Of a stretch of 64,000 bases of DNA, positions 1 to 64,000 are shown piece after piece. Source of the DNA: Scenedesmus sp. ARA3. Taxonomy: Eukaryota; Chlorophyta; Chlorophyceae; Sphaeropleales; Scenedesmaceae. The stretch covers positions 40,105-104,104 of the forward strand of contig RWJK01001098.1 of NCBI GenBank assembly GCA_004335835.1, read 5' to 3'. The translations under genes and the position numbers were made by a program. Every line of letters starts with the position of its first letter. Position 1 is the first letter of the stretch. A model generated the notes under the pieces. The model was not told the origin of the DNA. It saw only the letters and a program-made list of their open reading frames with translations, and made no database searches.

Positions 1-1288
1 CAGTCATGCACAATGTGCAATGCAAGCAGTGCTGGGAGTGCACGTGCTCCAGCCGCAATTGGTGAAGAAACAGGAAGTTACATGTAAAATGAAGAGTTCT
101 AGACAAAGCCAGGATCCCGAAGGACGATGGTCATGCACAGCTGCGCACCTACAGGAAGTTACATGTGTTAGTGGCCACCACCTGGTATGGTGTGAGCCAC
201 CACGAGAGCAACGCATGGCCTGGCACCGGAGTGGAGCACCATAGAAGACGATGCACACTCTTGCGCGCCAAATCCTTGAGACATAACCGTAACTTACTGA
301 GTCAGGAGTTACTTTGAAAGGCAGATGGCCTGAGCAGTCGGACGGCTGTTACTTTTGGGTGCGGCATGCAAAAAAAACACGGCGGAGCAGCCGCCATGGC
401 GAGCCAGCACACAAAAAATGCACAGCACAACGTGCACCCAGGCACAAGCCTTGTAAGGGACACAGGTGATGCCAAAGTATGGAGTCATTGGCAGAGCACA
501 CTGCAACCTTGGCAACAGCAGCAACACATCAAGCATCTGGCTGCAGGTGCTGACTCGCCACACACGTGCTCTGCAGGAACCTGCAGGTCCCTGCACTATC
601 TGAAAAAGCACAGAAGAATGGATGCAGTTCTTCCACACTAGAGTATTGGTGTGCCACACACCACCTCAAACAGGGGCTCTAAAGATGCAAAGAATACCAT
701 GCCATTGGCTTTCATGTTGTGTTGTTTGTGCCACGGCAGCTAGGTGCACAACCCAAATGCAAGCATGTATGCTGTGCTGCTGGGTTTTCCCGTGCCATGC
801 TGCGTATGCTGTGACAGCTGGCAGCAGCAGCAACATGCCATGCGCGCATACGATGCACAACAAAATGAAGGGAGCATGCCTGTATAGGCTGCCAGCATAA
901 GCGCAGGCATATATGCTGACAGCCCTCATGCAGAATCATGGAAAAGCGGGTATGCATCATCATAAGTGCCAGACAACACCCGCCACAACATTCGCATTGA
1001 ATCAATTGAATAGTAGGCAGCACGCCGGCTGCAGGCGGCTAGCTGCTTAAATGTGACAGCCAGACAAAACTTGGGGCATCAATCGCAATCGCAACACCAA
1101 ACTCTGCTTGGGTCTGCAGCCCAAGATGAAAGCACACACAACACAAACACACGCCGCTACGCTGCTGTTGAAATGAAATGGCTCTGAGGGTGCTCCTTGG
1201 CATGAATGTAGCACATGATTCATGCACTAACCCACATGCTGCACCCTGTGGCAAAACTCTGTGCTGTTTCTGGCACATATGCTGGAAA

Positions 1289-1337
<49 letters not shown>

Positions 1338-1864
1338 CAAACACGCACACACACAGACATTCCACAGAAACACACTGCAGCCATATGCTGCAGCGGCCAA
1401 ATCACGCTTAAGTTTCAGTGTTTATACCTCAGCCGCTCCCAAGCCACCACCTAACAACAGCAGGGCTGCTGCTGCTGCTGCTGCTGACATTCCCTGGCCC
1501 CCATCACTACACGCCCAGGCATGCACTGAACAACCCCTCGAAAAGAACTGGCCTCAGCAGCAGCAGCACAGCAGCAACCTGGCTGCAGCAGCAGGTACTA
1601 TTGCATGCTTGGTGCATTTGAGCTGCAGCAGACCCTAAGCAATGAAGAAGACTCACTCCCAAGTGTCACAGGGCACTTTTGTAACTCGCGTCAAGTTGGC
1701 GCTAGGGATACGGCAGCACTGCCAGTCACTTCTTTTCTTTTCCTTTGCTTTTTTGGCGCCAAACACTTGTGTTGCTGGGTGCGGGAATTTCACTGTGAAG
1801 GCAGGCGCCAGGTGTGAAGTTGGAGTTCACGCAGCGAACTTCTCAGCTCTGCACGGTGAACTTC
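1..1864. other. Intergenic, no supported gene
   Basis: No stretch here joins up with convincing splice sites and protein-like composition. The region holds a CA-dinucleotide array near 1290-1332 and lies downstream of the secreted-protein gene that ends at 1865. Short open frames on both strands are rich in Cys, His and Trp with no recognisable domain and look like chance. Confidence 0.6.
1290..1332. repeat. (CA)n microsatellite
   Basis: A pure CA run of about 21 units, followed by a degenerate CA-rich tail to about 1355. It generates poly Thr-His and Cys-Val artefact frames on the two strands. Confidence 0.97.
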
Positions 1865-4331
1865 TTAGTTCTGCCAGGCGGTGCGGCTGATGGGGTCGCT
1901 GTTCACCCTCTCAGTCTGGGCCATGGCGACAGCACGGTCAGCCTGCAGCAGCAGCAGCAGCAGCAGGAAGTGTCAGATACATGTCGACCACGCATTGAAA
2001 CATGCGTATCAGTTGCGTCACACACTCACCTGGACACTATTTGTGAACAAGACGGGAGCATTTAGGTTTGGAACCTCAACCTCACACAGCAGCAGCAGCA
2101 GCAGCGCCCTCCTCACCTGTGCGATCTGGATCCGCCCGTCGGGGTTACCGCTCAGCGCCATGGATCCCACCGGCTGCATAATCATTCAACTGAGCCACGG
2201 CAGCCAGCCACTATGCAGCAATGCCAAATGACCACAGCAGCATGCATTTGACACGCACACTTGCCAAACCCTTCCTCCATTTTAGTCTGATCACCTGTTA
2301 GGATGCATCCAGAGCAGCTTTCCTTTGCAGCCACACGCCCACAAAACGCTGCAGCCACACAAGCGCGCAGCCAAACCCTCCTCACCTGTGCAATCTGGAT
2401 CCTCCCGTTGGGGTTGCCGCTCAATGCCATCGAGCCCACAGGCTGCGCCGTCGTGCCGAACGAGCCGCGGCGGCTGGCCGCAGGCAGTGCGGAGGTGCTG
2501 CCGGTGAGCATGCTGTTGGCGATGACGGTGCCACGGCGGCCACGCTTGCCTCCCTGGTTGACCATGATACTGTCGGAGGCTGCTGCTGCTGTGGCGCCCT
2601 CGTAGCTGCGAGAGTGGAATAGTGCAGCAGCAGCAAAACAACAACTGTTAGTATGGGTGGCGGTGCAGCAGTGACAGCAACATACAAGACAGCTGCCAGC
2701 GCTCGGGTAGCACTGCTGCAGGGTGGTGAGTTCGATGTGCACACATAGCTTCCACTGCCTGTGCGCGCTGCGTTCTTGCCCAGCTTCAGCATATCTTGCA
2801 GTATACATTACAGGCAGCTAACATACAGCCGTGTCAGCAGCAGCTCACGTGTTGGAGTAGGCGACACCTCCCATCATCAGGGCGGGGAACTGGGTGGCTC
2901 CGTTGGACAGGTTGGGCGCACGAGGGGCAATGCCCACCAGGTCAATTGCAGAGCGGGCACGCACCTGCCAGTTGCAAAAGGCAGCATTGACAGCACCTGG
3001 TTTAGAGAGCTAGGTTGATGTGGGTTTCGGCGTCAACTAGGACGGTACGAGGCACTGCAACAGCAAGTTGTGTGTTGCGGCAGCCAAGTTTCCCGCACAG
3101 AAGGACCAGGTGCTGGTGGCTGCTGGCTGGGCGTTGCCTGCTAATCATGCACAATCTCCTGCCTGCAGCTGCGGCTTACACATATACATGCTGATAGCTG
3201 TGGGTTTAGAAAGAAGATTTGAGTTACAAAACCCGCCTGCACCACCTCCGCCTTCCAGCTGGGGTTCATGTTGTCACTGGCTAGTGGCTGAGGGTAGCAC
3301 TGAAATGTCCTCAAACCCACCTGCACCACCTCCTCCTTGCGGTCGGGGTTCAGTGTCACAGGGTCTGACTCAACGGTGGCGTACGACATGCGGTTGCCGC
3401 TGGCCATGTTACGGTAGATACCTGCAGGACACAAAATGGGCGGCAGCAGCAGCAGCAGCAGCACAGCGGTCAGTGATGTAGCGTGGAGGGGTGCGCTGCT
3501 GTGGCTGTGATTCCTGCACACTTCCAAGCTGGACATCAATGCATAGAAGCTCTGCTACTGCACCAGCACCTGCCGTGCAATGCCAGTCAGAAGCTGCACA
3601 GGAAGGCATGCATGCATGTAAGCCAGCTGTGCCAGCTGCATGCACCGTTTGTTCTTTTACAGGCTCCTGCTGTGCACATGCCAGGAGGATGCTGCTCAGG
3701 GATGCATGCATAGCTTTAGCTGTATGTCCAGCTGTGCCAACTGCACGCACCGTTGTATAGGTTGTTGGAGGCGGCCTCAGCAGCCTCGGGCGTCAGTGCC
3801 TGCTTGTTGGCCTTGCTGGGGCGGGGCACAAAAGCACGGGAGTTTGCAAAGGCCAGGTAGCCACTAGGGTCTCCTGGGTCCTCCTTGTCCTGGAAGTGCT
3901 TGCGTAGGGGGCTCTTGGTTTGCCTGAGCAGCCTTGATGCCTCGCAGTGCTGGGTAGCCACTGCAGATATTTGCAGGACAGGCGTAGACAGGGGGAGGCC
4001 GTGAGTAGGTGCATGGTGGAGGCTGCTTTTGCTTATGTTGTGAGTTGCAGGTGATGATGAGCTGCTGCAGCTGCTGGCAGTGAAGTTAGAAGTGGACGTC
4101 GGCATGCGCTGTATCACATGCTCGTCTGTGCTATGGTGGCTGAACTTCTGCATCATTGGAGAGGGAGTTTGGCAGCGTGGCAACTGCATAAGAACAGTGC
4201 TTCTGCTGCTGCTGAAAATGGTCCATTCATGATCCTTTCAGCCAGCACTGCTGTGTAACTGCTGCTGTGTTGCCTTTACCTGCTGCCAACAGCAGGAGCG
4301 CAACGAAGGCCAATTGGTTGTTGGATGCCAT
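1865..4331 (-). CDS. Small secreted protein, family not recognised (258 aa, 6 exons)
   Basis: Exons on the minus strand are 4331-4280, 3960-3751, 3421-3321, 2964-2849, 2605-2386 and 1942-1865; all phases close. The N-terminus MASNNQLAFVALLLLAA is a clear signal peptide created by the first splice, so the product probably enters the secretory pathway or an organelle lumen. The mature part has a basic start, a run near residue 190 with GKRGRRGT, and conserved-looking segments such as SAIDLVGIAPRAPNLSNGA. It ends TAWQN. No catalytic motif is visible and no function is proposed. Diverged copies of the ends of exons 3 and 5 lie in the following introns. Exon joins are well supported; identity is unknown. 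Confidence 0.75.
2111..2171 (-). repeat. Copy of exon 5 3' end and donor in the next intron
   Basis: It repeats about 60 bases of the secreted-protein exon 5 (real copy 2381-2440), including the CAG|GTGAG donor. It encodes GRIQIAQ again with a Asn-to-Asp change beside it. Confidence 0.85.
3230..3275 (-). repeat. Copy of exon 3 3' end in the next intron
   Basis: A diverged copy of 3312-3355, reading NPSWKAEVVQ instead of NPDRKEEVVQ. Its donor position has become GC (CAG|GCGGGT). Confidence 0.8.
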
Positions 4332-6817
4332 CTTAATGACCTGAATCGCTTCTTTCTGCCTCCTGCGAACAGCAAGCGACCAACTCAGTCCGGTCAAACA
4401 GGGCGTTGAGAAGCAGGCGAGGATCCTGCGATAGGCGTACGCCGCACGCCCGCAGACGGACTACCACACTGTGAGTACAACTACTTAAACAGTTTCGAGC
4501 GTCACAGATGTCGCTTATTGGCTCACCTGCGAAGGCTGTCTGTTCAAGGCTTCAAAGCTGAGCGCGAAGTTTGCTTCTCTGCACACTTGAACACGCAAAA
4601 CTTAGCAACAACCTTGGATTACTACTCAGAAGACAAGACGGCTATTCTATTTCATCTGTGGGAGGGCGCGTTTTCTGTAGATGGATTGTAGGTGCAATTG
4701 TAGAGTGTCCGAAACAGGCGCAGATGACGTGGCGTTATGGAACTCAGCATCTTTTACAAACAAAACGCCCATACAAACTTGCTAAATAACATTGCTGCAA
4801 AACATTGCTTGTGCGTTGTGCAGGGTGCTGCCGGCACTGGAGTTCGCAGCTTGCCAGGCCGAGCGCGAGAGCACTCACGTCGATTACGCCTGCTGTGTTG
4901 CTGTGGCAAACCTGGCTTTGCTTCAATGCAAACTTGAACTCTATACAACCCAAATAAGTTCCTTTAATTAATTTATGGGGTCAGGATTTCCAAGTCATCG
5001 CTTTGCCATTGCAGGAATGTTCATGACCCGGTCAGGCCTGGCAGACACACCTGGCAGGGGCCTCGTTGCAATGTGCACTCACGCCAAGATATAGCAGACA
5101 TTGTTTTATTCAGAAATTTGCTATTATACCTCTCGACTCCCTGCCAACAACACCAATGGTCACCATTGACACTAGCTCAGTGCAGGTGCTGTCACACTGT
5201 GACAGCAGGCCCTGCTGTGGTCCTGCAGGACACTGAAGCAGGTGCTGTCCTGCAGGATCCTGCCTGCTGTCAGCTGACTACCCACCTGAAATGGATAGTG
5301 AGGCTCACGCTTCGCCGCTGAATGCACTGCAAGGCCGCTCCAGAACGAGCTATTATCATGATATGATCAGCGACAGCAGGATACATGCATACATGGGATG
5401 GCACTGATCTGAATTCATAATGTCCCGCTGCAGCAGAGCCAGTCAGCAGCTAGATAAGTTACCTTGGCCCAGCAAGCTGCTCAGCTGCCACAGCACAAAA
5501 AGGTCATAATCATTCTCATAATGCCATACAAGCCTTAGTAATGCCATCTTTGTGTATGCAGCACCACATGCTGCAGTAGCCTCCAAATATCAGGCCTACG
5601 TTACAGCTTTCAACCAAAACGCTCATAGCAACTCCAAGCAAAATGCAGTCAAATCTCTCAACAGATGGATCTACGTACTCCAGACCTGGACAGCTACATG
5701 CATCCTGAGCAATCCAGCCAACACAGCTACATCCCTGTCAACAGCAAGCAGCAGCATCGCAGGCTGCAGCTGTGCTGCTGCTTGTGGCTACCAAGCCTAA
5801 AGCCAGGCGCATCGAGTGAAGTGTCAGCTCTCGTGCCCTTCCAAGCCCAGGTTCTACACAAACACACCAGACCATTGGTAACCTTGCATAGCCCAGGGCA
5901 CACAGGTACAGATGTGCTTGAGTCCTAAATGTCACGGCTGAACAAGCAGCACAGCACGCAGCTGACTCAGCTGTGTGACACGTACCATGTCAGCAGCAGC
6001 AGGTAGCGGGGATCCTACACGACCACACCATACACAGCACGTGACGGCTCCGAGCTAGCTTCCTAGCTCTATCTGCAGGAAGTTTGGTGCTGCACTAGCA
6101 TCGACTCAACCGCATGAAGTGCTGCACACAAGCCTAGCTAGCACTGCAAGTTCATGCGCAAGTCATACAATGTAATTCACAACACATTCCTGCCAGTCCT
6201 ACACTCACAAACCTAACCAACAGACTCATTCAGTGACGGCCAGGGGACGCCACAGGCTGCCGTTGGGTGTGTATTGGGTTGCTGCTATCAGTAGGGCGCT
6301 GTTGCGCTAAGCTATCTGCCTGCTACATACCGCCCCCTTTGCCCAGCCCTACTGCAATGCATGCGTGCAGAGAGCAACACAATGCATGCCTTCCACTGTC
6401 GCAGCTCGCCCCACACAACAGTACACAACCAGGCTTGGGAAGGCGTTCTCACCCAACCCATGCGTAACACAGCGCAAGCAGCGCTGCAGGCAGCGCATTC
6501 TGTTCCAATGTGGATAGCATTCATACCCCCAAGTTCTGCACAGTCTCTGATGTAGTCTACCTGCTGAGTCAGTGAAGCATCACACCCGTCCTGCAGCCTC
6601 CAACATCAGCCAGCACTGACACCCGCCTGCGTGGACGGCTGCTGCCGCCGCCGCCGCCGCCGCCGCTGCTGCTGCTGTGACAACAGCCTCCATCCAACAC
6701 CAGCTAGCACTGACAGCCGCCTGCAATGACAGCTGCCGCTGTAGAGCAAGTATGCCTGCTGCCGCTCCTGTTTCAGCCACATCTGTAGCTACTGACGCTC
6801 CTGTTCCAGCTGCAGCC
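4332..6817. other. Intergenic, no supported gene
   Basis: About 2.5 kb between the start of the secreted-protein gene and the stop of the fatty-acid elongase gene. I see no coding exon. Near 5188-5206 there is a short near-palindrome (GCTGTCACA/TGTGACAGC) and nearby GTCCTGCAGGAC motifs. CGC-rich and CTG-rich repeats lie at 6645-6680. Confidence 0.6.
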
Positions 6818-9800
6818 TTAGTGCGCCGCCACCGCGTTTCCTGCTGCCGGCAGTGCATCTGCTGCTGCCACAACCGCGTGGCGCTTGGCGCCCGGCGTGG
6901 GGCTGGGTGAAGCCATGGGCTTGCGGCCGATGCGCTCCAGCAGCGCATTAAGCTTCACCTCAAGGGTGCTAAGGTCATCGTACATTGCCTCCAGGTCAAA
7001 GCCCTGCAATCAATCAATCAGTTAATCAATCAGTTAATCAGTCGATCAACCAGGCAGCAGCAGCAGCACCAGCAGCAGCACCAGCAGCTTCACCTCCAGC
7101 ATATCCATGCTGAAACAAAAATTGCAGGTCAAACACTTTTTGATCACTGCGTAACACAAACATTAACGCATATTTGAGATGCCGCCTCACCTCCCACGCG
7201 TAGCACTGCTCCTTGAAGGTCTTGTTGGCCACCCACACCGCGCTGTTGCACTTGAAGCCGCTGCCAAAGGCCAGCTGCAGCACCTTGTCGCCCTTGGTCA
7301 CGCCCCGGAAGTGCTCAATGAACGCCAGCACATACCTGCGGCAGCAGCAGCAGCAGCAGTAGCAGCAGCAGCAACGCTCCCAGAGTCAGCTGACGGCTTC
7401 CACACACAGCACACAGGTAAGCATCACAAGGCAAGCAATACGCCGGTAACCATAGCAGCTGATGTTGGCATTTTAGCACTTTACTACAACTGGCAGCTGA
7501 TCGTATCATGCCACACCTAATGCAGCCAAGGCAGCATGCTAGAGCCGCCAGCATGCCAGCCGGGCACCAGACGCTGCTGCTGCTGACGTTGCCGTAGCGG
7601 TACAGCGCCGCCCTGGAGGGCTAAACCTGAAGCCTGCTCTGCATTGCTTGGTATGTAACACAGTTGGAACACAAAAATATCACGGTTGTAACACGAACAT
7701 AACACGCACCAGACGCTGCTGCTGCTGACGTTGCCGTAGCGGTACAGTGCCGCCCTGGAGGGCTCCACGAAGTCGTTGCTGAGCCCCAGCTCCTTCTGGA
7801 TGGCATCAATCACGCCGCGGCCCCCTGCATGCATTCAAAAGTGTACAGAGATGTGTCAGCATGTCAAATCAATGGTTGTGTGCTCAGCCCCAGTTCCATC
7901 TGGATGGGCATCAATCACACCACGCGCGCCTGCATTGATGTGGCAGCAGCAAAGACACGTCAGATATCGGTGATTGAGTGCGCAGTATCAGCTTTATGTG
8001 GATGCCGTTGATGTGCATCACCAGTCCCAAAGCTCAGGTCACACAGCAAACAAGGGCACCAGCAGGGTTGCCGTCTCACCTGTGTGGATGCAGATGTGCT
8101 GTGCTGCCACCTGGAAGTCAGGGATGTACGGCGCCAGCTTCATGCCCAGGTCATGAAAGCAACCATACATACAAACGCATGTAGCAGCAGTGCTGCCGTC
8201 TCACCTGTGTGAATGCGGATGTGCTGCGCTGCCACCTGGAAGTCAGGGATGTATGACATAATGTGCATCCATAGATCATGACTAGGATTGAAAAACTATA
8301 AATGCAGGCAGCAGCAGCAGCGCTGTCGCACCTGTGTGGATGCAGATGTGCTGTGCTGCCACCTGGAAGTCTGGAATGTACGGCATTATGCGCATCCCTA
8401 GATCATGAAATTAGCCACCGAATTACACGCAGGTAGCAGCAGCAGTGTCGTCTCACCTGTGTGGATGCAGATGTGCTGTGCTGCCACCTGGAAGTCTGGG
8501 ATGTATGGCGCCAGCTTCATACCCAGCAGCTTCCGTGCAGCCATGTTTGCGCCAAACACCAGCATCTCGCTCATGGGCAGCACACGGGGGCCCAGGCTGG
8601 TGATGTTGTCCTTCAGCGCCTTGCCTGAAAGTGACAACCAAAGTAACAGATGTGACAGTGTTATAACAATGTGTGAAGAGTGCATGCTCGCTCATGGGCA
8701 GCACGCGGGGGCCCAGGCTGGTGATGTTGTCCTTCAGCGCCTTGCCTGCAGCAGCAAAGCGACATCGGACCCAGCAGCAGCAGCAGAACCAGCGCCTGGA
8801 TAACAACATTGTGCTTGACCCAGTTCCCTGCAAGTTCTCAACTGCTGCACAGCAAACCCACAAGCTGCTGTCCTTCCTGCACCAGTGACCACACGCACCT
8901 GCGATCTTCATTAGCTCCTTGCTCAGCTTCATGCAGCAGCAGCAGCAGCAGACACCAGTCGCCACACGCAACTGCACCGCCCAGCACACACGCACCTGCA
9001 ATCTTCATCAGCTCCTTGCTCAGCGCCACACAGCAGCACCACCACCACCAAATAACAGCATCACTAAACAACAACCCCCTTCCCAAGCAATAAGCAACAT
9101 CTTTCTCCTATCTGCACCTGCGATCTTCATGCGCTCCTTGCTCAGCTTGACGCAGCAGCAGCAGCAGCGACAACAATGCATCGCACCTGCAATCTTCATG
9201 AGCTCCTTGCTCAGCTTCACGCCCCTGTTGCCCAGGCTGTCCTCCATCTCCATCACGCAGTTGTAGCTGGTGTCGTCACCAGACAGCGTCGTGCGCACCA
9301 CGCTGTCCAGACGGTACTTGGAGCGGCTGCAGATGTGATGCAGCAGCAGCAGCAGTGGGCTGTCAGCGATGCTGCATGTCATGGTGATCGTCTGCCAGCT
9401 GTCACAAACACAGCATGCCATGATGCGCAGCAACTATGGCATCGCTTTCCTGCAAGATCCTGCTGTTTCCTGCAAGGCCTTCTCCTTTCCTGCAAGCAGA
9501 CATGCCTTTCCTGCAAGCGCGCCCGCCACCTCTGCACTCACCGCGCCTCGCTGCGCTTGTTGGTCATGAGCATGGCGGCGCCGCCCACGCGGAACAGCAC
9601 GTTGGGGATGAGCATGGAGCGCTGCGTGCCCTTGTACATGTTCTGAGTGATATTCTCGGTGGACACCACCAGCGCATACGTGTCGGGGTACAGCTCCAGC
9701 ATCTGGCGGGCCAGGTCCACAGCAATGGGGCTGGCTGAGCAGCCCATGCCCCCCAGGTTGTAGGTGATGGTGCTCTTGGGCATCTTGAAGTGGTTCATAA

Positions 9801-10613
9801 TGTACGCGCACAGGCTGGGGGTGGGGCAGAACAGGCTGCAGTTGACCACCAGGATGCCCACCTGGGCGGGCTGGATGCCAGTCTTCGCCAGGAGATCACT
9901 GCGAGGCGGAAATGACAGAATGACAGTCATTTTTGGTGTTAGATTGTTTTTTATGTGAGACTGCAGTTGACACCAAGCTGTTCACCTGGGCAGGGCCATA
10001 CCGGTCTCCAGCAGGTCGCTGCAGCACGATGCATCCTCAAAATGGTCGGGCCTTAACTCCAGCTGCAGTAGGTGGCGAATGGCACGCTGAACTTGACCAT
10101 GGCTGCTGCCGCGCTGTCACCTCCCCGCACGATCACCACATTTTATACCCCAGCTGTGTGCTGCTGTGCAGGCGTATGATGTAACACGCTGCAAATCACT
10201 TTGAAAAGCAGTCAAACATCTGCAGTCAAACATCAGTCAAACGCCACTCACAAGCAGGCCTTGACCACCACCAGGTTAATCTCCAGCTTGGCCTTCTCCT
10301 TGCTGGTGGTCTGCAGATGTGCTACTTTCTTTTGCATGTGCTACACATAAATATTCAAAAATATGTTATCGTCACTCACGCGCAGGCTTTGACCACGACC
10401 AGGTCAAACTCCAGCTTGGCCTTCTCCATGCTGGTGGTCTGGGGATAGTTGCCCAGCCAGGGCGGCAGGTAGGTCTCATTGCCCAGCCCGCCAAACCACA
10501 GCACCTTGCGCTGGAAGTCAACAGCCTCTGGCGTGAACACCTGGCTGTTCTCGGCATATGCCTCGCTGTCCAGCCGGCTGTGCTTCCAGCTGCGCAAGTG
10601 ACAAATACAACAT

Positions 10614-10659
<46 letters not shown>

Positions 10660-12845
10660 GACAGAGCAAGGTTGGTTACAAGAGCATGGCAACAGTGGCA
10701 TTTGCGCTGAAGGTCAACAGCCTCGGGCGTGAAGACCTGGCTGTTCTCAGCATAGGCTTCGCTGTCCAGCCAGCTGTGCTTCCAGTTGCGGTGCTTCCAG
10801 TAATTGGCCAGTGTATGCATCACCGTTGGCGGTAGCGGCGGCAGCAGCAGAGAAAGAGCAAGGACGAAGCTTGGTTGCTTGATGTTGGGTACAGGGGCAT
10901 GAAACCAATGAGGCCTGGCTATTGTCCATGACAGGCGGCAGCAGCTCATTGCCCAGCCTGCTGTGCTTCCTGCTGCACTTGTTTGCATGCATGTGTGGCT
11001 TAACGTGAAGGTGGACGCGCTTGCAGGAACATTGATCGGCAACAGCAGCAGCAGCAGAGCAAGGGGAGGAGGAGCGATTGAATTCAACAGTGACAAGGGT
11101 GTTGATGGCTGGCTGGCTGGCGGGCGCGCAGTCCATGGTGCAGCAGCAGTTGACAAGACGCCTGCAGGGTTGCTTGCAGGAAGGATGTTTCAGCTGCGGT
11201 CTGCTCTGTAACAAAAAAATCCAGATTTCCGCAAGCTAAACACGGGTTCCTGCAAGCTGCTGGATGCCGGCCAGCCAGCTGCATCATGCACTGCTGCCAC
11301 CCCTGCGCTGGTGAGGCTGCCTTTTCCCTGCTGCTGCTGCTGCTTCCATAGCGGCACCAGCTATGTTGCCTTCCTGCACAAAGAAGTCCGCTTGCAGCCA
11401 CAGCTGGCATACACAGGTGGCTGCTGCTCCTGCTTCGCTGCGTGATCTTCCGCTTGCGCTGCCTAGCCTGCTGCTGCTGCTGCTGCACTTTCTGCCCTGC
11501 TGCTGCTGCTGCTGCTGCCGCACCTGTCATCAGGGCGCTGTGCAATGTAGTCCACAAGGTAAATGGATGGCTTGCGCAGCGCATGCCAGGCCAGCGCGGC
11601 TGCCAGAGCGAGAGCACACACAGCAACTAAAGTGAACTGCAGCAGCAGCAGCAGCAGCAGCAGTAGCAACAGCAGCAGCAAGGTGGTGAGCGCAGCTAAG
11701 CGTGATGCTGGCGGCCTGGTGGTCGTTTGACAAGATATTGAATGCGATGTGTGATGTGCTGCTGCTGTGGTGCCATGTGAACAGTAGCGCAGCTGCTGGT
11801 ATTGTATGCTTGGAACATACTGTTTGGCTGGATCTTGAAGCCTTGTCTTAGCATTTACTCACCAGGTCGAATGTCAAGGTCGTCTCCCGCGCCAGCACCA
11901 GCAGCTGCTGAAGCTCGCCAGTGGCCCACATGCTCTGCAGCTTAAACTGCGCGCAACAGGAAAAAGAGTGCGTGATTTCATGTCAGTCCTGCAGCTGCCT
12001 GGTTACAGGCTGTACTGTCAAGCCGGGAGAGTGAGGGCACTTACCGCCAGGGCTGCACCAGCAGGCAGGCCGATTCCCGGCACTGCATGCTTGAAGGCAA
12101 ACTCCAGCACCTTCTTGAAGCGCGCCAGTGCAGGCGAGTCTGCATCCAGTGCGCAAAAGGCTCAGAATCAACTGCACCGTGCAAGGAAACGCAGCCGTCG
12201 CCAGCAGCCGCGCAGCTCACCAGGCATCCTGCCTGGAGAATCCAAAACTGCCATTTTGCTAAGAGCTTAGTCTGCTGTGCTGGCAGGTGGCCCCTAACAG
12301 CAGTGGTGATTGAACGTGATGGCTGTACAGTGCCAACCGAATCTCTGCCTAGACCTTTACGCCGTTTGCTGCTGTAATCAGTGCAACTAGAGAACTGCTG
12401 GTCGCAAGTCAGCTTCTCGCTCGCTGTCCTGCTCCGTCACTAGGGGCGACCCCTGTGGTACGCTTGTGGTATATTTTGTGGGCAACAGTCAGCCTTCAAA
12501 TTAACATCAAAGTTAAGTTGATGGGTTGGAAGTGTGTTTACTGCTGGCAATTTGCAAAAAGCAACAGAAGTCGTTGCAGTTGTCTTGTCCCTGCTGTGCC
12601 TCGGTGGGTTTGTGGGGAGAACGACATGCGGCGGCACATCCGCCTGCAGAAAAAGCTTCCGCAAGTGCTGCTGGTGGATCGTGTATTATAGACCATCAAG
12701 TAGAGCAGTCTGGTCACAGAATTGCTACGCTACCACCTTCATCACAGTCATGCATGCTAGCATTTCGCTTTAGAGTCGCTCAGAATCGGCTCATCAAGTT
12801 AACGTCTGTAGCAGCGGCATCCATTGGCTTACCTGCCCCTGACAT
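6818..12845 (-). CDS. Very-long-chain 3-ketoacyl-CoA synthase (FAE1/KCS family, 541 aa, 11 exons)
   Basis: Condensing enzyme of the ER fatty-acid elongase: malonyl-CoA plus acyl-CoA gives 3-ketoacyl-CoA and CO2. Minus-strand exons: 12845-12833, 12139-12045, 11946-11863, 11636-11524, 10589-10380, 9898-9542, 9326-9187, 8624-8457, 7824-7710, 7335-7191, 7003-6818; all phases close. A membrane helix ([17 protein letters not shown]) precedes [12 protein letters not shown], the usual KCS N-terminal signature. The active-site triad is intact: Cys about 225 in GMGCSA, His about 392 in HICIHTGG, Asn about 425 in YRYGN, almost the numbering of Arabidopsis FAE1. [11 protein letters not shown] is also present. 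The start is the first ATG after an in-frame stop. Only one N-terminal helix is obvious, where plant enzymes have two. Its introns carry many copies of its own exon ends. Confidence 0.97.
7560..7950 (-). repeat. Copies of both ends of synthase exon 9
   Basis: 7560-7620 repeats the exon 9 3' end (real 7711-7770, [14 protein letters not shown]). 7880-7935 repeats its 5' end (real 7780-7825). Both keep a splice-like junction, so the exon is flanked on each side by a partial copy of itself. Confidence 0.85.
8070..8400 (-). repeat. Three tandem copies of synthase exon 8 3' end
   Basis: Copies at about 8075-8150, 8202-8265 and 8329-8395 repeat the real 8452-8525. Each has a donor-like CACAG|GTG and encodes (I)[15 protein letters not shown] with few changes. 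The period is about 125 bases and AGC-rich spacers separate them. Confidence 0.9.
8683..8750 (-). repeat. Copy of synthase exon 8 5' end
   Basis: Near-identical copy of 8560-8630 with its own acceptor (ctgcag|GCAAGG). It encodes [19 protein letters not shown]. Nearly identical sequence suggests a recent event. Confidence 0.9.
8890..9160 (-). repeat. Three tandem copies of synthase exon 7 3' end
   Basis: Copies at about 8896-8930, 8997-9032 and 9117-9150 repeat the real 9183-9225 ([11 protein letters not shown] and the following donor). Short CAG-rich or CCA-rich spacers separate them. Confidence 0.9.
9960..10320 (-). repeat. Copies of synthase exon 6 5' end and exon 5 3' end
   Basis: 9963-10025 is a diverged copy of 9838-9900. 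10246-10320 is a diverged copy of 10372-10440. Both lie in the intron between exons 5 and 6, each beside its parent exon. Confidence 0.8.
10617..10660. repeat. (CAG)n run in synthase intron 4
   Basis: About 14 AGC/CAG units just upstream of the exon 5 acceptor on the minus strand. Confidence 0.95.
10690..10800 (-). repeat. Copy of synthase exon 5 5' part
   Basis: Repeats about 90 bases of 10503-10590, including [17 protein letters not shown] and an acceptor-like site. A further short fragment lies near 10950. Confidence 0.85.
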
Positions 12846-12877
12846 GTTGAGTGCCTGACCACTGCCTCGCACTCACC
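12846..12877. promoter_or_regulatory. 32-base divergent start-codon gap
   Basis: The synthase ATG (12845, minus) and the LON-domain ATG (12878, plus) are separated by 32 bases. Any core promoter must lie inside the opposite gene, or the two transcripts overlap. I see no TATA-like box in the gap itself. Confidence 0.7.
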
Positions 12878-15800
12878 ATGCTGAACACAAGGGCTCTCCA
12901 GCAGCCGCGGTTAGCGCATTCTCAAAGACTTGACACGATCCTTCGTCACGCACTGCGTGTGGCTCCTAGCAGCGCCCGATGCAGCTCGACCACTCAAAGG
13001 CAGCGACAGGCAGGGCACAGCCTGGTGTGCCAAGCAGCAGCAGGAGCTGGGCCTGATCCTGCAGGCACCAAGAAGCAGCTGCCCATATTTCCGCTCAATG
13101 TTGTGGCGCTGCCTACGGCAGTGGTGCCCCTCATGATCTTTGAGGCCAGGTGCGTCCTGTGATGTAGTAGTCGAGCTGGTGCAGCACAGCAGCACCTGTT
13201 GTGGTTGAACTGGATGCTGTGCTGCTGCACAGCTACACAGCTTCAAACGCGGCATGGCATCTACAGTGCAGTGCAAGAGATACGAAATAGCAAAACCATA
13301 GATGATGAACATGACACACTGCACTGGTGTCGTCTTGTGTGGACATGCACCTGCACATTCAGCACAGGACACCCCGGGCTCCTTGTCCATGCAGCTGCCC
13401 TCATGCTCTAAATTTTAGTAGTAAGTAGGCTACGCGTTTTGCGTGGCCTAGTAACTACTTTCTTGCCCCTAGCATGTGCAGTGCTACAGCGAACTGGAAT
13501 CACAACCGCCCGTTCCCTCTACATCTGTGCTGCTGTATGTGTGGAAGACACCTTCATTGTCCGTCGCTGCCACGGCTTCCTGTACCGCAGCACTCACTAC
13601 ACTGCATTGCATTGCATTGCTTGTCGAGCTTGTCGCAACTGCAATGTCGCCTGGTGTTCTGGCCTCCTTTCTGCTGCAACACAGTACAGAGCAGCGTCAT
13701 CAACTTTGCAGCACTGCTTCCATGTGTCGTGCGCCTGGCTGATTGATGCACCACGCATGCGCTGCTGCGCCCCCAACACTGCCTGGCCTGGGCTGTGCTG
13801 CTGCCACACGGCTGCGTGGCTTGTATGTAAGGCAAGCATCAATACTATCCAAAACCGTTGGAGTAAAATCAACACCAATATATCATCAAACTCCACCACA
13901 TGCTGCTGCCTGAATTGTTGTTAAACAATGATAATAACAGAATGATGAAATGACGATCCCGCAGGTACCGCGTGCTGTTCAACACGCTGCTGGCGGGAGC
14001 AGAGAAGGTTGAGGAGGGCTTGGTTCAGGAGGACTCGCCGTTTGCAGGTGAGCCGGCAGCAGCAGCAGCAGCAGCAGTGTGGCGGCTTTCCATGCAGAGT
14101 TGTGCAGTGGAGTGAGGTGTGAGCACGGCAGCACTGACAGCTGGCAGGATGGCGGGGCAGCAGCAGCAGCCGCAGCAGCAGCGAGCACCACACGGCAGTT
14201 GCAGAACGACAGCGCCAGCAGCCATGTGTTCACATTCTCGGCGTATAAAAGCCGGTTGCACTGCGCTGCCGCTGTGCCTGCCATGTGCTGCGTGCACATG
14301 CGGAGGCTTGTGGACTCACGCAACAGCACTGGCCATGCTCTTGCCATCATCATTCCAGCAGCTTGCATGCAGCTTGCACCTTGATGCCTACTTGCCTCGC
14401 GCGGTGCCATCCTGCTGTGGAACGCCTGGCTGAGCTGTCTCTGAGACACACAGTCAAAAAACCTCATCCTCTTGTTGCTCCCTGTCGTGTAACACGTTAT
14501 TTGTATGTTACTTGCAGGCTGTTGGGGCTTTGGCGTGTGCTTTGTGGACGACAGCAACTGCATGTCAGCTATCGGCAGTGCACTTGGGATCCACAATTCC
14601 TGATCCTGTTGTTATCCTGTGTAACACCCTGTTGTATTGTATGTTACGTGCAGGCTCCCGGCGCTTCGGCATGTGCTTTGCCGATGATGTCGGCCGCATT
14701 TCGGGCATCGGCACTACACTCGAGATCCAAGACTTCCTGATCGAGTCCAGCGGGCGCATGTATGTTACTAACAAAGGCATCGAGCGCTTCAAAGTGACAA
14801 AGGTGGTCAAGCAGCAGCCGGTGCTGGTGTGTGAGGTGGAGGTGCTGCCGGAAGATGACGACCAGAGCGATGAGGTAAGCCGCAGGGTTTAGCCAACTTG
14901 GAGCTAGGGGTGGGGTTTGAAAGGCTGGGGTGGAGAGCAGGGCTTAGTGCGATTTAGTGCTGGTGTGCGAGGTGGAGGTGCTGCCAGAAGATGATGATCA
15001 GAGCGACGAGGTAAGCCGCAGGGTTTAGCTAACTGGGAGCTAGGGTTGGGGTTTAGAGGCAGGAGTCGAGAAAAAGGGTTTAGCACAGCTGGTGTGTGAG
15101 GTGGAGGTGCTGCCTGAAGATGACGACCAGAGCGATGAGGTAAGTTGCAGGGTTGAGCTAACTGGGAGCTAGGGTTAGGCAGGGGTGGAGAGCACGGCTT
15201 AGTGCGGTTTAGTGCTGGTGTGCAAGGTGGAGGTGCTGCTAGAAGGTTATTATCAGAGGGACGAGATAAGCCGCAGGGATTAGAACGCAGCTAGGGTTGC
15301 GGTTTAGAGGCAGGAGTAGAGAAAAATGGTTTAGCACAGCTGTTGTGTCAGGTGGAGTTGCTGCCTGAGGATGACGAACGTAGCGATGAGGGTAAGCCGC
15401 AAGCAGCAGACCTGTTGCGCACCGTGCTGCGCCTGCACCTCAAGCGCCGCACCAATCTGTACTCACTATTCTGCCCACCTGCCGACTCCTGCCTGCCTGC
15501 TTCACCTGCTTTCACCTACTTTTTCTTCGTGACAGGCCAAGGCGCTGGCAGCGCAGGTAGCAGACCTGTTCCGCAACGTGCTGCGCCTGCACCTTAAGAT
15601 TGCCCGAGCCAAGCTGCGCCCGGGCGCCAGCCGAGGCTCCTCAGCGGCTGCTGAGCCACTCAACTCGGAGGCTGAGGACGAGGTTATTGAGGCGATGGAG
15701 CTCACCGAGTCGAGTCCGAGCCAGCTGTCGTACTGGATCGCGCACGCGTTCTCGGTGAGTTTGCATGCAGCTGCAGGCTGCTCGCTGGGTCTCACAGGAT

Positions 15801-16228
15801 GCTTTGAATTAGATGTGTCGTAGGAGGTGAAGCTGTGTGTTGGGCAAAGCTGGTGCAGTGCTTCACAGATGAATTTAAAAGACCATGGAGCGGCTGCTGT
15901 ACTTGGTTTCTGTATGTACAAAGCCATGACAACCATCGACAAATACTCCTCCCGCCCCTGCTGTGTGTTTCCCTCTGTGTTTCTTTCATTTCTGCCCCAG
16001 CAGGACAGCCGGCTCACGCAGCAGACCCTGCTGGAGGTCAATAAGACCATGGAGCGGCTGCAGGAAGAGAAGGCGCTGCTGGAAGGCACACTCAAATACT
16101 ACTCTGCAGCAACAGCACTGGAGGGCGTGTTTGGCGGAGGCAGCGGATCAAGCTCTGCGTCATCGACCGAAGGAGCAAAGGGAGCATCCTCATCCGAGGT
16201 GCAGCCGCCGCCCGGCGGGCCCGACTAA
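12878..16228 (+). CDS. LON-substrate-binding-domain protein, probably plastid (340 aa, 5 exons)
   Basis: Exons 12878-13149, 13965-14047, 14654-14874, 15536-15754 and 16001-16228; phases close. Residues 1 to about 60 are rich in Arg, Ser and Ala with almost no acid residues, like a transit peptide. From about 65 (KKQLPIFPLNVVALP) the LON N-terminal (PUA-like) domain runs through RRFGMCFADDVG and the basic GIERFKVTKVV stretch. No AAA ATPase or Ser-Lys protease domain follows, so this is the stand-alone form found in plants and cyanobacteria, not a Lon protease. The tail has a Leu/Glu helix and a Gly/Ser-rich end. The last acceptor is CAGCAG, so one Gln may be optional. Function of stand-alone forms is poorly known. 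Confidence 0.92.
14505..14560 (+). repeat. Diverged copy of LON-gene exon 3 5' end
   Basis: The tract with acceptor ttgcag|GCTGTTGG matches the real junction at 14648-14690. It reads FGVCFVDDS where the exon reads FGMCFADDV. Confidence 0.8.
14950..15410 (+). repeat. Four tandem copies of LON-gene exon 3 3' end
   Basis: Copies at about 14957-15020, 15088-15150, 15213-15270 and 15343-15395 repeat 14820-14890 (VCEVEVLPEDDDQSDE plus the GTAAGCCGCAGGG donor). The period is about 125-130 bases. Each copy includes roughly 50 bases of intron, so the duplicated unit spans the exon-intron boundary. Confidence 0.9.
15395..15460 (+). repeat. Copy of LON-gene exon 4 5' part
   Basis: Matches 15550-15610 (ADLFRNVLRLHLK). 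Here it reads ADLLRTVLRLHLK. It directly follows the last exon 3 copy. Confidence 0.8.
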
Positions 16229-16261
16229 GGGGTTAAGAAGTGTGGTGATTGCGAGGGTTTA

Positions 16262-16700
16262 GGCCTTTGCGCTGGACGGCGTGTTTGGCGGAGGCAGCGG
16301 AGGCAGTTGCTCTTGCACTGAAGGAGCCAAGGGCGCATCCTCATCCGAGGTGCAGCCGCCGCCCGGCGGGCCCGACTAAGGGTTTAAGAAGTGGTAGTGA
16401 TTGCGAGGGTTTAGGCCCTGGCGTTGGAGGGTGTTTGGCGGAGACAGCGGAGGCAGTTCCTCTTCATCCTCCACTGAAGGAGCCAAGGGAGCCTCCTCAT
16501 CCGAGGTGCAGCCACCGCCCGGCGGGCCCAACTAAAGGTTTAAGTAGTGGTAGTGATCGCAGGGTTTAGGCCCTGGCGCCGGAGGGCGTGTTTGGCGGAG
16601 GCAGCGGAGGCAGTTCCTCTTCCTCCTCCTCCACTGAAGGAGCAAAGGGCGCCTCATCATCCAAGGTGCAGCCGCCGCTCAACGGGCCGGGCTGAGGGGT
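16262..16700 (+). repeat. Three copies of the LON-gene 3' coding end after the stop
   Basis: Copies at about 16280-16390, 16425-16535 and 16580-16700 repeat the last 110 bases of the CDS (GVFGGGSG ... GGPD and stop). They show that the duplications also affect the terminal exon, where no downstream splice site exists. Confidence 0.9.
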
Positions 16701-18983
16701 TTAGTTGGTGATGGAACCGTGGAGGTTTATAAACCCTCACAGTTAATCAAGCCCTGGCGATGGAGGGCGTGTTAAGTGTCAGCAGGTGTTGCTTAGTTTT
16801 GCGAAGGGGCGAACCGGGGCGTGCTTGGGTATGCATGTGTGCTGGCTGCTGCTGCTTGAACTGGCAGGCCACTTTGTCCTGACCGCCACGTTTCCAAGTC
16901 GCCACAGGCTGTGCTAGTTGGTGGCTGGCCACTGCTGTTGCCCACCAAATGCTGCACCCACTGCAGCTTCACTGCACTGCAGCAGCGCCTTTGTTCTGGG
17001 CTGGCATTGAAGCGTCTGCAATCACAGCCAGTCGTTGCAGCTAGTTTTGAGTCGATCCACTCATGGAGTTCAGGGCGCACTGGATGCATTGGCGAAAGAC
17101 AGTAGAGTGTCTTGGCGCGGCTGTGGGCGGTCGTGCTGGATGTGCTTTGCAGCCCTGCGTGCTTCTGGCTGTCCTGTAGTACTCAGCAGTTGACAGTGAC
17201 TGCATGATGCACTAAGCTTGTGACAACTGTCGCAGCAGTGGTACAGGTGGCACTTAATTGCTCATGGCACGATATTCAAAGTGCAACGATGGTTGCTCTG
17301 AGGCTCTGCGCAGCATGTGCACATGTACAGATGTGCGGTGCTTGGCAACTGTCGGATGTCTGTGCACACTGTGGTATGTGGCACATCACGCCTTGATGGC
17401 ATCATGCCATGGCCTGTATAGAGCCATAGCTATGCCTACTGCAGTTACTCGGGCAGCTACCGCTATAACAGTACTGCCATGTGCGGCTCTCACCGGCGTG
17501 CTGCAAGCTGCCACCAGCGGCAGACAGCGGGCTTTCAACAAGTTGTTGTAACATCTTGTTTGAGGTTTGTTTGTTTTGCGCCGCCGTTCAACGGCGGTCA
17601 GTGACCAGGCTTAGCCAGTATTATGAGTTTTAGCCAGCATGCCTGCGCAGGCTGGGTAGCCGCTACCAGACACTAGTAGTCATCATCATCATCACCAGAC
17701 ACTAGTAGTGTCTTGTCTGTCATATGTGTTGTCTGTACTACAGGCACTGCCTGTTGGTGTCAGCTGAACTGGTAACCGTACCAATAGCCCACATCACCAT
17801 TGCTTCAAAGTTTTCGAATAGTTACACATTTGCGTCCTTACATAACATGTACAAGGTACGTCACGACATGAGCAGTTACTGAATGCTTGGTTCGTTGCAC
17901 ATAGATGAGAGTGTAATACACATGCACATGCTGATGTGATACGACACAGCTGATGCCAGCCACTGCTGCTGTACCACTGGTTGAACGGTTTTGAACTGCA
18001 CAACCTGGCAAGTGGCTAGCCAGCTGCAAGCTGTGCGTCATTGCCAAAGCATTGTCGCCAACAAATCATGCCATCAAGATCTTGATCAAGAGGCCAAGCA
18101 GCAGCTACTCAAAGGCCAGTGCATCCAATGACCCCACTGCATGCACTGCAGGCACGTGTGAACAGCAACCGAACACACATGCTGAGGTGAGTGACACTCG
18201 CTTCATCATGACTCGTGGCAACAGTGATTCAATCCCACAAGAACGCCACCAATGAGGGTGCAGGTGTTCACACGGGGCCCAACTTGACACGAACAGAAGA
18301 CCTCTTGCTAACCAAGTCCAGTGCTCCAACTAAGACAAAACAAAAAGGTGTGACGCTTGCAGGACATCAACAGTCCCTGCTGCAGGCGCCCATTCAGCAG
18401 CAGCGGTCCACCACCTAGGCGGCACCACCCGCTAGCAGAGCTAGCGAAGGAGGCTGCCTCACTCGACCTTGCCCACTGCCCCACACGACTTGGGCCGTAC
18501 ACATGCCCACCAAGCAAGCAAGCACAGCGCAACGAGCATCCTAGTACGTTCTCAGCAGTAACAGCGCCCTCACAGCCCATCCTGCCTGCAGCAGCTGGTG
18601 CTATGAATGCCGAATTTTCCACTAGATCACAGCAGGCGCTGCATGCGCGCAGCACAAGCAGTGACTAAGCATACGCACTGCGGGCAGCCAGGCATGTTGC
18701 TGCGCTTGTCAAGGGGTATCATACCAACCGCAGAAGCAGCAGCTGCTGCTTCCAGGATGTATGAGCAAGAGTTGCTGGTAACCCCGCCTCGCTGCTAAAC
18801 CTGACCCACGAAAGCTGCTGCACAACCCAGCATCTGCACGCCCACATTGGCCCTTCAGCAGCAGCTGCAGCACTATCCATGTGCCTGCGCTGCTGCAGGC
18901 CAGTTGCTGCAGCTCCCACCGCTGCTAGCAGCAGCAGTAAAAGCAGCAACTTGCAGGTGCTCTCCTCATGCGGCAACTGCACC
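16701..18983. other. Intergenic, no supported gene
   Basis: Between two convergent genes. I see a short inverted repeat (CCGCCGTT/AACGGCGG) at about 17581-17597 and a direct repeat of CCAGACACTAGTAGT around a CAT run at 17666-17710. No coding exon stands out. Confidence 0.55.
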
Positions 18984-19748
18984 TTATGCCTCCTTCTTGG
19001 GACGTCCAGGGCCCCTGCGTGGGGTGGTGGCAAGCGGAGAGATAGGGGTGCCTGCAGGCCCTGGGGACTTGGTGGCACGCCTGCTGCCTGGAGCAGGTGA
19101 CTTGGCTGTCGTCCTCCTCCCCCTGGCGGGTGAAGTGGGCCGCTCAGCTGTCCTGGGAGTCCGCAGAACAGTCAGTGGCGTTGAAGCTCCTGCCTCTGCC
19201 GTCCGCGTGGCGCGGGGCGTCTGCAATGGGCAACAGGTGCGTTGGCGATGGGTTTGAAAAGCAGTACAAACGAGGAAGCCACTGGCGCAGGCGGGACACG
19301 CATACTAGCATTTAGAAATATAAATAAAGCGTCATGCGGCCTTGTGCGGACCACCGCAAGCGGTTGACCAGCCTGCTCAACAACAGGCCGTGCCCGGCGT
19401 GGCACTGTCAGCTGCACGCTCGCATCGCAGCCAGCTGCTCACCCTTGTAGCTGCAGGGGACTTTGCAGCCTCCTCGGTGGGCAACACGGGCTTGTGCTGC
19501 CTGGTGCTGCGCCTCACTGTCCTGCCCCCCTCCTCCACGAGCACTGTGCCTCCAGCTTCCTCCCCTTCTGACTTAGCATTCTTCTTGTTCTTTCCTGCGT
19601 TCTCCCTGTTCAAGTACAGGACTGCGATGAAAGCTACCAGCGCTACCAGAATCACCAGGCCAGCAACAAGCAGGTCGTCAGATGTTGGTGGCAGCTCCAT
19701 TGTTGCGTTTCCTCCATACATCAAATGAGTTGCATCGTGGCGACACAT
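18984..19748 (-). CDS. Single-span membrane protein with basic AT-hook-like tail (2 exons)
   Basis: Exons 19748-19443 and 19220-18984 join in phase (AGG|ACG) and give up to 180 residues. Starts at 19721 or 19700 are also possible. A strong helix (LLVAGLVILVALVAFIAVLYL) is followed by NRENAGKNKK and a long Arg/Pro/Thr/Ser-rich tail with no acidic clusters after residue 100. The last residues, RRGPGRPKKEA, match the AT-hook core (GRP flanked by basic residues) that binds the minor groove of A/T-rich DNA. A membrane anchor plus a DNA-binding-type tail would fit an inner nuclear envelope or thylakoid/nucleoid tether; that is inference. No homologue is recognised. Confidence 0.65.
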
Positions 19749-19999
19749 GGCGACGTCGTGCTGAGCACGTTGATAATCGTCTGAAATTGTGCAGAGCGTA
19801 ACACATGTTATTCTTGCTAGTGACTTGCCACTGTTCTTTATCTTCTTCTACCGCAGTTCACTTGTTCCGGCGTCAGTCTGGCAGGTTTGTGACTTTGCTT
19901 TGTCTTGTGACTGTGATCAGCTGCTCTGTGCCGCATATACTGGTCTTACTGGCACATCTCTCTCTGCAGAACACACCCCCAGCGGCAGTGCTGAACAAC
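19749..19999. promoter_or_regulatory. Short divergent intergenic region
   Basis: 251 bases between the first possible start of the membrane protein (minus) and the fibrillin start (plus). It must contain or overlap both promoters. No specific element is recognised. Confidence 0.45.
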
Positions 20000-22702
20000 A
20001 TGTCCATCCAGGTGCAAAGCAGTCTGCAACGTGCCAGCAGCAGAACCCCAGCACGTCTAGCTGCTGGGAGTCATGGATGCATACCATGCAGGTGGGCAGC
20101 TGCAGCTGCACATGTTGAGTGCAGGCACCACACTACGTTGGAGCTTCTGCTTCCCCCCGCTGCATCCATGCATCACATGCATTGCATTCCCTGCGGCCAC
20201 TGCAGCTTAATGAGTTGCTAGATGCGTTCATTTACATTTACCTAAACCAAGAAAAACCATGAATCTTGTCTCTTTTGTGCCAGCAGGCCTTGCCGCAGTA
20301 CAGCAGTACGTGTACGGGCAGCAGCACAGGCAGCGCCAGATGCAACAAAGCCCGCAGCAGCAGCGCAGCAGCTCAAGCAGGACATCATCCGCATGTCAGG
20401 CAGCAAGTATGGGCATGACCTGGATGCAGCAACTAGGGAGGCAGTACAGGCAAAAGTGAAGCAGCTGGAGGCGCTGCAACTGCCAGTGAAGGTAGAACAG
20501 GGTGCACTCACTGGCAGCAAGTGGACAACTGTGTTCACAACATCGGACGGTGCGTAGCAGTTTGCAGCAGCAGTGCAGCTGCCAGCTTGATCAACACGGT
20601 GTGCTTAGCAATGTACTAGGAGGTGATATGAACCGCAAAGCTGAACATGTGGTTGGGCTTTTGAGCTGTTGCCAAGGGTGTTCGTTCGGCCGTTGGTGCA
20701 TCAACCAACAGTGCTCTTGCCCAGCATGCACTGCCAGTGCATGATTGAATCAACATGGCATGCTTTTCAAGGGTTGTTTTACATGTAGCCACCTGCGGTG
20801 TTACCGCCGCCCGCTGCCGTGATGTATATGCCCACAGCACCTTGCACAACATCAAATGCATGCAATAATGTGTGCTGGCTGCTGCTGCTCTTGCTGCTGC
20901 TGCTTGCAGGCACCAGCTCAGGCAAGGTTGGCCCCTTCATCACAGATGTGGTGCAGGTAGGAGCACACAGCGAAGCACGGCTGATATGCGCAGCCATGTC
21001 CTACAGCTGCTAGTTGTGCAGCTGTCAACAGCATATGTGGTGCCGGTGCGCGCACACAGCGAAGCACAGCTTACTCGCAGCCATATCCTACAGCTGCTGA
21101 TTGTGCAGCTGTCAACAGCATATGTGGTGCTGGTGCGCGCACAAAGCAAAGTCACAGCTGAAACGCACAGCCATTTCCAGTACAACTGCCAGTTGTGCAC
21201 ACAATGCAGCTTCCAGGTGCAGTTGATTGTGCAGCATTGCGGGACTAGCAAACTGACCACAATAACCTGTTGGAGGCCAAGTGTGGGCCACAAGCAGATG
21301 CGCTGGGCTGGTTGAAGCGCTGCGCCTGTGCTGCTGTAATATGACAGCTGCTGTGCCTACAGAGCCGCACACATGCCAGCTGAGTCCCGCACCTTGCGCC
21401 ACTCTGTCCTGGGGACATGCGGCACCTCTGTGTGTGCCAGTACCGTATTTGCACTAAGTCTTTCGTGCCCTAATTATTCGTCACAGACCTCAATAATTTC
21501 TAGACTTTTCCTGAAGCGATAATTTTTCCTCACCGAGGCGGCCAAACACAGTGAAAATGTGACAAATTTCGCTGTTTTTGATCGAAAATGTGGCCGATAA
21601 TTTCCCGTTTTTCACAATTGTTCGTTGTGCCCGACAAATAATACAATTTCTGTTATGAAATACTTAGTGCAAATACGGCAATGCTTGCATTGGACGCGTT
21701 CGCGCCCACTCAACAGTGAAGTCACAGCTTGATCAAAATGCACGCCCATTTGTTGTTTGTTGGCTAACGTCAGCATGTGCAACTGCCGAGATAATTTTAC
21801 TTTGAACTTGCCATGCCCAGTTGTATAACATGTCACAATGTGTTGGCGAACAGGAGTTCCCAGCCGCAGAGACGGGCGTTCACTACAACGTGAGCAGAAC
21901 AATCAGCCTGAACTTGCCACACCCTGTTACTCAACACGTTACTTTGTTATGACTCACAGGAGTTCCCTGCCGCGGAGCCGGATGTGTACTACAACGTGAG
22001 CAGCCTGGGCCTGAACTTGCCACACCCTGTCACTTAACATGTTACTTTGTTATGTCTCACAGGAGTTCCCTGCCGCAGAGCCGGGTGTGTACTACAATGT
22101 GAGCAGCCTGGGCCTGGTGTCTGCAAGGCTGCGGGGCGAGTATGCCGTCACGCGCGATGACAGGGTTGATCTGGAGTTCAAAAACCTGGTGCTGAAGGTT
22201 GGGCCATTTCAGGCAGCAGAAAAGGTGTGTGGCTTGGTGGACCCTTGCACAATCATGTTGTGCTGAAGGTTGGGCCATTCCAGGCAGCGGAGTAAGTAGT
22301 TTTGTTTGTTTGGCGGCTATTAGTGCTGTGCTGCGCGGCGAGTTTGCCGTCACATGCGATGACAGGGTTGACCTGGAGTTCAAAACCCTGGTGCTGAAGG
22401 TTGGGCCCTTCCAAGCAGCAGAAAAGGTGTGTGGTGCTGCTGCTGTGCTGCGGTGCTGCCCAAGCATATGCATCTGGTTGGCATGACCAACACCTGTCAT
22501 AGCGGCTGCCTTCTGATGCATGCTCCTGTGTTGAGCGTGCTTCCAACAGATTGTCATTCACTGGTGCTGTTTGCTGTGCGATCACCTGCAGGTGTTTGAG
22601 GCCGGCCAGATGCGCGGCTACTGGCGCATGAGCTACGTGGATGGTGACTTCAGGGTGTTCTACACCAACAAGGACAACATGTTCATCCTGCGCAAGCTGT
22701 AG
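20000..22702 (+). CDS. Plastid lipid-associated protein / fibrillin (PAP family, 225 aa, 5 exons)
   Basis: Exons 20000-20091, 20284-20549, 20910-20956, 22063-22224 and 22592-22702; phases close. Residues 1 to about 45 are a transit peptide (VRVRAAA is a likely cleavage area). The PAP/fibrillin domain follows: LTGSKWTTVFTTSDG, GKVGPFITDVVQ, GVYYNVSSLG, then DLEFKNLVLKVGPFQ and the C-terminal MRGYWRMSYVDGDFRVFYTN, ending ILRKL. These are the lipocalin-like strands of the family. Fibrillins sit at plastoglobules and thylakoids and are thought to handle lipids or quinones; which subgroup is not clear. Introns 3 and 4 are loaded with copies of the adjoining exons, and intron 3 also holds a small inverted-repeat element. 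Confidence 0.95.
20985..21145 (+). repeat. Tandem copies of fibrillin exon 3 3' junction
   Basis: Two further copies, period about 87 bases, of the stretch starting GATGTGGTGCAG|GTAGGAG and running into the intron (original 20946-21030). In the copies the donor GT is degraded to GG/TG. Confidence 0.8.
21443..21678. mobile_element. 236-base inverted-repeat element (MITE-like) in fibrillin intron 3
   Basis: Perfect 17-base terminal inverted repeats: CCGTATTTGCACTAAGT at 21443-21459 and its complement at 21662-21678. The inside is A/T-rich, unlike the surroundings, and non-coding. I see no clear target-site duplication. Confidence 0.7.
21850..22015 (+). repeat. Two copies of fibrillin exon 4 5' end
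   Basis: Copies near 21852-21895 and 21958-22006 repeat the real start at 22063 (acceptor plus EFPAAEPGVYYNVSS). Both copies and the real exon contain AAC/AAT|GTGAGC, a donor-like site inside coding sequence. Confidence 0.9.
22255..22430 (+). repeat. Two copies of fibrillin exon 4 3' end
   Basis: A short copy at about 22260-22292 and a longer one at 22326-22424. The longer copy keeps an open frame (GEFAVTCDDRVDLEFKTLVL) and the same GAAAAG|GTGTGTGG donor as the real exon. Confidence 0.9.
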
Positions 22703-22789
22703 TAATACACTGTCAGCAGCTGTCTGGCGGCTTTCTGAGTTGCAGTTTGTATACATGGCCTCAGACAAAGATGGTGTTTGGATGCCTTT

Positions 22790-22832
22790 TGCATGCGACA
22801 AGGACAACCTGTTCATCCTGCGCAAGCTGTAG
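22790..22832 (+). repeat. Copy of fibrillin last codons after the stop
   Basis: Repeats DKDNLFILRKL and the TAG stop about 130 bases beyond the real end. Confidence 0.9.
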
Positions 22833-23836
22833 TGACAACATACTGTCAGAGCAGCTGCTTAGTGGCTCATTGCAGTTGGTTTGAATGGTATCGGGCAAAG
22901 ATGGTGTGTCGATCCCTGGTTCCGCATCCACGGCGGTAGCGCTGGTGTGATTTGATGAGTGCTGCAACATGATGGTCTGCATCTGGCGCGCAGGTTCAGC
23001 ATGCTGCGGTGAGGTAGTGCGGCGATGCTGCAGTTGCTGAGGCTGATGCTTTTAACATACAGTTGATGTTTATGCATTGTCGGCATTGTGTGTTGTGCAG
23101 CAGACTGTCTGCGCCAGCTGGTGTGTTGTAGGGCTGCTTTTGTTCAGCAGTTGCGTGAATGCCGACAGCAGCAGCCAATTGTTCAGCTGCTTGCAGTAAC
23201 TGCCTTGAAGCCAACATCACCACGCGCCGAGGGTCGCACGCATGAAATCAATTCGTCGTTTTGCATGCTTGGTGTGTGCCTGCCGCATGGCATGTGCCTG
23301 TACAGATTGTGCCTTTCATGTTTGCCGTGGCACACGCTGGGTTGTGTGGGGTGTTTAGGGGTGCCGTTCTGGCATAAGCCGGCGGCATGGGGTGTGACAA
23401 GATTCAAGTGGAAGCACCACTTGGGCAGCACGTAAGAAACAGTGGTGCCAACCACTGGTGCTGCCTACAACGGGCAGTGACTCACTGCCTGCAACAAAGG
23501 TTGTTGCAGCAGCAGAGCAGCAGCAGTTGCAGCTGAAGGTGCAGCTTGTAGCCATGGCAAGAGTTTCTAGCGCCTGTTACTTGTTTGGAGAGTGCTTATG
23601 CTAGTTGTAGGTGCACTGGGTCTGCCTTGAGGTAACTGGTATCATTGTGGGTGATGTCATTACCCAAGGTTGGCATGCCGTAATCGATGAGCACGCGATG
23701 ACAGCTGGCGTTGGCTGCAGTAAGCTGCACCTTTTGCATATTGGTAACAGCTGAAGTTGTAACGATCAAGATGTGTATATGCTGATCGGCAGCCTGTGTC
23801 AGCATGTAGGCCGTACACCACCGCACGTACAGAAAC
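22833..23836. other. Intergenic, no supported gene
   Basis: About 1 kb between fibrillin and the intronless ORF. No convincing exon. Confidence 0.55.
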
Positions 23837-24529
23837 ATGAACGCAGCAGACTATGAGCGGGCGAAGCAGCTGCTCTCGTGTAGCAGCGAGGACATGCCTT
23901 TCTCTGTTGCGCTGACGATGATTGGTAGTGCCATGCAAGCAGGGCAGGAGGACGTAGCCAAGACCGTAGTGCAGCTGCCGCAATTTCAAAATGAAGAGCA
24001 GCAGTGCAGGCTGCTCATGCTTGCTGTGCAGCACAGCTGGCCAGGACTTGTGAAGCATCTGCTTACCTGCGGCGTGAGAGCTCCCCAAAACATCCTTTCC
24101 CATGTTAGGGACACAGCAACACTGGAGGCACTGCTTGCAGGAGTGCCCGAGGAGCAGCATGCAGAGCTAGCCAACCATGCATGTGCATATGGAGGCCTGA
24201 GCTCCTGCTTAGGCAAGCTGCTGCTGCGGCAGTACAGGGAGCAGTGGCGGCAAAAGCAGCAGCTGGAGCAGCTGAAGCTCGGTGCACAGCACATCCTGAT
24301 TGCTGCGTTGACCACGCAGAAGCAAGCAGCAGCACTGATGCAGGAAGCACAGGCGGCAGCAGCAGCAGCAACAGGAGTACAGGCCATGGCGGCTCCTGCA
24401 GCAGTGCTCGGCACTGCCTGCCAGTGCAGTGGAAGCTGCTGCCAGCAGCTGCAGCACAGCACAACTGATGAGCAGCAGCAACAGCGGGACCACCAGCACC
24501 AGCTTCGCATGGCGTTTGAGCAGACATAG
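23837..24529 (+). CDS. Intronless ORF, helical-repeat-like protein of unknown function (230 aa)
   Basis: A single open frame from ATG to TAG. Residues 5-130 read like short paired helices (for example ERAKQLLS, VAKTVVQLPQF, GLVKHLLTCGV, LEALLAGV), reminiscent of degenerate ankyrin-type repeats, but no classical ankyrin motif is present. Residues 140-190 are a Gln/Ala-rich helix and the C-terminus has a CQCSGSCC cluster and a Gln-rich tail. It lacks introns, unlike its neighbours. It could be a retrocopy, an exon of a larger gene, or a lineage-specific gene; I favour a real coding region because the composition is protein-like along its length. Confidence 0.5.
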   Translation: MNAADYERAKQLLSCSSEDMPFSVALTMIGSAMQAGQEDVAKTVVQLPQFQNEEQQCRLLMLAVQHSWPGLVKHLLTCGVRAPQNILSHVRDTATLEALLAGVPEEQHAELANHACAYGGLSSCLGKLLLRQYREQWRQKQQLEQLKLGAQHILIAALTTQKQAAALMQEAQAAAAAATGVQAMAAPAAVLGTACQCSGSCCQQLQHSTTDEQQQQRDHQHQLRMAFEQT

Positions 24530-26051
24530 CAGAATGAGTCTGTTTACTGTACAGCGCTGGTTCACAGTGCATGCGCGCCTGGGCAGCAGCAGTGCCATAT
24601 AGGCATGTTGACATGTAAGCATGGACCGTCCATGTCGGACATCATGGTCAGCAGCAGCAGCAGCAGCAGCATCTTGAACATCAGTCACATGCATGCATGT
24701 GCGAGCTGCGCAGCTCGTTGTTTTTTCCAGCGATTACCCTTGCATGCTGCAGGCCCTAATGCCATAAAAAGTGCAGCAGGCAAGCCGTGTTGTCACGCCA
24801 GCCATGCAGCGCAGCACAGTTGGCGTTCACGGTCAGAGGGTGAGGCTGCTGCTGCTGCCAGCCCGCCAAGCTGGCAGTTGTTGTATTGGCCATGGTGCAT
24901 GACTCATGAATTTCATTGAATGGGTCATGGTGGGTGCTGCACTGCAGTCTTGTATATGGTGGCATCATGTCCATCATGTCCAAGACAATCATGCAGTGGG
25001 GTTGAAGCGAACAGTGTCGTCTCTGAACAAACCCGATCAGTATGTCGCAGCAGCATCAGCTCCTGCCTGGAAGAAGCCAGCATGCCCCCCAGGCTTGGCG
25101 TTTGGCGGGCACAACACATTATCTGGCGCACCAATCAGCGAAGGAACAAACGCATTATCAGGTGTAAGGCTGCTTGGCACTGCTCAGCCAGCATAGGCTT
25201 GATAGGTACTACGATGTTGAGCTAGCTGGCTGTGTGTATTTGTGACGGACACGTCTCTGTTCTCTGGGAAACGTGTATTGCTCATTTACATACGTGTCCT
25301 GACACGGTTCGTGTCCAGGCAGGCACATCGCCAACTGCAGCAAGTTGTATGGCATGATTTGCAGCGGCTGACTGGTAAGGCAAAGGCGCCTCTGGCAGCC
25401 TGGCAGCAGCGCAGCTGATAACCATCTGCAGCCTCCATGTGTGACGCCTCGGCTGCGTTATGTTACACTATGTAATGTTATGTTGACACCCAGCTCAAAG
25501 CAACGTAAACCTGGCGGAGTATGGTTACGTTTCATTTGCGAGGTTTGGCACTACCCTAGGAGTGGGAACTCCAATCAGGTGGCTGCCGTTCATGTACTGG
25601 AGCCAGTTCCCCAGCCATGCTGACTGGTTTGAACCGAATGTGTCACAAGTTACTGCTGAACATTATCCGGGGCTTCTTTCAGCCCTATGGCAGCATAGCT
25701 CTGCTGCCAGCACAACAACGTGCAGCCGTCATGGCTGCTGAGTGATTCAGCAGTCGAAAGTATCGCACACCGCATGACAGTCCCAGTCACGCAGGCCGTT
25801 GCTGTGCAGACGCTATGCTAGTGATTCTCTCACTGCAATTTTAAACATAGGCACGATTAAAAACGCCTAGGCTGTACAGGGAAAGCTCAGCCCCGGTTGA
25901 GGCTCAGACACAAATAAACCATGGTGACAATGTACACAATGTATGCGTGTATGTACACGTGTGCTACTGTGCTATGTACATGATCAAGCGACACTCGCCC
26001 GCCTAAAAGCAACACAGTAAGCTGTGCATCGCCAGAGATCAATCAGCTAGC

Positions 26052-26084
<33 letters not shown>

Positions 26085-26086
26085 GC
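24530..26086. other. Intergenic, no supported gene
   Basis: Between the intronless ORF and the subtilase stop codon. Frames around 24906-25196 are open but have no domain or splice support. Confidence 0.55.
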
Positions 26087-26574
26087 TCACCGCCGCCTGC
26101 CAAACACTGGCTGCCGGATTGTGCGCGGCATCCAATCATTCGGCACCGCCTGCGTTCCCTGATTGCTAGCAGCAGCAGCAGCAGCAGCAGGCAATGCAGG
26201 CGATGCTGCTGCTGCGGCAGCAGGCGCTGCAAGCACTGGCTGTAGCTGTGGCCGGGATGGCTCCTCAAGCAGCGGTGGTCGGGCTTCCACAGTAGCAGCG
26301 GCTGCAGGGGTTGCTGCTGCTGTGCCACTTGCTACTGCAGGGGCCCCTGCTGTTGCGCCACTTGCTGCTGCAGGAGGTCCTGCTGCTGCTCCAGTTGCTG
26401 TGGCAGGCACCCCTGCTGCTGCACCACTTGCTGCTGCAGGAGGTCCTGCTGCTGCGCCATCTGCTGCAACATCGGGTGGCGTGCTTGGCGATGCAGCAGC
26501 TGCAGGTGCTGCTGGTGCGGGTGTGCCTACATCTATTGCTGGTCCGAGGTCGGCTATGGGTATTCCTTGCTGGC

Positions 26575-26609
<35 letters not shown>

Positions 26610-27202
26610 GCATTGCTGCCAGTGGCGTCAGCCAGACCTGTGCTGCCACCACTGCTGCTCTGACCCTTGTCAGCCGCCTTGTCTGCTGCATCTGCTGCTG
26701 CAGCCTGCTGCGCAAGTGATGACAATGCCCACCCCTTTGCACATGGTTGCCTCGCCAGGTAATCATACGCTGCTTCTGCTTGGACTAGGCCATAGCCATA
26801 CTGCACATCAAAGCCTTTTGGCCCAAGGTCCAATGCTGACTCTTGGAAGGCTGTCCGCACAATGCTGGCGTTGCAGCCGGGGAATGCAGACCACACACGT
26901 GCAATGGCACCAGAGACGTGCGGCACAGCCTGCAGCAGCAGCAGCAAGGGTGTAACATGTAACAGCAGTGTGAGCGCAACAGCGGCAGCAGCGGCAGCAA
27001 GTAAGAGTGATAGCTTGCTGGCAGTGGCTGCAGCATTGCCAGGTACTTAAATGCATGCCACCTGCTGTGCCTTGCTGCTGCTGTGTCAAGTGCTTGTGCC
27101 GCAGGCTGCTGTGCTGCATAGCGGCGCAAGTTGCTGTTGCTGCTGTATGGAAATCACACAGCAAGCAAGCAGCATTGTTTAGGTTGCTGCACCAGTGGCA
27201 AG

Positions 27203-27241
<39 letters not shown>

Positions 27242-27957
27242 CTCACCATGCTGGTGCCTGACAGCCGCTGGTACAAGTCCTCCTGCAAGCATTGCAACAC
27301 ACGCACACATGCTTGCCGTTAGCAATCATGAGAAACTGTAGGTGCATTTGTTTTCACCGCCATCAAAAGCATACCTCTACCTCTGCACCGCGACAGTATG
27401 TATGTATGATGTCTGCCATGCGCTACTTGTTACGAGTTGATGCGGGATGGCAACTGATGGAGTCCAAAGATCCAGTTTCTCTAGCAGAGATGCGCCAGCT
27501 CTGACCCGCGACTCCAGTGTGCCGCTGCACCAGGCAATGGCAATCAAATCATGGTCAGCTGCAGAGGTGCACAAAATCTCACTCACCCGTGACTCCAGCG
27601 TGCCGGTGTATGCTTTGCCCGCCTTGCCAGCCGCCGTCAGCGCCGCCTTCACCTCTGCATACTGACCCAGGCTCAACCCGGTCACTGGCGGGCGCTGGAT
27701 GCCGCGCAGCCGGGCCCAGCAGCTGCAGTTGAAGCTGCTGCAGTCAAGGCTGGCAATGAGCGGCATATCCTGGAAGCTGGAGGGGCTCTCAAAGCCGAAA
27801 GAACCCTGGCAGCAGCAGAACAGAAGCAGCAGCAGCAGGAGGAGGGATGGTCAGACAACAAGTTAACCAGCAGCTGCAGGTGAAGCTGCTGCAGTCCAGG
27901 CTGGCAATGAGCGGCATGTCTTGGAAGCTGGAGGGGGATTCAAAGCCAAAGGAGCCC

Positions 27958-27997
<40 letters not shown>

Positions 27998-30900
27998 AGA
28001 AATCATCAGACCAAAAGTTCAGGGTTCAGCCGGGCCCAGCAGCTGCAGTTGAAGCTGCTGCAGTCAAGGCTGGCAATAAGGGGCATATCCTGGAAGCTGG
28101 AGGGGCTCTCAAAGCCAAAGGAACCCTGCATTCACAATGGCAGCAGCAGCAGCAGCAGCAGCAGGAAGAAGTGAAACTCGCAGTCATGTGGATGGCTGTA
28201 GCACCGGCAATGAGCGGCGTGTCCTGCAGCTGGAGGGACTCTCGAAGCCAAAAGAACCCTGGCAGCAGCAGCAGCAGCAGCGGCGGCAGCAGCAGCGGCG
28301 GCAGCAGCAGCAGCAGCTTGAAGGCCAGACCACAAGTTCAGGAAACAAGAGCTGCCATGGTCAAATCACAACTCCAGGATATGATGGCGGGAGCGGCAAG
28401 TGCAGAAAACATTAATGCAGCCCTGTTCCAGAACCACAAAGGCAGGACGGTACATTAAGCATGAACAGCTCAACACACATGCGTGACTTGACGTGGTGTT
28501 CAGTGGACTCACATAGTCACCTGTGGTGGTTGCAGCACTATCACAGCACCTCAAAAGCAGGACGGCACATCAGAAACAACAAGCAGCTGCACACACATGC
28601 GTCACTCGACAAGGACTCACATAGTAGCCTGTAGTAGTGGCAGGCGCCGCCAGCAGTACCGCCTTCGCACCCTGTTGTCTGCAGAACTCCACCATATCGC
28701 AGGGGAACCTTCCCGGCAGCATTGGTGTCTCTGGCTGTCCCATCATCGGTGCTGCCTCTGTCACTCCATACGTAGCCATGGCCATCTGGCTAAACACGCT
28801 GCCACTGTTCGCCCTTGAATTTGAATTCGAATTCGAACCCGTGGCGTTTATTTCCTTCAGCTGCGGATCGTACTGCACCAAGCAGATTGAGTCCTTGGCT
28901 TGCGGACACGGCGCATTTCCAGTGCCGCAGTCAACCACCTTGGCTGCTACTCTGCCGATGCCTGCCCAGCGCACCAGATTCTCGCTGCTGGCGATCCCTG
29001 GTGACACAAAAACCCGAGGGCTGTCACTGACAAAACCGCCGGCCATAAAACCTGCCCGCGAGGCATACTGCCGAGACGCGACCGACAGGATGTTCACTCC
29101 CGGCGCTGCGAGGTCTACTGATGGGTTCTTCTGCGAAAACGGCGCGAGCCTGTTGCTGCAATCGACAGCAGCGACCGCGATGACCTCCGGATAGGATCCG
29201 GGGTAGTTGCCGGGGTTTATCATGGACGTGAGCGAGCCGTCGATCAGGGTGGGTGCTGTGCCGTTGTTGCCACTGGACGCGACAAACACGATGTCGCCAC
29301 GCTGCAGCGCCTCCCTGTTTTGTTGAATGAGAGCAGCAGCAGTGGCGGCGGCAGGGCGTCACAAGGCGTCAGCACACATGCACGTCACCGGGAGACACAT
29401 GGTTTTGCGCGCCGGTGGCTGGCAAGCAATTGCATAACATGATGTCGCCGCACTGCAGCGCTTCCCTGCCGTTGTTGTGATGATGGCAGCAGCGGCGGCG
29501 GTTAGCGGCGGGCGGTCACAATGCCCACCAACATAACATACATATATCTGCTGTGTTGGCGGCTGGCAAACAATATCAGGAGGCTTTACACAAGGCCTGG
29601 GCCAACCTTGCTGAGTGCTGCCGTGCTATTACTTGTACATGTGCTCGATGGACAGCCGCCCGGACATCTGCCGACTCCTCTGACAGTACCACTGCTGCTG
29701 TGAGGACAATTCCACCAAAACCCGGACACCAAGCAGCCTGCCTCAGTCACTTTATCTACTGCTACTGCACGATTCTGAGCAGCCTGTAATAAGCTTAGTC
29801 AGCTGGCACCAGTTCTTGTTCTCACTTGAAGTACATGCGCTCAATGGACAGCGGCCCTGCTGCGCCAAAGCTCATGGACACCACCATGCGGTACTGCTTC
29901 GCAGGGTTGTCACGCTGCAGCAGCAGCAGCAGTAGGAGGGCAGGCAGGTGTCATGTGAGAATGCTGTGCACGACTAGGGATACACATATTGCAGCTGCTG
30001 CTGGTGGCTATGCTGCATCAAGGGACCACCTGCAGCTGCCGCCAGCCCGGCCAGCCAGCACACTGCCGGTGATGCACAGTACCCTGCCCCGGCCACTTTG
30101 CAGGCATAATCAAACCTGACAACCCCTGCATGGCTCTAGCCGCCCCTTGCACGGCATTAATGCAAGGAGAAAGGTGGAGCCATACACCAGGCCCTGGCCC
30201 TGGTTCACATTGCTGCAAGACATGCTGACAGGCTGTTGTTTTTGCACAGCACGCGAATGCTACCGGGACGCAACACAGGGTGCCAGAAGCACTGGTTCCA
30301 TGCTGCCACAGCATGCGCCCTCATGCTGCCACAGCATGCGCCCTCATGCTGCCACAGCATGCGCCCTCTCACCTGCATCGCTGCCAGCCGCCCCTCACAT
30401 TGTGTGAAGGCCAGGATCAGTGTGGAGCCGTACACCAGCCCCTGGCCCTGGTTGACATCGCCCGAGTCGTTGAAAACTCGAACAACATACACCTCAGCGG
30501 GTCCGGGGATCACGCCCAGCACACCTAGCCCGTTCTTCTGAGCTGCAATGGTACCTGCAGGAGGTGGGCGCAAGCACGGAAGCGGTCACATGGTGTACAG
30601 CAGGCACCTGTGTGATGATTGCAGTGTATGATGGTTTGAAAATCTGTGATGCAAGGCTGCTTGTGAACCAGATAAAAATCACAGACTTCTGGGATTTTCT
30701 ATTGTGGTCAAGGAGTGTGACAGCCCACCTGCAATGTGTGTGCCATGATCCACAAAGTCCTCGCCATACTTGAAGGGGCAGCCGGCTGGCGCAAACTCAT
30801 CCTCATACTTGCAGCCATCCATGCTGTTGCCCTGCACAAAGAAACAAGAGACGCAGCTGCCACAGTTCAGAATGGTTCGAGAGATGATGGAAAGTGAAGG

Positions 30901-31674
30901 CAGCATTTACGTATTCGTGCTGATACCAGCATGCACTGCACCCGGCGGATTCCAGCACGCCATGAGATACTGTTGATAGTGCATACTGCCGTGCCGCTAA
31001 CGACTTTGCTTCTGCTGTTTGGCCCCACTTTTATGCTGCCACTGCAGCTGCCACTGCTGCTGCTGTTGCTACCTCTGCCGTCTGTGCAGTCACAGCTGAT
31101 GTACCCCCATCACCTCTGTAAACTGCCGACTGCTGCTGCTGTTGCTTTCGCTGCTGCTGCTGCTGCTGCTGTTGCTTTCGCTGCTGCTGCTGCTGCTGCC
31201 GCTGCTGCTGTTGCTGCATATGTGTCTGCGCCAGTGCGCCCATCCCACGCTGCACCCCGCACAAAGCAGCGGCATGAACTGAACTTGCATTGGCAGAGAA
31301 CTTGCGACCCAAACCAGCTGCTGGCTCAGCTGTGTCTGGCATTGCTGCTGTACTCAAATAGCTGCACACCTTCATATCTGGGTGGCCAATATCCAGCCCC
31401 GAGTCGATGATGCAGATCATTACGCCCTTGTCATCCGTCCTGTTTGGCAGCTTGCTGCTGTTGGCTGCCGCCTGGATCTGCGCAAGCCCGTATGGCGCAT
31501 ACTCCGGAAAGAGTGTGCTGTTGCGAGGGGCCAAGGGTAGGTCCTTGGCTGTGCAGTCGTCATAGTAGCTGGCTTGTTGGGATGTGCTGCTGCTGCTGCT
31601 GGTCGCTGCAAACAGGTTGTCTTTCAGTGGCCGGTGGAGGTAGCTGGTAACAAAAGTTCAGCGTGACAGCAGCC

Positions 31675-31706
<32 letters not shown>

Positions 31707-32278
31707 CACACAGATGATGTTGCATGCATGTGCTGCAAGCAGGTTGTCTTTCAGTGGCCGGTGGAGGTACCTGGCAACGGGATTTCACGCCGTGGCAGCA
31801 GCAGCAGCAGCAGACGGCAGACAGGTAGATGATGCTGCTGGCATGCATGCGCTGTGCTCCGTGGTGGCAGGGGCATCTTACGGGGGGCGAATTGATGTAT
31901 GGTGCGCGCTTGATGCAGCGTAGCAAACTTGGGTCGTGCTGCGCTACCATGCCTTTCACACACAGGCGCGCTGCACAGTGCTGCTGCTCACCGTGGCTGG
32001 TCCTCCTCTGCTGCTTGCACTCCAGGCCATCTCTGCACTTCTTCAAGCAGTAGCTTAGTCTTTTCTTTTCCAGACCCGCCACTTTCTGTTACTGCTTTAC
32101 GCTCCAGCACTGTGAGGCCCTTCGACACCAAAACACGCTCCAGCCCTATTGCTGCTCCTCGCTGCGCAACATTTGATGCTGATGCTGCATCATGTCTGAT
32201 AAGTATTCTTTGGCCTGTTGCAAGCTGCTGGCACACTATAAGAGTGGCCACTGCAATCGCTGTGGCGCGCCAGCCCAT
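26087..32278 (-). CDS. Secreted subtilisin-like serine protease (S8 family, about 908 aa, 9 exons)
   Basis: Minus-strand exons 32278-31992, 31643-31370, 30831-30729, 30554-30373, 29914-29826, 29314-28621, 27805-27587, 27282-27247, 26929-26087; phases close. A signal peptide (MGWRATAIAVATLIVCQQLA) and a propeptide lead. Catalytic Asp is about residue 176 (CIIDSGLD), His about 216 (DHGTHIAG), oxyanion Asn about 328 (SSGNNG) and Ser about 627 (SGTSMAVPHVSG, completed by the last splice). Between AAPGVNILS and the Ser box lies a roughly 200-residue insert with a PA-domain-like stretch (FCRQQGAKAVLLAAP) and SNSNSNS. The tail after YGYGLVQAEAAYDYL is a Ser/Ala/Pro/Gly linker with imperfect 11-residue repeats, probably surface-exposed. 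The stop overlaps a good donor (GCG|GTGAGC), so a further exon is possible. Confidence 0.95.
27870..28270 (-). repeat. Three copies of subtilase exon 7 5' end
   Basis: Copies at about 27875-27960, 28030-28130 and 28200-28262 repeat 27715-27810 (GSFGFESPSSFQDMPLIAS) together with the acceptor and the CAG-rich pyrimidine-side tract. They fill most of the upstream intron. Confidence 0.9.
28500..28570 (-). repeat. Copy of subtilase exon 6 3' end
   Basis: The tract around ACTCACATAGTCACCTG matches the real donor region at 28612-28650. Confidence 0.75.
29436..29706 (-). repeat. Copies of subtilase exon 6 5' end and exon 5 3' end
   Basis: About 29440-29475 matches 29290-29318; about 29636-29665 matches 29832-29862 (LSIERMYF region). 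Both lie in the single intron between these exons. Confidence 0.7.
30165..30375 (-). repeat. Copy of subtilase exon 4 segment and a short tandem array
   Basis: 30172-30215 matches 30418-30462 (NQGQGLVYGST). 30297-30365 has three copies of a 23-base unit containing CATGCTGCCACAGCATGCG. Confidence 0.85.
31735..31780 (-). repeat. Copy of subtilase exon 2 5' end
   Basis: Near-identical to 31612-31647 (YLHRPLKDN) and its acceptor. Confidence 0.9.
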
Positions 32279-33258
32279 TCGTCACTTCGTGTGCCTATGC
32301 ATGTCCCTTCGGTTTTTCAAAGACAATATCGAGACATTTATGATGTTTGACAGCAATTAGGTGTCCCCAAGGCCTCCGTAAGCAGCCCGGAGCCTTTTCC
32401 CTCCAGAGCCGAAACGGCGCAGAAATTTGTTGCAGCAAAGTTCGCAAGGCGACAACGACTCAAACGATCCCTTGTGGCAAAACATGCAAGTTTGATGCAT
32501 GATAATGCCACCAAGAAGCCAAGCAACACCAACTGTCATGTGTATCTTGTCATGATGAGGCGTCCGCCTCAGAACAAGCAAGCACACGCTTGTGAAGCAA
32601 TTGTCACTAAAAACAATGCAAGTAGGGGGCAATACAAGTTAATCCTGCATCTGCACGCAGCCTGCTGCTCAGCCTGGGTGGGTTGTAGTTTGCAGGAGCG
32701 CACAGCAGCCGAACAGCCCGCACTTCAGCGTGCAAGTGCAGGCATGCCAACACAATGCCATACCCAGTGTTGGGCCACCACAACAAGCAAACCTCCAACA
32801 CAAACAGCTGCATCCATCATACAGCCAGCCAGCCAGTCAACTCAACATATATGCAACATTAGCGGTTGCAGCAGCAGGTCGCTGCAGCGCAGCAGGCAGT
32901 GTGCCATCCTCCCGCATGAGCTTCTCCAGGTGTGGCGTCACGCCCCAGTACTGCTTCAGGGCACTGACACAACCAGCAAAACACACAATACGCCAAACGA
33001 ACGGCCACGTTGCACAGTAGTGGCAGAGCACGGCGTTTGTAGCAGCAGTGCGGCAGGGTGCTGCATCACTGCAGCGCAGCGGGCAGTGTGCCGTCCTCCC
33101 GCACGAGCTTCTCCAGGTGTGTCGTCACGGCCCAGTACTGCTTCAGGGCACTGACACAACCAGAAAAAAAACAATAACGCCAAAACCAAAGCCATGTTGC
33201 ACACCCATGGTGTTCGCAGAGCACGGCGTTTGCAGCAGCAGTGTGGCCGGGTACCACA
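32279..33258. other. Intergenic with copies of the downstream gene end
   Basis: The part to about 32865 holds nothing I can assign. From 32866 on lie two copies of the methyltransferase terminal exon (separate entry). Confidence 0.6.
32866..33160 (-). repeat. Two copies of the methyltransferase 3' coding end
   Basis: 32869-32965 and 33066-33155 repeat 33259-33345 (ALKQYWGVTPHLEKLMREDG and on to the stop). Both begin with an acceptor-like ttgtgtcag, so either could serve as an alternative last exon. Confidence 0.9.
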
Positions 33259-34530
33259 TCACTGCAGCGCAGCAGGCAGTGTGCCATCCTCCCGCATTAG
33301 CTTCTCCAGGTGTGGCGTCACGCCCCAGTACTGCTTCAGGGCACTGTACTGCCCTGCAAGCCTTGTCAGGTCAGCCTCTGGCAGCGGCCGCTGCTGCCGC
33401 ACCGCGCGGATGAGCAGGTTGCGCGGCGTGTGCTCCGTGGACACAAACTCCACCACGTCAGTCCTGCAAGACAGGGGGCAGGTGGGTGTCAAGAACCGGG
33501 TATAAAAACGGGGGTTTGTTACAACCAGGAGTGATCAGGGTTTGTAAGTTTGCAATGCTCCAACAAAACAAACTCCACCACGTCAGTCCTGCAAGCGCAG
33601 CACCAGCCGCAAATTTCCAGAGAGTGTTTCATTATCAACTTGGCCTGGCACTGCTGACAGTGTGTGCTGTGAGGTTGTAACAGCTCGATGTCATAACAAA
33701 TGTGCGGTTGCGACATGCCACACATAAATGCAGTGGTGTGCAGGACCAGTGACGTCTGTCAGCACTGCCTCAGCCAAACAATTCAACGCTGCTTTGTGTT
33801 GCATGAGGTGCAATAAGACAGCAGCACTGTATCTGCCAGATGGAAGCACAAACATGTGCTGCAGTTGGCTGCGGTGTTGTGTATATCCGCCTTGCTGACC
33901 TGTAGCCAGCTAGTGCGTTGCAAGACATGCAGCAATATGACAGCCACATATGTTGCAGCAACCCTTTGGGCTGCGCCTGCATCTGCTGTTGTGAGGTTTT
34001 GCTGTGTTGTGCTCACCTGTAGCCAGCCAGCTGCAGCAGCTGCGCCCTGAAGCCATCCGTCAGCAAGTCCAGCATGCGCTGCCGCAAGATGCCGTGACTC
34101 AGCAGCGGGTCAAACAGCTCCCCGTTTACGCTACTGCTGCTGCTGCTGCCCGGCCGCTGCTGCTGCTGCTGCTGGGCCGCCGCCTGCTGCCTGTGCAAGT
34201 CTTTCTGGCAGCACGGCACAGACATGATCACGCCGGTTCCCAAGCGCACTCCCAGTGCAAGTGCCTCATCGGTTGCAGTATCACATGCATGCAGCGCCAG
34301 CACTATATCAGGCGCTGTATCCGGCTCATAGCTGCGGATCGCTGCTGTGTGGAACTGCGCCACGTCAGATATGCCCAAGTCCGCGCAGTAGCGGTTGCTG
34401 CGCTGCATGAGTGCTGCATTTGTGTCTATGCCTGTCAGCTGCACGGGCAGGCCCCGCACATGGTGCAGGTAGTGCAGCGTGCCAAAGGTGAGATGTGAGG
34501 AGCCACAGCCGCAGTCCAGCACATGTAATG

Positions 34531-34569
<39 letters not shown>

Positions 34570-35111
34570 GATTTGGCTGCTGCTGCTGCTGCTCCATGTG
34601 CTCCAGCTGCCCTGTGTGTATGAGCAGCTTCAGGAACTCGTTGATCTGCGTAAACTTGGCCTGCAGCAGCAGCAGCAGCAGCAGGGGCACCATGGGCAGC
34701 ATCAGCGGCAGCATCAGCACTACTGAAGGCACGGTCAGGTTCTGACTGGTGGATTGTCCAAGCTTCCTGCATCCTGCAAGAGCGTTGGAAACCTGCAAGC
34801 AACACAGCATGCTTGGGACATCGAACATGCAGTTCATGCCACTGACAGCCGCACACAGGTCACCATCGTTCTCTCTGTCTTCAGCCCTTGGGCCGGCCCA
34901 TTCATGCTCTTTGCCTGTTGGCCTAGCCACATCAGTGTCATACGCGCACCTGCATGGATGCCTTGACGCGCCCGTCTGCTGTCTGCAGGCCGATCCTTTG
35001 CAGGAAAGGGTCCGAGATGCTGCCGTTGATGGGCAGCGCCTTGGCCCTGTCATGCTGCAGCGAGATCAGCCCACCAGCAGCACCAGCTGCTGCTGCTGCT
35101 GGAGCTAGACC

Positions 35112-35171
<60 letters not shown>

Positions 35172-36200
35172 GGGTCCTGGGAGGCCGGCCGCATCCGCTG
35201 CTGCTGCTGCTGCTGCTGGGTTAGGCTTTGTCTGCAGCAGAACCTTGCCCTTGCGAGAGACCTGGATGGTGGTGGTGGCTGCTAGGGTCTGCAGTGAGCC
35301 GCTGTGCCACGGCAGGCGCAGCAGCTGCTGCAGCTGCTCTGCGGCCTCTTGGGGGCAGTAGTTCTTGGTGGTGTCCTGCAAGTGGGCCACAGCAGCAACG
35401 GATAAGTGATTGCAGACATGATTTTCATTGTCTGAACATATGTGGGTGCAGTTTGGCTGAAACAGTGCTGGCTGGCGGCGCATCAAGGTGCCGCAATGGC
35501 ACGTTAATGCAGTGCAATCAACAGCCTCCACTGCCAAGTGACATCAGTGGTGGCCCTCTTTAATTCAGCTTGTCGTATCTGGGGTTCAAACTCGTTTATA
35601 ACACACCTGGCGGGAGTCCAACACTGACATCTGCACCAGCAGCTTCCCCTTGAGCATCACAGGCCGCACAGTCATCTGCTTGAAAGGCATAGTGCCAGCT
35701 GCCACTGCAGCTGCAGCAGCAGCAGCCACAGAACCGCTGCTGCCACTGCTGCTGCTGCTGTTGATGGAAGCTGCTGCCTTGTCGCTGACGTTTGCTACTT
35801 GCTGCTCCGGCTTCGTCGTTATTTTGGCTTTCAGAGTGAGGCGCACTAGCTGCTGCGGGTCCTGCAAGCTTTGCAGGAGCGGCTGCTGCCAGTCGCTGCT
35901 GTCCTGCAAAGCCTGCTTGCTGCTGCTGGTCCTGCTGTTGAGTCCGCCAGCTTCAGGTGCTGCTGCTGATGTGCTGCTTGCTGCTGCGACCACTGCTGCG
36001 CGTTCAAGTAGCCGCGTGTTGGCAACAGCAGCTGCAGGGCGCAAGCTGCTGCAGGCTAACTGGGTATGCCGACACTGTCTTGGAGCTATGCTGGCCTTTG
36101 ATGAAATCTTCAAAGGTTGCTTATGTATTGAAAGAGTGTGCTGTCTGGAGGCGCATGGCAGGCAATGATGGCTGGCGCCAGCAGCAGCAGCGGCAGCCAT
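33259..36200 (-). CDS. SAM-dependent methyltransferase, Methyltransf_32-like, probably plastid (622 aa, 4 exons)
   Basis: Minus-strand exons 36200-35607, 35375-34950, 34660-34017 and 33463-33259; phases close. The first 60 residues (MAAAAAAGASHHCLPCASRQ...) are basic and Ser/Ala-rich, like a transit peptide. The middle has ADGRVKASMQ joined to KFTQINEFLKLL, then the SAM-binding motif HVLDCGCGSSHLTF, GIDTN, a DIVLALHACDTATDEAL motif and VPCCQKDL. These match the Methyltransf_32 family of plants, animals and cyanobacteria. The substrate is unknown. Long poly-Ser and poly-Gln tracts interrupt the domain, and exon 2 contains a Ser run of about 17. Copies of the last exon lie downstream, and a copy of its 5' end lies at 33568-33592. 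Confidence 0.88.
35108..35163. repeat. (CTG)n run in methyltransferase exon 2
   Basis: About 18 uninterrupted units. On the coding strand they encode poly-Ser in the linker between the two N-terminal segments. Confidence 0.97.
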
Positions 36201-36566
36201 GACTGCTGACAGTGTTTGGGTGGGTCACCTGCAATCAGGTGTAGTACAACTGCAGAGAGAGGTAGGATGCATCTTTCGGAGGCTGCATGGCGGCCTGCCA
36301 CATTTCTACACTGTGGCCCTCAGCAAAGCTGAGCTTTGCACCCCAAACAACAGTCCTGTTCAAAGTGCTGACAGCCCACATCATGGCCCCACTCAAACAG
36401 GCATCGGCCAAGATGAGATGACCCTCACACACAACTTGATGTATTCCAACAACGTGGATTCGGTTCGTTGATTCACTGCAGGTTATCGACTCGCGCTCCC
36501 TTTCACTGACTCGGACGATTGTTGTGCACGATTCTAGCTGTTCTAGTATAATCATATATCATAAAG
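36201..36566. promoter_or_regulatory. Divergent promoter region
   Basis: 366 bases between the methyltransferase start (minus) and the Tctex1 start (plus). No specific element is recognised, though ATATAA-like sequence occurs near 36550. Confidence 0.45.
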
Positions 36567-37826
36567 ATGGAACAAGGTGCCAACGTTGACGAGGCAAGCA
36601 AAACTGCTCAGCAGCAACGTCAGCAGTGATGGCACTAGGCGGGCAACAGCACTGTTGTCTGTTGGCACAAACCGTAACCAGGCCTTCTGCATGTTAACTT
36701 TGCACAGGTTGGCTTTGCACCAGACGACGTTAGCAACATAATCAAGAAGAGCATCGACAGTGTGCTGCAGAACCAGCAGTACAGTGAACAGAAGGTGAGC
36801 ATGTGCTGTCAAGCATCTGCCGTCAGTAGCAGCGCTGGACGATGCAGCACCTAGAGAAAGCAATGGGTTTATCACAGCGCAGCACAACTGCTTCAAGCAC
36901 CTGGGCATGAATTGGTCAGCACCCTGGTTGCAGTGCCCCTGGTTTCCCAACCCCTGCCTTCCCCCACACAAGAAGCCGCACAAGGTTTCAACATGCGGCA
37001 ACAACAAGCAGTGCTGCAACAGCATGAAGGCACAGCCAGTCATGCTTCAGCATTAGACGAGCAGCAGCCTCGGCATGCCCATGTCGCGTGTCTTACAAGT
37101 TTTCCTGTTGTGTGGTGCTGCATGTGCAGGTCAGTCAATGGACGTCTGCCTGCCTTGAGGGATGCATGAAGCGGCTGACTAGCTTAAACAAGCCATACAA
37201 ATACGTCGTCACCTGCATCATCATGCAGAAAACAGGTGCGCCAAGCGCATCCATTGCATGACATGCTACAAAAGCTCTCACAATGCAGCAGCTGTGCAGC
37301 AGAAGGCAGCGGCAGCGCAAGCTGTGCCAGAGCTGCTGCACTGCCACCGCTAGTTCAACTAGCAGCAACTGCGGTGGCAGCAAATGCAAGTACCGCTTGC
37401 CAGCCACACATGGGCCTCTAGCACAGCCGCACATACAGAACTTGAACATCCCTTGCTGCCCATGCCACAGTGGCAAGTTGCGGCAAACAACAACACAGCA
37501 ACTGCAACATGTGGCGAGCACTGCCCTGCCTCGTGCATTGCACAACACTTCCAACGCACCTGTCAACAGCCTGCAGGCTGAACACCAAACAAATTTACAG
37601 GGTTGAATACAAGCTCCAACTGTTCCTGCCCATGCACTTTGATTATTCGGCCCATAGCACTGACGCCGTGGGACATGCATCCGCACTGTCTGCTGCTGGC
37701 TCAGGTGCTGGCCTGCACACTGCCGCATCATGCTACTGGGACAACACCACAGACGGCAGCCGGACAGTGCGGTGGGAGAACAAAACCATGTACTGCATAA
37801 CCACAGTGTTTGGGCTGGCGCTGTGA
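36567..37826 (+). CDS. Tctex1-type dynein light chain (113 aa, 4 exons)
   Basis: Exons 36567-36593, 36708-36794, 37130-37235 and 37705-37826; phases close. The product is exactly the family length. [20 protein letters not shown] and [20 protein letters not shown] are diagnostic, and it ends [10 protein letters not shown]. The dimeric light chain binds the dynein intermediate chain and cargo in cytoplasmic and inner-arm or outer-arm dynein. Intron 1 uses a GC donor (GAG|GCAAGC) and a normal AG acceptor. Unlike neighbouring genes its introns show no copies of its own exons. Confidence 0.96.
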
Positions 37827-39600
37827 AGCTGGCAGCAGCTGCGACTGCGGCTGGAGCAGCAGCAACAGTTGGAACTGCTGCAGCAGCAGCAGCAGCAGCC
37901 GGGGCTGTAGCAGCAGTTGGAGATGCAGCAGCAGCCGAAGCTGCAGCAGCAGCCGGAGCTGCAGCAGCTCGCAGACAAGCTTATATCTGCTGCTGCTGCT
38001 GCCGCTGGCCTGTGTGGCCTGCAAACTGGCCTACATTGTGGAACTGGCGTCGTGCGCTTGAGCAGCAGCGGCAGTGCAGTTGGCTGTTTTGGCAGCAGCA
38101 GGTGGCAGCTGTAAGCGCTCTGAGCCACTGCAGCTGTTGAAGGGTCAGCAGCAACAACAGCAGCAGGGGGCTGCCTGCGGTTGGGAGATTGGGCTGCGGG
38201 GAGGTTGCAGCAGCAGCAGCAGCTGCACAGGCACATAATGTGCATGGGCAAAGCTGCAGTCGCAGTTGCAGTTGCACGTTCATGTGGCCACCTTGCAATT
38301 GCTGTGGCTCCACACAGCATGTGTACTTGGCTGTGGGTTGCTGTCATGCAGCTGCGCGCAAATCACTGGCGCAGTGTGTTTGTGGTGCAACTGAGCACAC
38401 AAGCACGTGCTGCTCTGACAGTGGTGCGCTTTATCTGCTCAGCGACAAGAAAGTACTGTGAAGCTTTGCACCAAAACTGCATTTAGTCTGCTGCGTGTTA
38501 TTGGCGCGTCTGTTAATTCACCTCCTGGTGGCTGCTGGTTTGGCAGAGCCACCGACAAACGCATGCCTGACTGTAGAATAGCATTCTTGACATCATTTCA
38601 TGGCGAAGGGGTCACACCCAGGGTTTCTGGTCATGCTTTTTGTTGTTTGTTAACTGTGATGGCGGCGACAGGCCAGCGCCTAGGGGTTGCAGAAACACTG
38701 CTGTTGGCAGCAGTTTAGGGCAGCTTGCAGCAGCAGATCTGCGCATGCCGCCAACTTGGCGTGAAGGCATGCATATGCTGCGCGTTGCTCACATGCTAGC
38801 TGTGTGCGACCAGTGTGCATTCGCGGCTGAACGTGCACGAAGCACATGCTTTTCAAAGCGATGCAACACAATCGCAGGGCTTGTGGCATGTTCACGCATG
38901 CTGTGTAATGCTGATAGTGCCTTGCTGAAAAGGCGGCGGTCGCGGCGCTCATCGGCTGTGCTGCATGACCAGAAGTGCACAGTGACAAAATAGCAACTGC
39001 TGTGTGTGTGCTACACGCGTGCGGCGCACATGTGCCATAGGCTATGGCACATGAGTCTGCACATTGCAGCTGCACTATGTGGTCGATGTTGTTACCAGCA
39101 GCACCGTGCTGCGCTTTTTGAACATCCAACACACAAGCTTAAGCAACCCAATGCCTGTAAACAACAGACTGCCCCCAGTCTATGGGACTTGCCATGACCA
39201 TTGCTGTCCAAACCAGTTAGGATACCCTGCTTCACGACTGTTGTGTTCCTCTCGTATAACACAACCATTGCGAAGCAGGGTGCTGCTTGTACTGCATCCA
39301 GATGCCACCACTGTGCAACATCCAGAGAGTGCACAGCGCATGCCTGCGCAGGGGCGATGCAGAATCCAAATCACTCAACAGCTGCCTACCTAGCTACTTC
39401 TGCAATCATGCAGTTACTAACCTGCCAGCTACAGCTCAAGGTGTGAGAATAGTCCGACACCTGAACAACTGATGCAAACTGCCAGTATGGCCGTCTGCTG
39501 ACTGACGAGAACGCTGCACACACCCCACATCTGCACCCTATTGCACTCAAAGTATTTGCATCAATGCTGATGGCACACTAAATTAGACGAGGCTGTTGAG
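37827..39600. other. Intergenic, CAG-rich, no supported gene
   Basis: CAG/CTG-rich tracts to about 38230 produce poly-Gln and poly-Ala frames. No splice-supported exon. Confidence 0.55.
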
Positions 39601-39604
39601 TTCT

Positions 39605-39945
39605 TTCGCAGAATCTACAGGTGAACCAGCTTGGGAGGTTCCTTTCTGCAGCTACTCCGTGCTGTAACCTTCTCCCGCCTGCTGCAGCTGCCGCCATCAC
39701 GTAATGTTTTACGTTTGATTCAAAAACCTACAGGTTGGCCAGCTTGGGGTAGTCGCTCAGCAGCTCGTCCTTGCTGTAGCTGTCTCCCCCACACAGCCTC
39801 TGATTCAAACCCAAGGGTTCAGCCTCTAGTGCAAAACCCTACAGGTTGGCCAGCTTGGGGTAGTCGCGCAGCAGCTCGTCCTTGCTGTAGCTGTCTCCCC
39901 CACACAGCCTCTGATTCAAACCCCAGGTTTTAGCCTGTAGTGCAA
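39605..39945 (-). repeat. Copies of the DUF1517 gene 3' end
   Basis: About 39836-39925 and 39730-39800 repeat 39947-40015 (the YSKDELLHDYPKLANL segment and stop), with a fainter third near 39615-39690. All lie beyond the real stop. Confidence 0.9.
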
Positions 39946-39949
39946 AACC

Positions 39950-40257
39950 CTACAGGTTGGCCAGCTTGGGGTAGTCGTGCAGCAGCTCGTCCTTGCTGTA
40001 GCTGTCTCCAGACTCCTGGGGGGTCCACAGCAGCTCCACGGCCACGATGGCATCAGGCGGGAGGCTGCCCAACAGGCTCAGCGACTGCTGCAGATCCTAC
40101 AAACACAGACCAACAGCACGACGATGACAACAGCAGCAGCAGCAGCAGCAGCAGCACTGTCAGCTCCACAGCCACGATGGCATCAGGAGGGAGGCTGCCC
40201 AGCAGGCTCAGCGACTGCTGCAGGTCCTGTGAATCACAGGCCAACAGCAAGACGACG

Positions 40258-40294
<37 letters not shown>

Positions 40295-40439
40295 TGGCAG
40301 TGTCAGCACAACATAAACTGACAGCAAGGCAGCAGCAGCAGCAGCAGCAGTGTCAGCTCCACAGCCACGATGGCGTCAGGGGGAGGCTGCCAAGCAGGCT
40401 CAGCGACTGCTGCAGATCCTGTGGTTACATAATCATCAA

Positions 40440-40493
<54 letters not shown>

Positions 40494-40990
40494 CTGTCAG
40501 CTCCACAGCCGCAATGGCATCAGGAGGGAGGCTGCCTAGGCTCAGCGACTGCTGCAGGTCCTTTGAGGTGAAGAGAGGTGAATAGTGTAGCAAAACAGGA
40601 GCAGACGCGGCGGCGTCAGCACGGCATGGTGATAACCCGCCCATGTAAACATGAACTGGCAAGCAACGGCAGATCCGCAGCCACAGCACTTGCAGGCATA
40701 AACCAGCAAGCGACTGCAGCTGCAGCAACACGCTAGTCTCCCTTAAAACTAGCACCAACGTACATGCAGATCACAGCAGCACGCACCGCGAGGCTGCGGA
40801 TCTTGGGCAGCTTCACTTTGGCCTCAGCAGCCATGATGAGCGTGACGCACAGCCACTTGTCCAGGCCCACATCTGCGGCAGCAGCAGACAAACGACACAT
40901 AGCAGGTTATGAAGATTGCAGCAACAGCTCAGGTGACAAATACGGAGGGGAGGGACTGACGCATAGCCACTTGTCCAGGCCCACGTCTGC

Positions 40991-41043
<53 letters not shown>

Positions 41044-41093
41044 NNNNNNNNNNNNNNNNNNNNNNNNNNNNNNNNNNNNNNNNNNNNNNNNNN

Positions 41094-41153
<60 letters not shown>

Positions 41154-42167
41154 ACAACGTCAGAACATACAGTTGTGCACAATGACAGATCGATCAATTG
41201 TGTGGATGGGATGGATGTGTTGTAAAACATTGGCAATGCAAGAGCCCCATGTGAGTGGTGTATATGAGAGCAGCATGTGACGGCCAAGCAGCTGCCATCG
41301 ACTGCTGCCCGTGCGATATGCTTCTATATTGAGCAGCCGCACACCAACACCTCAGCTGCTGCCCAACACCGTGCAAAAGGCTGCCCACCTGCGCCGCTCT
41401 CCTTGAGTGATGTGGTGAGCACGCGGCCGCCCAAATTGCTCAGCGTCTCCTCCTTGAACTTGGCTCGCTCGTTGATGCTGGCCTGCGTGCAGCAAGCAGC
41501 AGCAGCATGGTACATTTGAGAACTGAGTCGCCCGTTTAGTATAAGTCTGCAAGCATGCTGGCACACCCTACGCGGTTGCTCCTGCTACGCTTATCACACC
41601 CTGCAGTAGTCTGAGCTTTTCATGCAAGGATCTGACACATGGGCCCCACCTGGTCGTGTGGAAACAGGCTGTTTGTTTGACGCAGGAATCCCTGCATCAG
41701 CCCCACCTGGTGGTACTTCTGCTCCAGCTCGTCAGAGTTGTCATCACAATCAATGCACAAACCTCAGCACGGCCAAGTGACCAAGAACACAATATGGGTT
41801 AGGCAGTAAATCCTGCCCTGAAGCCCCACCTGGTTGTACTTCTGCTCCAGCTCGTCACAGTCATCAGCACAAGGCATATGCCTTTTAGATCATACAGGCT
41901 TTCCAATCGACAGCAATGCCCTTTCAAAAAAGCGTGCACAGCCCACCCCCACCTGGTTGTACTTCTGCTCCAGCTCGTCAAAGTCGCCACTGTCATTGCA
42001 CAAACTTGAATCACTGCACAACAATTCCTCATTCCTTGCTGACTTTTCAATTGCCCCACCTGGTTGTACTTCTGCTCCAGCTCGTCAAAGTCGTCGGTGA
42101 GGAAGAGGCTGCTGGCGCCGTAGCTGCAGTACTCCAGGTTGCGGGACAGGAACACCACCACGTCTGT

Positions 42168-42264
<97 letters not shown>

Positions 42265-43910
42265 CGAAGAAGTGGATGTTGAGCGGCAAGAGTAGCAGCA
42301 GCAACAGCGATGCGGCCGTGGGAGTAGTACGCCAGGCTGTCTGACAGGAACACCACGTCTGTTGAAGGCGCAAAAACAAACAGCAGCAGCAGCACAGCAG
42401 CAGTAGTGGCGGTTCCAGCAGCAGTACCGCGCAGTATGGATGAATGCAGCTGTGCGTGTGCTCCGTTATCATGGCGCAGCCACGACCAGCAGCACCACTG
42501 CTGTTGAATCACTTCGGATGCGGTTAGCACCGCTGCGTCTAATAGATCTTGTTATCTTGATCGACGATATAATCAGCAACCTATGTGTTTGAGAACCCTC
42601 AGCCCCCGCACCATGCACCAGCTCGCCCATGGCCTCTTCATCATCGATTTCCAGCAGGCTGGCAATGGCTGGAAAGCCACATTGTTGACTCAGTCCTGAT
42701 GAGGTGAAGTGCTATTCTTATGGAACGCCGCTGCATCTGCTTTATTACTACTGAGCAACATAACAAAAACTGCTATGTAAGTGTGAAATTTGATGATTAT
42801 ACATATGTCATTTCAACCCCGCGCACCGTGCACCAGCTCGCCCATGGCCTCCTCATCATCGCTGTCCAGCAGGCTGGCAATACGGTCCAGCTCTCGCTGG
42901 AACTTCTCCACCTGGCCAAACACGCCCACCTGCGGCAGCAGGGTTTCAGCACAGCAAAGGTTCAGCACAGCAAAGGTTTCAGCACAGCAAAGGTTTCAAA
43001 GGGTTTCAGCACAGCACAGCAAAGGGTTTTACCGTGTACCAAGCGTATTGGGTACATTGGTGTGGCCCAACTGGCGCGGAAACTTCTCCACCTGGCCAAA
43101 AACGCCCACCAGCAGCACAACGGGGTTTGGCCACGGCAATAGCTCTGTTAATCAAGGGTTGAGGCGCAGCAATAGCTCTGTTAGACAAGGGTTTAGGCGC
43201 AGGGGGGTTAGGGCTCTGCACCGGCAGGCAGTGGCGCCAGCGCCAGCTCCAGCAGATAGGGCGAGGAGTGGATTGAAGCAGCAACTGCAACTGCTTGCAG
43301 GCATATCCTTGCGCGCAAAGCAGTGCCTTGCTGCTGTGCTGTGAACATCCTCACAAAGACAAAACATAGCATCTACACATGCGCAGTGATCCTGCAATGT
43401 TTTTCCAACCGCAGCTCAGCAGGCGCACCTGCAGCTTAGCTACTGTCAGGTCTGGGTCCTCCTGCCTGCCAAAGAACGCCACACGCGGGAGCTCCCGGCT
43501 GCCTGAGTAGTTGCATGCCACCTGCCTCCTCTGCTGCTCTAAACTACGCTGTGAGGTGGGGCATGCGATGCTGCTAATGCTGCTGGCGCTGCTGCAGCGA
43601 ACAGCAGGGCGCTGCAAGTGGGGTGCCTGCAAGCAACCACACCAACAGCAGAAGGTTATACCAAGAGCGTCATGTGTGAGCTGAGATCGATGGAATTCCC
43701 GGGTTACAAAGCTGATGTATCAGAGACACAGGATAATTGTGCATGCAGTTCATCACCGCTGCAGCAGAACATGCCGGCTGGACACGTAGGCTCCTGCTGC
43801 TCAGGTGTACTGCTGCGTGCAGTGCTCACCACCACGCGCACTGGGCAGCCAGCAACGCAATGCTTATTTGCTGCGTAAAATGCCCGGATCTTTTGCATTG
43901 CTGCTGCCAT
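39950..43910 (-). CDS. DUF1517 plastid protein (289 aa, 8 exons)
   Basis: Minus-strand exons 43910-43830, 43626-43429, 42929-42827, 42163-42060, 41706-41650, 41482-41389, 40872-40787 and 40096-39950; all phases close. An Arg/Ser/Ala-rich transit peptide is followed by the DUF1517 order of motifs: VEKFQRELDRIASLL, SRNLEYCSYGASSLF, DFDELEQKYNQ, ERAKFKEETLSN, DKWLCVTLIMAAEAKVKLPK, LLGSLPPDAIVAVELLWTPQ and a final DELLHDYPKLANL. The family is found in plastids and cyanobacteria and has no agreed biochemical role. Introns are packed with copies of exons 3, 4, 7 and 8, and an assembly gap lies in the intron before exon 7. The acceptor of exon 5 is one of the repeated CAG|GTGGGG sites. Confidence 0.95.
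40140..40570 (-). repeat. Three copies of DUF1517 exon 8 5' end
   Basis: Copies at about 40145-40232, 40335-40425 and 40493-40563 repeat 40020-40100 (DLQQSLSLLGSLPPDAI-AVEL). Each is followed by a CAG run of different length. Only the final copy continues into WTPQESG. Confidence 0.92.
40960..41155. repeat. CAG expansion containing the assembly gap, beside an exon 7 copy
   Basis: A copy of the DUF1517 exon 7 start (40960-40992) runs into CAG repeats, 50 N at 41044-41093, then more CAG to 41152. The true repeat length is unknown. Confidence 0.95.
41700..41995 (-). repeat. Three upstream copies of DUF1517 exon 4 3' end
   Basis: Copies at about 41701-41738, 41825-41862 and 41950-41990 repeat the real end 42055-42095 (DELEQKYNQ and CAG|GTGGGG). 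The last one directly precedes exon 5. Confidence 0.92.
42170..42262. repeat. Long (AGC)n run in DUF1517 intron
   Basis: About 30 uninterrupted units next to the exon 4 acceptor. Confidence 0.97.
42325..42370 (-). repeat. Diverged copy of DUF1517 exon 4 5' end
   Basis: Reads DVVFLSDSLAYYSHG where exon 4 reads DVVVFLSRNLEYCSYG, with its own acceptor. Copies of exon 3 lie at 42605-42665 (3' end) and 43080-43112 (5' end). Confidence 0.8.
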
Positions 43911-44438
43911 CGCAACGCTGAATTGGCGTGTATGCGTAGATGCTACAGCTAGGAGACTTTGACGATGGTGCTGCACACGTCAGCCACTTTCGTGTTTTTA
44001 TCCAATCATAAGATGTTCTTAAGCTTCTGAGGCAAGCCTGGCGTTTGACCAGTGGTGCCCGCTGGGCGCTGCCAGCTGTGCAAACCCTCAACCACAGAAG
44101 TACAAATGATGACAGTCAGTGGACTGGATGTTCAACAATGCCCCAGCGACTGCGTCCATATTCTTCGCCTACGTCACACCGATTGCAGCACCTCCTTATT
44201 TTGTCTGCAGGGCTGCTGCTAAATAGCTCCAGCGTTCTTGCTGTGGTAGCTGTCAGCTAGCCAGCGTGGGAATAACACTGTTACTGGCTCATGGCATGTC
44301 CCTTGGCTGGCAATCCTGAAGCTTAAGTTAAGCAAATTGTGGTAAAATGTAATGGTAATGGTAATGGTATAATGCTGGTCAAATACTCTGTACTTGCGCG
44401 CAGCGCCTTCAAAAAACTGTGACGGATTCTACATCAGA
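43911..44438. other. Intergenic, no supported gene
   Basis: Upstream of the DUF1517 start. It contains a short TAATGG run near 44345-44370. Confidence 0.55.
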
Positions 44439-44976
44439 AAGGGGGTGTTGACTCCTGTCACACCCCTTGGGGCAGAAGGGTAAATGGTGGACATTAGTAC
44501 TTTTGAATCGGCAGCAATATTTCAAGAAGCGTCACAAGGCTGCGTGTATGGTAACATCCACTAAAATCTCAATTTTTGAAAAAGGGGGGTGAAACAGTGG
44601 AAGTTGGGGGTTAAATTTCAGTGGGCAAAGCGAAAATTGGGGAAGTTGGGGGCTAGTGGGATTTAGTGGCAAGGCACGTGCAGGGAGGCATGAGTGACAG
44701 CCTGGGATTTAGGAGAGTTGACTGCTGCCCTAACTTCCCGTGACTCCCAGAGAAGAGGGTCTCTATGGGAAGTTAGCAGTGAAAAATCAGTGGGACAGCC
44801 TAAATTCGTGGAAGTTGGGAGGTAGCAGAAGTTAAAAAAGCTAAAATTTCACTATGTTGCTTTGGCCCTTTCAGACCACGTACAACACAGCTGTGCAAGC
44901 AGAATCACTAACTTCCACCATTTACCCCTCCGCCCCAAGGGGTGTGACAGGAGTTAAGGGGAGTCAACACCCCCTT
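44439..44976. mobile_element. Non-autonomous inverted-repeat DNA transposon (538 bases)
   Basis: The ends are complementary: AAGGGGGTGTTGACTC at the left and its complement at the right, and the inverted repeat continues through CTGTCACACCCCTTGGGGC and TAAATGGTGGA for about 65 bases with small differences. Both sides are flanked by ACATCAGA (44431-44438 and 44977-44984), a perfect 8-base target duplication. The inside has no coding frame. An 8-base duplication with long inverted repeats suggests a hAT- or Mutator-type non-autonomous element. Confidence 0.9.
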
Positions 44977-44984
44977 ACATCAGA

Positions 44985-45282
44985 CGTGTAATGCACTCGT
45001 GCGTATGAATTGGGCCAACGAGTCTGTTTAAGGGGTCGAACGACGATTTTACACTCCGTGTAAAAACCCTTTACCGTGTAAAATTGGCGACCCTTAGCTT
45101 CAGGTAAAGGTGGCGAGGGACATGCCATGTGCTCTGTTTGCAGCAGCCAGGCGTACTGGCTGTACAGCTGTGCTGGCAGTAATGCGCCACAATAGCCCTG
45201 GCAGGCCGGTTCATAAAATTGGCCCCATAACAATTGCTGTCAACATGATTACAACACCAAACTGCAAGAACCAACAGCTCCA
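44985..45282. other. Intergenic spacer
   Basis: About 300 bases before the stop of the surface-protein gene. It contains a small inverted repeat of the TTTTACAC/GTGTAAAA type near 45048-45085. Confidence 0.5.
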
Positions 45283-48200
45283 TCAGCGACCATCAAGCTG
45301 GCCGATCCAGGGAGCAGGCATAGCACACACTGGCTCATACTCAAGCTCGCCACTTCCGCCACCACCACTGCTGCTGCCGCTGCCGCTGCCGCTGCCAGCA
45401 CTTTCCCCGCATACCACCTCCCGCTGAGACCACTGCACTCCAAAGTACAGCCGCGCCGGCGCTGCTGCGGCCAGTTTACTGCTGCTGCTGCCAGTCCCTG
45501 CCGCTGTATCCTCTGCAGCTGCAGGAATCTGGCCTGCTGGCTGTGTTGCTGCTCCAGCAGCATCTGCCGCAGCAAAAGACGTTATATCTATGGATGAGAA
45601 GTCACTCCAGCGGCCACTCATGGACTTCACACTGCCTGTGCCGGTCCTCAGCACCTTCCATGCGGCGTTGCTGCTGTTTGGTGAAATTGTCAGGCTCGCG
45701 ATACCTGCAAATACAACACGTAGGTGACGCCACACATAAGCAGGACACGCGCTTGTCAACGGCGGGATGACCAAGGCAGCGCAATTGTGCATGCAGCCTG
45801 TGGCCTGTACATCATTGTGCATGCATATACATGTGTGCCACGAGGTCAGCACATCATGCCTATGAGCAACGCCAGCAACAACAGCCATCGCTGCGCGAAG
45901 AAATTGCAGGATCCACGAAATACAGAAGTTCAGGCAAAGTTTGTTATCATCTGGGGCGTAACATCCAGGACAACCATGCGCGGCTCCATTCAAAAAGGTG
46001 TCATGAGCAGAGCAATCGTTGAGGCCCTGCTGCTCCGCTATGTTATATAACACAAAAATGCAACATAAATGACAGCCCACCTGGGTAAGCCGGCAGCGTG
46101 CTGTTGGGGTGCTGGAAGGGTCCGCTGTAGCTTGTCACAATGACAATGCTGCCGCTGCCTGTCACTGCAATGCTGGGAGCCGCAAACCCTAGCGGGTTAC
46201 GCCCCAGCTGACTGACCACCCCCGATCTTGTTACATTGACCGTCATGCTGACGCTGGCCGCTGTGTAGTTACACCGCTTGCAGGTGTTGCTGTAGGACTG
46301 GCTGCCCAGTAAGCATGGAGGGATGAGGATTGTGTCATTCAGCAGCTGCTGCTGCTGCTGCTGCTGCAGGCGGCGGCCGTAGATGCCTTTATTGGGCTTT
46401 GACCAGCCGGGGGCGTAGTTCCTCTTGTATCGCGTGTACCAATTGAAGTTCCACTGCTGGTACCAGTACCTGCAGCACAGTCCAAGAAAAGGTATCAACA
46501 TTAACAGAGGATAGTTACATGTGGATCCCGGCACCATCTTGGTATAAGCCACAGCAATGGCTTAAACATGAGCACGTGAGTGTGCAAAAGCCTGACCTTC
46601 CAGTTATGGCCCCAACTGATGAGAGAGCTACTAGCTCTGTGACAGCTGTGTGTAACAGATGTGTTTTTTCCCAACCAAGGGCAGGTATGACGCCTTGGTT
46701 TTGCAGAAGTCTGGCATGACAAGGCTGCATGTCTGTCGCAGCCAGGTCAGACTGAGCGATGTGCTCTGTGGATCAGCACCTCAGTCTCTTGCAGGAAACT
46801 GCTTGTATGTCAACTTCATTCGCATGTAGCATGAACGGCAGGCGGCACCCACCTGTAGTACCAGCTGTTTGTGTAGTAGATGCCTGGAATGCAACAGCAA
46901 TCAGCAGCAAGAGCAGCAGCAGCAATCAACAGGAGCAGCAGCAGCAGCAAGCAGCAGGGACAGCAGCATGGCCATGACTAACATGTTGACCTGCAGCCGG
47001 CAGATAGCAGCACCATATCTAGCTGGTCAGGTCATTGGCACTGCCTCCAAAGCTGCCCAGAAGTCTGTTGCAACTCCCTGCCAAGCAGCCAGCTACACAG
47101 CTCACCGCCAAGCAGCTAAACATTGCACCAGCCAAACATGCAACGTGCTAATACAAACAGCTGTGGTCAAAAGCCTGCGGCTCACATTACAGCTGCGCAG
47201 CTCACCGTTGTTTCCCACACAGTACCAGCAGCCCACCGCCCAGCCATCCACCCCACCAAAGTCCTGAAATGACAGCTGAGATGCCCTCTGCTGCTGCTGC
47301 TGCTGCTGCTGTAGGGTTGCAGCTGTCCACACCACGTCCTGCACGCTAGTGCTGTTGCTTGTGGCTGCTGCTGCAGCTGCCAGCGCGGCAGCTACCGCGG
47401 GATGCTGCAGAATGCTGCTGCTGCTTGCTGGTGACAGCAGCAGTCCTGTTGGGGTTGATGCAGCAGCCAGCCTGCGCAAAGGGGTGCCTGGCTGCATTGC
47501 GGTATTGGCGCTGCTGGTGTTGCTGATGTTCGCTGCTGCTGCTGCCGCTGCTGCGATGGCAGCTGAACAGTTGTAAGGGTCTGACCGTGCGCCGTCAACT
47601 GTCCCAACACTGCCATCTGATATCCCGTCACCTGCTGTTGCATCCTGCTGCTGCTGCTGCTGCTGCTGGCTCCCTGGTGTACCTTCAGCAGTTGAATTGT
47701 TCAAACTGTTGCCTTGCACTGCCAGCCCTGTTGCATTACTTGCAGCCGAGCAGTTGGCGGCTGCTTCTGCAATAGCTTGCTTCACTGCTGCCTCTATAGC
47801 GTCTATGTGAGGCTGCATTGCTGCTGCTGCTTCCTTGTTTTCCTTCCATTCCTGATCAAAGTCCTTGCCCCAATCTTGAGACCAGTCCCTTGTCCAGTTC
47901 CAGTTGCTGCCCCAGGCCTCGGTCTTTGTGCAGTCACCAGCGCCTGACACATTGGCCTGCAGTTGTTTACAGTTTTGCAGCGCACATGTCATAACAGTGG
48001 TACCTGTTACTTAGCTGTTCTGGAAGGACGGCAGGTCAGCTGTTGGCTGGCTTGCTATCTGCGGGCATGGTGCGCAGGGGTGTATTCGAGCGGGAGGTGG
48101 TTTTTTCCTTAACTTATTGCGCAATGACCAACTCAACATCACATCGCAGCGGCTTGGTGTTCATGCAATGCAATGTGCACAAGTCCCTTGCCGCTGCAGC

Positions 48201-51200
48201 ATGCACTTGTACTCACATGATACTGACATGTTAGTTTTTCACCTGCACGCTGATCTCTGTCCACATCAGCGAGGGCATGACAACAGCAGCCAGGGGCGGC
48301 CTGGCTAGCTCTGCTGCAGCATGTGATGGCAATGACATGTTACTGAACATTTGTTATGTTGTTTCCCACCTGCACGCTGACTTCTGTCCACATCAGCGAG
48401 GGCATGACAACAGCAGCCAGCGGCAGCCTGGGTGGATCTGCCGCGTCAATCCTGTCCACAGTGTACACCTTCCCTCCAGAGAGCACAGCCTGCAGGAAAA
48501 AGTAACACAAAACTGTGGTGGCCTTGCATTGCACTTTGCAAATGTCCTTGCTTGACACCAAATGTAACAAGCATTCTTATGCTTACACCTCAAATGAAGG
48601 GCAGCCGATATACAGCAGCATGGTGGATTCTAGCATGTGCAATACTGTGCAGTGGGTTGGGTGCTTGATTACACCATAAGGCATCCACCTCGCTTGCAGC
48701 AGCTGCGGGCCTGCTGCTTGTTCTATCATGACCTGCATTACGCACTATGTATGCACACTGTGCACTACTGGCAGTACCACCTAGATTACTGCAACCACCC
48801 CAGCCTCTTTCATGCTTGGAAGTGCAGTAATGTGCACATGTGCTGTACCACATGAACAATTGTATTTGTATGTACTATACAGTCTCCTTGTATCAAACAT
48901 CCCACTAATTGCAGGTGCCTGATGTAAGTGTAACACCCCTCACCGCTCCACTCCAGAACCCTGCGGGCTTGGTGCCCCCAGCATGCAGCCCGCTGCCCCC
49001 CTCAGGCTGACTGATAACGCATATGCCTGCTTAGTCTTTTGTTGCACTGCTCAGATGTGCTTCAAGTCGTTAGCACTCACCGCTCCACTTCAGAACCCTG
49101 AAGCACTCATGCTGGCCTCCCTGCCCCTCAACACCAGCGCAGCAATCTGCACCTACACTGTACCACATGAAACATTATATCTTTTCGTAGCATACAGCCC
49201 CCTTGTGTCAAACATCCCACTGGTCGTAGTGCCTAACGCAACTGTAACACCACTCACCGCGCCACTCCAGAACCCAACCGGCTTATTGCCCCCAGCGTGC
49301 GGCCCGCTGCCTCCCTCCGGCTGACTGATAATGCACATGCCTGCTGAGTCATGTGTTGCACTGCTCAGATGTGCCGCAAGGTTTTACCACTCACCGCCCC
49401 ACTCCAAAACCCTGCAGGCCTGGTGCCCCCAGCATGCAGCCCGCTGCCTCCCTCCGTCTTATCTAATACAATAAGAGAGGGGATGTTACAATACAATCTA
49501 ATGAAGCTGCCTGCTGTATCAAATGTTTAACTGCTCAGACGTGTCTGGACGTAGCACTCACCGCCCCACTCCAAAACCCTACAGGCCTGGTGCCCCCAGC
49601 GTGCAGCCCGCTGCCCCCCTTAGGCTGCTGCAGCAGCACCTCACTGCTCAACCGGGCCTCCCTGCCCCTCGGCACCAGTGCAGCAGCCAGGAAACAGCTC
49701 GGCGATGCTGCTGCTGCTGCTGCTGCTGCTGTGCCGGCAAACTGCCAGAGGGCTCCTGTGTTGAGGATGCTGACGAGGGTGAAGCTGCTGCGGGGGGTGC
49801 TGCTGTCGGGGCCGATGTGCTACAGGGTGGTGCAGAGAAACACAAGCAGTGCAGCAGCATGAGGTAGGCAAACAACACCATGCTACTGTCGCCGCAACAC
49901 ATGCGTAGGCCAGGCCAAGGCCTGCAGAATGCCGCGCCTGTCAGGGCCGACATAGCAAAGCCAAAACGGCAAGCTGGAGCAAGTGATCATGCGCGGGCGT
50001 GCTTGGCTGCTGCAGGCACAGCATTGACCTTGCAGGAGCAGCCATCAAAGTACATCATGCATTCACTCTGAGCTATTGCTGACCATAGATGTACAACCGT
50101 CTTGAATACCACATTCGCAACAGGAGCAGCAGCAGCAGCAGCAGCTGCACTCACGTCACACACAAAGTATGCGGCAGCGCCCGCTGCATCCTTGGCCGTC
50201 TGAGGAGGTGCCGGCTGGCACTGCCTGAGGCTGCTGGGGCCGAGGTTTAGCGCACTGCCTAACTCAGGGTTTAGCTCAGAGTCCCAAGTGGGGTTTAGCG
50301 CCGCCAGGATCTGATCGGCTGAGAAGACCGCATACACGAAGTTGGGTGCCCCCTTGTAGACCTTGTGCTTTGGCAGAGCCAGAATGGTGGCGCCTTGCTT
50401 TTTAGGGTCACTGGGACAGTAGTTGAACCTGCATGTGGCATGTTGCATGTTAGCAGTGAGACCTCATACACATTGTGTTGAGAGGGATACAATGTTGAGA
50501 TGGACGCAATGCTGCTGCAGTGTAACAGCCAGGGGCGGGGGTAGTCATCTGTGCATGGTGCACACAACCACTTCAACAAAGGTGACGCCATCTGTTTGCC
50601 CCTGCAGGTGATTGCCAGTCCAAGCTGCAAACATGACCAGTCATGGCATGCCGTATTGGTGATGGCCGCTGCTCCGCTTCTACCACCCTTTATGTCCCAC
50701 ATGTCCCGAAGCCTTGCTGTCACACTCTCTATCACACGGCCGCAGCCGATCTCAACTCACAGCGATAGGTACACCCCGTTGGCATCATACGTCAGCCTCA
50801 CAGAATCTGCCACTGCTGTTTCCCGTGGGCTCGTGCACTCCATTGCTGTGCCAGCAGCATCCGCCACAAGAGTGAACAGGAACCACGATCCCAGCGGGTC
50901 TGCTGTTGCTGTTACTGCCAGCAGCACGGCCCCTTTGCCGCTGCAAGTGGCAGTGATCAGGAAGCGTCCAACTGCTTTGTCATAGGCTGGTATGGCATCG
51001 TACACGCCGTCCCTGCAGCAGACAACAGGACACAGCAGCAGTGGCGACGTGTGTCAAAATGCGCTGTGTGGCTGGGGTGAAGGCAGTCAGTGGATTCAAG
51101 ACTAACGTGTTTGACTGCTGTCCTAGCCGCAAACATCACCTCTGCTGACAAGCTTTTACTTCAGCAGTCCCATCTTCACCTGACTCCTGCAGTTCCAGCA

Positions 51201-52230
51201 GCTCCCTTTGCTGTTGACTGCTGCTACGTTTGGTTCAGCTCATACCATCCACATGTACAGTCCACCCACCTACAAGTTGGCTGCTCCCACAGAGGCAAAT
51301 AATTCCTGCAGGGCAAACGTCTTTGCCGCCAGCTGGCTGCGGCTGGCAGCATATGCATGATGCATTCACGCTGTAAACAGCCAGTACAACAACTATACAA
51401 CAACATCAACAAAAAGCAACGAAATAAGTACAAGATCAACATTGTTACTTGCAATCCATCCACCTGCAACTTGCTGCTCCTACGGGGCGAATAAGTTCTG
51501 CAAGGCAAACGTCTTTGCCGCAGCCTGGCCCCTGCTTGCAGCATCCACGCTGTACACAGCCAGCACGGTGCTCACGGAATGTAGCACATGGCCCGGCCCT
51601 GCAGCCAGCCCCACCCCGCCATCATCTCTACTTGCTTTCCTGTGAACCCTTGAGTTGACGGCTGCTTTGCTCAGTTCAAGCAACCAGAAAAACAAACAAC
51701 ATACATACATACATACATCACCCACCTGCAGTTTGCTGCTCCCACAGGAGCAAACAAGTCCTGCAGTGCGAACGTCTTTGCCGCCACCTGGCCTCCGCTG
51801 GCAGCATCCACGCTGTACACTGCCAGCACTGTGCTCACGGAATGTAACACATGGCCCGGCCCTGCAGCCAGCCCCACCCCGCCAGCATCTGCAATTACTG
51901 TCCCTGCTGTTGACTGCTGCTTTGCTCAGTTCCAGCAACCTAAAGAACAAACCATCTAAATGATGATTCACCCACCTGCAGTTAGCTGCTCCCACAGGGG
52001 CGAACAAGTCCTGCAAAGCAAACGTCTTTGCCGCCACTTGGTTGCCGCTGGCAGCATCCACGCTGTACACAGCCAGCACAGTGCTTACAGAATGTAACAC
52101 ATGGCCAGGCCCTGCAGCCAGCCCCACCCCGCCAGCATCAGCCCACCAGAGGCCTGTCCAGCCCGGGCGCTGCTTTTGCTGCTGCTGCTGCTGCTGCGGC
52201 TGCTGCTGCTGCTGCGGCTGCTGCTGCTGC

Positions 52231-52269
<39 letters not shown>

Positions 52270-52539
52270 GGCTGCTGCTGCTGCTGCTGCTGCGGCTGCT
52301 GCTGCTGCTGCGGCTGCTGCTGCTGCTGCGGCTGCTGCTGCTGCTGATGCTGCTGCGGCTGCTGATGCTGCTGCAGGCTGCGGCTGCTGCGGTTGGGGCG
52401 TGCTTGTGGAGTGTCGGGTTGCTGCTGCTCCTGCTGCTGCTGCTGCTGCTTTGCTGAGGGCTGCTTGCTGCTCACAGCATGGGCCGGCTGCTGCTGGTCA
52501 TTGTCTGATGCAGCTGCAGCTCCAGCTGCTGCTTGCAGA

Positions 52540-52637
<98 letters not shown>

Positions 52638-52883
52638 AAGCTTCCTGCGAACGTAATTGCCTCCTGCAGCCTGCAGCAGCGCCCTCTCAAGCACTGCAGC
52701 TGACAGCTCGGGTGCTGCAGGGAAGCCATGCAAGCGGCGCTTGCGGCCTGTGGGTGCTATGACTGGCGGGGCTGCAGGAGTGGCATAGTCTGGCACATCA
52801 GCAAGCTTGATGGTGCCGGCTGCAATGCAAGTTTGGGGCAGAAACGCAGTGAAATGTGTGAGGAGGTGAGCGGATGGTGAATA

Positions 52884-52914
<31 letters not shown>

Positions 52915-52939
52915 GTGGTGGTGGTGGTGGTGGTGATGG

Positions 52940-52986
<47 letters not shown>

Positions 52987-53365
52987 ATGCAAGCATGTAA
53001 ATCCTATGTATGACAATTGTCAACATCATTCGGATACACCGTCTACAGGCTTGCTATGCTCTGCATGTCAAGCATGCAGGTTGCTCAGTCAGCTGCAGGG
53101 GTAGCCTGACTGTCTTCATGCTCCGCCTGCTGTTACAGCCTCGCATCGACAGGTAGAAACACGCTAATGTTACAAAACACGTGTAGTTGCCGTGGCACAC
53201 AGCAGACGTTCTGCAATAGGCTGTGCAGACTCCGCGCTCACCGAACAGAGGTGCATAGGCAACAGCAGGCCTGGCGAACTGCTGATGCTGCTGATCAGCA
53301 GAAACTACATTGACAATCAAAAATAATATAGCTGTGCTTGTCCAGCTGTTCGGAGGTCGCTTCAT
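45283..53365 (-). CDS. Large poly-Gln secreted glycoprotein, family not recognised (about 1170 aa, 10 exons)
   Basis: Minus-strand exons 53365-53242, 52819-51976, 51012-50761, 50428-50155, 49819-49562, 48489-48370, 48003-47206, 46883-46853, 46469-46081 and 45704-45283. Phases close except between 48370 and 48003, where two bases are unaccounted for and a tiny exon or other site is likely. MKRPPNSWTSTAILFLIVNV is a signal peptide. Exon 2 has a poly-Gln run of about 32 and a Gln/Pro-rich stretch. Next come CSGKGAVLLAVTATADPLGSW, DANGVYLSLFNYC and GATILALPKHKVY, a pattern of bacterial-like secreted beta-domain proteins. Later parts have many N-glycosylation sequons, Trp/Tyr-rich segments (YWYQQWNFNWYTRYKRNY) and a Gly/Ser tail. 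A cell-wall or surface role is inferred. Confidence 0.75.
48238..48305 (-). repeat. Copy of surface-protein exon 6 3' end
   Basis: Matches 48366-48432 (VVMPSLMWTEVSVQ) including the donor. It reads MWTEISVQ. Confidence 0.85.
48940..49480 (-). repeat. Four copies of surface-protein exon 5 3' end
   Basis: Copies at about 48943-49005, 49077-49145, 49250-49325 and 49390-49460 repeat 49558-49630 (GGSGLHAGGTRPVGFWSGA and its donor). The second copy has an internal deletion that joins an upstream part of the exon (ALVLRGREA) to the donor end. Confidence 0.88.
51260..51930 (-). repeat. Three tandem copies of surface-protein exon 2 3' part
   Basis: Units of about 245-255 bases at about 51265-51350 (partial), 51455-51625 and 51718-51895 repeat 51965-52140. 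The two longer ones keep an open frame (VGLAAGPGHVLHSVSTVLAV, TFALQDLF) and the CTGCAG|GTGGGT donor. Confidence 0.93.
52180..52640. repeat. Coding CAG/CCG repeat region of surface-protein exon 2
   Basis: 52180-52380 is CTG/CGG mixed repeat encoding Gln with Pro interruptions; 52540-52637 is a pure run of about 32 CTG encoding poly-Gln on the minus strand. Confidence 0.95.
52880..52990. repeat. CTG and GTG trinucleotide runs in intron 1 of the surface gene
   Basis: A CTG run, a GTG run and a second CTG run follow each other between exons 1 and 2. Confidence 0.95.
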
Positions 53366-53757
53366 CTGGATCCAGCATATCACAGTGCCATCCTGCGCCC
53401 CGCGCAAAACGTCTGCAATGGCGCGGACAATGACTAGATCATCTTGGTTTATCCGATATTTTCGATTTAATGTATTAGTCCTCGGGACGTAGCGAAAGCG
53501 TATGCCATTCACCTTCAGAACCAAGCAACGATCACCTATGGTCCTACGCTCCTTGTCCTGACGCGACGCCCAAGCAGAACACTTGAGCAACAGCATCGGG
53601 AACACCTTCATACACTTATCGACAAAGAGTGACAGTTGTAACATCAGCTGTGCTTGATGCAACAGATGGGTTGATGCCACAATCACGTGCCCAGCAAATG
53701 CATGGCCATGCTTGTGGTCTGCCTTTTTACTATGATCCCTGGCTCCAACGCTAAGTT

Positions 53758-53815
53758 CTCCTCAGCTGTTGGCTGCAAGCTGCTGCTGTAGCTCCGCTGC
53801 CCGTGCTGGCATATC
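53758..53815 (-). repeat. Diverged second copy of the FHIT last exon end
   Basis: Reads MPARAAELQQQLAANS then stop, against [17 protein letters not shown] then stop in the real exon. It lies about 130 bases further downstream. Confidence 0.65.
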
Positions 53816-53936
53816 AGCCGGCCACGCCCCCTGCCACGGTGGCAGTGCCACCTGCTGGACTGGCTGCCAAGCGGTAGCAATAAAGGACCAGCGGGTACCT
53901 CCAGCGTTTTGTCTCGAGACAAAGAGAGCTAGCTCC

Positions 53937-54038
53937 TCAGCTGTCTGCAAACAGCTTCCGCAGCTCTGCCCCCTCTGCTGCCATCTCCTCCCTCGTCCGC
54001 ACCACACGCTCCTTGTCAAGGTCCAGCTTCTCGCTCAG

Positions 54039-54092
<54 letters not shown>

Positions 54093-54822
54093 GCAGCTTG
54101 GTGACAGGTGACGGTTGAGAGACAGCCTGCAACTGCTTGTTATGACAGACATGGGGGATACCAAAAGATCCCCGCTGCTGTCCATGCCTGTTTGTGCTGA
54201 AGGCATGCCCCAGGCAACTGTGCAAGCACGCTGACGTGGCGACGAGCAGTGCCTGTGCAACTGTGCAACTGCCGTCCAAGCACCAGCACAGCCCCTGTAT
54301 GCTAGCTCGTGGCTGCGTGACAGTCCGTCAGCAGCAGCGCTCGCGCCTCGGCTCCCGCCACCCTGCTGAACTACTTTAGGCTGTAGCCTCACTTTGGCAA
54401 ACAGCAGTGTCTGTGCAGCTGACACACCAGCACCGACACAAATCCATGCACAGCATGGGCCATTTGTTGCTGCAACGCAGCATTGAACAACAGTGCCTTG
54501 GCTCTCGCAACTTGGCAGGATGAGCTACAAGCTGTCGAATCACTTTGACAGGTGCGCCTCCGACTTCTCAATTTCATCGTACACTTCATCGTTGTTTTCA
54601 AAGTCTCCGGGCTTGCGGGGCAGCACGTGAACGTGCACATGCGGCACCGTCTGCCCAGCTGCCGGCCCATCCTGGATGGCCAGTGTGAGCGACTGTGCCC
54701 CGAAGTGGGGCTCTAGGGTTTTGCCCACCAGCTGGGCTAAACCCCACAGGTCTGCTACCTCCGCTGGGGTGAGGTCTGCAAAGCGGCGCACCACGCGGAT
54801 CGGGCTGATCAGCACGTGACCT

Positions 54823-54857
<35 letters not shown>

Positions 54858-55801
54858 TACTGGTGGTCAATCAAGGCTGCACGGACGCACGAAAATGACG
54901 CCACTGGCGCATGATGTTGCGTGTGAGGGAGGCAGGGCAGAATGTTGCGAGTTAGGCCTAATAAAAGCACAAAGATACATTATGGTGCTGCACTGGCCAA
55001 CTGTTGGTAGCAGCAGCATGCGCCGTTACCACAAAGCAGCGCTAGCAGCGCTGCACCCGGCGTGTGTCGGTTGGCTGCAATGATCTGGTAATGATCTTGA
55101 GGGCATGCACAGTCATCAGTAAAAGCTGTGTATGGGAGCTGGCCAACGCCATGAGTTTGATGAGATGCAAAGATGGACAGTCTAGCCTTTAAAATGCTAA
55201 TCTGCGCACCTTGAAGCATTGCTGGACCAGGAGATGCGCTAGCACTGTGCTTGCACTGTGCTTGCAGGACAGGTTTGATGAAATGTACCATTGTTCAGCG
55301 CACCTGGCACGATGGGTTTCAGGTTTACGAAAGCAAACGACAGCTGGGTTTTAGCAAAGACCTCGATGGCATTGATGGGGTAGGGCCCGAACTCGTACTG
55401 GAGGAGAGGAGCAGCAGCAGCAGCAGCAGCAGCCGCAGCAGCAGCAGCAGCAGTAAGGCAACCAACGCGCGAAGAGGGTGTCACAGGCTGAGCAGCATTG
55501 CAGGTTGGCAGCTGTCAGCAGATCCCAACCGCTGGCTTGCGACATGAATTTGATGCAACAGCACAGTTTGCTGCTTCGTATGTACCATAATGTTTTTCTG
55601 CAGGACTGCATGGTGCTTGCTGGAGGGATGCACAATAGCACTGCAAGAGAGCAGCTAACCCACCTGCTGCCTTTCAGACCCCTGTTCTGCTGCTGCTGTC
55701 GCCATGTTGCGCGCGACCAAGGGCCTTGAGTGGCGAAGGGATGCAAATACTGGTCTTGCTATGTTACGTGTTGTGAGCCTCAGTGCCGTGTTCACCAGCA
55801 T
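53937..55801 (-). CDS. FHIT-type histidine-triad hydrolase (bis(5'-adenosyl)-triphosphatase)
   Basis: Minus-strand exons 55801-55664, 55397-55304, 54820-54550 and 54039-53937 give 201 residues. Residues 1-46 (Arg-rich, no acids at first) look like a mitochondrial or plastid targeting sequence. The FHIT order follows: [65 protein letters not shown] with the His triad at about 138, 140 and 142, LPRKPGDF and a C-terminal Glu/Arg helix. The enzyme splits Ap3A-type dinucleotides. The last donor (CCT|GTCAAA) is weak; if unused, translation stops at 54540 after EAHLSK, giving 170 residues. Arabidopsis FHIT is of similar size. Confidence 0.94.
54042..54092. repeat. (CAG)n run before FHIT exon 4
   Basis: About 16 units forming the tract directly upstream of the exon 4 acceptor on the minus strand. 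Confidence 0.95.
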
Positions 55802-56887
55802 CAGCACAGCCTGCACTAACACTGGGACGGATACGGTGAAACAGTTCACCGACCTGGATCCAACAGTAACGCTGCACAGCTGGCCGTGTAACGTTCGTAG
55901 ATTTCTTTTGAATTCAGATGCAGCTGGTCGTCGCTGAACAGCGACATTGTTTGACAGTCATCTGAAGCAGAACATGCACTATTGGTCGACGATTGAGATT
56001 CATCTGCAACAGTACATCAAAACTTGTCTGGCGTGTTGCAGTAATCATATGTTTTGGACTTCCACGGCGTATGCGCTTAGAACGGCGTGGCATGAACAAG
56101 CTGGTGTCACATGTTCATGACCCTCTGAGGGTCCTTGTGTAACCAGCACCAGGTGCAACCAGCTAGTCCGCAACATAGCACTGCATCAAGACTGCAAGCT
56201 GAAATAAACAGTGAAGCTGTTACAGCTATTGGCACTGGCACACTCTAAGGACAGCCACTTCACTTGCAAACGTACATCTGTATGCATATGCTGTTTGCCG
56301 TGCATGCATGACACGCCATGCCAGATGCACCCACCACGCCTTCAATGTACAGTACTGTGATGTGACTTGCCGAATACAGGAAGCGTAAAAACCCTGCACA
56401 ATATGCCAAACCATGCACAGGCAATGTCGATGTGTACACGTCCATACATGAAGATGCAGTCATGTGTTGTGTCTGCCAGGCCGGTGGCTGCTGCATCAGC
56501 CGTCCAAGAGTGTGCAACAGCCTACTTGCAACAAAGTGGCAAGGGGGGATTTGCCCCTAAAGGCAACAAAGTGAGCAAAAAGAGTGGCAGCAAAGGTCAA
56601 GGCAGGCGGCCCACACACTGGCGAGCAGTGCAACATGCATATTGCAACAGTTTGAAACAGCCGCACTACACAGCAAAGCACGTGGAACGCAGGCGCTGGC
56701 AGCGACATGCAACACCAACATAAGCGCATGCCCATGCATTTGCAGCAGCACACAGACCTGCGGCTGAGGGCAATTTCATGCTGCAGCATACTCCAGCAGG
56801 ACTGTTGTGCCTGCCATCATGTTCCTGCATGAAGTGTCATGATTCAAGCACAGCACCACCACAAGCAGCATTTTGCACTGTGCTGTC

Positions 56888-56924
<37 letters not shown>

Positions 56925-59198
56925 CGTTGGCCCAGCCCACATCAGTGCCCCAGCAGCTGCATGATGCTACACCTGGTCTTGCAGGAAACCACAAGGAGCA
57001 GTCCTTTCCTGCAAGGGCCATCCTGCAGCATGCTTTTCTGGCCTCGCACACATGCTAGGGTTCAGCCGCCCGGGCTGCAGTCAAACTTTAACCTAAAACC
57101 CAAAGCCAGGGTTCAGCCAGTCCAGGGACTAGTCAAACATAAAACACAGGGCACATCCGGTGTGTAACAGCGCGCATTGCAATGCGCTTGCTGCTGCCGC
57201 CCGGTGATCAGTTGGCAGCGTCAGCACACTTCACTTCAGCCTACTAACAACCACGTTGTGCTGCAGCAGACCACAAAGCCCGTCCCTTCTGCCATGCGTT
57301 GCCATTGCCTGCAGTCCTGCAACCATATCTGTATCAAGTTCTGCTGCCGCCGCCAACAGATCTTCGAGGCTCGCTGGTGCCGCAGCAACACACACATGCG
57401 GCTGCATACACACACCTTTCGAACCACGTTCAACACAACACAAACCGCCAAAAAGCCCGGTGCCCGAAGTAGGTGGCGAGAGGGCGCAGCAACCCCCTGC
57501 ATCTACTGTACTGTACACACTGGCACGTGGCAACTCAGCAATGCCCCACGCAGAAGCCTGCCAGTACAGGGGTGCATGCACAGCCAACGATCTGCACAGT
57601 GCTGCCGCACGTTGCAGGACACAACCAGCCAATAAATGCGCGGTTAGCAGCAGGCGCGAAGCCAAGCCAGCAAACAGGCACAGCATGCGCAAGTGCTGCA
57701 GGCCGGCTGATGGCATGATGTTAGCGGAGAGAGATTGCATCACGTTGAGTGCAAAGGAGGGCTATATGTTTGTGTGTTGATCTGATCTGCTGATGCGCCT
57801 CGCAAGCACACACGCAGCACACATTTGAGGCCAGCTGTGCTGAAGCAAGCCACGTCAGCACATGCAGTCCTGGTGAGTGTCAGTATGAAGATGCAATCAT
57901 CCAAACTGCACTCGTCCACACGCATTCAGGGTGTGGCAGTACGCACCCGTGCTGAGGAGCAGCAACCAATCCTGCAAGGGCGCGGCGTGCGCTGCTGCCG
58001 CTGCTGCAGCTGCTGCGGGCTGAGCATGCAGCAGCCCCGTAGCAGACTGGCAGCTGCATGTGCGTGCACCATCGGCTGTACATGTAAGCATAATAAACCC
58101 ACGTAGTAGCGAGTCTATTAGTACAGCAATACCCCGTTGGGGGACAGCAGCAGATTCGCCTGAGCTCGGTGGGGGCAGGGGTGTTGATAAGCGCTCTGCT
58201 GGCATCAAACCCTAGCACAGCAGCAGGCGCAAAACCGCACGCTGGCTGCAGCTGATGCCGCCTCGTGCGGTAGAGGCATGCCGCCACTGACAATGCAGCT
58301 GTGCCGCAGGTGTTGGGCATGCATGCTGATCCACGAAAGGGCCTACAAAGGCGACTGACAATCCTGCATATCCGCAACTGGCTGTGGCATGAGTTGGGAG
58401 ATGCGTCAGCAGCTGGCATGAGCTCATATGTTGAAGAGCAACCACCATGCATTCACAAAGCACGCCTAGAGACTCGCACACATCTCGAATACGGGCTGTA
58501 GCAGACCTTACACACCAAGCGCCAGCTACAGCTCAATCAACGCCGCCGCCTTCCACCATACCAGACAAGCACGTGTTGTTGTGTTGCCATACGCTGATCG
58601 CCTGAGCAAGCCGCAACACAGGTTCAACCGTGCTGGCATCAGTGCTCCTGAACACACAGCGTGGCTGCTTGAATGCATCGGCGCCTTCGCATGTTCACGC
58701 TGTGATGTGCTCGTGTCATGGCACAGCTCATTGCGTTATGGGAGGGGCCAACCCATGCATGCATGTATGCCAGCCCTCGCCTCATCGATACACCTCATCC
58801 ATACATCTCATCCGCACACCTGATCCTTCTTTCGAACAGTCCGTCACACATTTGGTGTCCCCAGCAACCCAACAACGCCGAACAGCTGCCTGTCTGAGGA
58901 CTGCACATCAAAAGCTCAGCACACGGCAGCGGGGCATATCGCTCTCACGACGACATACGGAGCCGGATATGGTACACAGGACATACACGGAACAGAAGGA
59001 AGCACACGCGGCTGCAGCAAGTGCCATGCAAGCATCACAGCATGCCGTGCATATGAGAAAGCTGGTAGGGCAAGCATGCATGCAATAAAGGCCGAGCATG
59101 CAAGCTGACAACGTTGCCACAGCAACCACACAGCAGCCTCTGAAGAAGAGTCACCTGATCAGATGTGAAAGTCAACGTTGCCAGAAACACCATATCAC
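55802..59198. other. Unassigned, candidate fragments only
   Basis: No complete gene. A minus-strand open end at about 57231-57415 (ASLEDLLAAAAELDTDMV ... SRLK, stop) is protein-like and could be a last exon. Another fragment near 58120-58220 (GFDASRALINTPAPTEL, after an acceptor-like site) is weaker. I cannot join them. Confidence 0.4.
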
Positions 59199-59432
59199 GT
59201 AAGTGTGGTTTAGGGGCACAGGAGACAAGGGTAGAGAGCTGATCCTCAAACCTCGGAATCTCCCGGTGTCAAACAAGGGTGCGCTGTTGGTGACGATGCA
59301 TTCCACATGCTTGCCAAACTCAAAATTGGTTGTTCCCAAGCGCTGGGTTGGTGACGATGACACGAGAGACAGCGTCAGCCGAAACTGGTCAATGCAGCAA
59401 CCAAGCTGCATGTGCGGCGCCAAAATCAGGCG
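59199..59432 (-). CDS. Orphan candidate exon, unknown protein
   Basis: 78 codons on the minus strand between a CTG-rich acceptor and a TTAC|GTGATA donor. The composition is protein-like (GTTNFEFGKHVECIVTNSA, LFDTGRFRGLRISSLPLSP). Upstream candidates on the same strand lie near 59995-60115 (ARLQYRLAVLRTWPFDVG). A gene spanning roughly 57.2-60.3 kb on the minus strand is possible but I could not close the phases. Confidence 0.4.
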
Positions 59433-61127
59433 CTGCAGCAGCAGCTGCCAGCACGGATTGAGTCAAGCGAGCCTTGACAGGAGCATTGTGACTGCTGCCT
59501 GGCCAAAAAACACCCACAAAAGCAGAAGCAGAAGCAGCAGGCACACAATGAAGCATCTGCCGCAGCAGTGGTGTGAAGACGACGTGCAAGGCGTTCTAAG
59601 ACTGGTGATCCAGTCTAGACATGTGTCGTTGAGCTGCAAAATGACTGTCAAAAGAACTGGTGTGGTTTCAAGCAAAACGCTGTACAGGTCATCTGCATGC
59701 CATGGACAACCAGATAGCATGTGACACACATAACATCTGATATAGGCACGCCTACTCGCTTCATCTATCACAGGCAGCAGTAGCAGCAAACCGCACACAT
59801 GCACGCTAGGTCTACATGCATTGCCCCAAGCAGCTGAATGGGGAGATACACCTCAGCCACCCCGACACGCCACCCAGAACACAACCAGAGGCCACACCAG
59901 AGCACGACAGTGCAGCAGCAGGGGCCTGAACTAACAAGGCAGACCAGCAGCGTCACATGCAGATGCTCACAAGCACAGCGATGCTGGAAGAGGCTGCAGC
60001 AGCGCCTACATCAAACGGCCAGGTACGAAGCACTGCAAGCCGGTATTGCAGTCTGGCAGGGCGCAAAGCACAGCACACCCGGAATCTGACAGTGCCACAA
60101 TCGACAGGTGACGAGGCCGCTTCAGATGTTGCCACAGCTGCGGCAAGCCCGCAATCAACTGAGGCAAAGAGGCAGTCAGCTCCAAGCATTCCTGAACAGT
60201 GCAGGTGCCGTTTTCTAGCCAAGGCTGGCTGCGGCAGCCCGCCAGAATTCAAACGCCAGTCAAACTCAAAACTGACACTGACTGCGGCAGCCTGCCAGGA
60301 TTCAAACGCCAGTCAAATCAACTCGATAACTGACACCAACAGATCATACTCATGATGCCACAACATGCCAAGCAAGTCTCTACAGGTTGTCTCATGCAGG
60401 TGCACCGCATATCATACGTTGGAGCAGCAGCAGCAGCAGCAGCAGCAGCTCTCAGCACGCCAGATGGCACATACGTTGTTGCACTAGTCAACATACATAG
60501 CAGGCGGTAGGGCATGTGTTTCACAAACCTACACACCATGCCTCACATGCTGCACAGCTGCCACATTACACACGGCAGCACGAGAGGCCCACCGGACTGT
60601 CCTGACCCTCTTTTGTTTTGTTAAGAGCAGGACGCCGGGAGCTCATACGTTGGAATACGTTGGTGTTTATTCTACCGACAGCCGCACAACAGCCGCCGAG
60701 ACGCGCAGCTGGCACACATGCCACAGGCTGACAAACGCGCCTTGTTCATAGCAGCATTCAACTCAAACTACTAACTCGCATTCACACTGTATCGTGCGCA
60801 GACAGCCGCAGGCTCCGTTCCACATCAGAAACCTACGCCTTCAAACCGCCGCTGCCGGCGCCAACGCGTGCGTTAATAAACAGTACCGGCTTCTGCCACC
60901 GAAGCACGACCGCAGGCTCTAACCCATAACCACGGCAGACGCCGCTGCGCCGCCACAACACGACAGCTAGCACGCTAGCTCGCGACACACCAACTTGTCA
61001 GCAGCTGCTGCAGCTGCTGCCCTCAACAGCGCCACCGCTGGCGCCACAGCAGGCGCTGCCAACCTCCCCACCCACAACGCCGCCACAAATCAACAGCCAG
61101 CAACCTAGGTAGCAACACACCAACTTG
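59433..61127. other. Mostly unassigned, includes copy of a gene end
   Basis: 60985-61060 repeats 61105-61180, the 3' coding end and stop of the multi-span membrane gene. Apart from that and the candidate near 60 kb, nothing is supported. Confidence 0.5.
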
Positions 61128-63043
61128 TCAGCAGCTGCTGCAGGCGCTGCCACCTGTCCCGCCCTCGACTGCACAGCCGCCGGCACCACAGCAGGCCGGC
61201 TGTGCAGCAGCAGCAGCAGCAGCAGCCTTCGCCACCGGCACCGGCCGCATAATGCTGCTGCCCCAAAAGCCCAGCCGCTTGGCATTTGCCGCGCCTGCCA
61301 CGCCTGCCAATCCATTGCCGCCGGTGGCTGCTGACTCTGCTTGGGTCAAACCGCCAGACAGAAACGCCTGCCTCGCTGCAGCCTCCACTTGCAGGACGAT
61401 CATGCAAGGCACAACCAGCCCAGCAGCAATCAGCTGCAATCCCGGCAGCAGCGCCGCGCCGCGCGTGCACAGCAGCAGCGCGACTGTCTGCATGAGCTGC
61501 ATAGGGATGAAGGCTGAGAAGCGCAGCATGGTGCATGCCACAGTAAGGGCATGCAGCAGCGTCAGCAGCAGCAAGCCACTGCCAGCTGGCTGGCTAGCTG
61601 CATGCAGGCCACTACTGATCATCGCCAGACGGCTTAGCACATGCAGCGGCTCCCGTAGCGCAAGGTATTTGCGGTTGGGTGCTTTCAAGGCTACCAGCAG
61701 TAGTGCTGCCATCGGCAGCAGCAGCAGCAGCACCGCAGGAGGCACCACGAGCGCCCAGGACGCTGCTGCTGCTGCTGCGCAGCCTTGATCGGCGGCAGGA
61801 GCTCGACAGAAGCCCAACAGACACCAGCACGGCGAGGAAGATTGCTCATTTGCAACCGCCGCCGAATCTGCAACTGTCACCCTTCCTGCTGCCGCGCTTG
61901 CTGCTGCTGCTGCCGTCTGCCAGCTGACACGCAGTGACGTGCACAGCACCAGCAGGCACCATAAGCTGCTCAAGAACAGGTCGATTGTGCGCTTGCTGCG
62001 CACTGCACAACCCTGGAACCCTCGTTCCAGCTGCGCTGCCCTGAACTGCAGCGGCCGCAGCTGAGATACGGCTACAGCAGCTAAGCCGGGCAGCAGCTGC
62101 ACCAGCAGCTGGCACTTGCTGTTGCTGCAGCGCCCGCCCCTGCTGCTGCTGCTGCCGGCGAGCGTCTGCTGCAGCTGAGGTAATAGCGCAAGCACTAGCA
62201 AGCATGCCACGACGCCTAGCATCAGGGGACCTGCTGCCTGGCAGAAATTTGTCACTCGCAACCTATGCAGCTCCTGCAGGACCTCACTGCTGCTGCTGCT
62301 GCTGCTGCCGCATGCTGCTGCTGGCTCGCCCTGTGCAGCGGGCTTGCAGGATGCGGCGTCAGCTGCTGCTGCTGCTGCTGCGGAAGCAGCCGGCTGCTGA
62401 TCAGCAGCCGCCTGCATGCACTGGGGTAGCTGCTGATCCTGGCCTGTGCAACTCGGCTCCTGCTGGACATGCTGCTGCTGCTGCTGCTGCAGGGCAGGTT
62501 CTGCATGGCTGCTGCTCAGCTGCTGCTGGGGTGCTGCAGTGCGCTGCTTCCTGGCTGGTCTTGCCAGGCACGGAGGCGCAGAAGCCTGCACAGCAAACAG
62601 TGCAGAAACAGTGCAAAACGAACGGGCATGGCGGTTGTCCCTCAGCTGTTGCATAGCTTACGGGGTGCGGTTGTGCTGCGCAACATGCAGCGAGAGAGAT
62701 GCTGCTGCGTGCTGCAATCATACAACAGCATCGCTGCTTTGGGCGCACTGCTGGTGCCACGTTTGCATATTTACTTGACCTGCGAGTTGACCTGAAGCAA
62801 TAGCTGTGTGCCCGCACTGCGGCGTGTGACTCATGGCATGTGCTGCTGCTGCACAGCACCCATGGGTTTACAGCACCTGACCAGTCTCACCTGCTGCACA
62901 GAGGCAGTCAGCGCTTGCTGATCCAACAGAAACATGTCCTTGAAGCAAAACACTGCATCCTGCACCTCTTCAACGGCCCAGGCTGATCTGCTTTGTAGAA
63001 GATACCCTTCCAGAGCTATGCACCCGAGGCTCCCATGGTCCGC
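61128..63043 (-). CDS. Multi-span membrane protein, unknown (3' part of gene)
   Basis: Two exons are clear: 63043-62891 (51 codons, ADHGSLGCIALEGYLLQS ... LTASVQQ) and 62585-61128 (485 residues and stop); both junctions are phase 0. The second exon could also be read from an ATG at 62654. After a Gln/Ser-rich linker there are about seven hydrophobic segments, for example LMLGVVACLLVLALL, LFLSSLWCLLVLCTSL, ALVVPPAVLLLLLPMAALLL and LIAAGLVVPCMIVLQV, then a Gly/Ala/Cys tail ending CSSC. No family is recognised. Upstream, 63294-63135 looks like another exon (MVRPRIQPFIAATYMDGHLL in one frame) but no donor fits, so the 5' end is unresolved. Confidence 0.65.
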
Positions 63044-63735
63044 CTGCGAAGCCAAGGAGTCAAAGCAGCAGTCGATTGGGTACTCGTACCGGCTTTGACA
63101 GCAACAAGATTGTCACGGACGGGCAGGCGCTCACCAGTGCACAGGTCATGGGCATTCATGCCTTCGCCCCAAGGTGACGCGCAGATCGCCTTCGATGTTT
63201 GGCTGCAAATACCCACAGGAGAGTAGTAAGTGGCCATCCATGTAAGTTGCAGCGATGAAGGGCTGTATGCGTGGGCGGACCATCGCCTGCCCACCTGCAA
63301 GAGGGGACAGCAGGTAGCCTGGCCAAACCGCCACGGTGTCCGTGTTCAACTAAAATATCTTACTCCCACTAAAACACATTACATGCGGCAGATAACCATG
63401 CTCAGCTCTCGTTGTGGCGAAAAGCAAATCTTTCCGAGTGAACGCACATACCAAGGCCCCTGAGGCTGCTTTTGCATGCACTATGATCTTGACAATCCGC
63501 ACGTTGCTCTGGCTTGCTTGTGATGCAGAAAGCACGCCCACACTTCTGATTGTTACAGCGCCTGCTCGTGTGCTCTGCCCAGCATGGACACATGGGGTCG
63601 CAGGACCTTATGCACGGCATTGTTTCGTTTTATAATGACATTGTAATGTATCGATTCATGCTCACCGCTATCCATTTTGCTTCAAAACGTGTTGCGTGAG
63701 TTGGGTGTCGCGTGACCTGCATACACACAGACCAC

Positions 63736-64000
63736 ATGAGTGCTACTTCGAAATACGCTACTCGGGAGTCTAGGCTTGCATTAGACTTCCATGCTTGCCT
63801 GTGGGATGAGATGGGCGCACCGGAGAACTGTCGAGTCAGCGTGCTCTCTGAGCCTGCAGGAGTAGTGCCAGATGTGAATGGAATGTCATTTCGATATATA
63901 TGCTTTGTAGAAGGCAGCCCAGTGGTAGTGCCGGAGAGCTTCCTGGGCACGCAGGCGGAAATGCAACATGTCATCGAGCGTCTCAGCAGCCCGCTGCTGT
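63736..64000 (+). CDS. Start of an unknown gene, cut by the window edge
   Basis: An open frame from ATG (63736) runs 88 codons to the end of the window without a stop: MSATSKYATRESRLALDFHA, then WDEMGAPENCRVSVLSEPAG, FRYICFVEGSPVVVPESFLG and VIERLSSPLL. It is balanced in composition and free of CAG repeats, so probably real. No family is recognised. It is divergent from the membrane-protein gene. Confidence 0.5.
   Translation, partial: MSATSKYATRESRLALDFHACLWDEMGAPENCRVSVLSEPAGVVPDVNGMSFRYICFVEGSPVVVPESFLGTQAEMQHVIERLSSPLL

Follow-up and report, generated by a model that had tools for sequence, protein, structure and literature searches.

Models of internal gene duplication and intron creation hold that a segmental duplication inside a gene gives rise to extra splice sites. 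Introners remodel introns genome-wide by copying themselves into many genes, and minisatellites and whole-exon tandem duplications form head-to-tail repeats. To our knowledge, tandem duplication at a splice junction is otherwise known only from single cases. In one published gene, a tandem duplication across an intron–exon border carried the parental splice signals and gave a new intron supported by RNA reads, and a second duplication of 83 bp lay within an intron of that gene. PMC4974935 describes the Rogers-type AGGT duplication, in which introns are created from exonic sequence. In PMC8355091, break repair by Pol alpha-primase and NHEJ gives small tandem duplications, which are introduced there as short insertions of less than 100 bp. 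A search of open-licence papers revealed no report of exon-end arrays such as those analyzed here.

The arrays of Scenedesmus sp. ARA3 are similar to the single-gene case in being direct tandem duplications that span the border and carry the splice signals along; they differ from it in occurring at half of the tested junctions, in giving no evidence of a new spliced intron and in showing no flank homology in more than half of the copies. In the intron-creation models introns arise from exonic sequence, whereas the introns studied here were already present and became longer, with an apparently unchanged mRNA. Short direct duplications could plausibly stem from break repair of the kind outlined in PMC8355091, but the insertions introduced there are below 100 bp, whereas the unit here peaks at ∼130 bp and persists as arrays. 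Unlike introners, the two spacers searched in this study each occurred once in the genome, and a mobile-element origin was rejected for both. Unlike minisatellites or duplicated whole exons, most of the catalogued copies comprise the end of an exon, and many fall short of a full repeat unit; a few arrays seem to copy a whole short exon (e.g., L008 6796-7171 and L030 1585-1908).

Exon-end copies in the window and at other loci

The window, i.e., the whole stretch of DNA analyzed, comprises 64,000 nt of Scenedesmus sp. ARA3 (contig RWJK01001098.1, positions 40,105 to 104,104, forward strand). Its protein matches place it in Tetradesmus obliquus or a very close strain. The KCS, LON-domain, and DUF1517 genes, with exon borders fixed using T. 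obliquus proteins, formed a curated set of 18 introns and 36 junctions; for KCS, the end of exon 3 was set by hand and two fragments were merged by hand into exon 5 before the junction test. Each 60-nt exon end was compared with its adjacent intron and with 200 dinucleotide shuffles (smallest possible p = 1/201), the reverse complement serving as control. A copy of the exon end was present in the adjacent intron at 18 of the 36 junctions, each at p = 1/201, and at 0 of 36 in the reverse-complement control at z = 5; each of the 18 matches scored higher than anything in the 17 other introns. This comparison of introns with their flanking exons and with shuffled introns, run on three genes, confirmed the original prediction that introns contain direct copies of exon ends together with their splice sites, at both 5′ (7 of 18) and 3′ (11 of 18) splice-site junctions. 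A total of 28 copies could be placed at 17 of the matching junctions (one to four per junction), the eighteenth match being weak. The predicted link with longer introns was also borne out, as the 13 copy-bearing introns measured 249–934 nt and the five without copies 98–226 nt (Mann–Whitney p = 0.0002). Copies running past stop codons were found to be real in the terminal-exon and ORF-end arrays at 39612-40009, 32879-33346, and 16115-16705 (Table 1). A search for the DNA of relatives with P0002 gave 23 pattern matches among genome contigs and one among viral contigs, none of which was confirmed.

The wider sample comprised 264.7 kb, and another 20 kb was fetched afterwards; exon models beyond the three curated genes were HMM predictions. 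The HMM called several copies as exons. The automated catalogue listed 26 arrays in the window, and 19 once seven doubtful or ORF-end arrays were removed, spread by our own count over about nine gene regions. These seven, all in the window, lie at ORF ends or may reflect coding repeats or wrongly placed borders, and they are left out of the strict set of 90 copies, on which the spacing, flank-class, block-identity, and codon-position counts rest; they are included in the synonymous-bias, CpG, mixture-fit, four-gamete, alignable-flank, homology-extent, full-tandem, and splice-dinucleotide counts. Self-comparison of the window (matches less than 3 kb apart, E ≤ 1e-4) gave 76 direct and 3 inverted matches, two of the latter being a stretch matching itself. 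Local repeats in the 264.7 kb were 202 direct against 2 inverted, and in the later 20 kb 9 against 0. In the 264.7-kb sample, 73 of 86 arrays touched a predicted exon, against 45.5 expected by shifting.

Similar arrays recurred elsewhere in the genome, in two KCS paralogues, L008, L014, L013, L017, L030, and others. The original claim that such duplication is pervasive holds as regards recurrence in many loci, but the distribution is uneven: the strict catalogue has no array in L009, L011, L012, or L015 despite multi-exon gene predictions (L015 has one in a looser exon-overlap set), no predicted exon overlaps the matches at 60225-61151, and long stretches of the window contain no match at all. 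The link between arrays and CAG-rich 10-kb bins was not significant (Spearman 0.39, p = 0.058, 24 bins).

Table 1. Genes, exons, and exon-end arrays in the window (positions within the 64,000 nt).
Feature	Position	Strand	Details
Repeats, predicted gene region	2098..3754	-	2098-2479 and 3229-3352 at exon ends; 3566-3754 nearly all intronic; no Pfam match in three exons scanned
KCS gene (FAE1/type III PKS-like)	6821..12146	-	Pfam PF08392; spliced against P0002/P0001; start codon not fixed
KCS exons 10 to 6	6821-7003, 7191-7335, 7710-7824, 8457-8624, 9187-9326	-	P0002/P0001
KCS exons 5 to 1	9542-9898, 10380-10589, 11524-11636, 11863-11946, 12045-12146	-	exon 3 end and exon 5 by hand
KCS exon 8, 5′ splice-site array	7564..7764	-	1 copy, spacing 142; 59 nt at 98%, flank beyond without homology
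KCS exon 8, 3′ splice-site copy	7777..7935	-	spacing 105
KCS exon 7, 5′ splice-site array	8047..8526	-	3 copies, spacings 125/127/125
KCS exon 7, 3′ splice-site copy	8566..8748	-	62 nt at 98%, spacing 121
KCS exon 6, 5′ splice-site array	8890..9222	-	3 copies, spacings 69/122/97
KCS exon 5 start, weak 3′ splice-site copy	9958..10015	-	75%
KCS exon 4, 5′ splice-site copy	10242..10446	-	spacing 128
KCS exon 4, 3′ splice-site copy	10506..10790	-	84 nt at 90%, spacing 196
LON-domain gene, part covered by P0146	13963..16225	+	Pfam PF02190; P0146 100% identical over 89% of query
LON exons	13963-14047, 14654-14874, 15536-15754, 16004-16225	+	further exon likely upstream near 13065-13149
LON exon at 14654, 3′ splice-site copy	14501..14742	+	spacing 136
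LON 5′ splice-site array	14821..15401	+	4 copies, 136/129/126/125; several pairs with homologous flanks (plain tandem state)
LON exon 15536 start, copy	15398..15598	+	spacing 154
LON exon 16004 start, weak match	15879..15898	+	score 19, unreached by other introns; junction test only
LON ORF-end array	16115..16705	+	last exon end, stop and 3′ sequence; period ∼155 bp
Four arrays, one predicted gene region (HMM only)	20943-21199, 21803-22116, 22128-22434, 22668-22917	+	self-comparison, catalogue; no Pfam match in two exons scanned
Subtilase gene, 3′ splice-site array	27707..28295	-	3 copies; Pfam PF00082 nearby
Subtilase gene, 3′ splice-site copy	31605..31813	-	spacing 127
Terminal-exon array	32879..33346	-	exon end and 3′ sequence; stop codon in 2/3 units; spacings 187/193
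DUF1517 terminal-exon array, stop codon included	39612..40009	-	111-bp period at 96%
DUF1517 gene	39953..43910	-	Pfam PF07466; P0121 98% identical
DUF1517 exons, lower coordinates	39953-40096, 40787-40872, 41389-41482, 42060-42163	-	P0121
DUF1517 exons, higher coordinates	42827-42929, 43429-43626, 43830-43910	-	P0121
DUF1517 last exon, 3′ splice-site array	40031..40566	-	3 copies, spacings 130/192/142
DUF1517 exon 40787-40872, 3′ splice-site copy	40843..41001	-	spacing 114; adjoins CTG run with 50-N gap
DUF1517 5′ splice-site array	41698..42095	-	3 copies, ∼36 nt exon + GTGGGG in common, 107/123/123; copies' flanks unrelated to used exon's flank
DUF1517 exon 42060-42163, 3′ splice-site copy	42315..42356	-	spacing 198
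DUF1517 exon 42827-42929, 5′ splice-site copy	42603..42881	-	spacing 215, 92%
DUF1517 exon 42827-42929, 3′ splice-site copy	42884..43172	-	spacing 180
Two arrays, predicted gene region	48193-48444, 48821-49627	-	second excluded from strict counts; no Pfam match in the single exon tested (48343-48576)
∼250-bp period array	51241..52142	-	perhaps true repeated coding exons, hence excluded from strict counts

Spacing, exon block, and intron flank

Adjacent copies showed a median spacing of 131 bp, with 58 of the 90 spacings within 100–145 bp. There was no preference for multiples of three (remainders 0, 1, and 2 in 22, 35, and 33 cases), and protein models P0001, P0002, P0121, P0122, P0146, and P0148, read by eye, contain each copied segment once; the suggestion that the copies offer alternative exons is thus unsupported. 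CAG runs, said to separate copies often, were in weak excess: runs of at least four units occurred in 29 of 106 spacers, compared with a fraction of 0.179 ± 0.037 of random noncoding intervals.

The copies span a range of divergence, as had been predicted, but simple decay is an incomplete description, as the intron flank was unmatched in 54 of the 90 copies with the exon block about as similar as in the remainder. Adjacent pairs with homologous (n = 25) and unrelated (n = 56) flanks had median spacings of 129 and 131 (KS p = 0.97), and exon–copy pairs of the same two flank classes had block identities of 0.883 and 0.894, respectively, at 5′ sites and 0.913 and 0.861 at 3′ sites. Given the same spacing and similar block identity, one process probably made both classes, and the age of a block would not by itself set whether its flank is lost. 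Flank similarity was bimodal, and a mixture fit assigned 66% (5′) and 64% (3′) to the random component. Of the 66 five-prime pairs, 34 had lost homology by 24 nt into the intron in gapped alignment, as against only 12 of the 40 three-prime pairs. This longer reach of homology with gaps allowed, which weighs against the reading favored below, is due partly to the resemblance of CTG runs to one another.

Origin of the arrays

The reading that we favor, with a probability of roughly 0.4, is recurrent tandem duplication of ∼130 bp in which the copied block remains coupled to its exon, possibly through gene conversion, and the intron side decays. Short duplications of this length would arise at many sites in the genome. 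Those straddling a border would be tolerated because the copy adjoining the exon body stays in use and the extra one falls in the intron or 3′ UTR, where it presumably goes unspliced; the direct orientation, spacing, and position of the copies were observed. The exon block and a few splice-site bases would be kept close to the used exon by overwriting or exchange, through gene conversion or template switching, with no such restraint on the decay of the flank on the intron side. The outcome would be repeats bounded by splice sites and longer introns; intron-only duplications would fade from view, which would explain the apparent concentration of arrays at exon ends.

This reading is suggested by the direct orientation, the preferred spacing, the uncoupling of flank and block, the bimodal flanks, mosaic groupings, and a strain match. 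Among two-member arrays, 6 of 38 are still plain tandems (homology over at least 85% of the spacing), which also agrees with it. By eye, the KCS exon 7 array showed three mutually incompatible two-against-two groupings, and in the DUF1517 last-exon array exon and flank grouped differently. In the segment DELLRDYPK, the R of the other T. obliquus strain is the variant found in a copy here, the used exon here having H. Few arrays supply the mosaic evidence, and an independent mutation could account for the strain match. At a second residue that differs between the strains (E in LLEKTG), a match to a copy was rejected, since the 75%-identical copy has a gap of 3 bases whose placement decides the outcome. 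The lone array with enough sites for a four-gamete count, which fails it, is the LON ORF-end array outside the strict set. The loss of the second match and the exclusion of this array slightly weakened the favored reading and the broader proposition given below; the neutral and functional rivals gained slightly. A homology of 45 nt is also short for efficient gene conversion, which counts against the overwriting step.

Plain neutral tandem duplication, with the copy dead from birth and exon-end enrichment due to survivorship and easier detection, appears unlikely as the whole account, although it is the rival that survives best. The unit lengths, which are not multiples of three, agree with it, as do some young plain tandems (the DUF1517 terminal-exon and LON 5′ splice-site arrays). 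In real-copy pairs with alignable flanks (27 of 106), block and flank diverged about equally (0.113 and 0.133, p = 0.19) in a subset chosen for low flank divergence, and copy–copy pairs with alignable flanks (9 of 59) gave 0.147 and 0.113. This near-equality is what plain neutral duplication predicts and stands against the favored reading. Duplication followed by decay, however, does not predict a retained block with an unmatched flank at the identities seen: among pairs whose block identity was 0.93 or more, the flanks were unrelated in 8 of 12 at 5′ sites and 5 of 9 at 3′ sites. Arrays cover 2.1% of the noncoding DNA that lies 500 nt or more away from exons and 13.9% of putative introns, which also weighs against it.

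The codon pattern is likewise contrary to it. Exon–copy mismatches in independent pairs were 66 synonymous to 41 nonsynonymous, i.e., 62% against ∼40% expected, and 56% against 36% with CpG sites removed; CpG mutation was thus rejected as the full cause, accounting for part only. Conversion alone also predicts ∼40%, so something else, either added constraint or allelic differences, is involved. The bias was stronger where flanks match (90:32 against 79:58, Fisher p = 0.009, with shared changes counted repeatedly), which again stands against conversion. As pairwise counts in multi-copy arrays tally common changes more than once, two-member arrays were relied on (22:9 with matching flanks, 37:29 without). 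Changes common to at least two array members were 8 synonymous and 0 nonsynonymous, in line with the favored reading. Copy-private changes in the curated multi-copy arrays (9 synonymous, 20 nonsynonymous) look neutral. Simple neutral decay was therefore rejected as a general model, as the flank and codon tests oppose it in most arrays, while it fits the alignable subset and these private changes.

Purifying selection on copies that may be functional, sometimes spliced and translated or acting as splicing elements, is judged from sequence features to be quite unlikely. It would account for the excess of third-position mismatches (146/709, against 54/706 at first and 32/710 at second positions), for the copy-private changes of another count (39 synonymous, 43 nonsynonymous, above the 27% synonymous expected for random change) and for the scarcity of indels (12 gap columns across 28 curated copies). 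The splice dinucleotide was retained in 55 of 66 copies at 5′ sites and 31 of 40 at 3′ sites, figures with no neutral expectation for comparison. Against function, the protein models show each segment once, and use of a copy would lengthen the mRNA by ∼130 nt, in most cases shifting the frame. A deletion of 1 nt occurs in one DUF1517 copy, and the eight bases past the 5′ splice site were 78–82% conserved, below the block itself, among pairs whose block identity reached 0.85 or more.

Next in order, and improbable too, is copying bounded by the splice site, in which the repair of breaks near the border would copy the exon end again nearby and add filler DNA, so that the flank was never homologous. 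Of 95 repeats that are 85% identical or better and fill less than 85% of their spacing, 56 include a predicted splice site, and with CTG runs masked these extend past the nearest one by a median of 6.5 nt (IQR 2–9) on the intron side against 55 nt on the exon side, as such copying would predict; the single-copy spacers also agree. The spacing shared with units that have homologous flanks is contrary to it, the synonymous bias is left unexplained, and nothing known to us would direct breaks to splice sites. An assembly artefact (haplotigs or misjoined alleles) is very improbable despite the fragmented assembly of 1567 contigs, as the copies differ mutually, both spacers tested are single-copy, the arrays recur across many contigs, and a genome search found the copied KCS segment at one locus besides paralogues at 77–80% identity.

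Meaning for introns in this alga

A broader proposition, which we regard as somewhat unlikely, is that introns here may be largely arrays of exon ends with a ∼130-bp repeat whose blocks recombine with the used exon, a form of exon-anchored concerted evolution in which the splice site bounds the homology. If true, each exon end would have a linked set of slightly different spares that could be exchanged into the coding sequence. The uncoupling of block and flank offers a testable indication that genes are locally converted, or that selection acts unseen, within introns. Gene prediction in the genus may mistake copies for exons, as our own HMM did at several of them. With arrays at half of the tested junctions and in many loci, the growth of introns, the decoy splice sites in them, and what becomes of the copies can be treated statistically in one species.

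Exon-end copies at the curated junctions

The window corresponds to C779:40105-104104 of an assembly of 87.27 Mb in 1567 contigs. Among the T. obliquus gene models, P0121 (OEZ86_004152) matched a window exon-assembled protein at 98% with the whole query covered, P0146 (OEZ86_004158) another at 100% over 89%, and P0002 (OEZ86_004159) the KCS protein at 88% overall; P0002 is without part of one exon, and the remaining KCS exon matches were mostly 97-100%. The KCS paralogue fragment L006 showed 97-100% to P0049, a T. obliquus UniRef entry, in several exons. As the proteins of both the window and L006 match T. obliquus entries, the source is, judged by sequence, either T. obliquus itself or a strain very close to it.

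The exon borders of the KCS, LON-domain and DUF1517 genes were obtained by comparing the DNA with P0002/P0001, P0146 and P0121, respectively. KCS was adjusted by hand at two introns, the end of exon 3 being placed by its donor site and exon 5 being joined from two fragments, since P0001 has this exon whole. A copy of the exon end was found in the adjoining intron at 18 of the 36 curated junctions, with the lowest p that the test permits; the exon-end match at these 18 junctions was equalled by no other intron, and with reversed introns 0/36 junctions reached z = 5 in the same test. Seventeen of the 18 positive junctions hold 28 copies with a local score of at least 20. Copy-bearing introns were longer than copy-free ones in the curated genes, a length effect for which the shuffles of the junction test already allow.

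Features in the window and in other stretches of the assembly
Location	Observation	Reading
Window 30299-30368	Intronic run of three identical 23-bp repeats directly after a predicted subtilase 5' splice site	Apparently very recent
Window 41044-41093	50-N gap within a long CTG/CAG run, DUF1517 intron	
Window 41698-42095	Four units; GTGGGG and ~36 exon bases are shared, with little else in common	
Window 51241-52142	Tandem units of ~250 bp	May be genuine repeated coding exons, not dead copies
L016 2909-3330	Minisatellite, 42-bp period, within predicted coding sequence	
G000:C28:38155-38595	Second DUF1517-like match, 45% identity to P0121 residues 127-269; one open frame vs several exons in the window gene	

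Distribution of the arrays in the genome

The sample of 264.7 kb comprised the window, 20 stretches picked by position (L007-L026, 194.6 kb) and two KCS-paralogue fragments picked by similarity (L005 and L006). CpG was depleted across it (observed/expected ~0.45-0.66, bar one N-rich stretch), suggesting CpG mutation pressure. Local repeats numbered 202 direct and 2 inverted; two later 10-kb stretches, which served as a check of direction and presence only, held 9 direct and 0 inverted.

Exons were called with a small HMM trained on sample DNA including the three curated genes, and for most arrays the exon borders are those of the HMM predictions. The HMM covered 19 of 21 curated exons to at least 88%; some copies were called exons and adjacent genes were fused. 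A predicted exon was touched by 73 of 86 arrays, against 45.5 ± 4.3 under circular shift (p = 0.0005). Arrays covered 13.2% of exons and 13.9% of predicted gaps of up to 800 nt; in longer gaps coverage fell with distance from the exon, from 8.7% at up to 250 nt through 3.1% at 250-500 nt to 2.1% farther out. In the catalogue, 65 exon-end arrays account for 106 copies, and 32 of the arrays fall in the 194.6 kb picked by position. Several of the statistics, here and below, are drawn from one common sample, and thresholds were chosen while viewing it.

The distribution was uneven: across 24 bins, the number of arrays per 10 kb ranged from 0 to 14, with a mean of 3.1 and a variance of 12.6. L009 (whose gene we take, from its translation, to be PP2C-like), L011, L012 and L015 have multi-exon predictions and zero arrays in the strict catalogue, which omits seven window arrays. 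Both KCS paralogues carry arrays, partly at other junctions and in other copy numbers; therefore, duplication events recur. No description of arrays at such density was found in the literature searched. The nearest report found, PMC4974935, concerns a single potato gene in which tandem duplication over an intron-exon border produced a new intron, and PMC8355091 deals with small tandem duplications arising by break repair.

Anatomy of the copies and their relation to the used exon

Neighboring copies of the strict set were spaced at a median of 131 bp (58 of 90 in 100-145), with spacings modulo 3 of 22/35/33. A predicted splice site lay inside 56 of 95 repeats (at least 85% identity, length <85% of spacing), and homology in those 56 reached a median of 6.5 nt (IQR 2-9) into the intron and 55 nt into the exon, some reaches at 3' sites being trimmed by CTG-run masking. 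Unmasked gapped extension into the intron had a median of 16 nt at 5' sites (peak 4-12 nt) and 36 nt at 3' sites, and mostly ended within 12 nt of the junction where flanks were unrelated. Flank identity at 9-24 nt beyond the junction was bimodal, the fit assigning ~2/3 of pairs to random and 1/3 to 0.77-0.82 identity; in the strict set, 35/54 five-prime and 19/36 three-prime pairs had at most 7/16 flank matches. Block identity changed little with flank class, being 0.883 with matching vs 0.894 with non-matching flanks at 5' sites and 0.913 vs 0.861 at 3' sites. Spacing did not differ between the flank classes in the strict set, and this identity suggests that both began as the same ~130-bp units.

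A dead tandem copy should show flank divergence of at most ~2x the exon-block rate. This expectation fits a minority of pairs but not those with a near-intact block and an unrelated flank, as in the four-unit array of the table. Exon-copy mismatches were biased toward synonymous changes, at 66:41 in 38 independent pairs vs 0.40 expected (p = 7e-6) and at 92:72 vs 0.357 expected (p = 1e-7) with CpG sites dropped; the bias was if anything stronger with matching flanks (22:9 vs 37:29). Copy-private changes lay nearer the neutral expectation, at 39:43 across the sample and 9:20 for the curated arrays; those common to several members stood at 8:0 and those private to the used exon at 17:3, and a few arrays showed mosaic patterns. 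Taken together, these counts and patterns lead us tentatively to favor repeated exchange with the used exon, and possibly with other alleles too, over selection on the copies.
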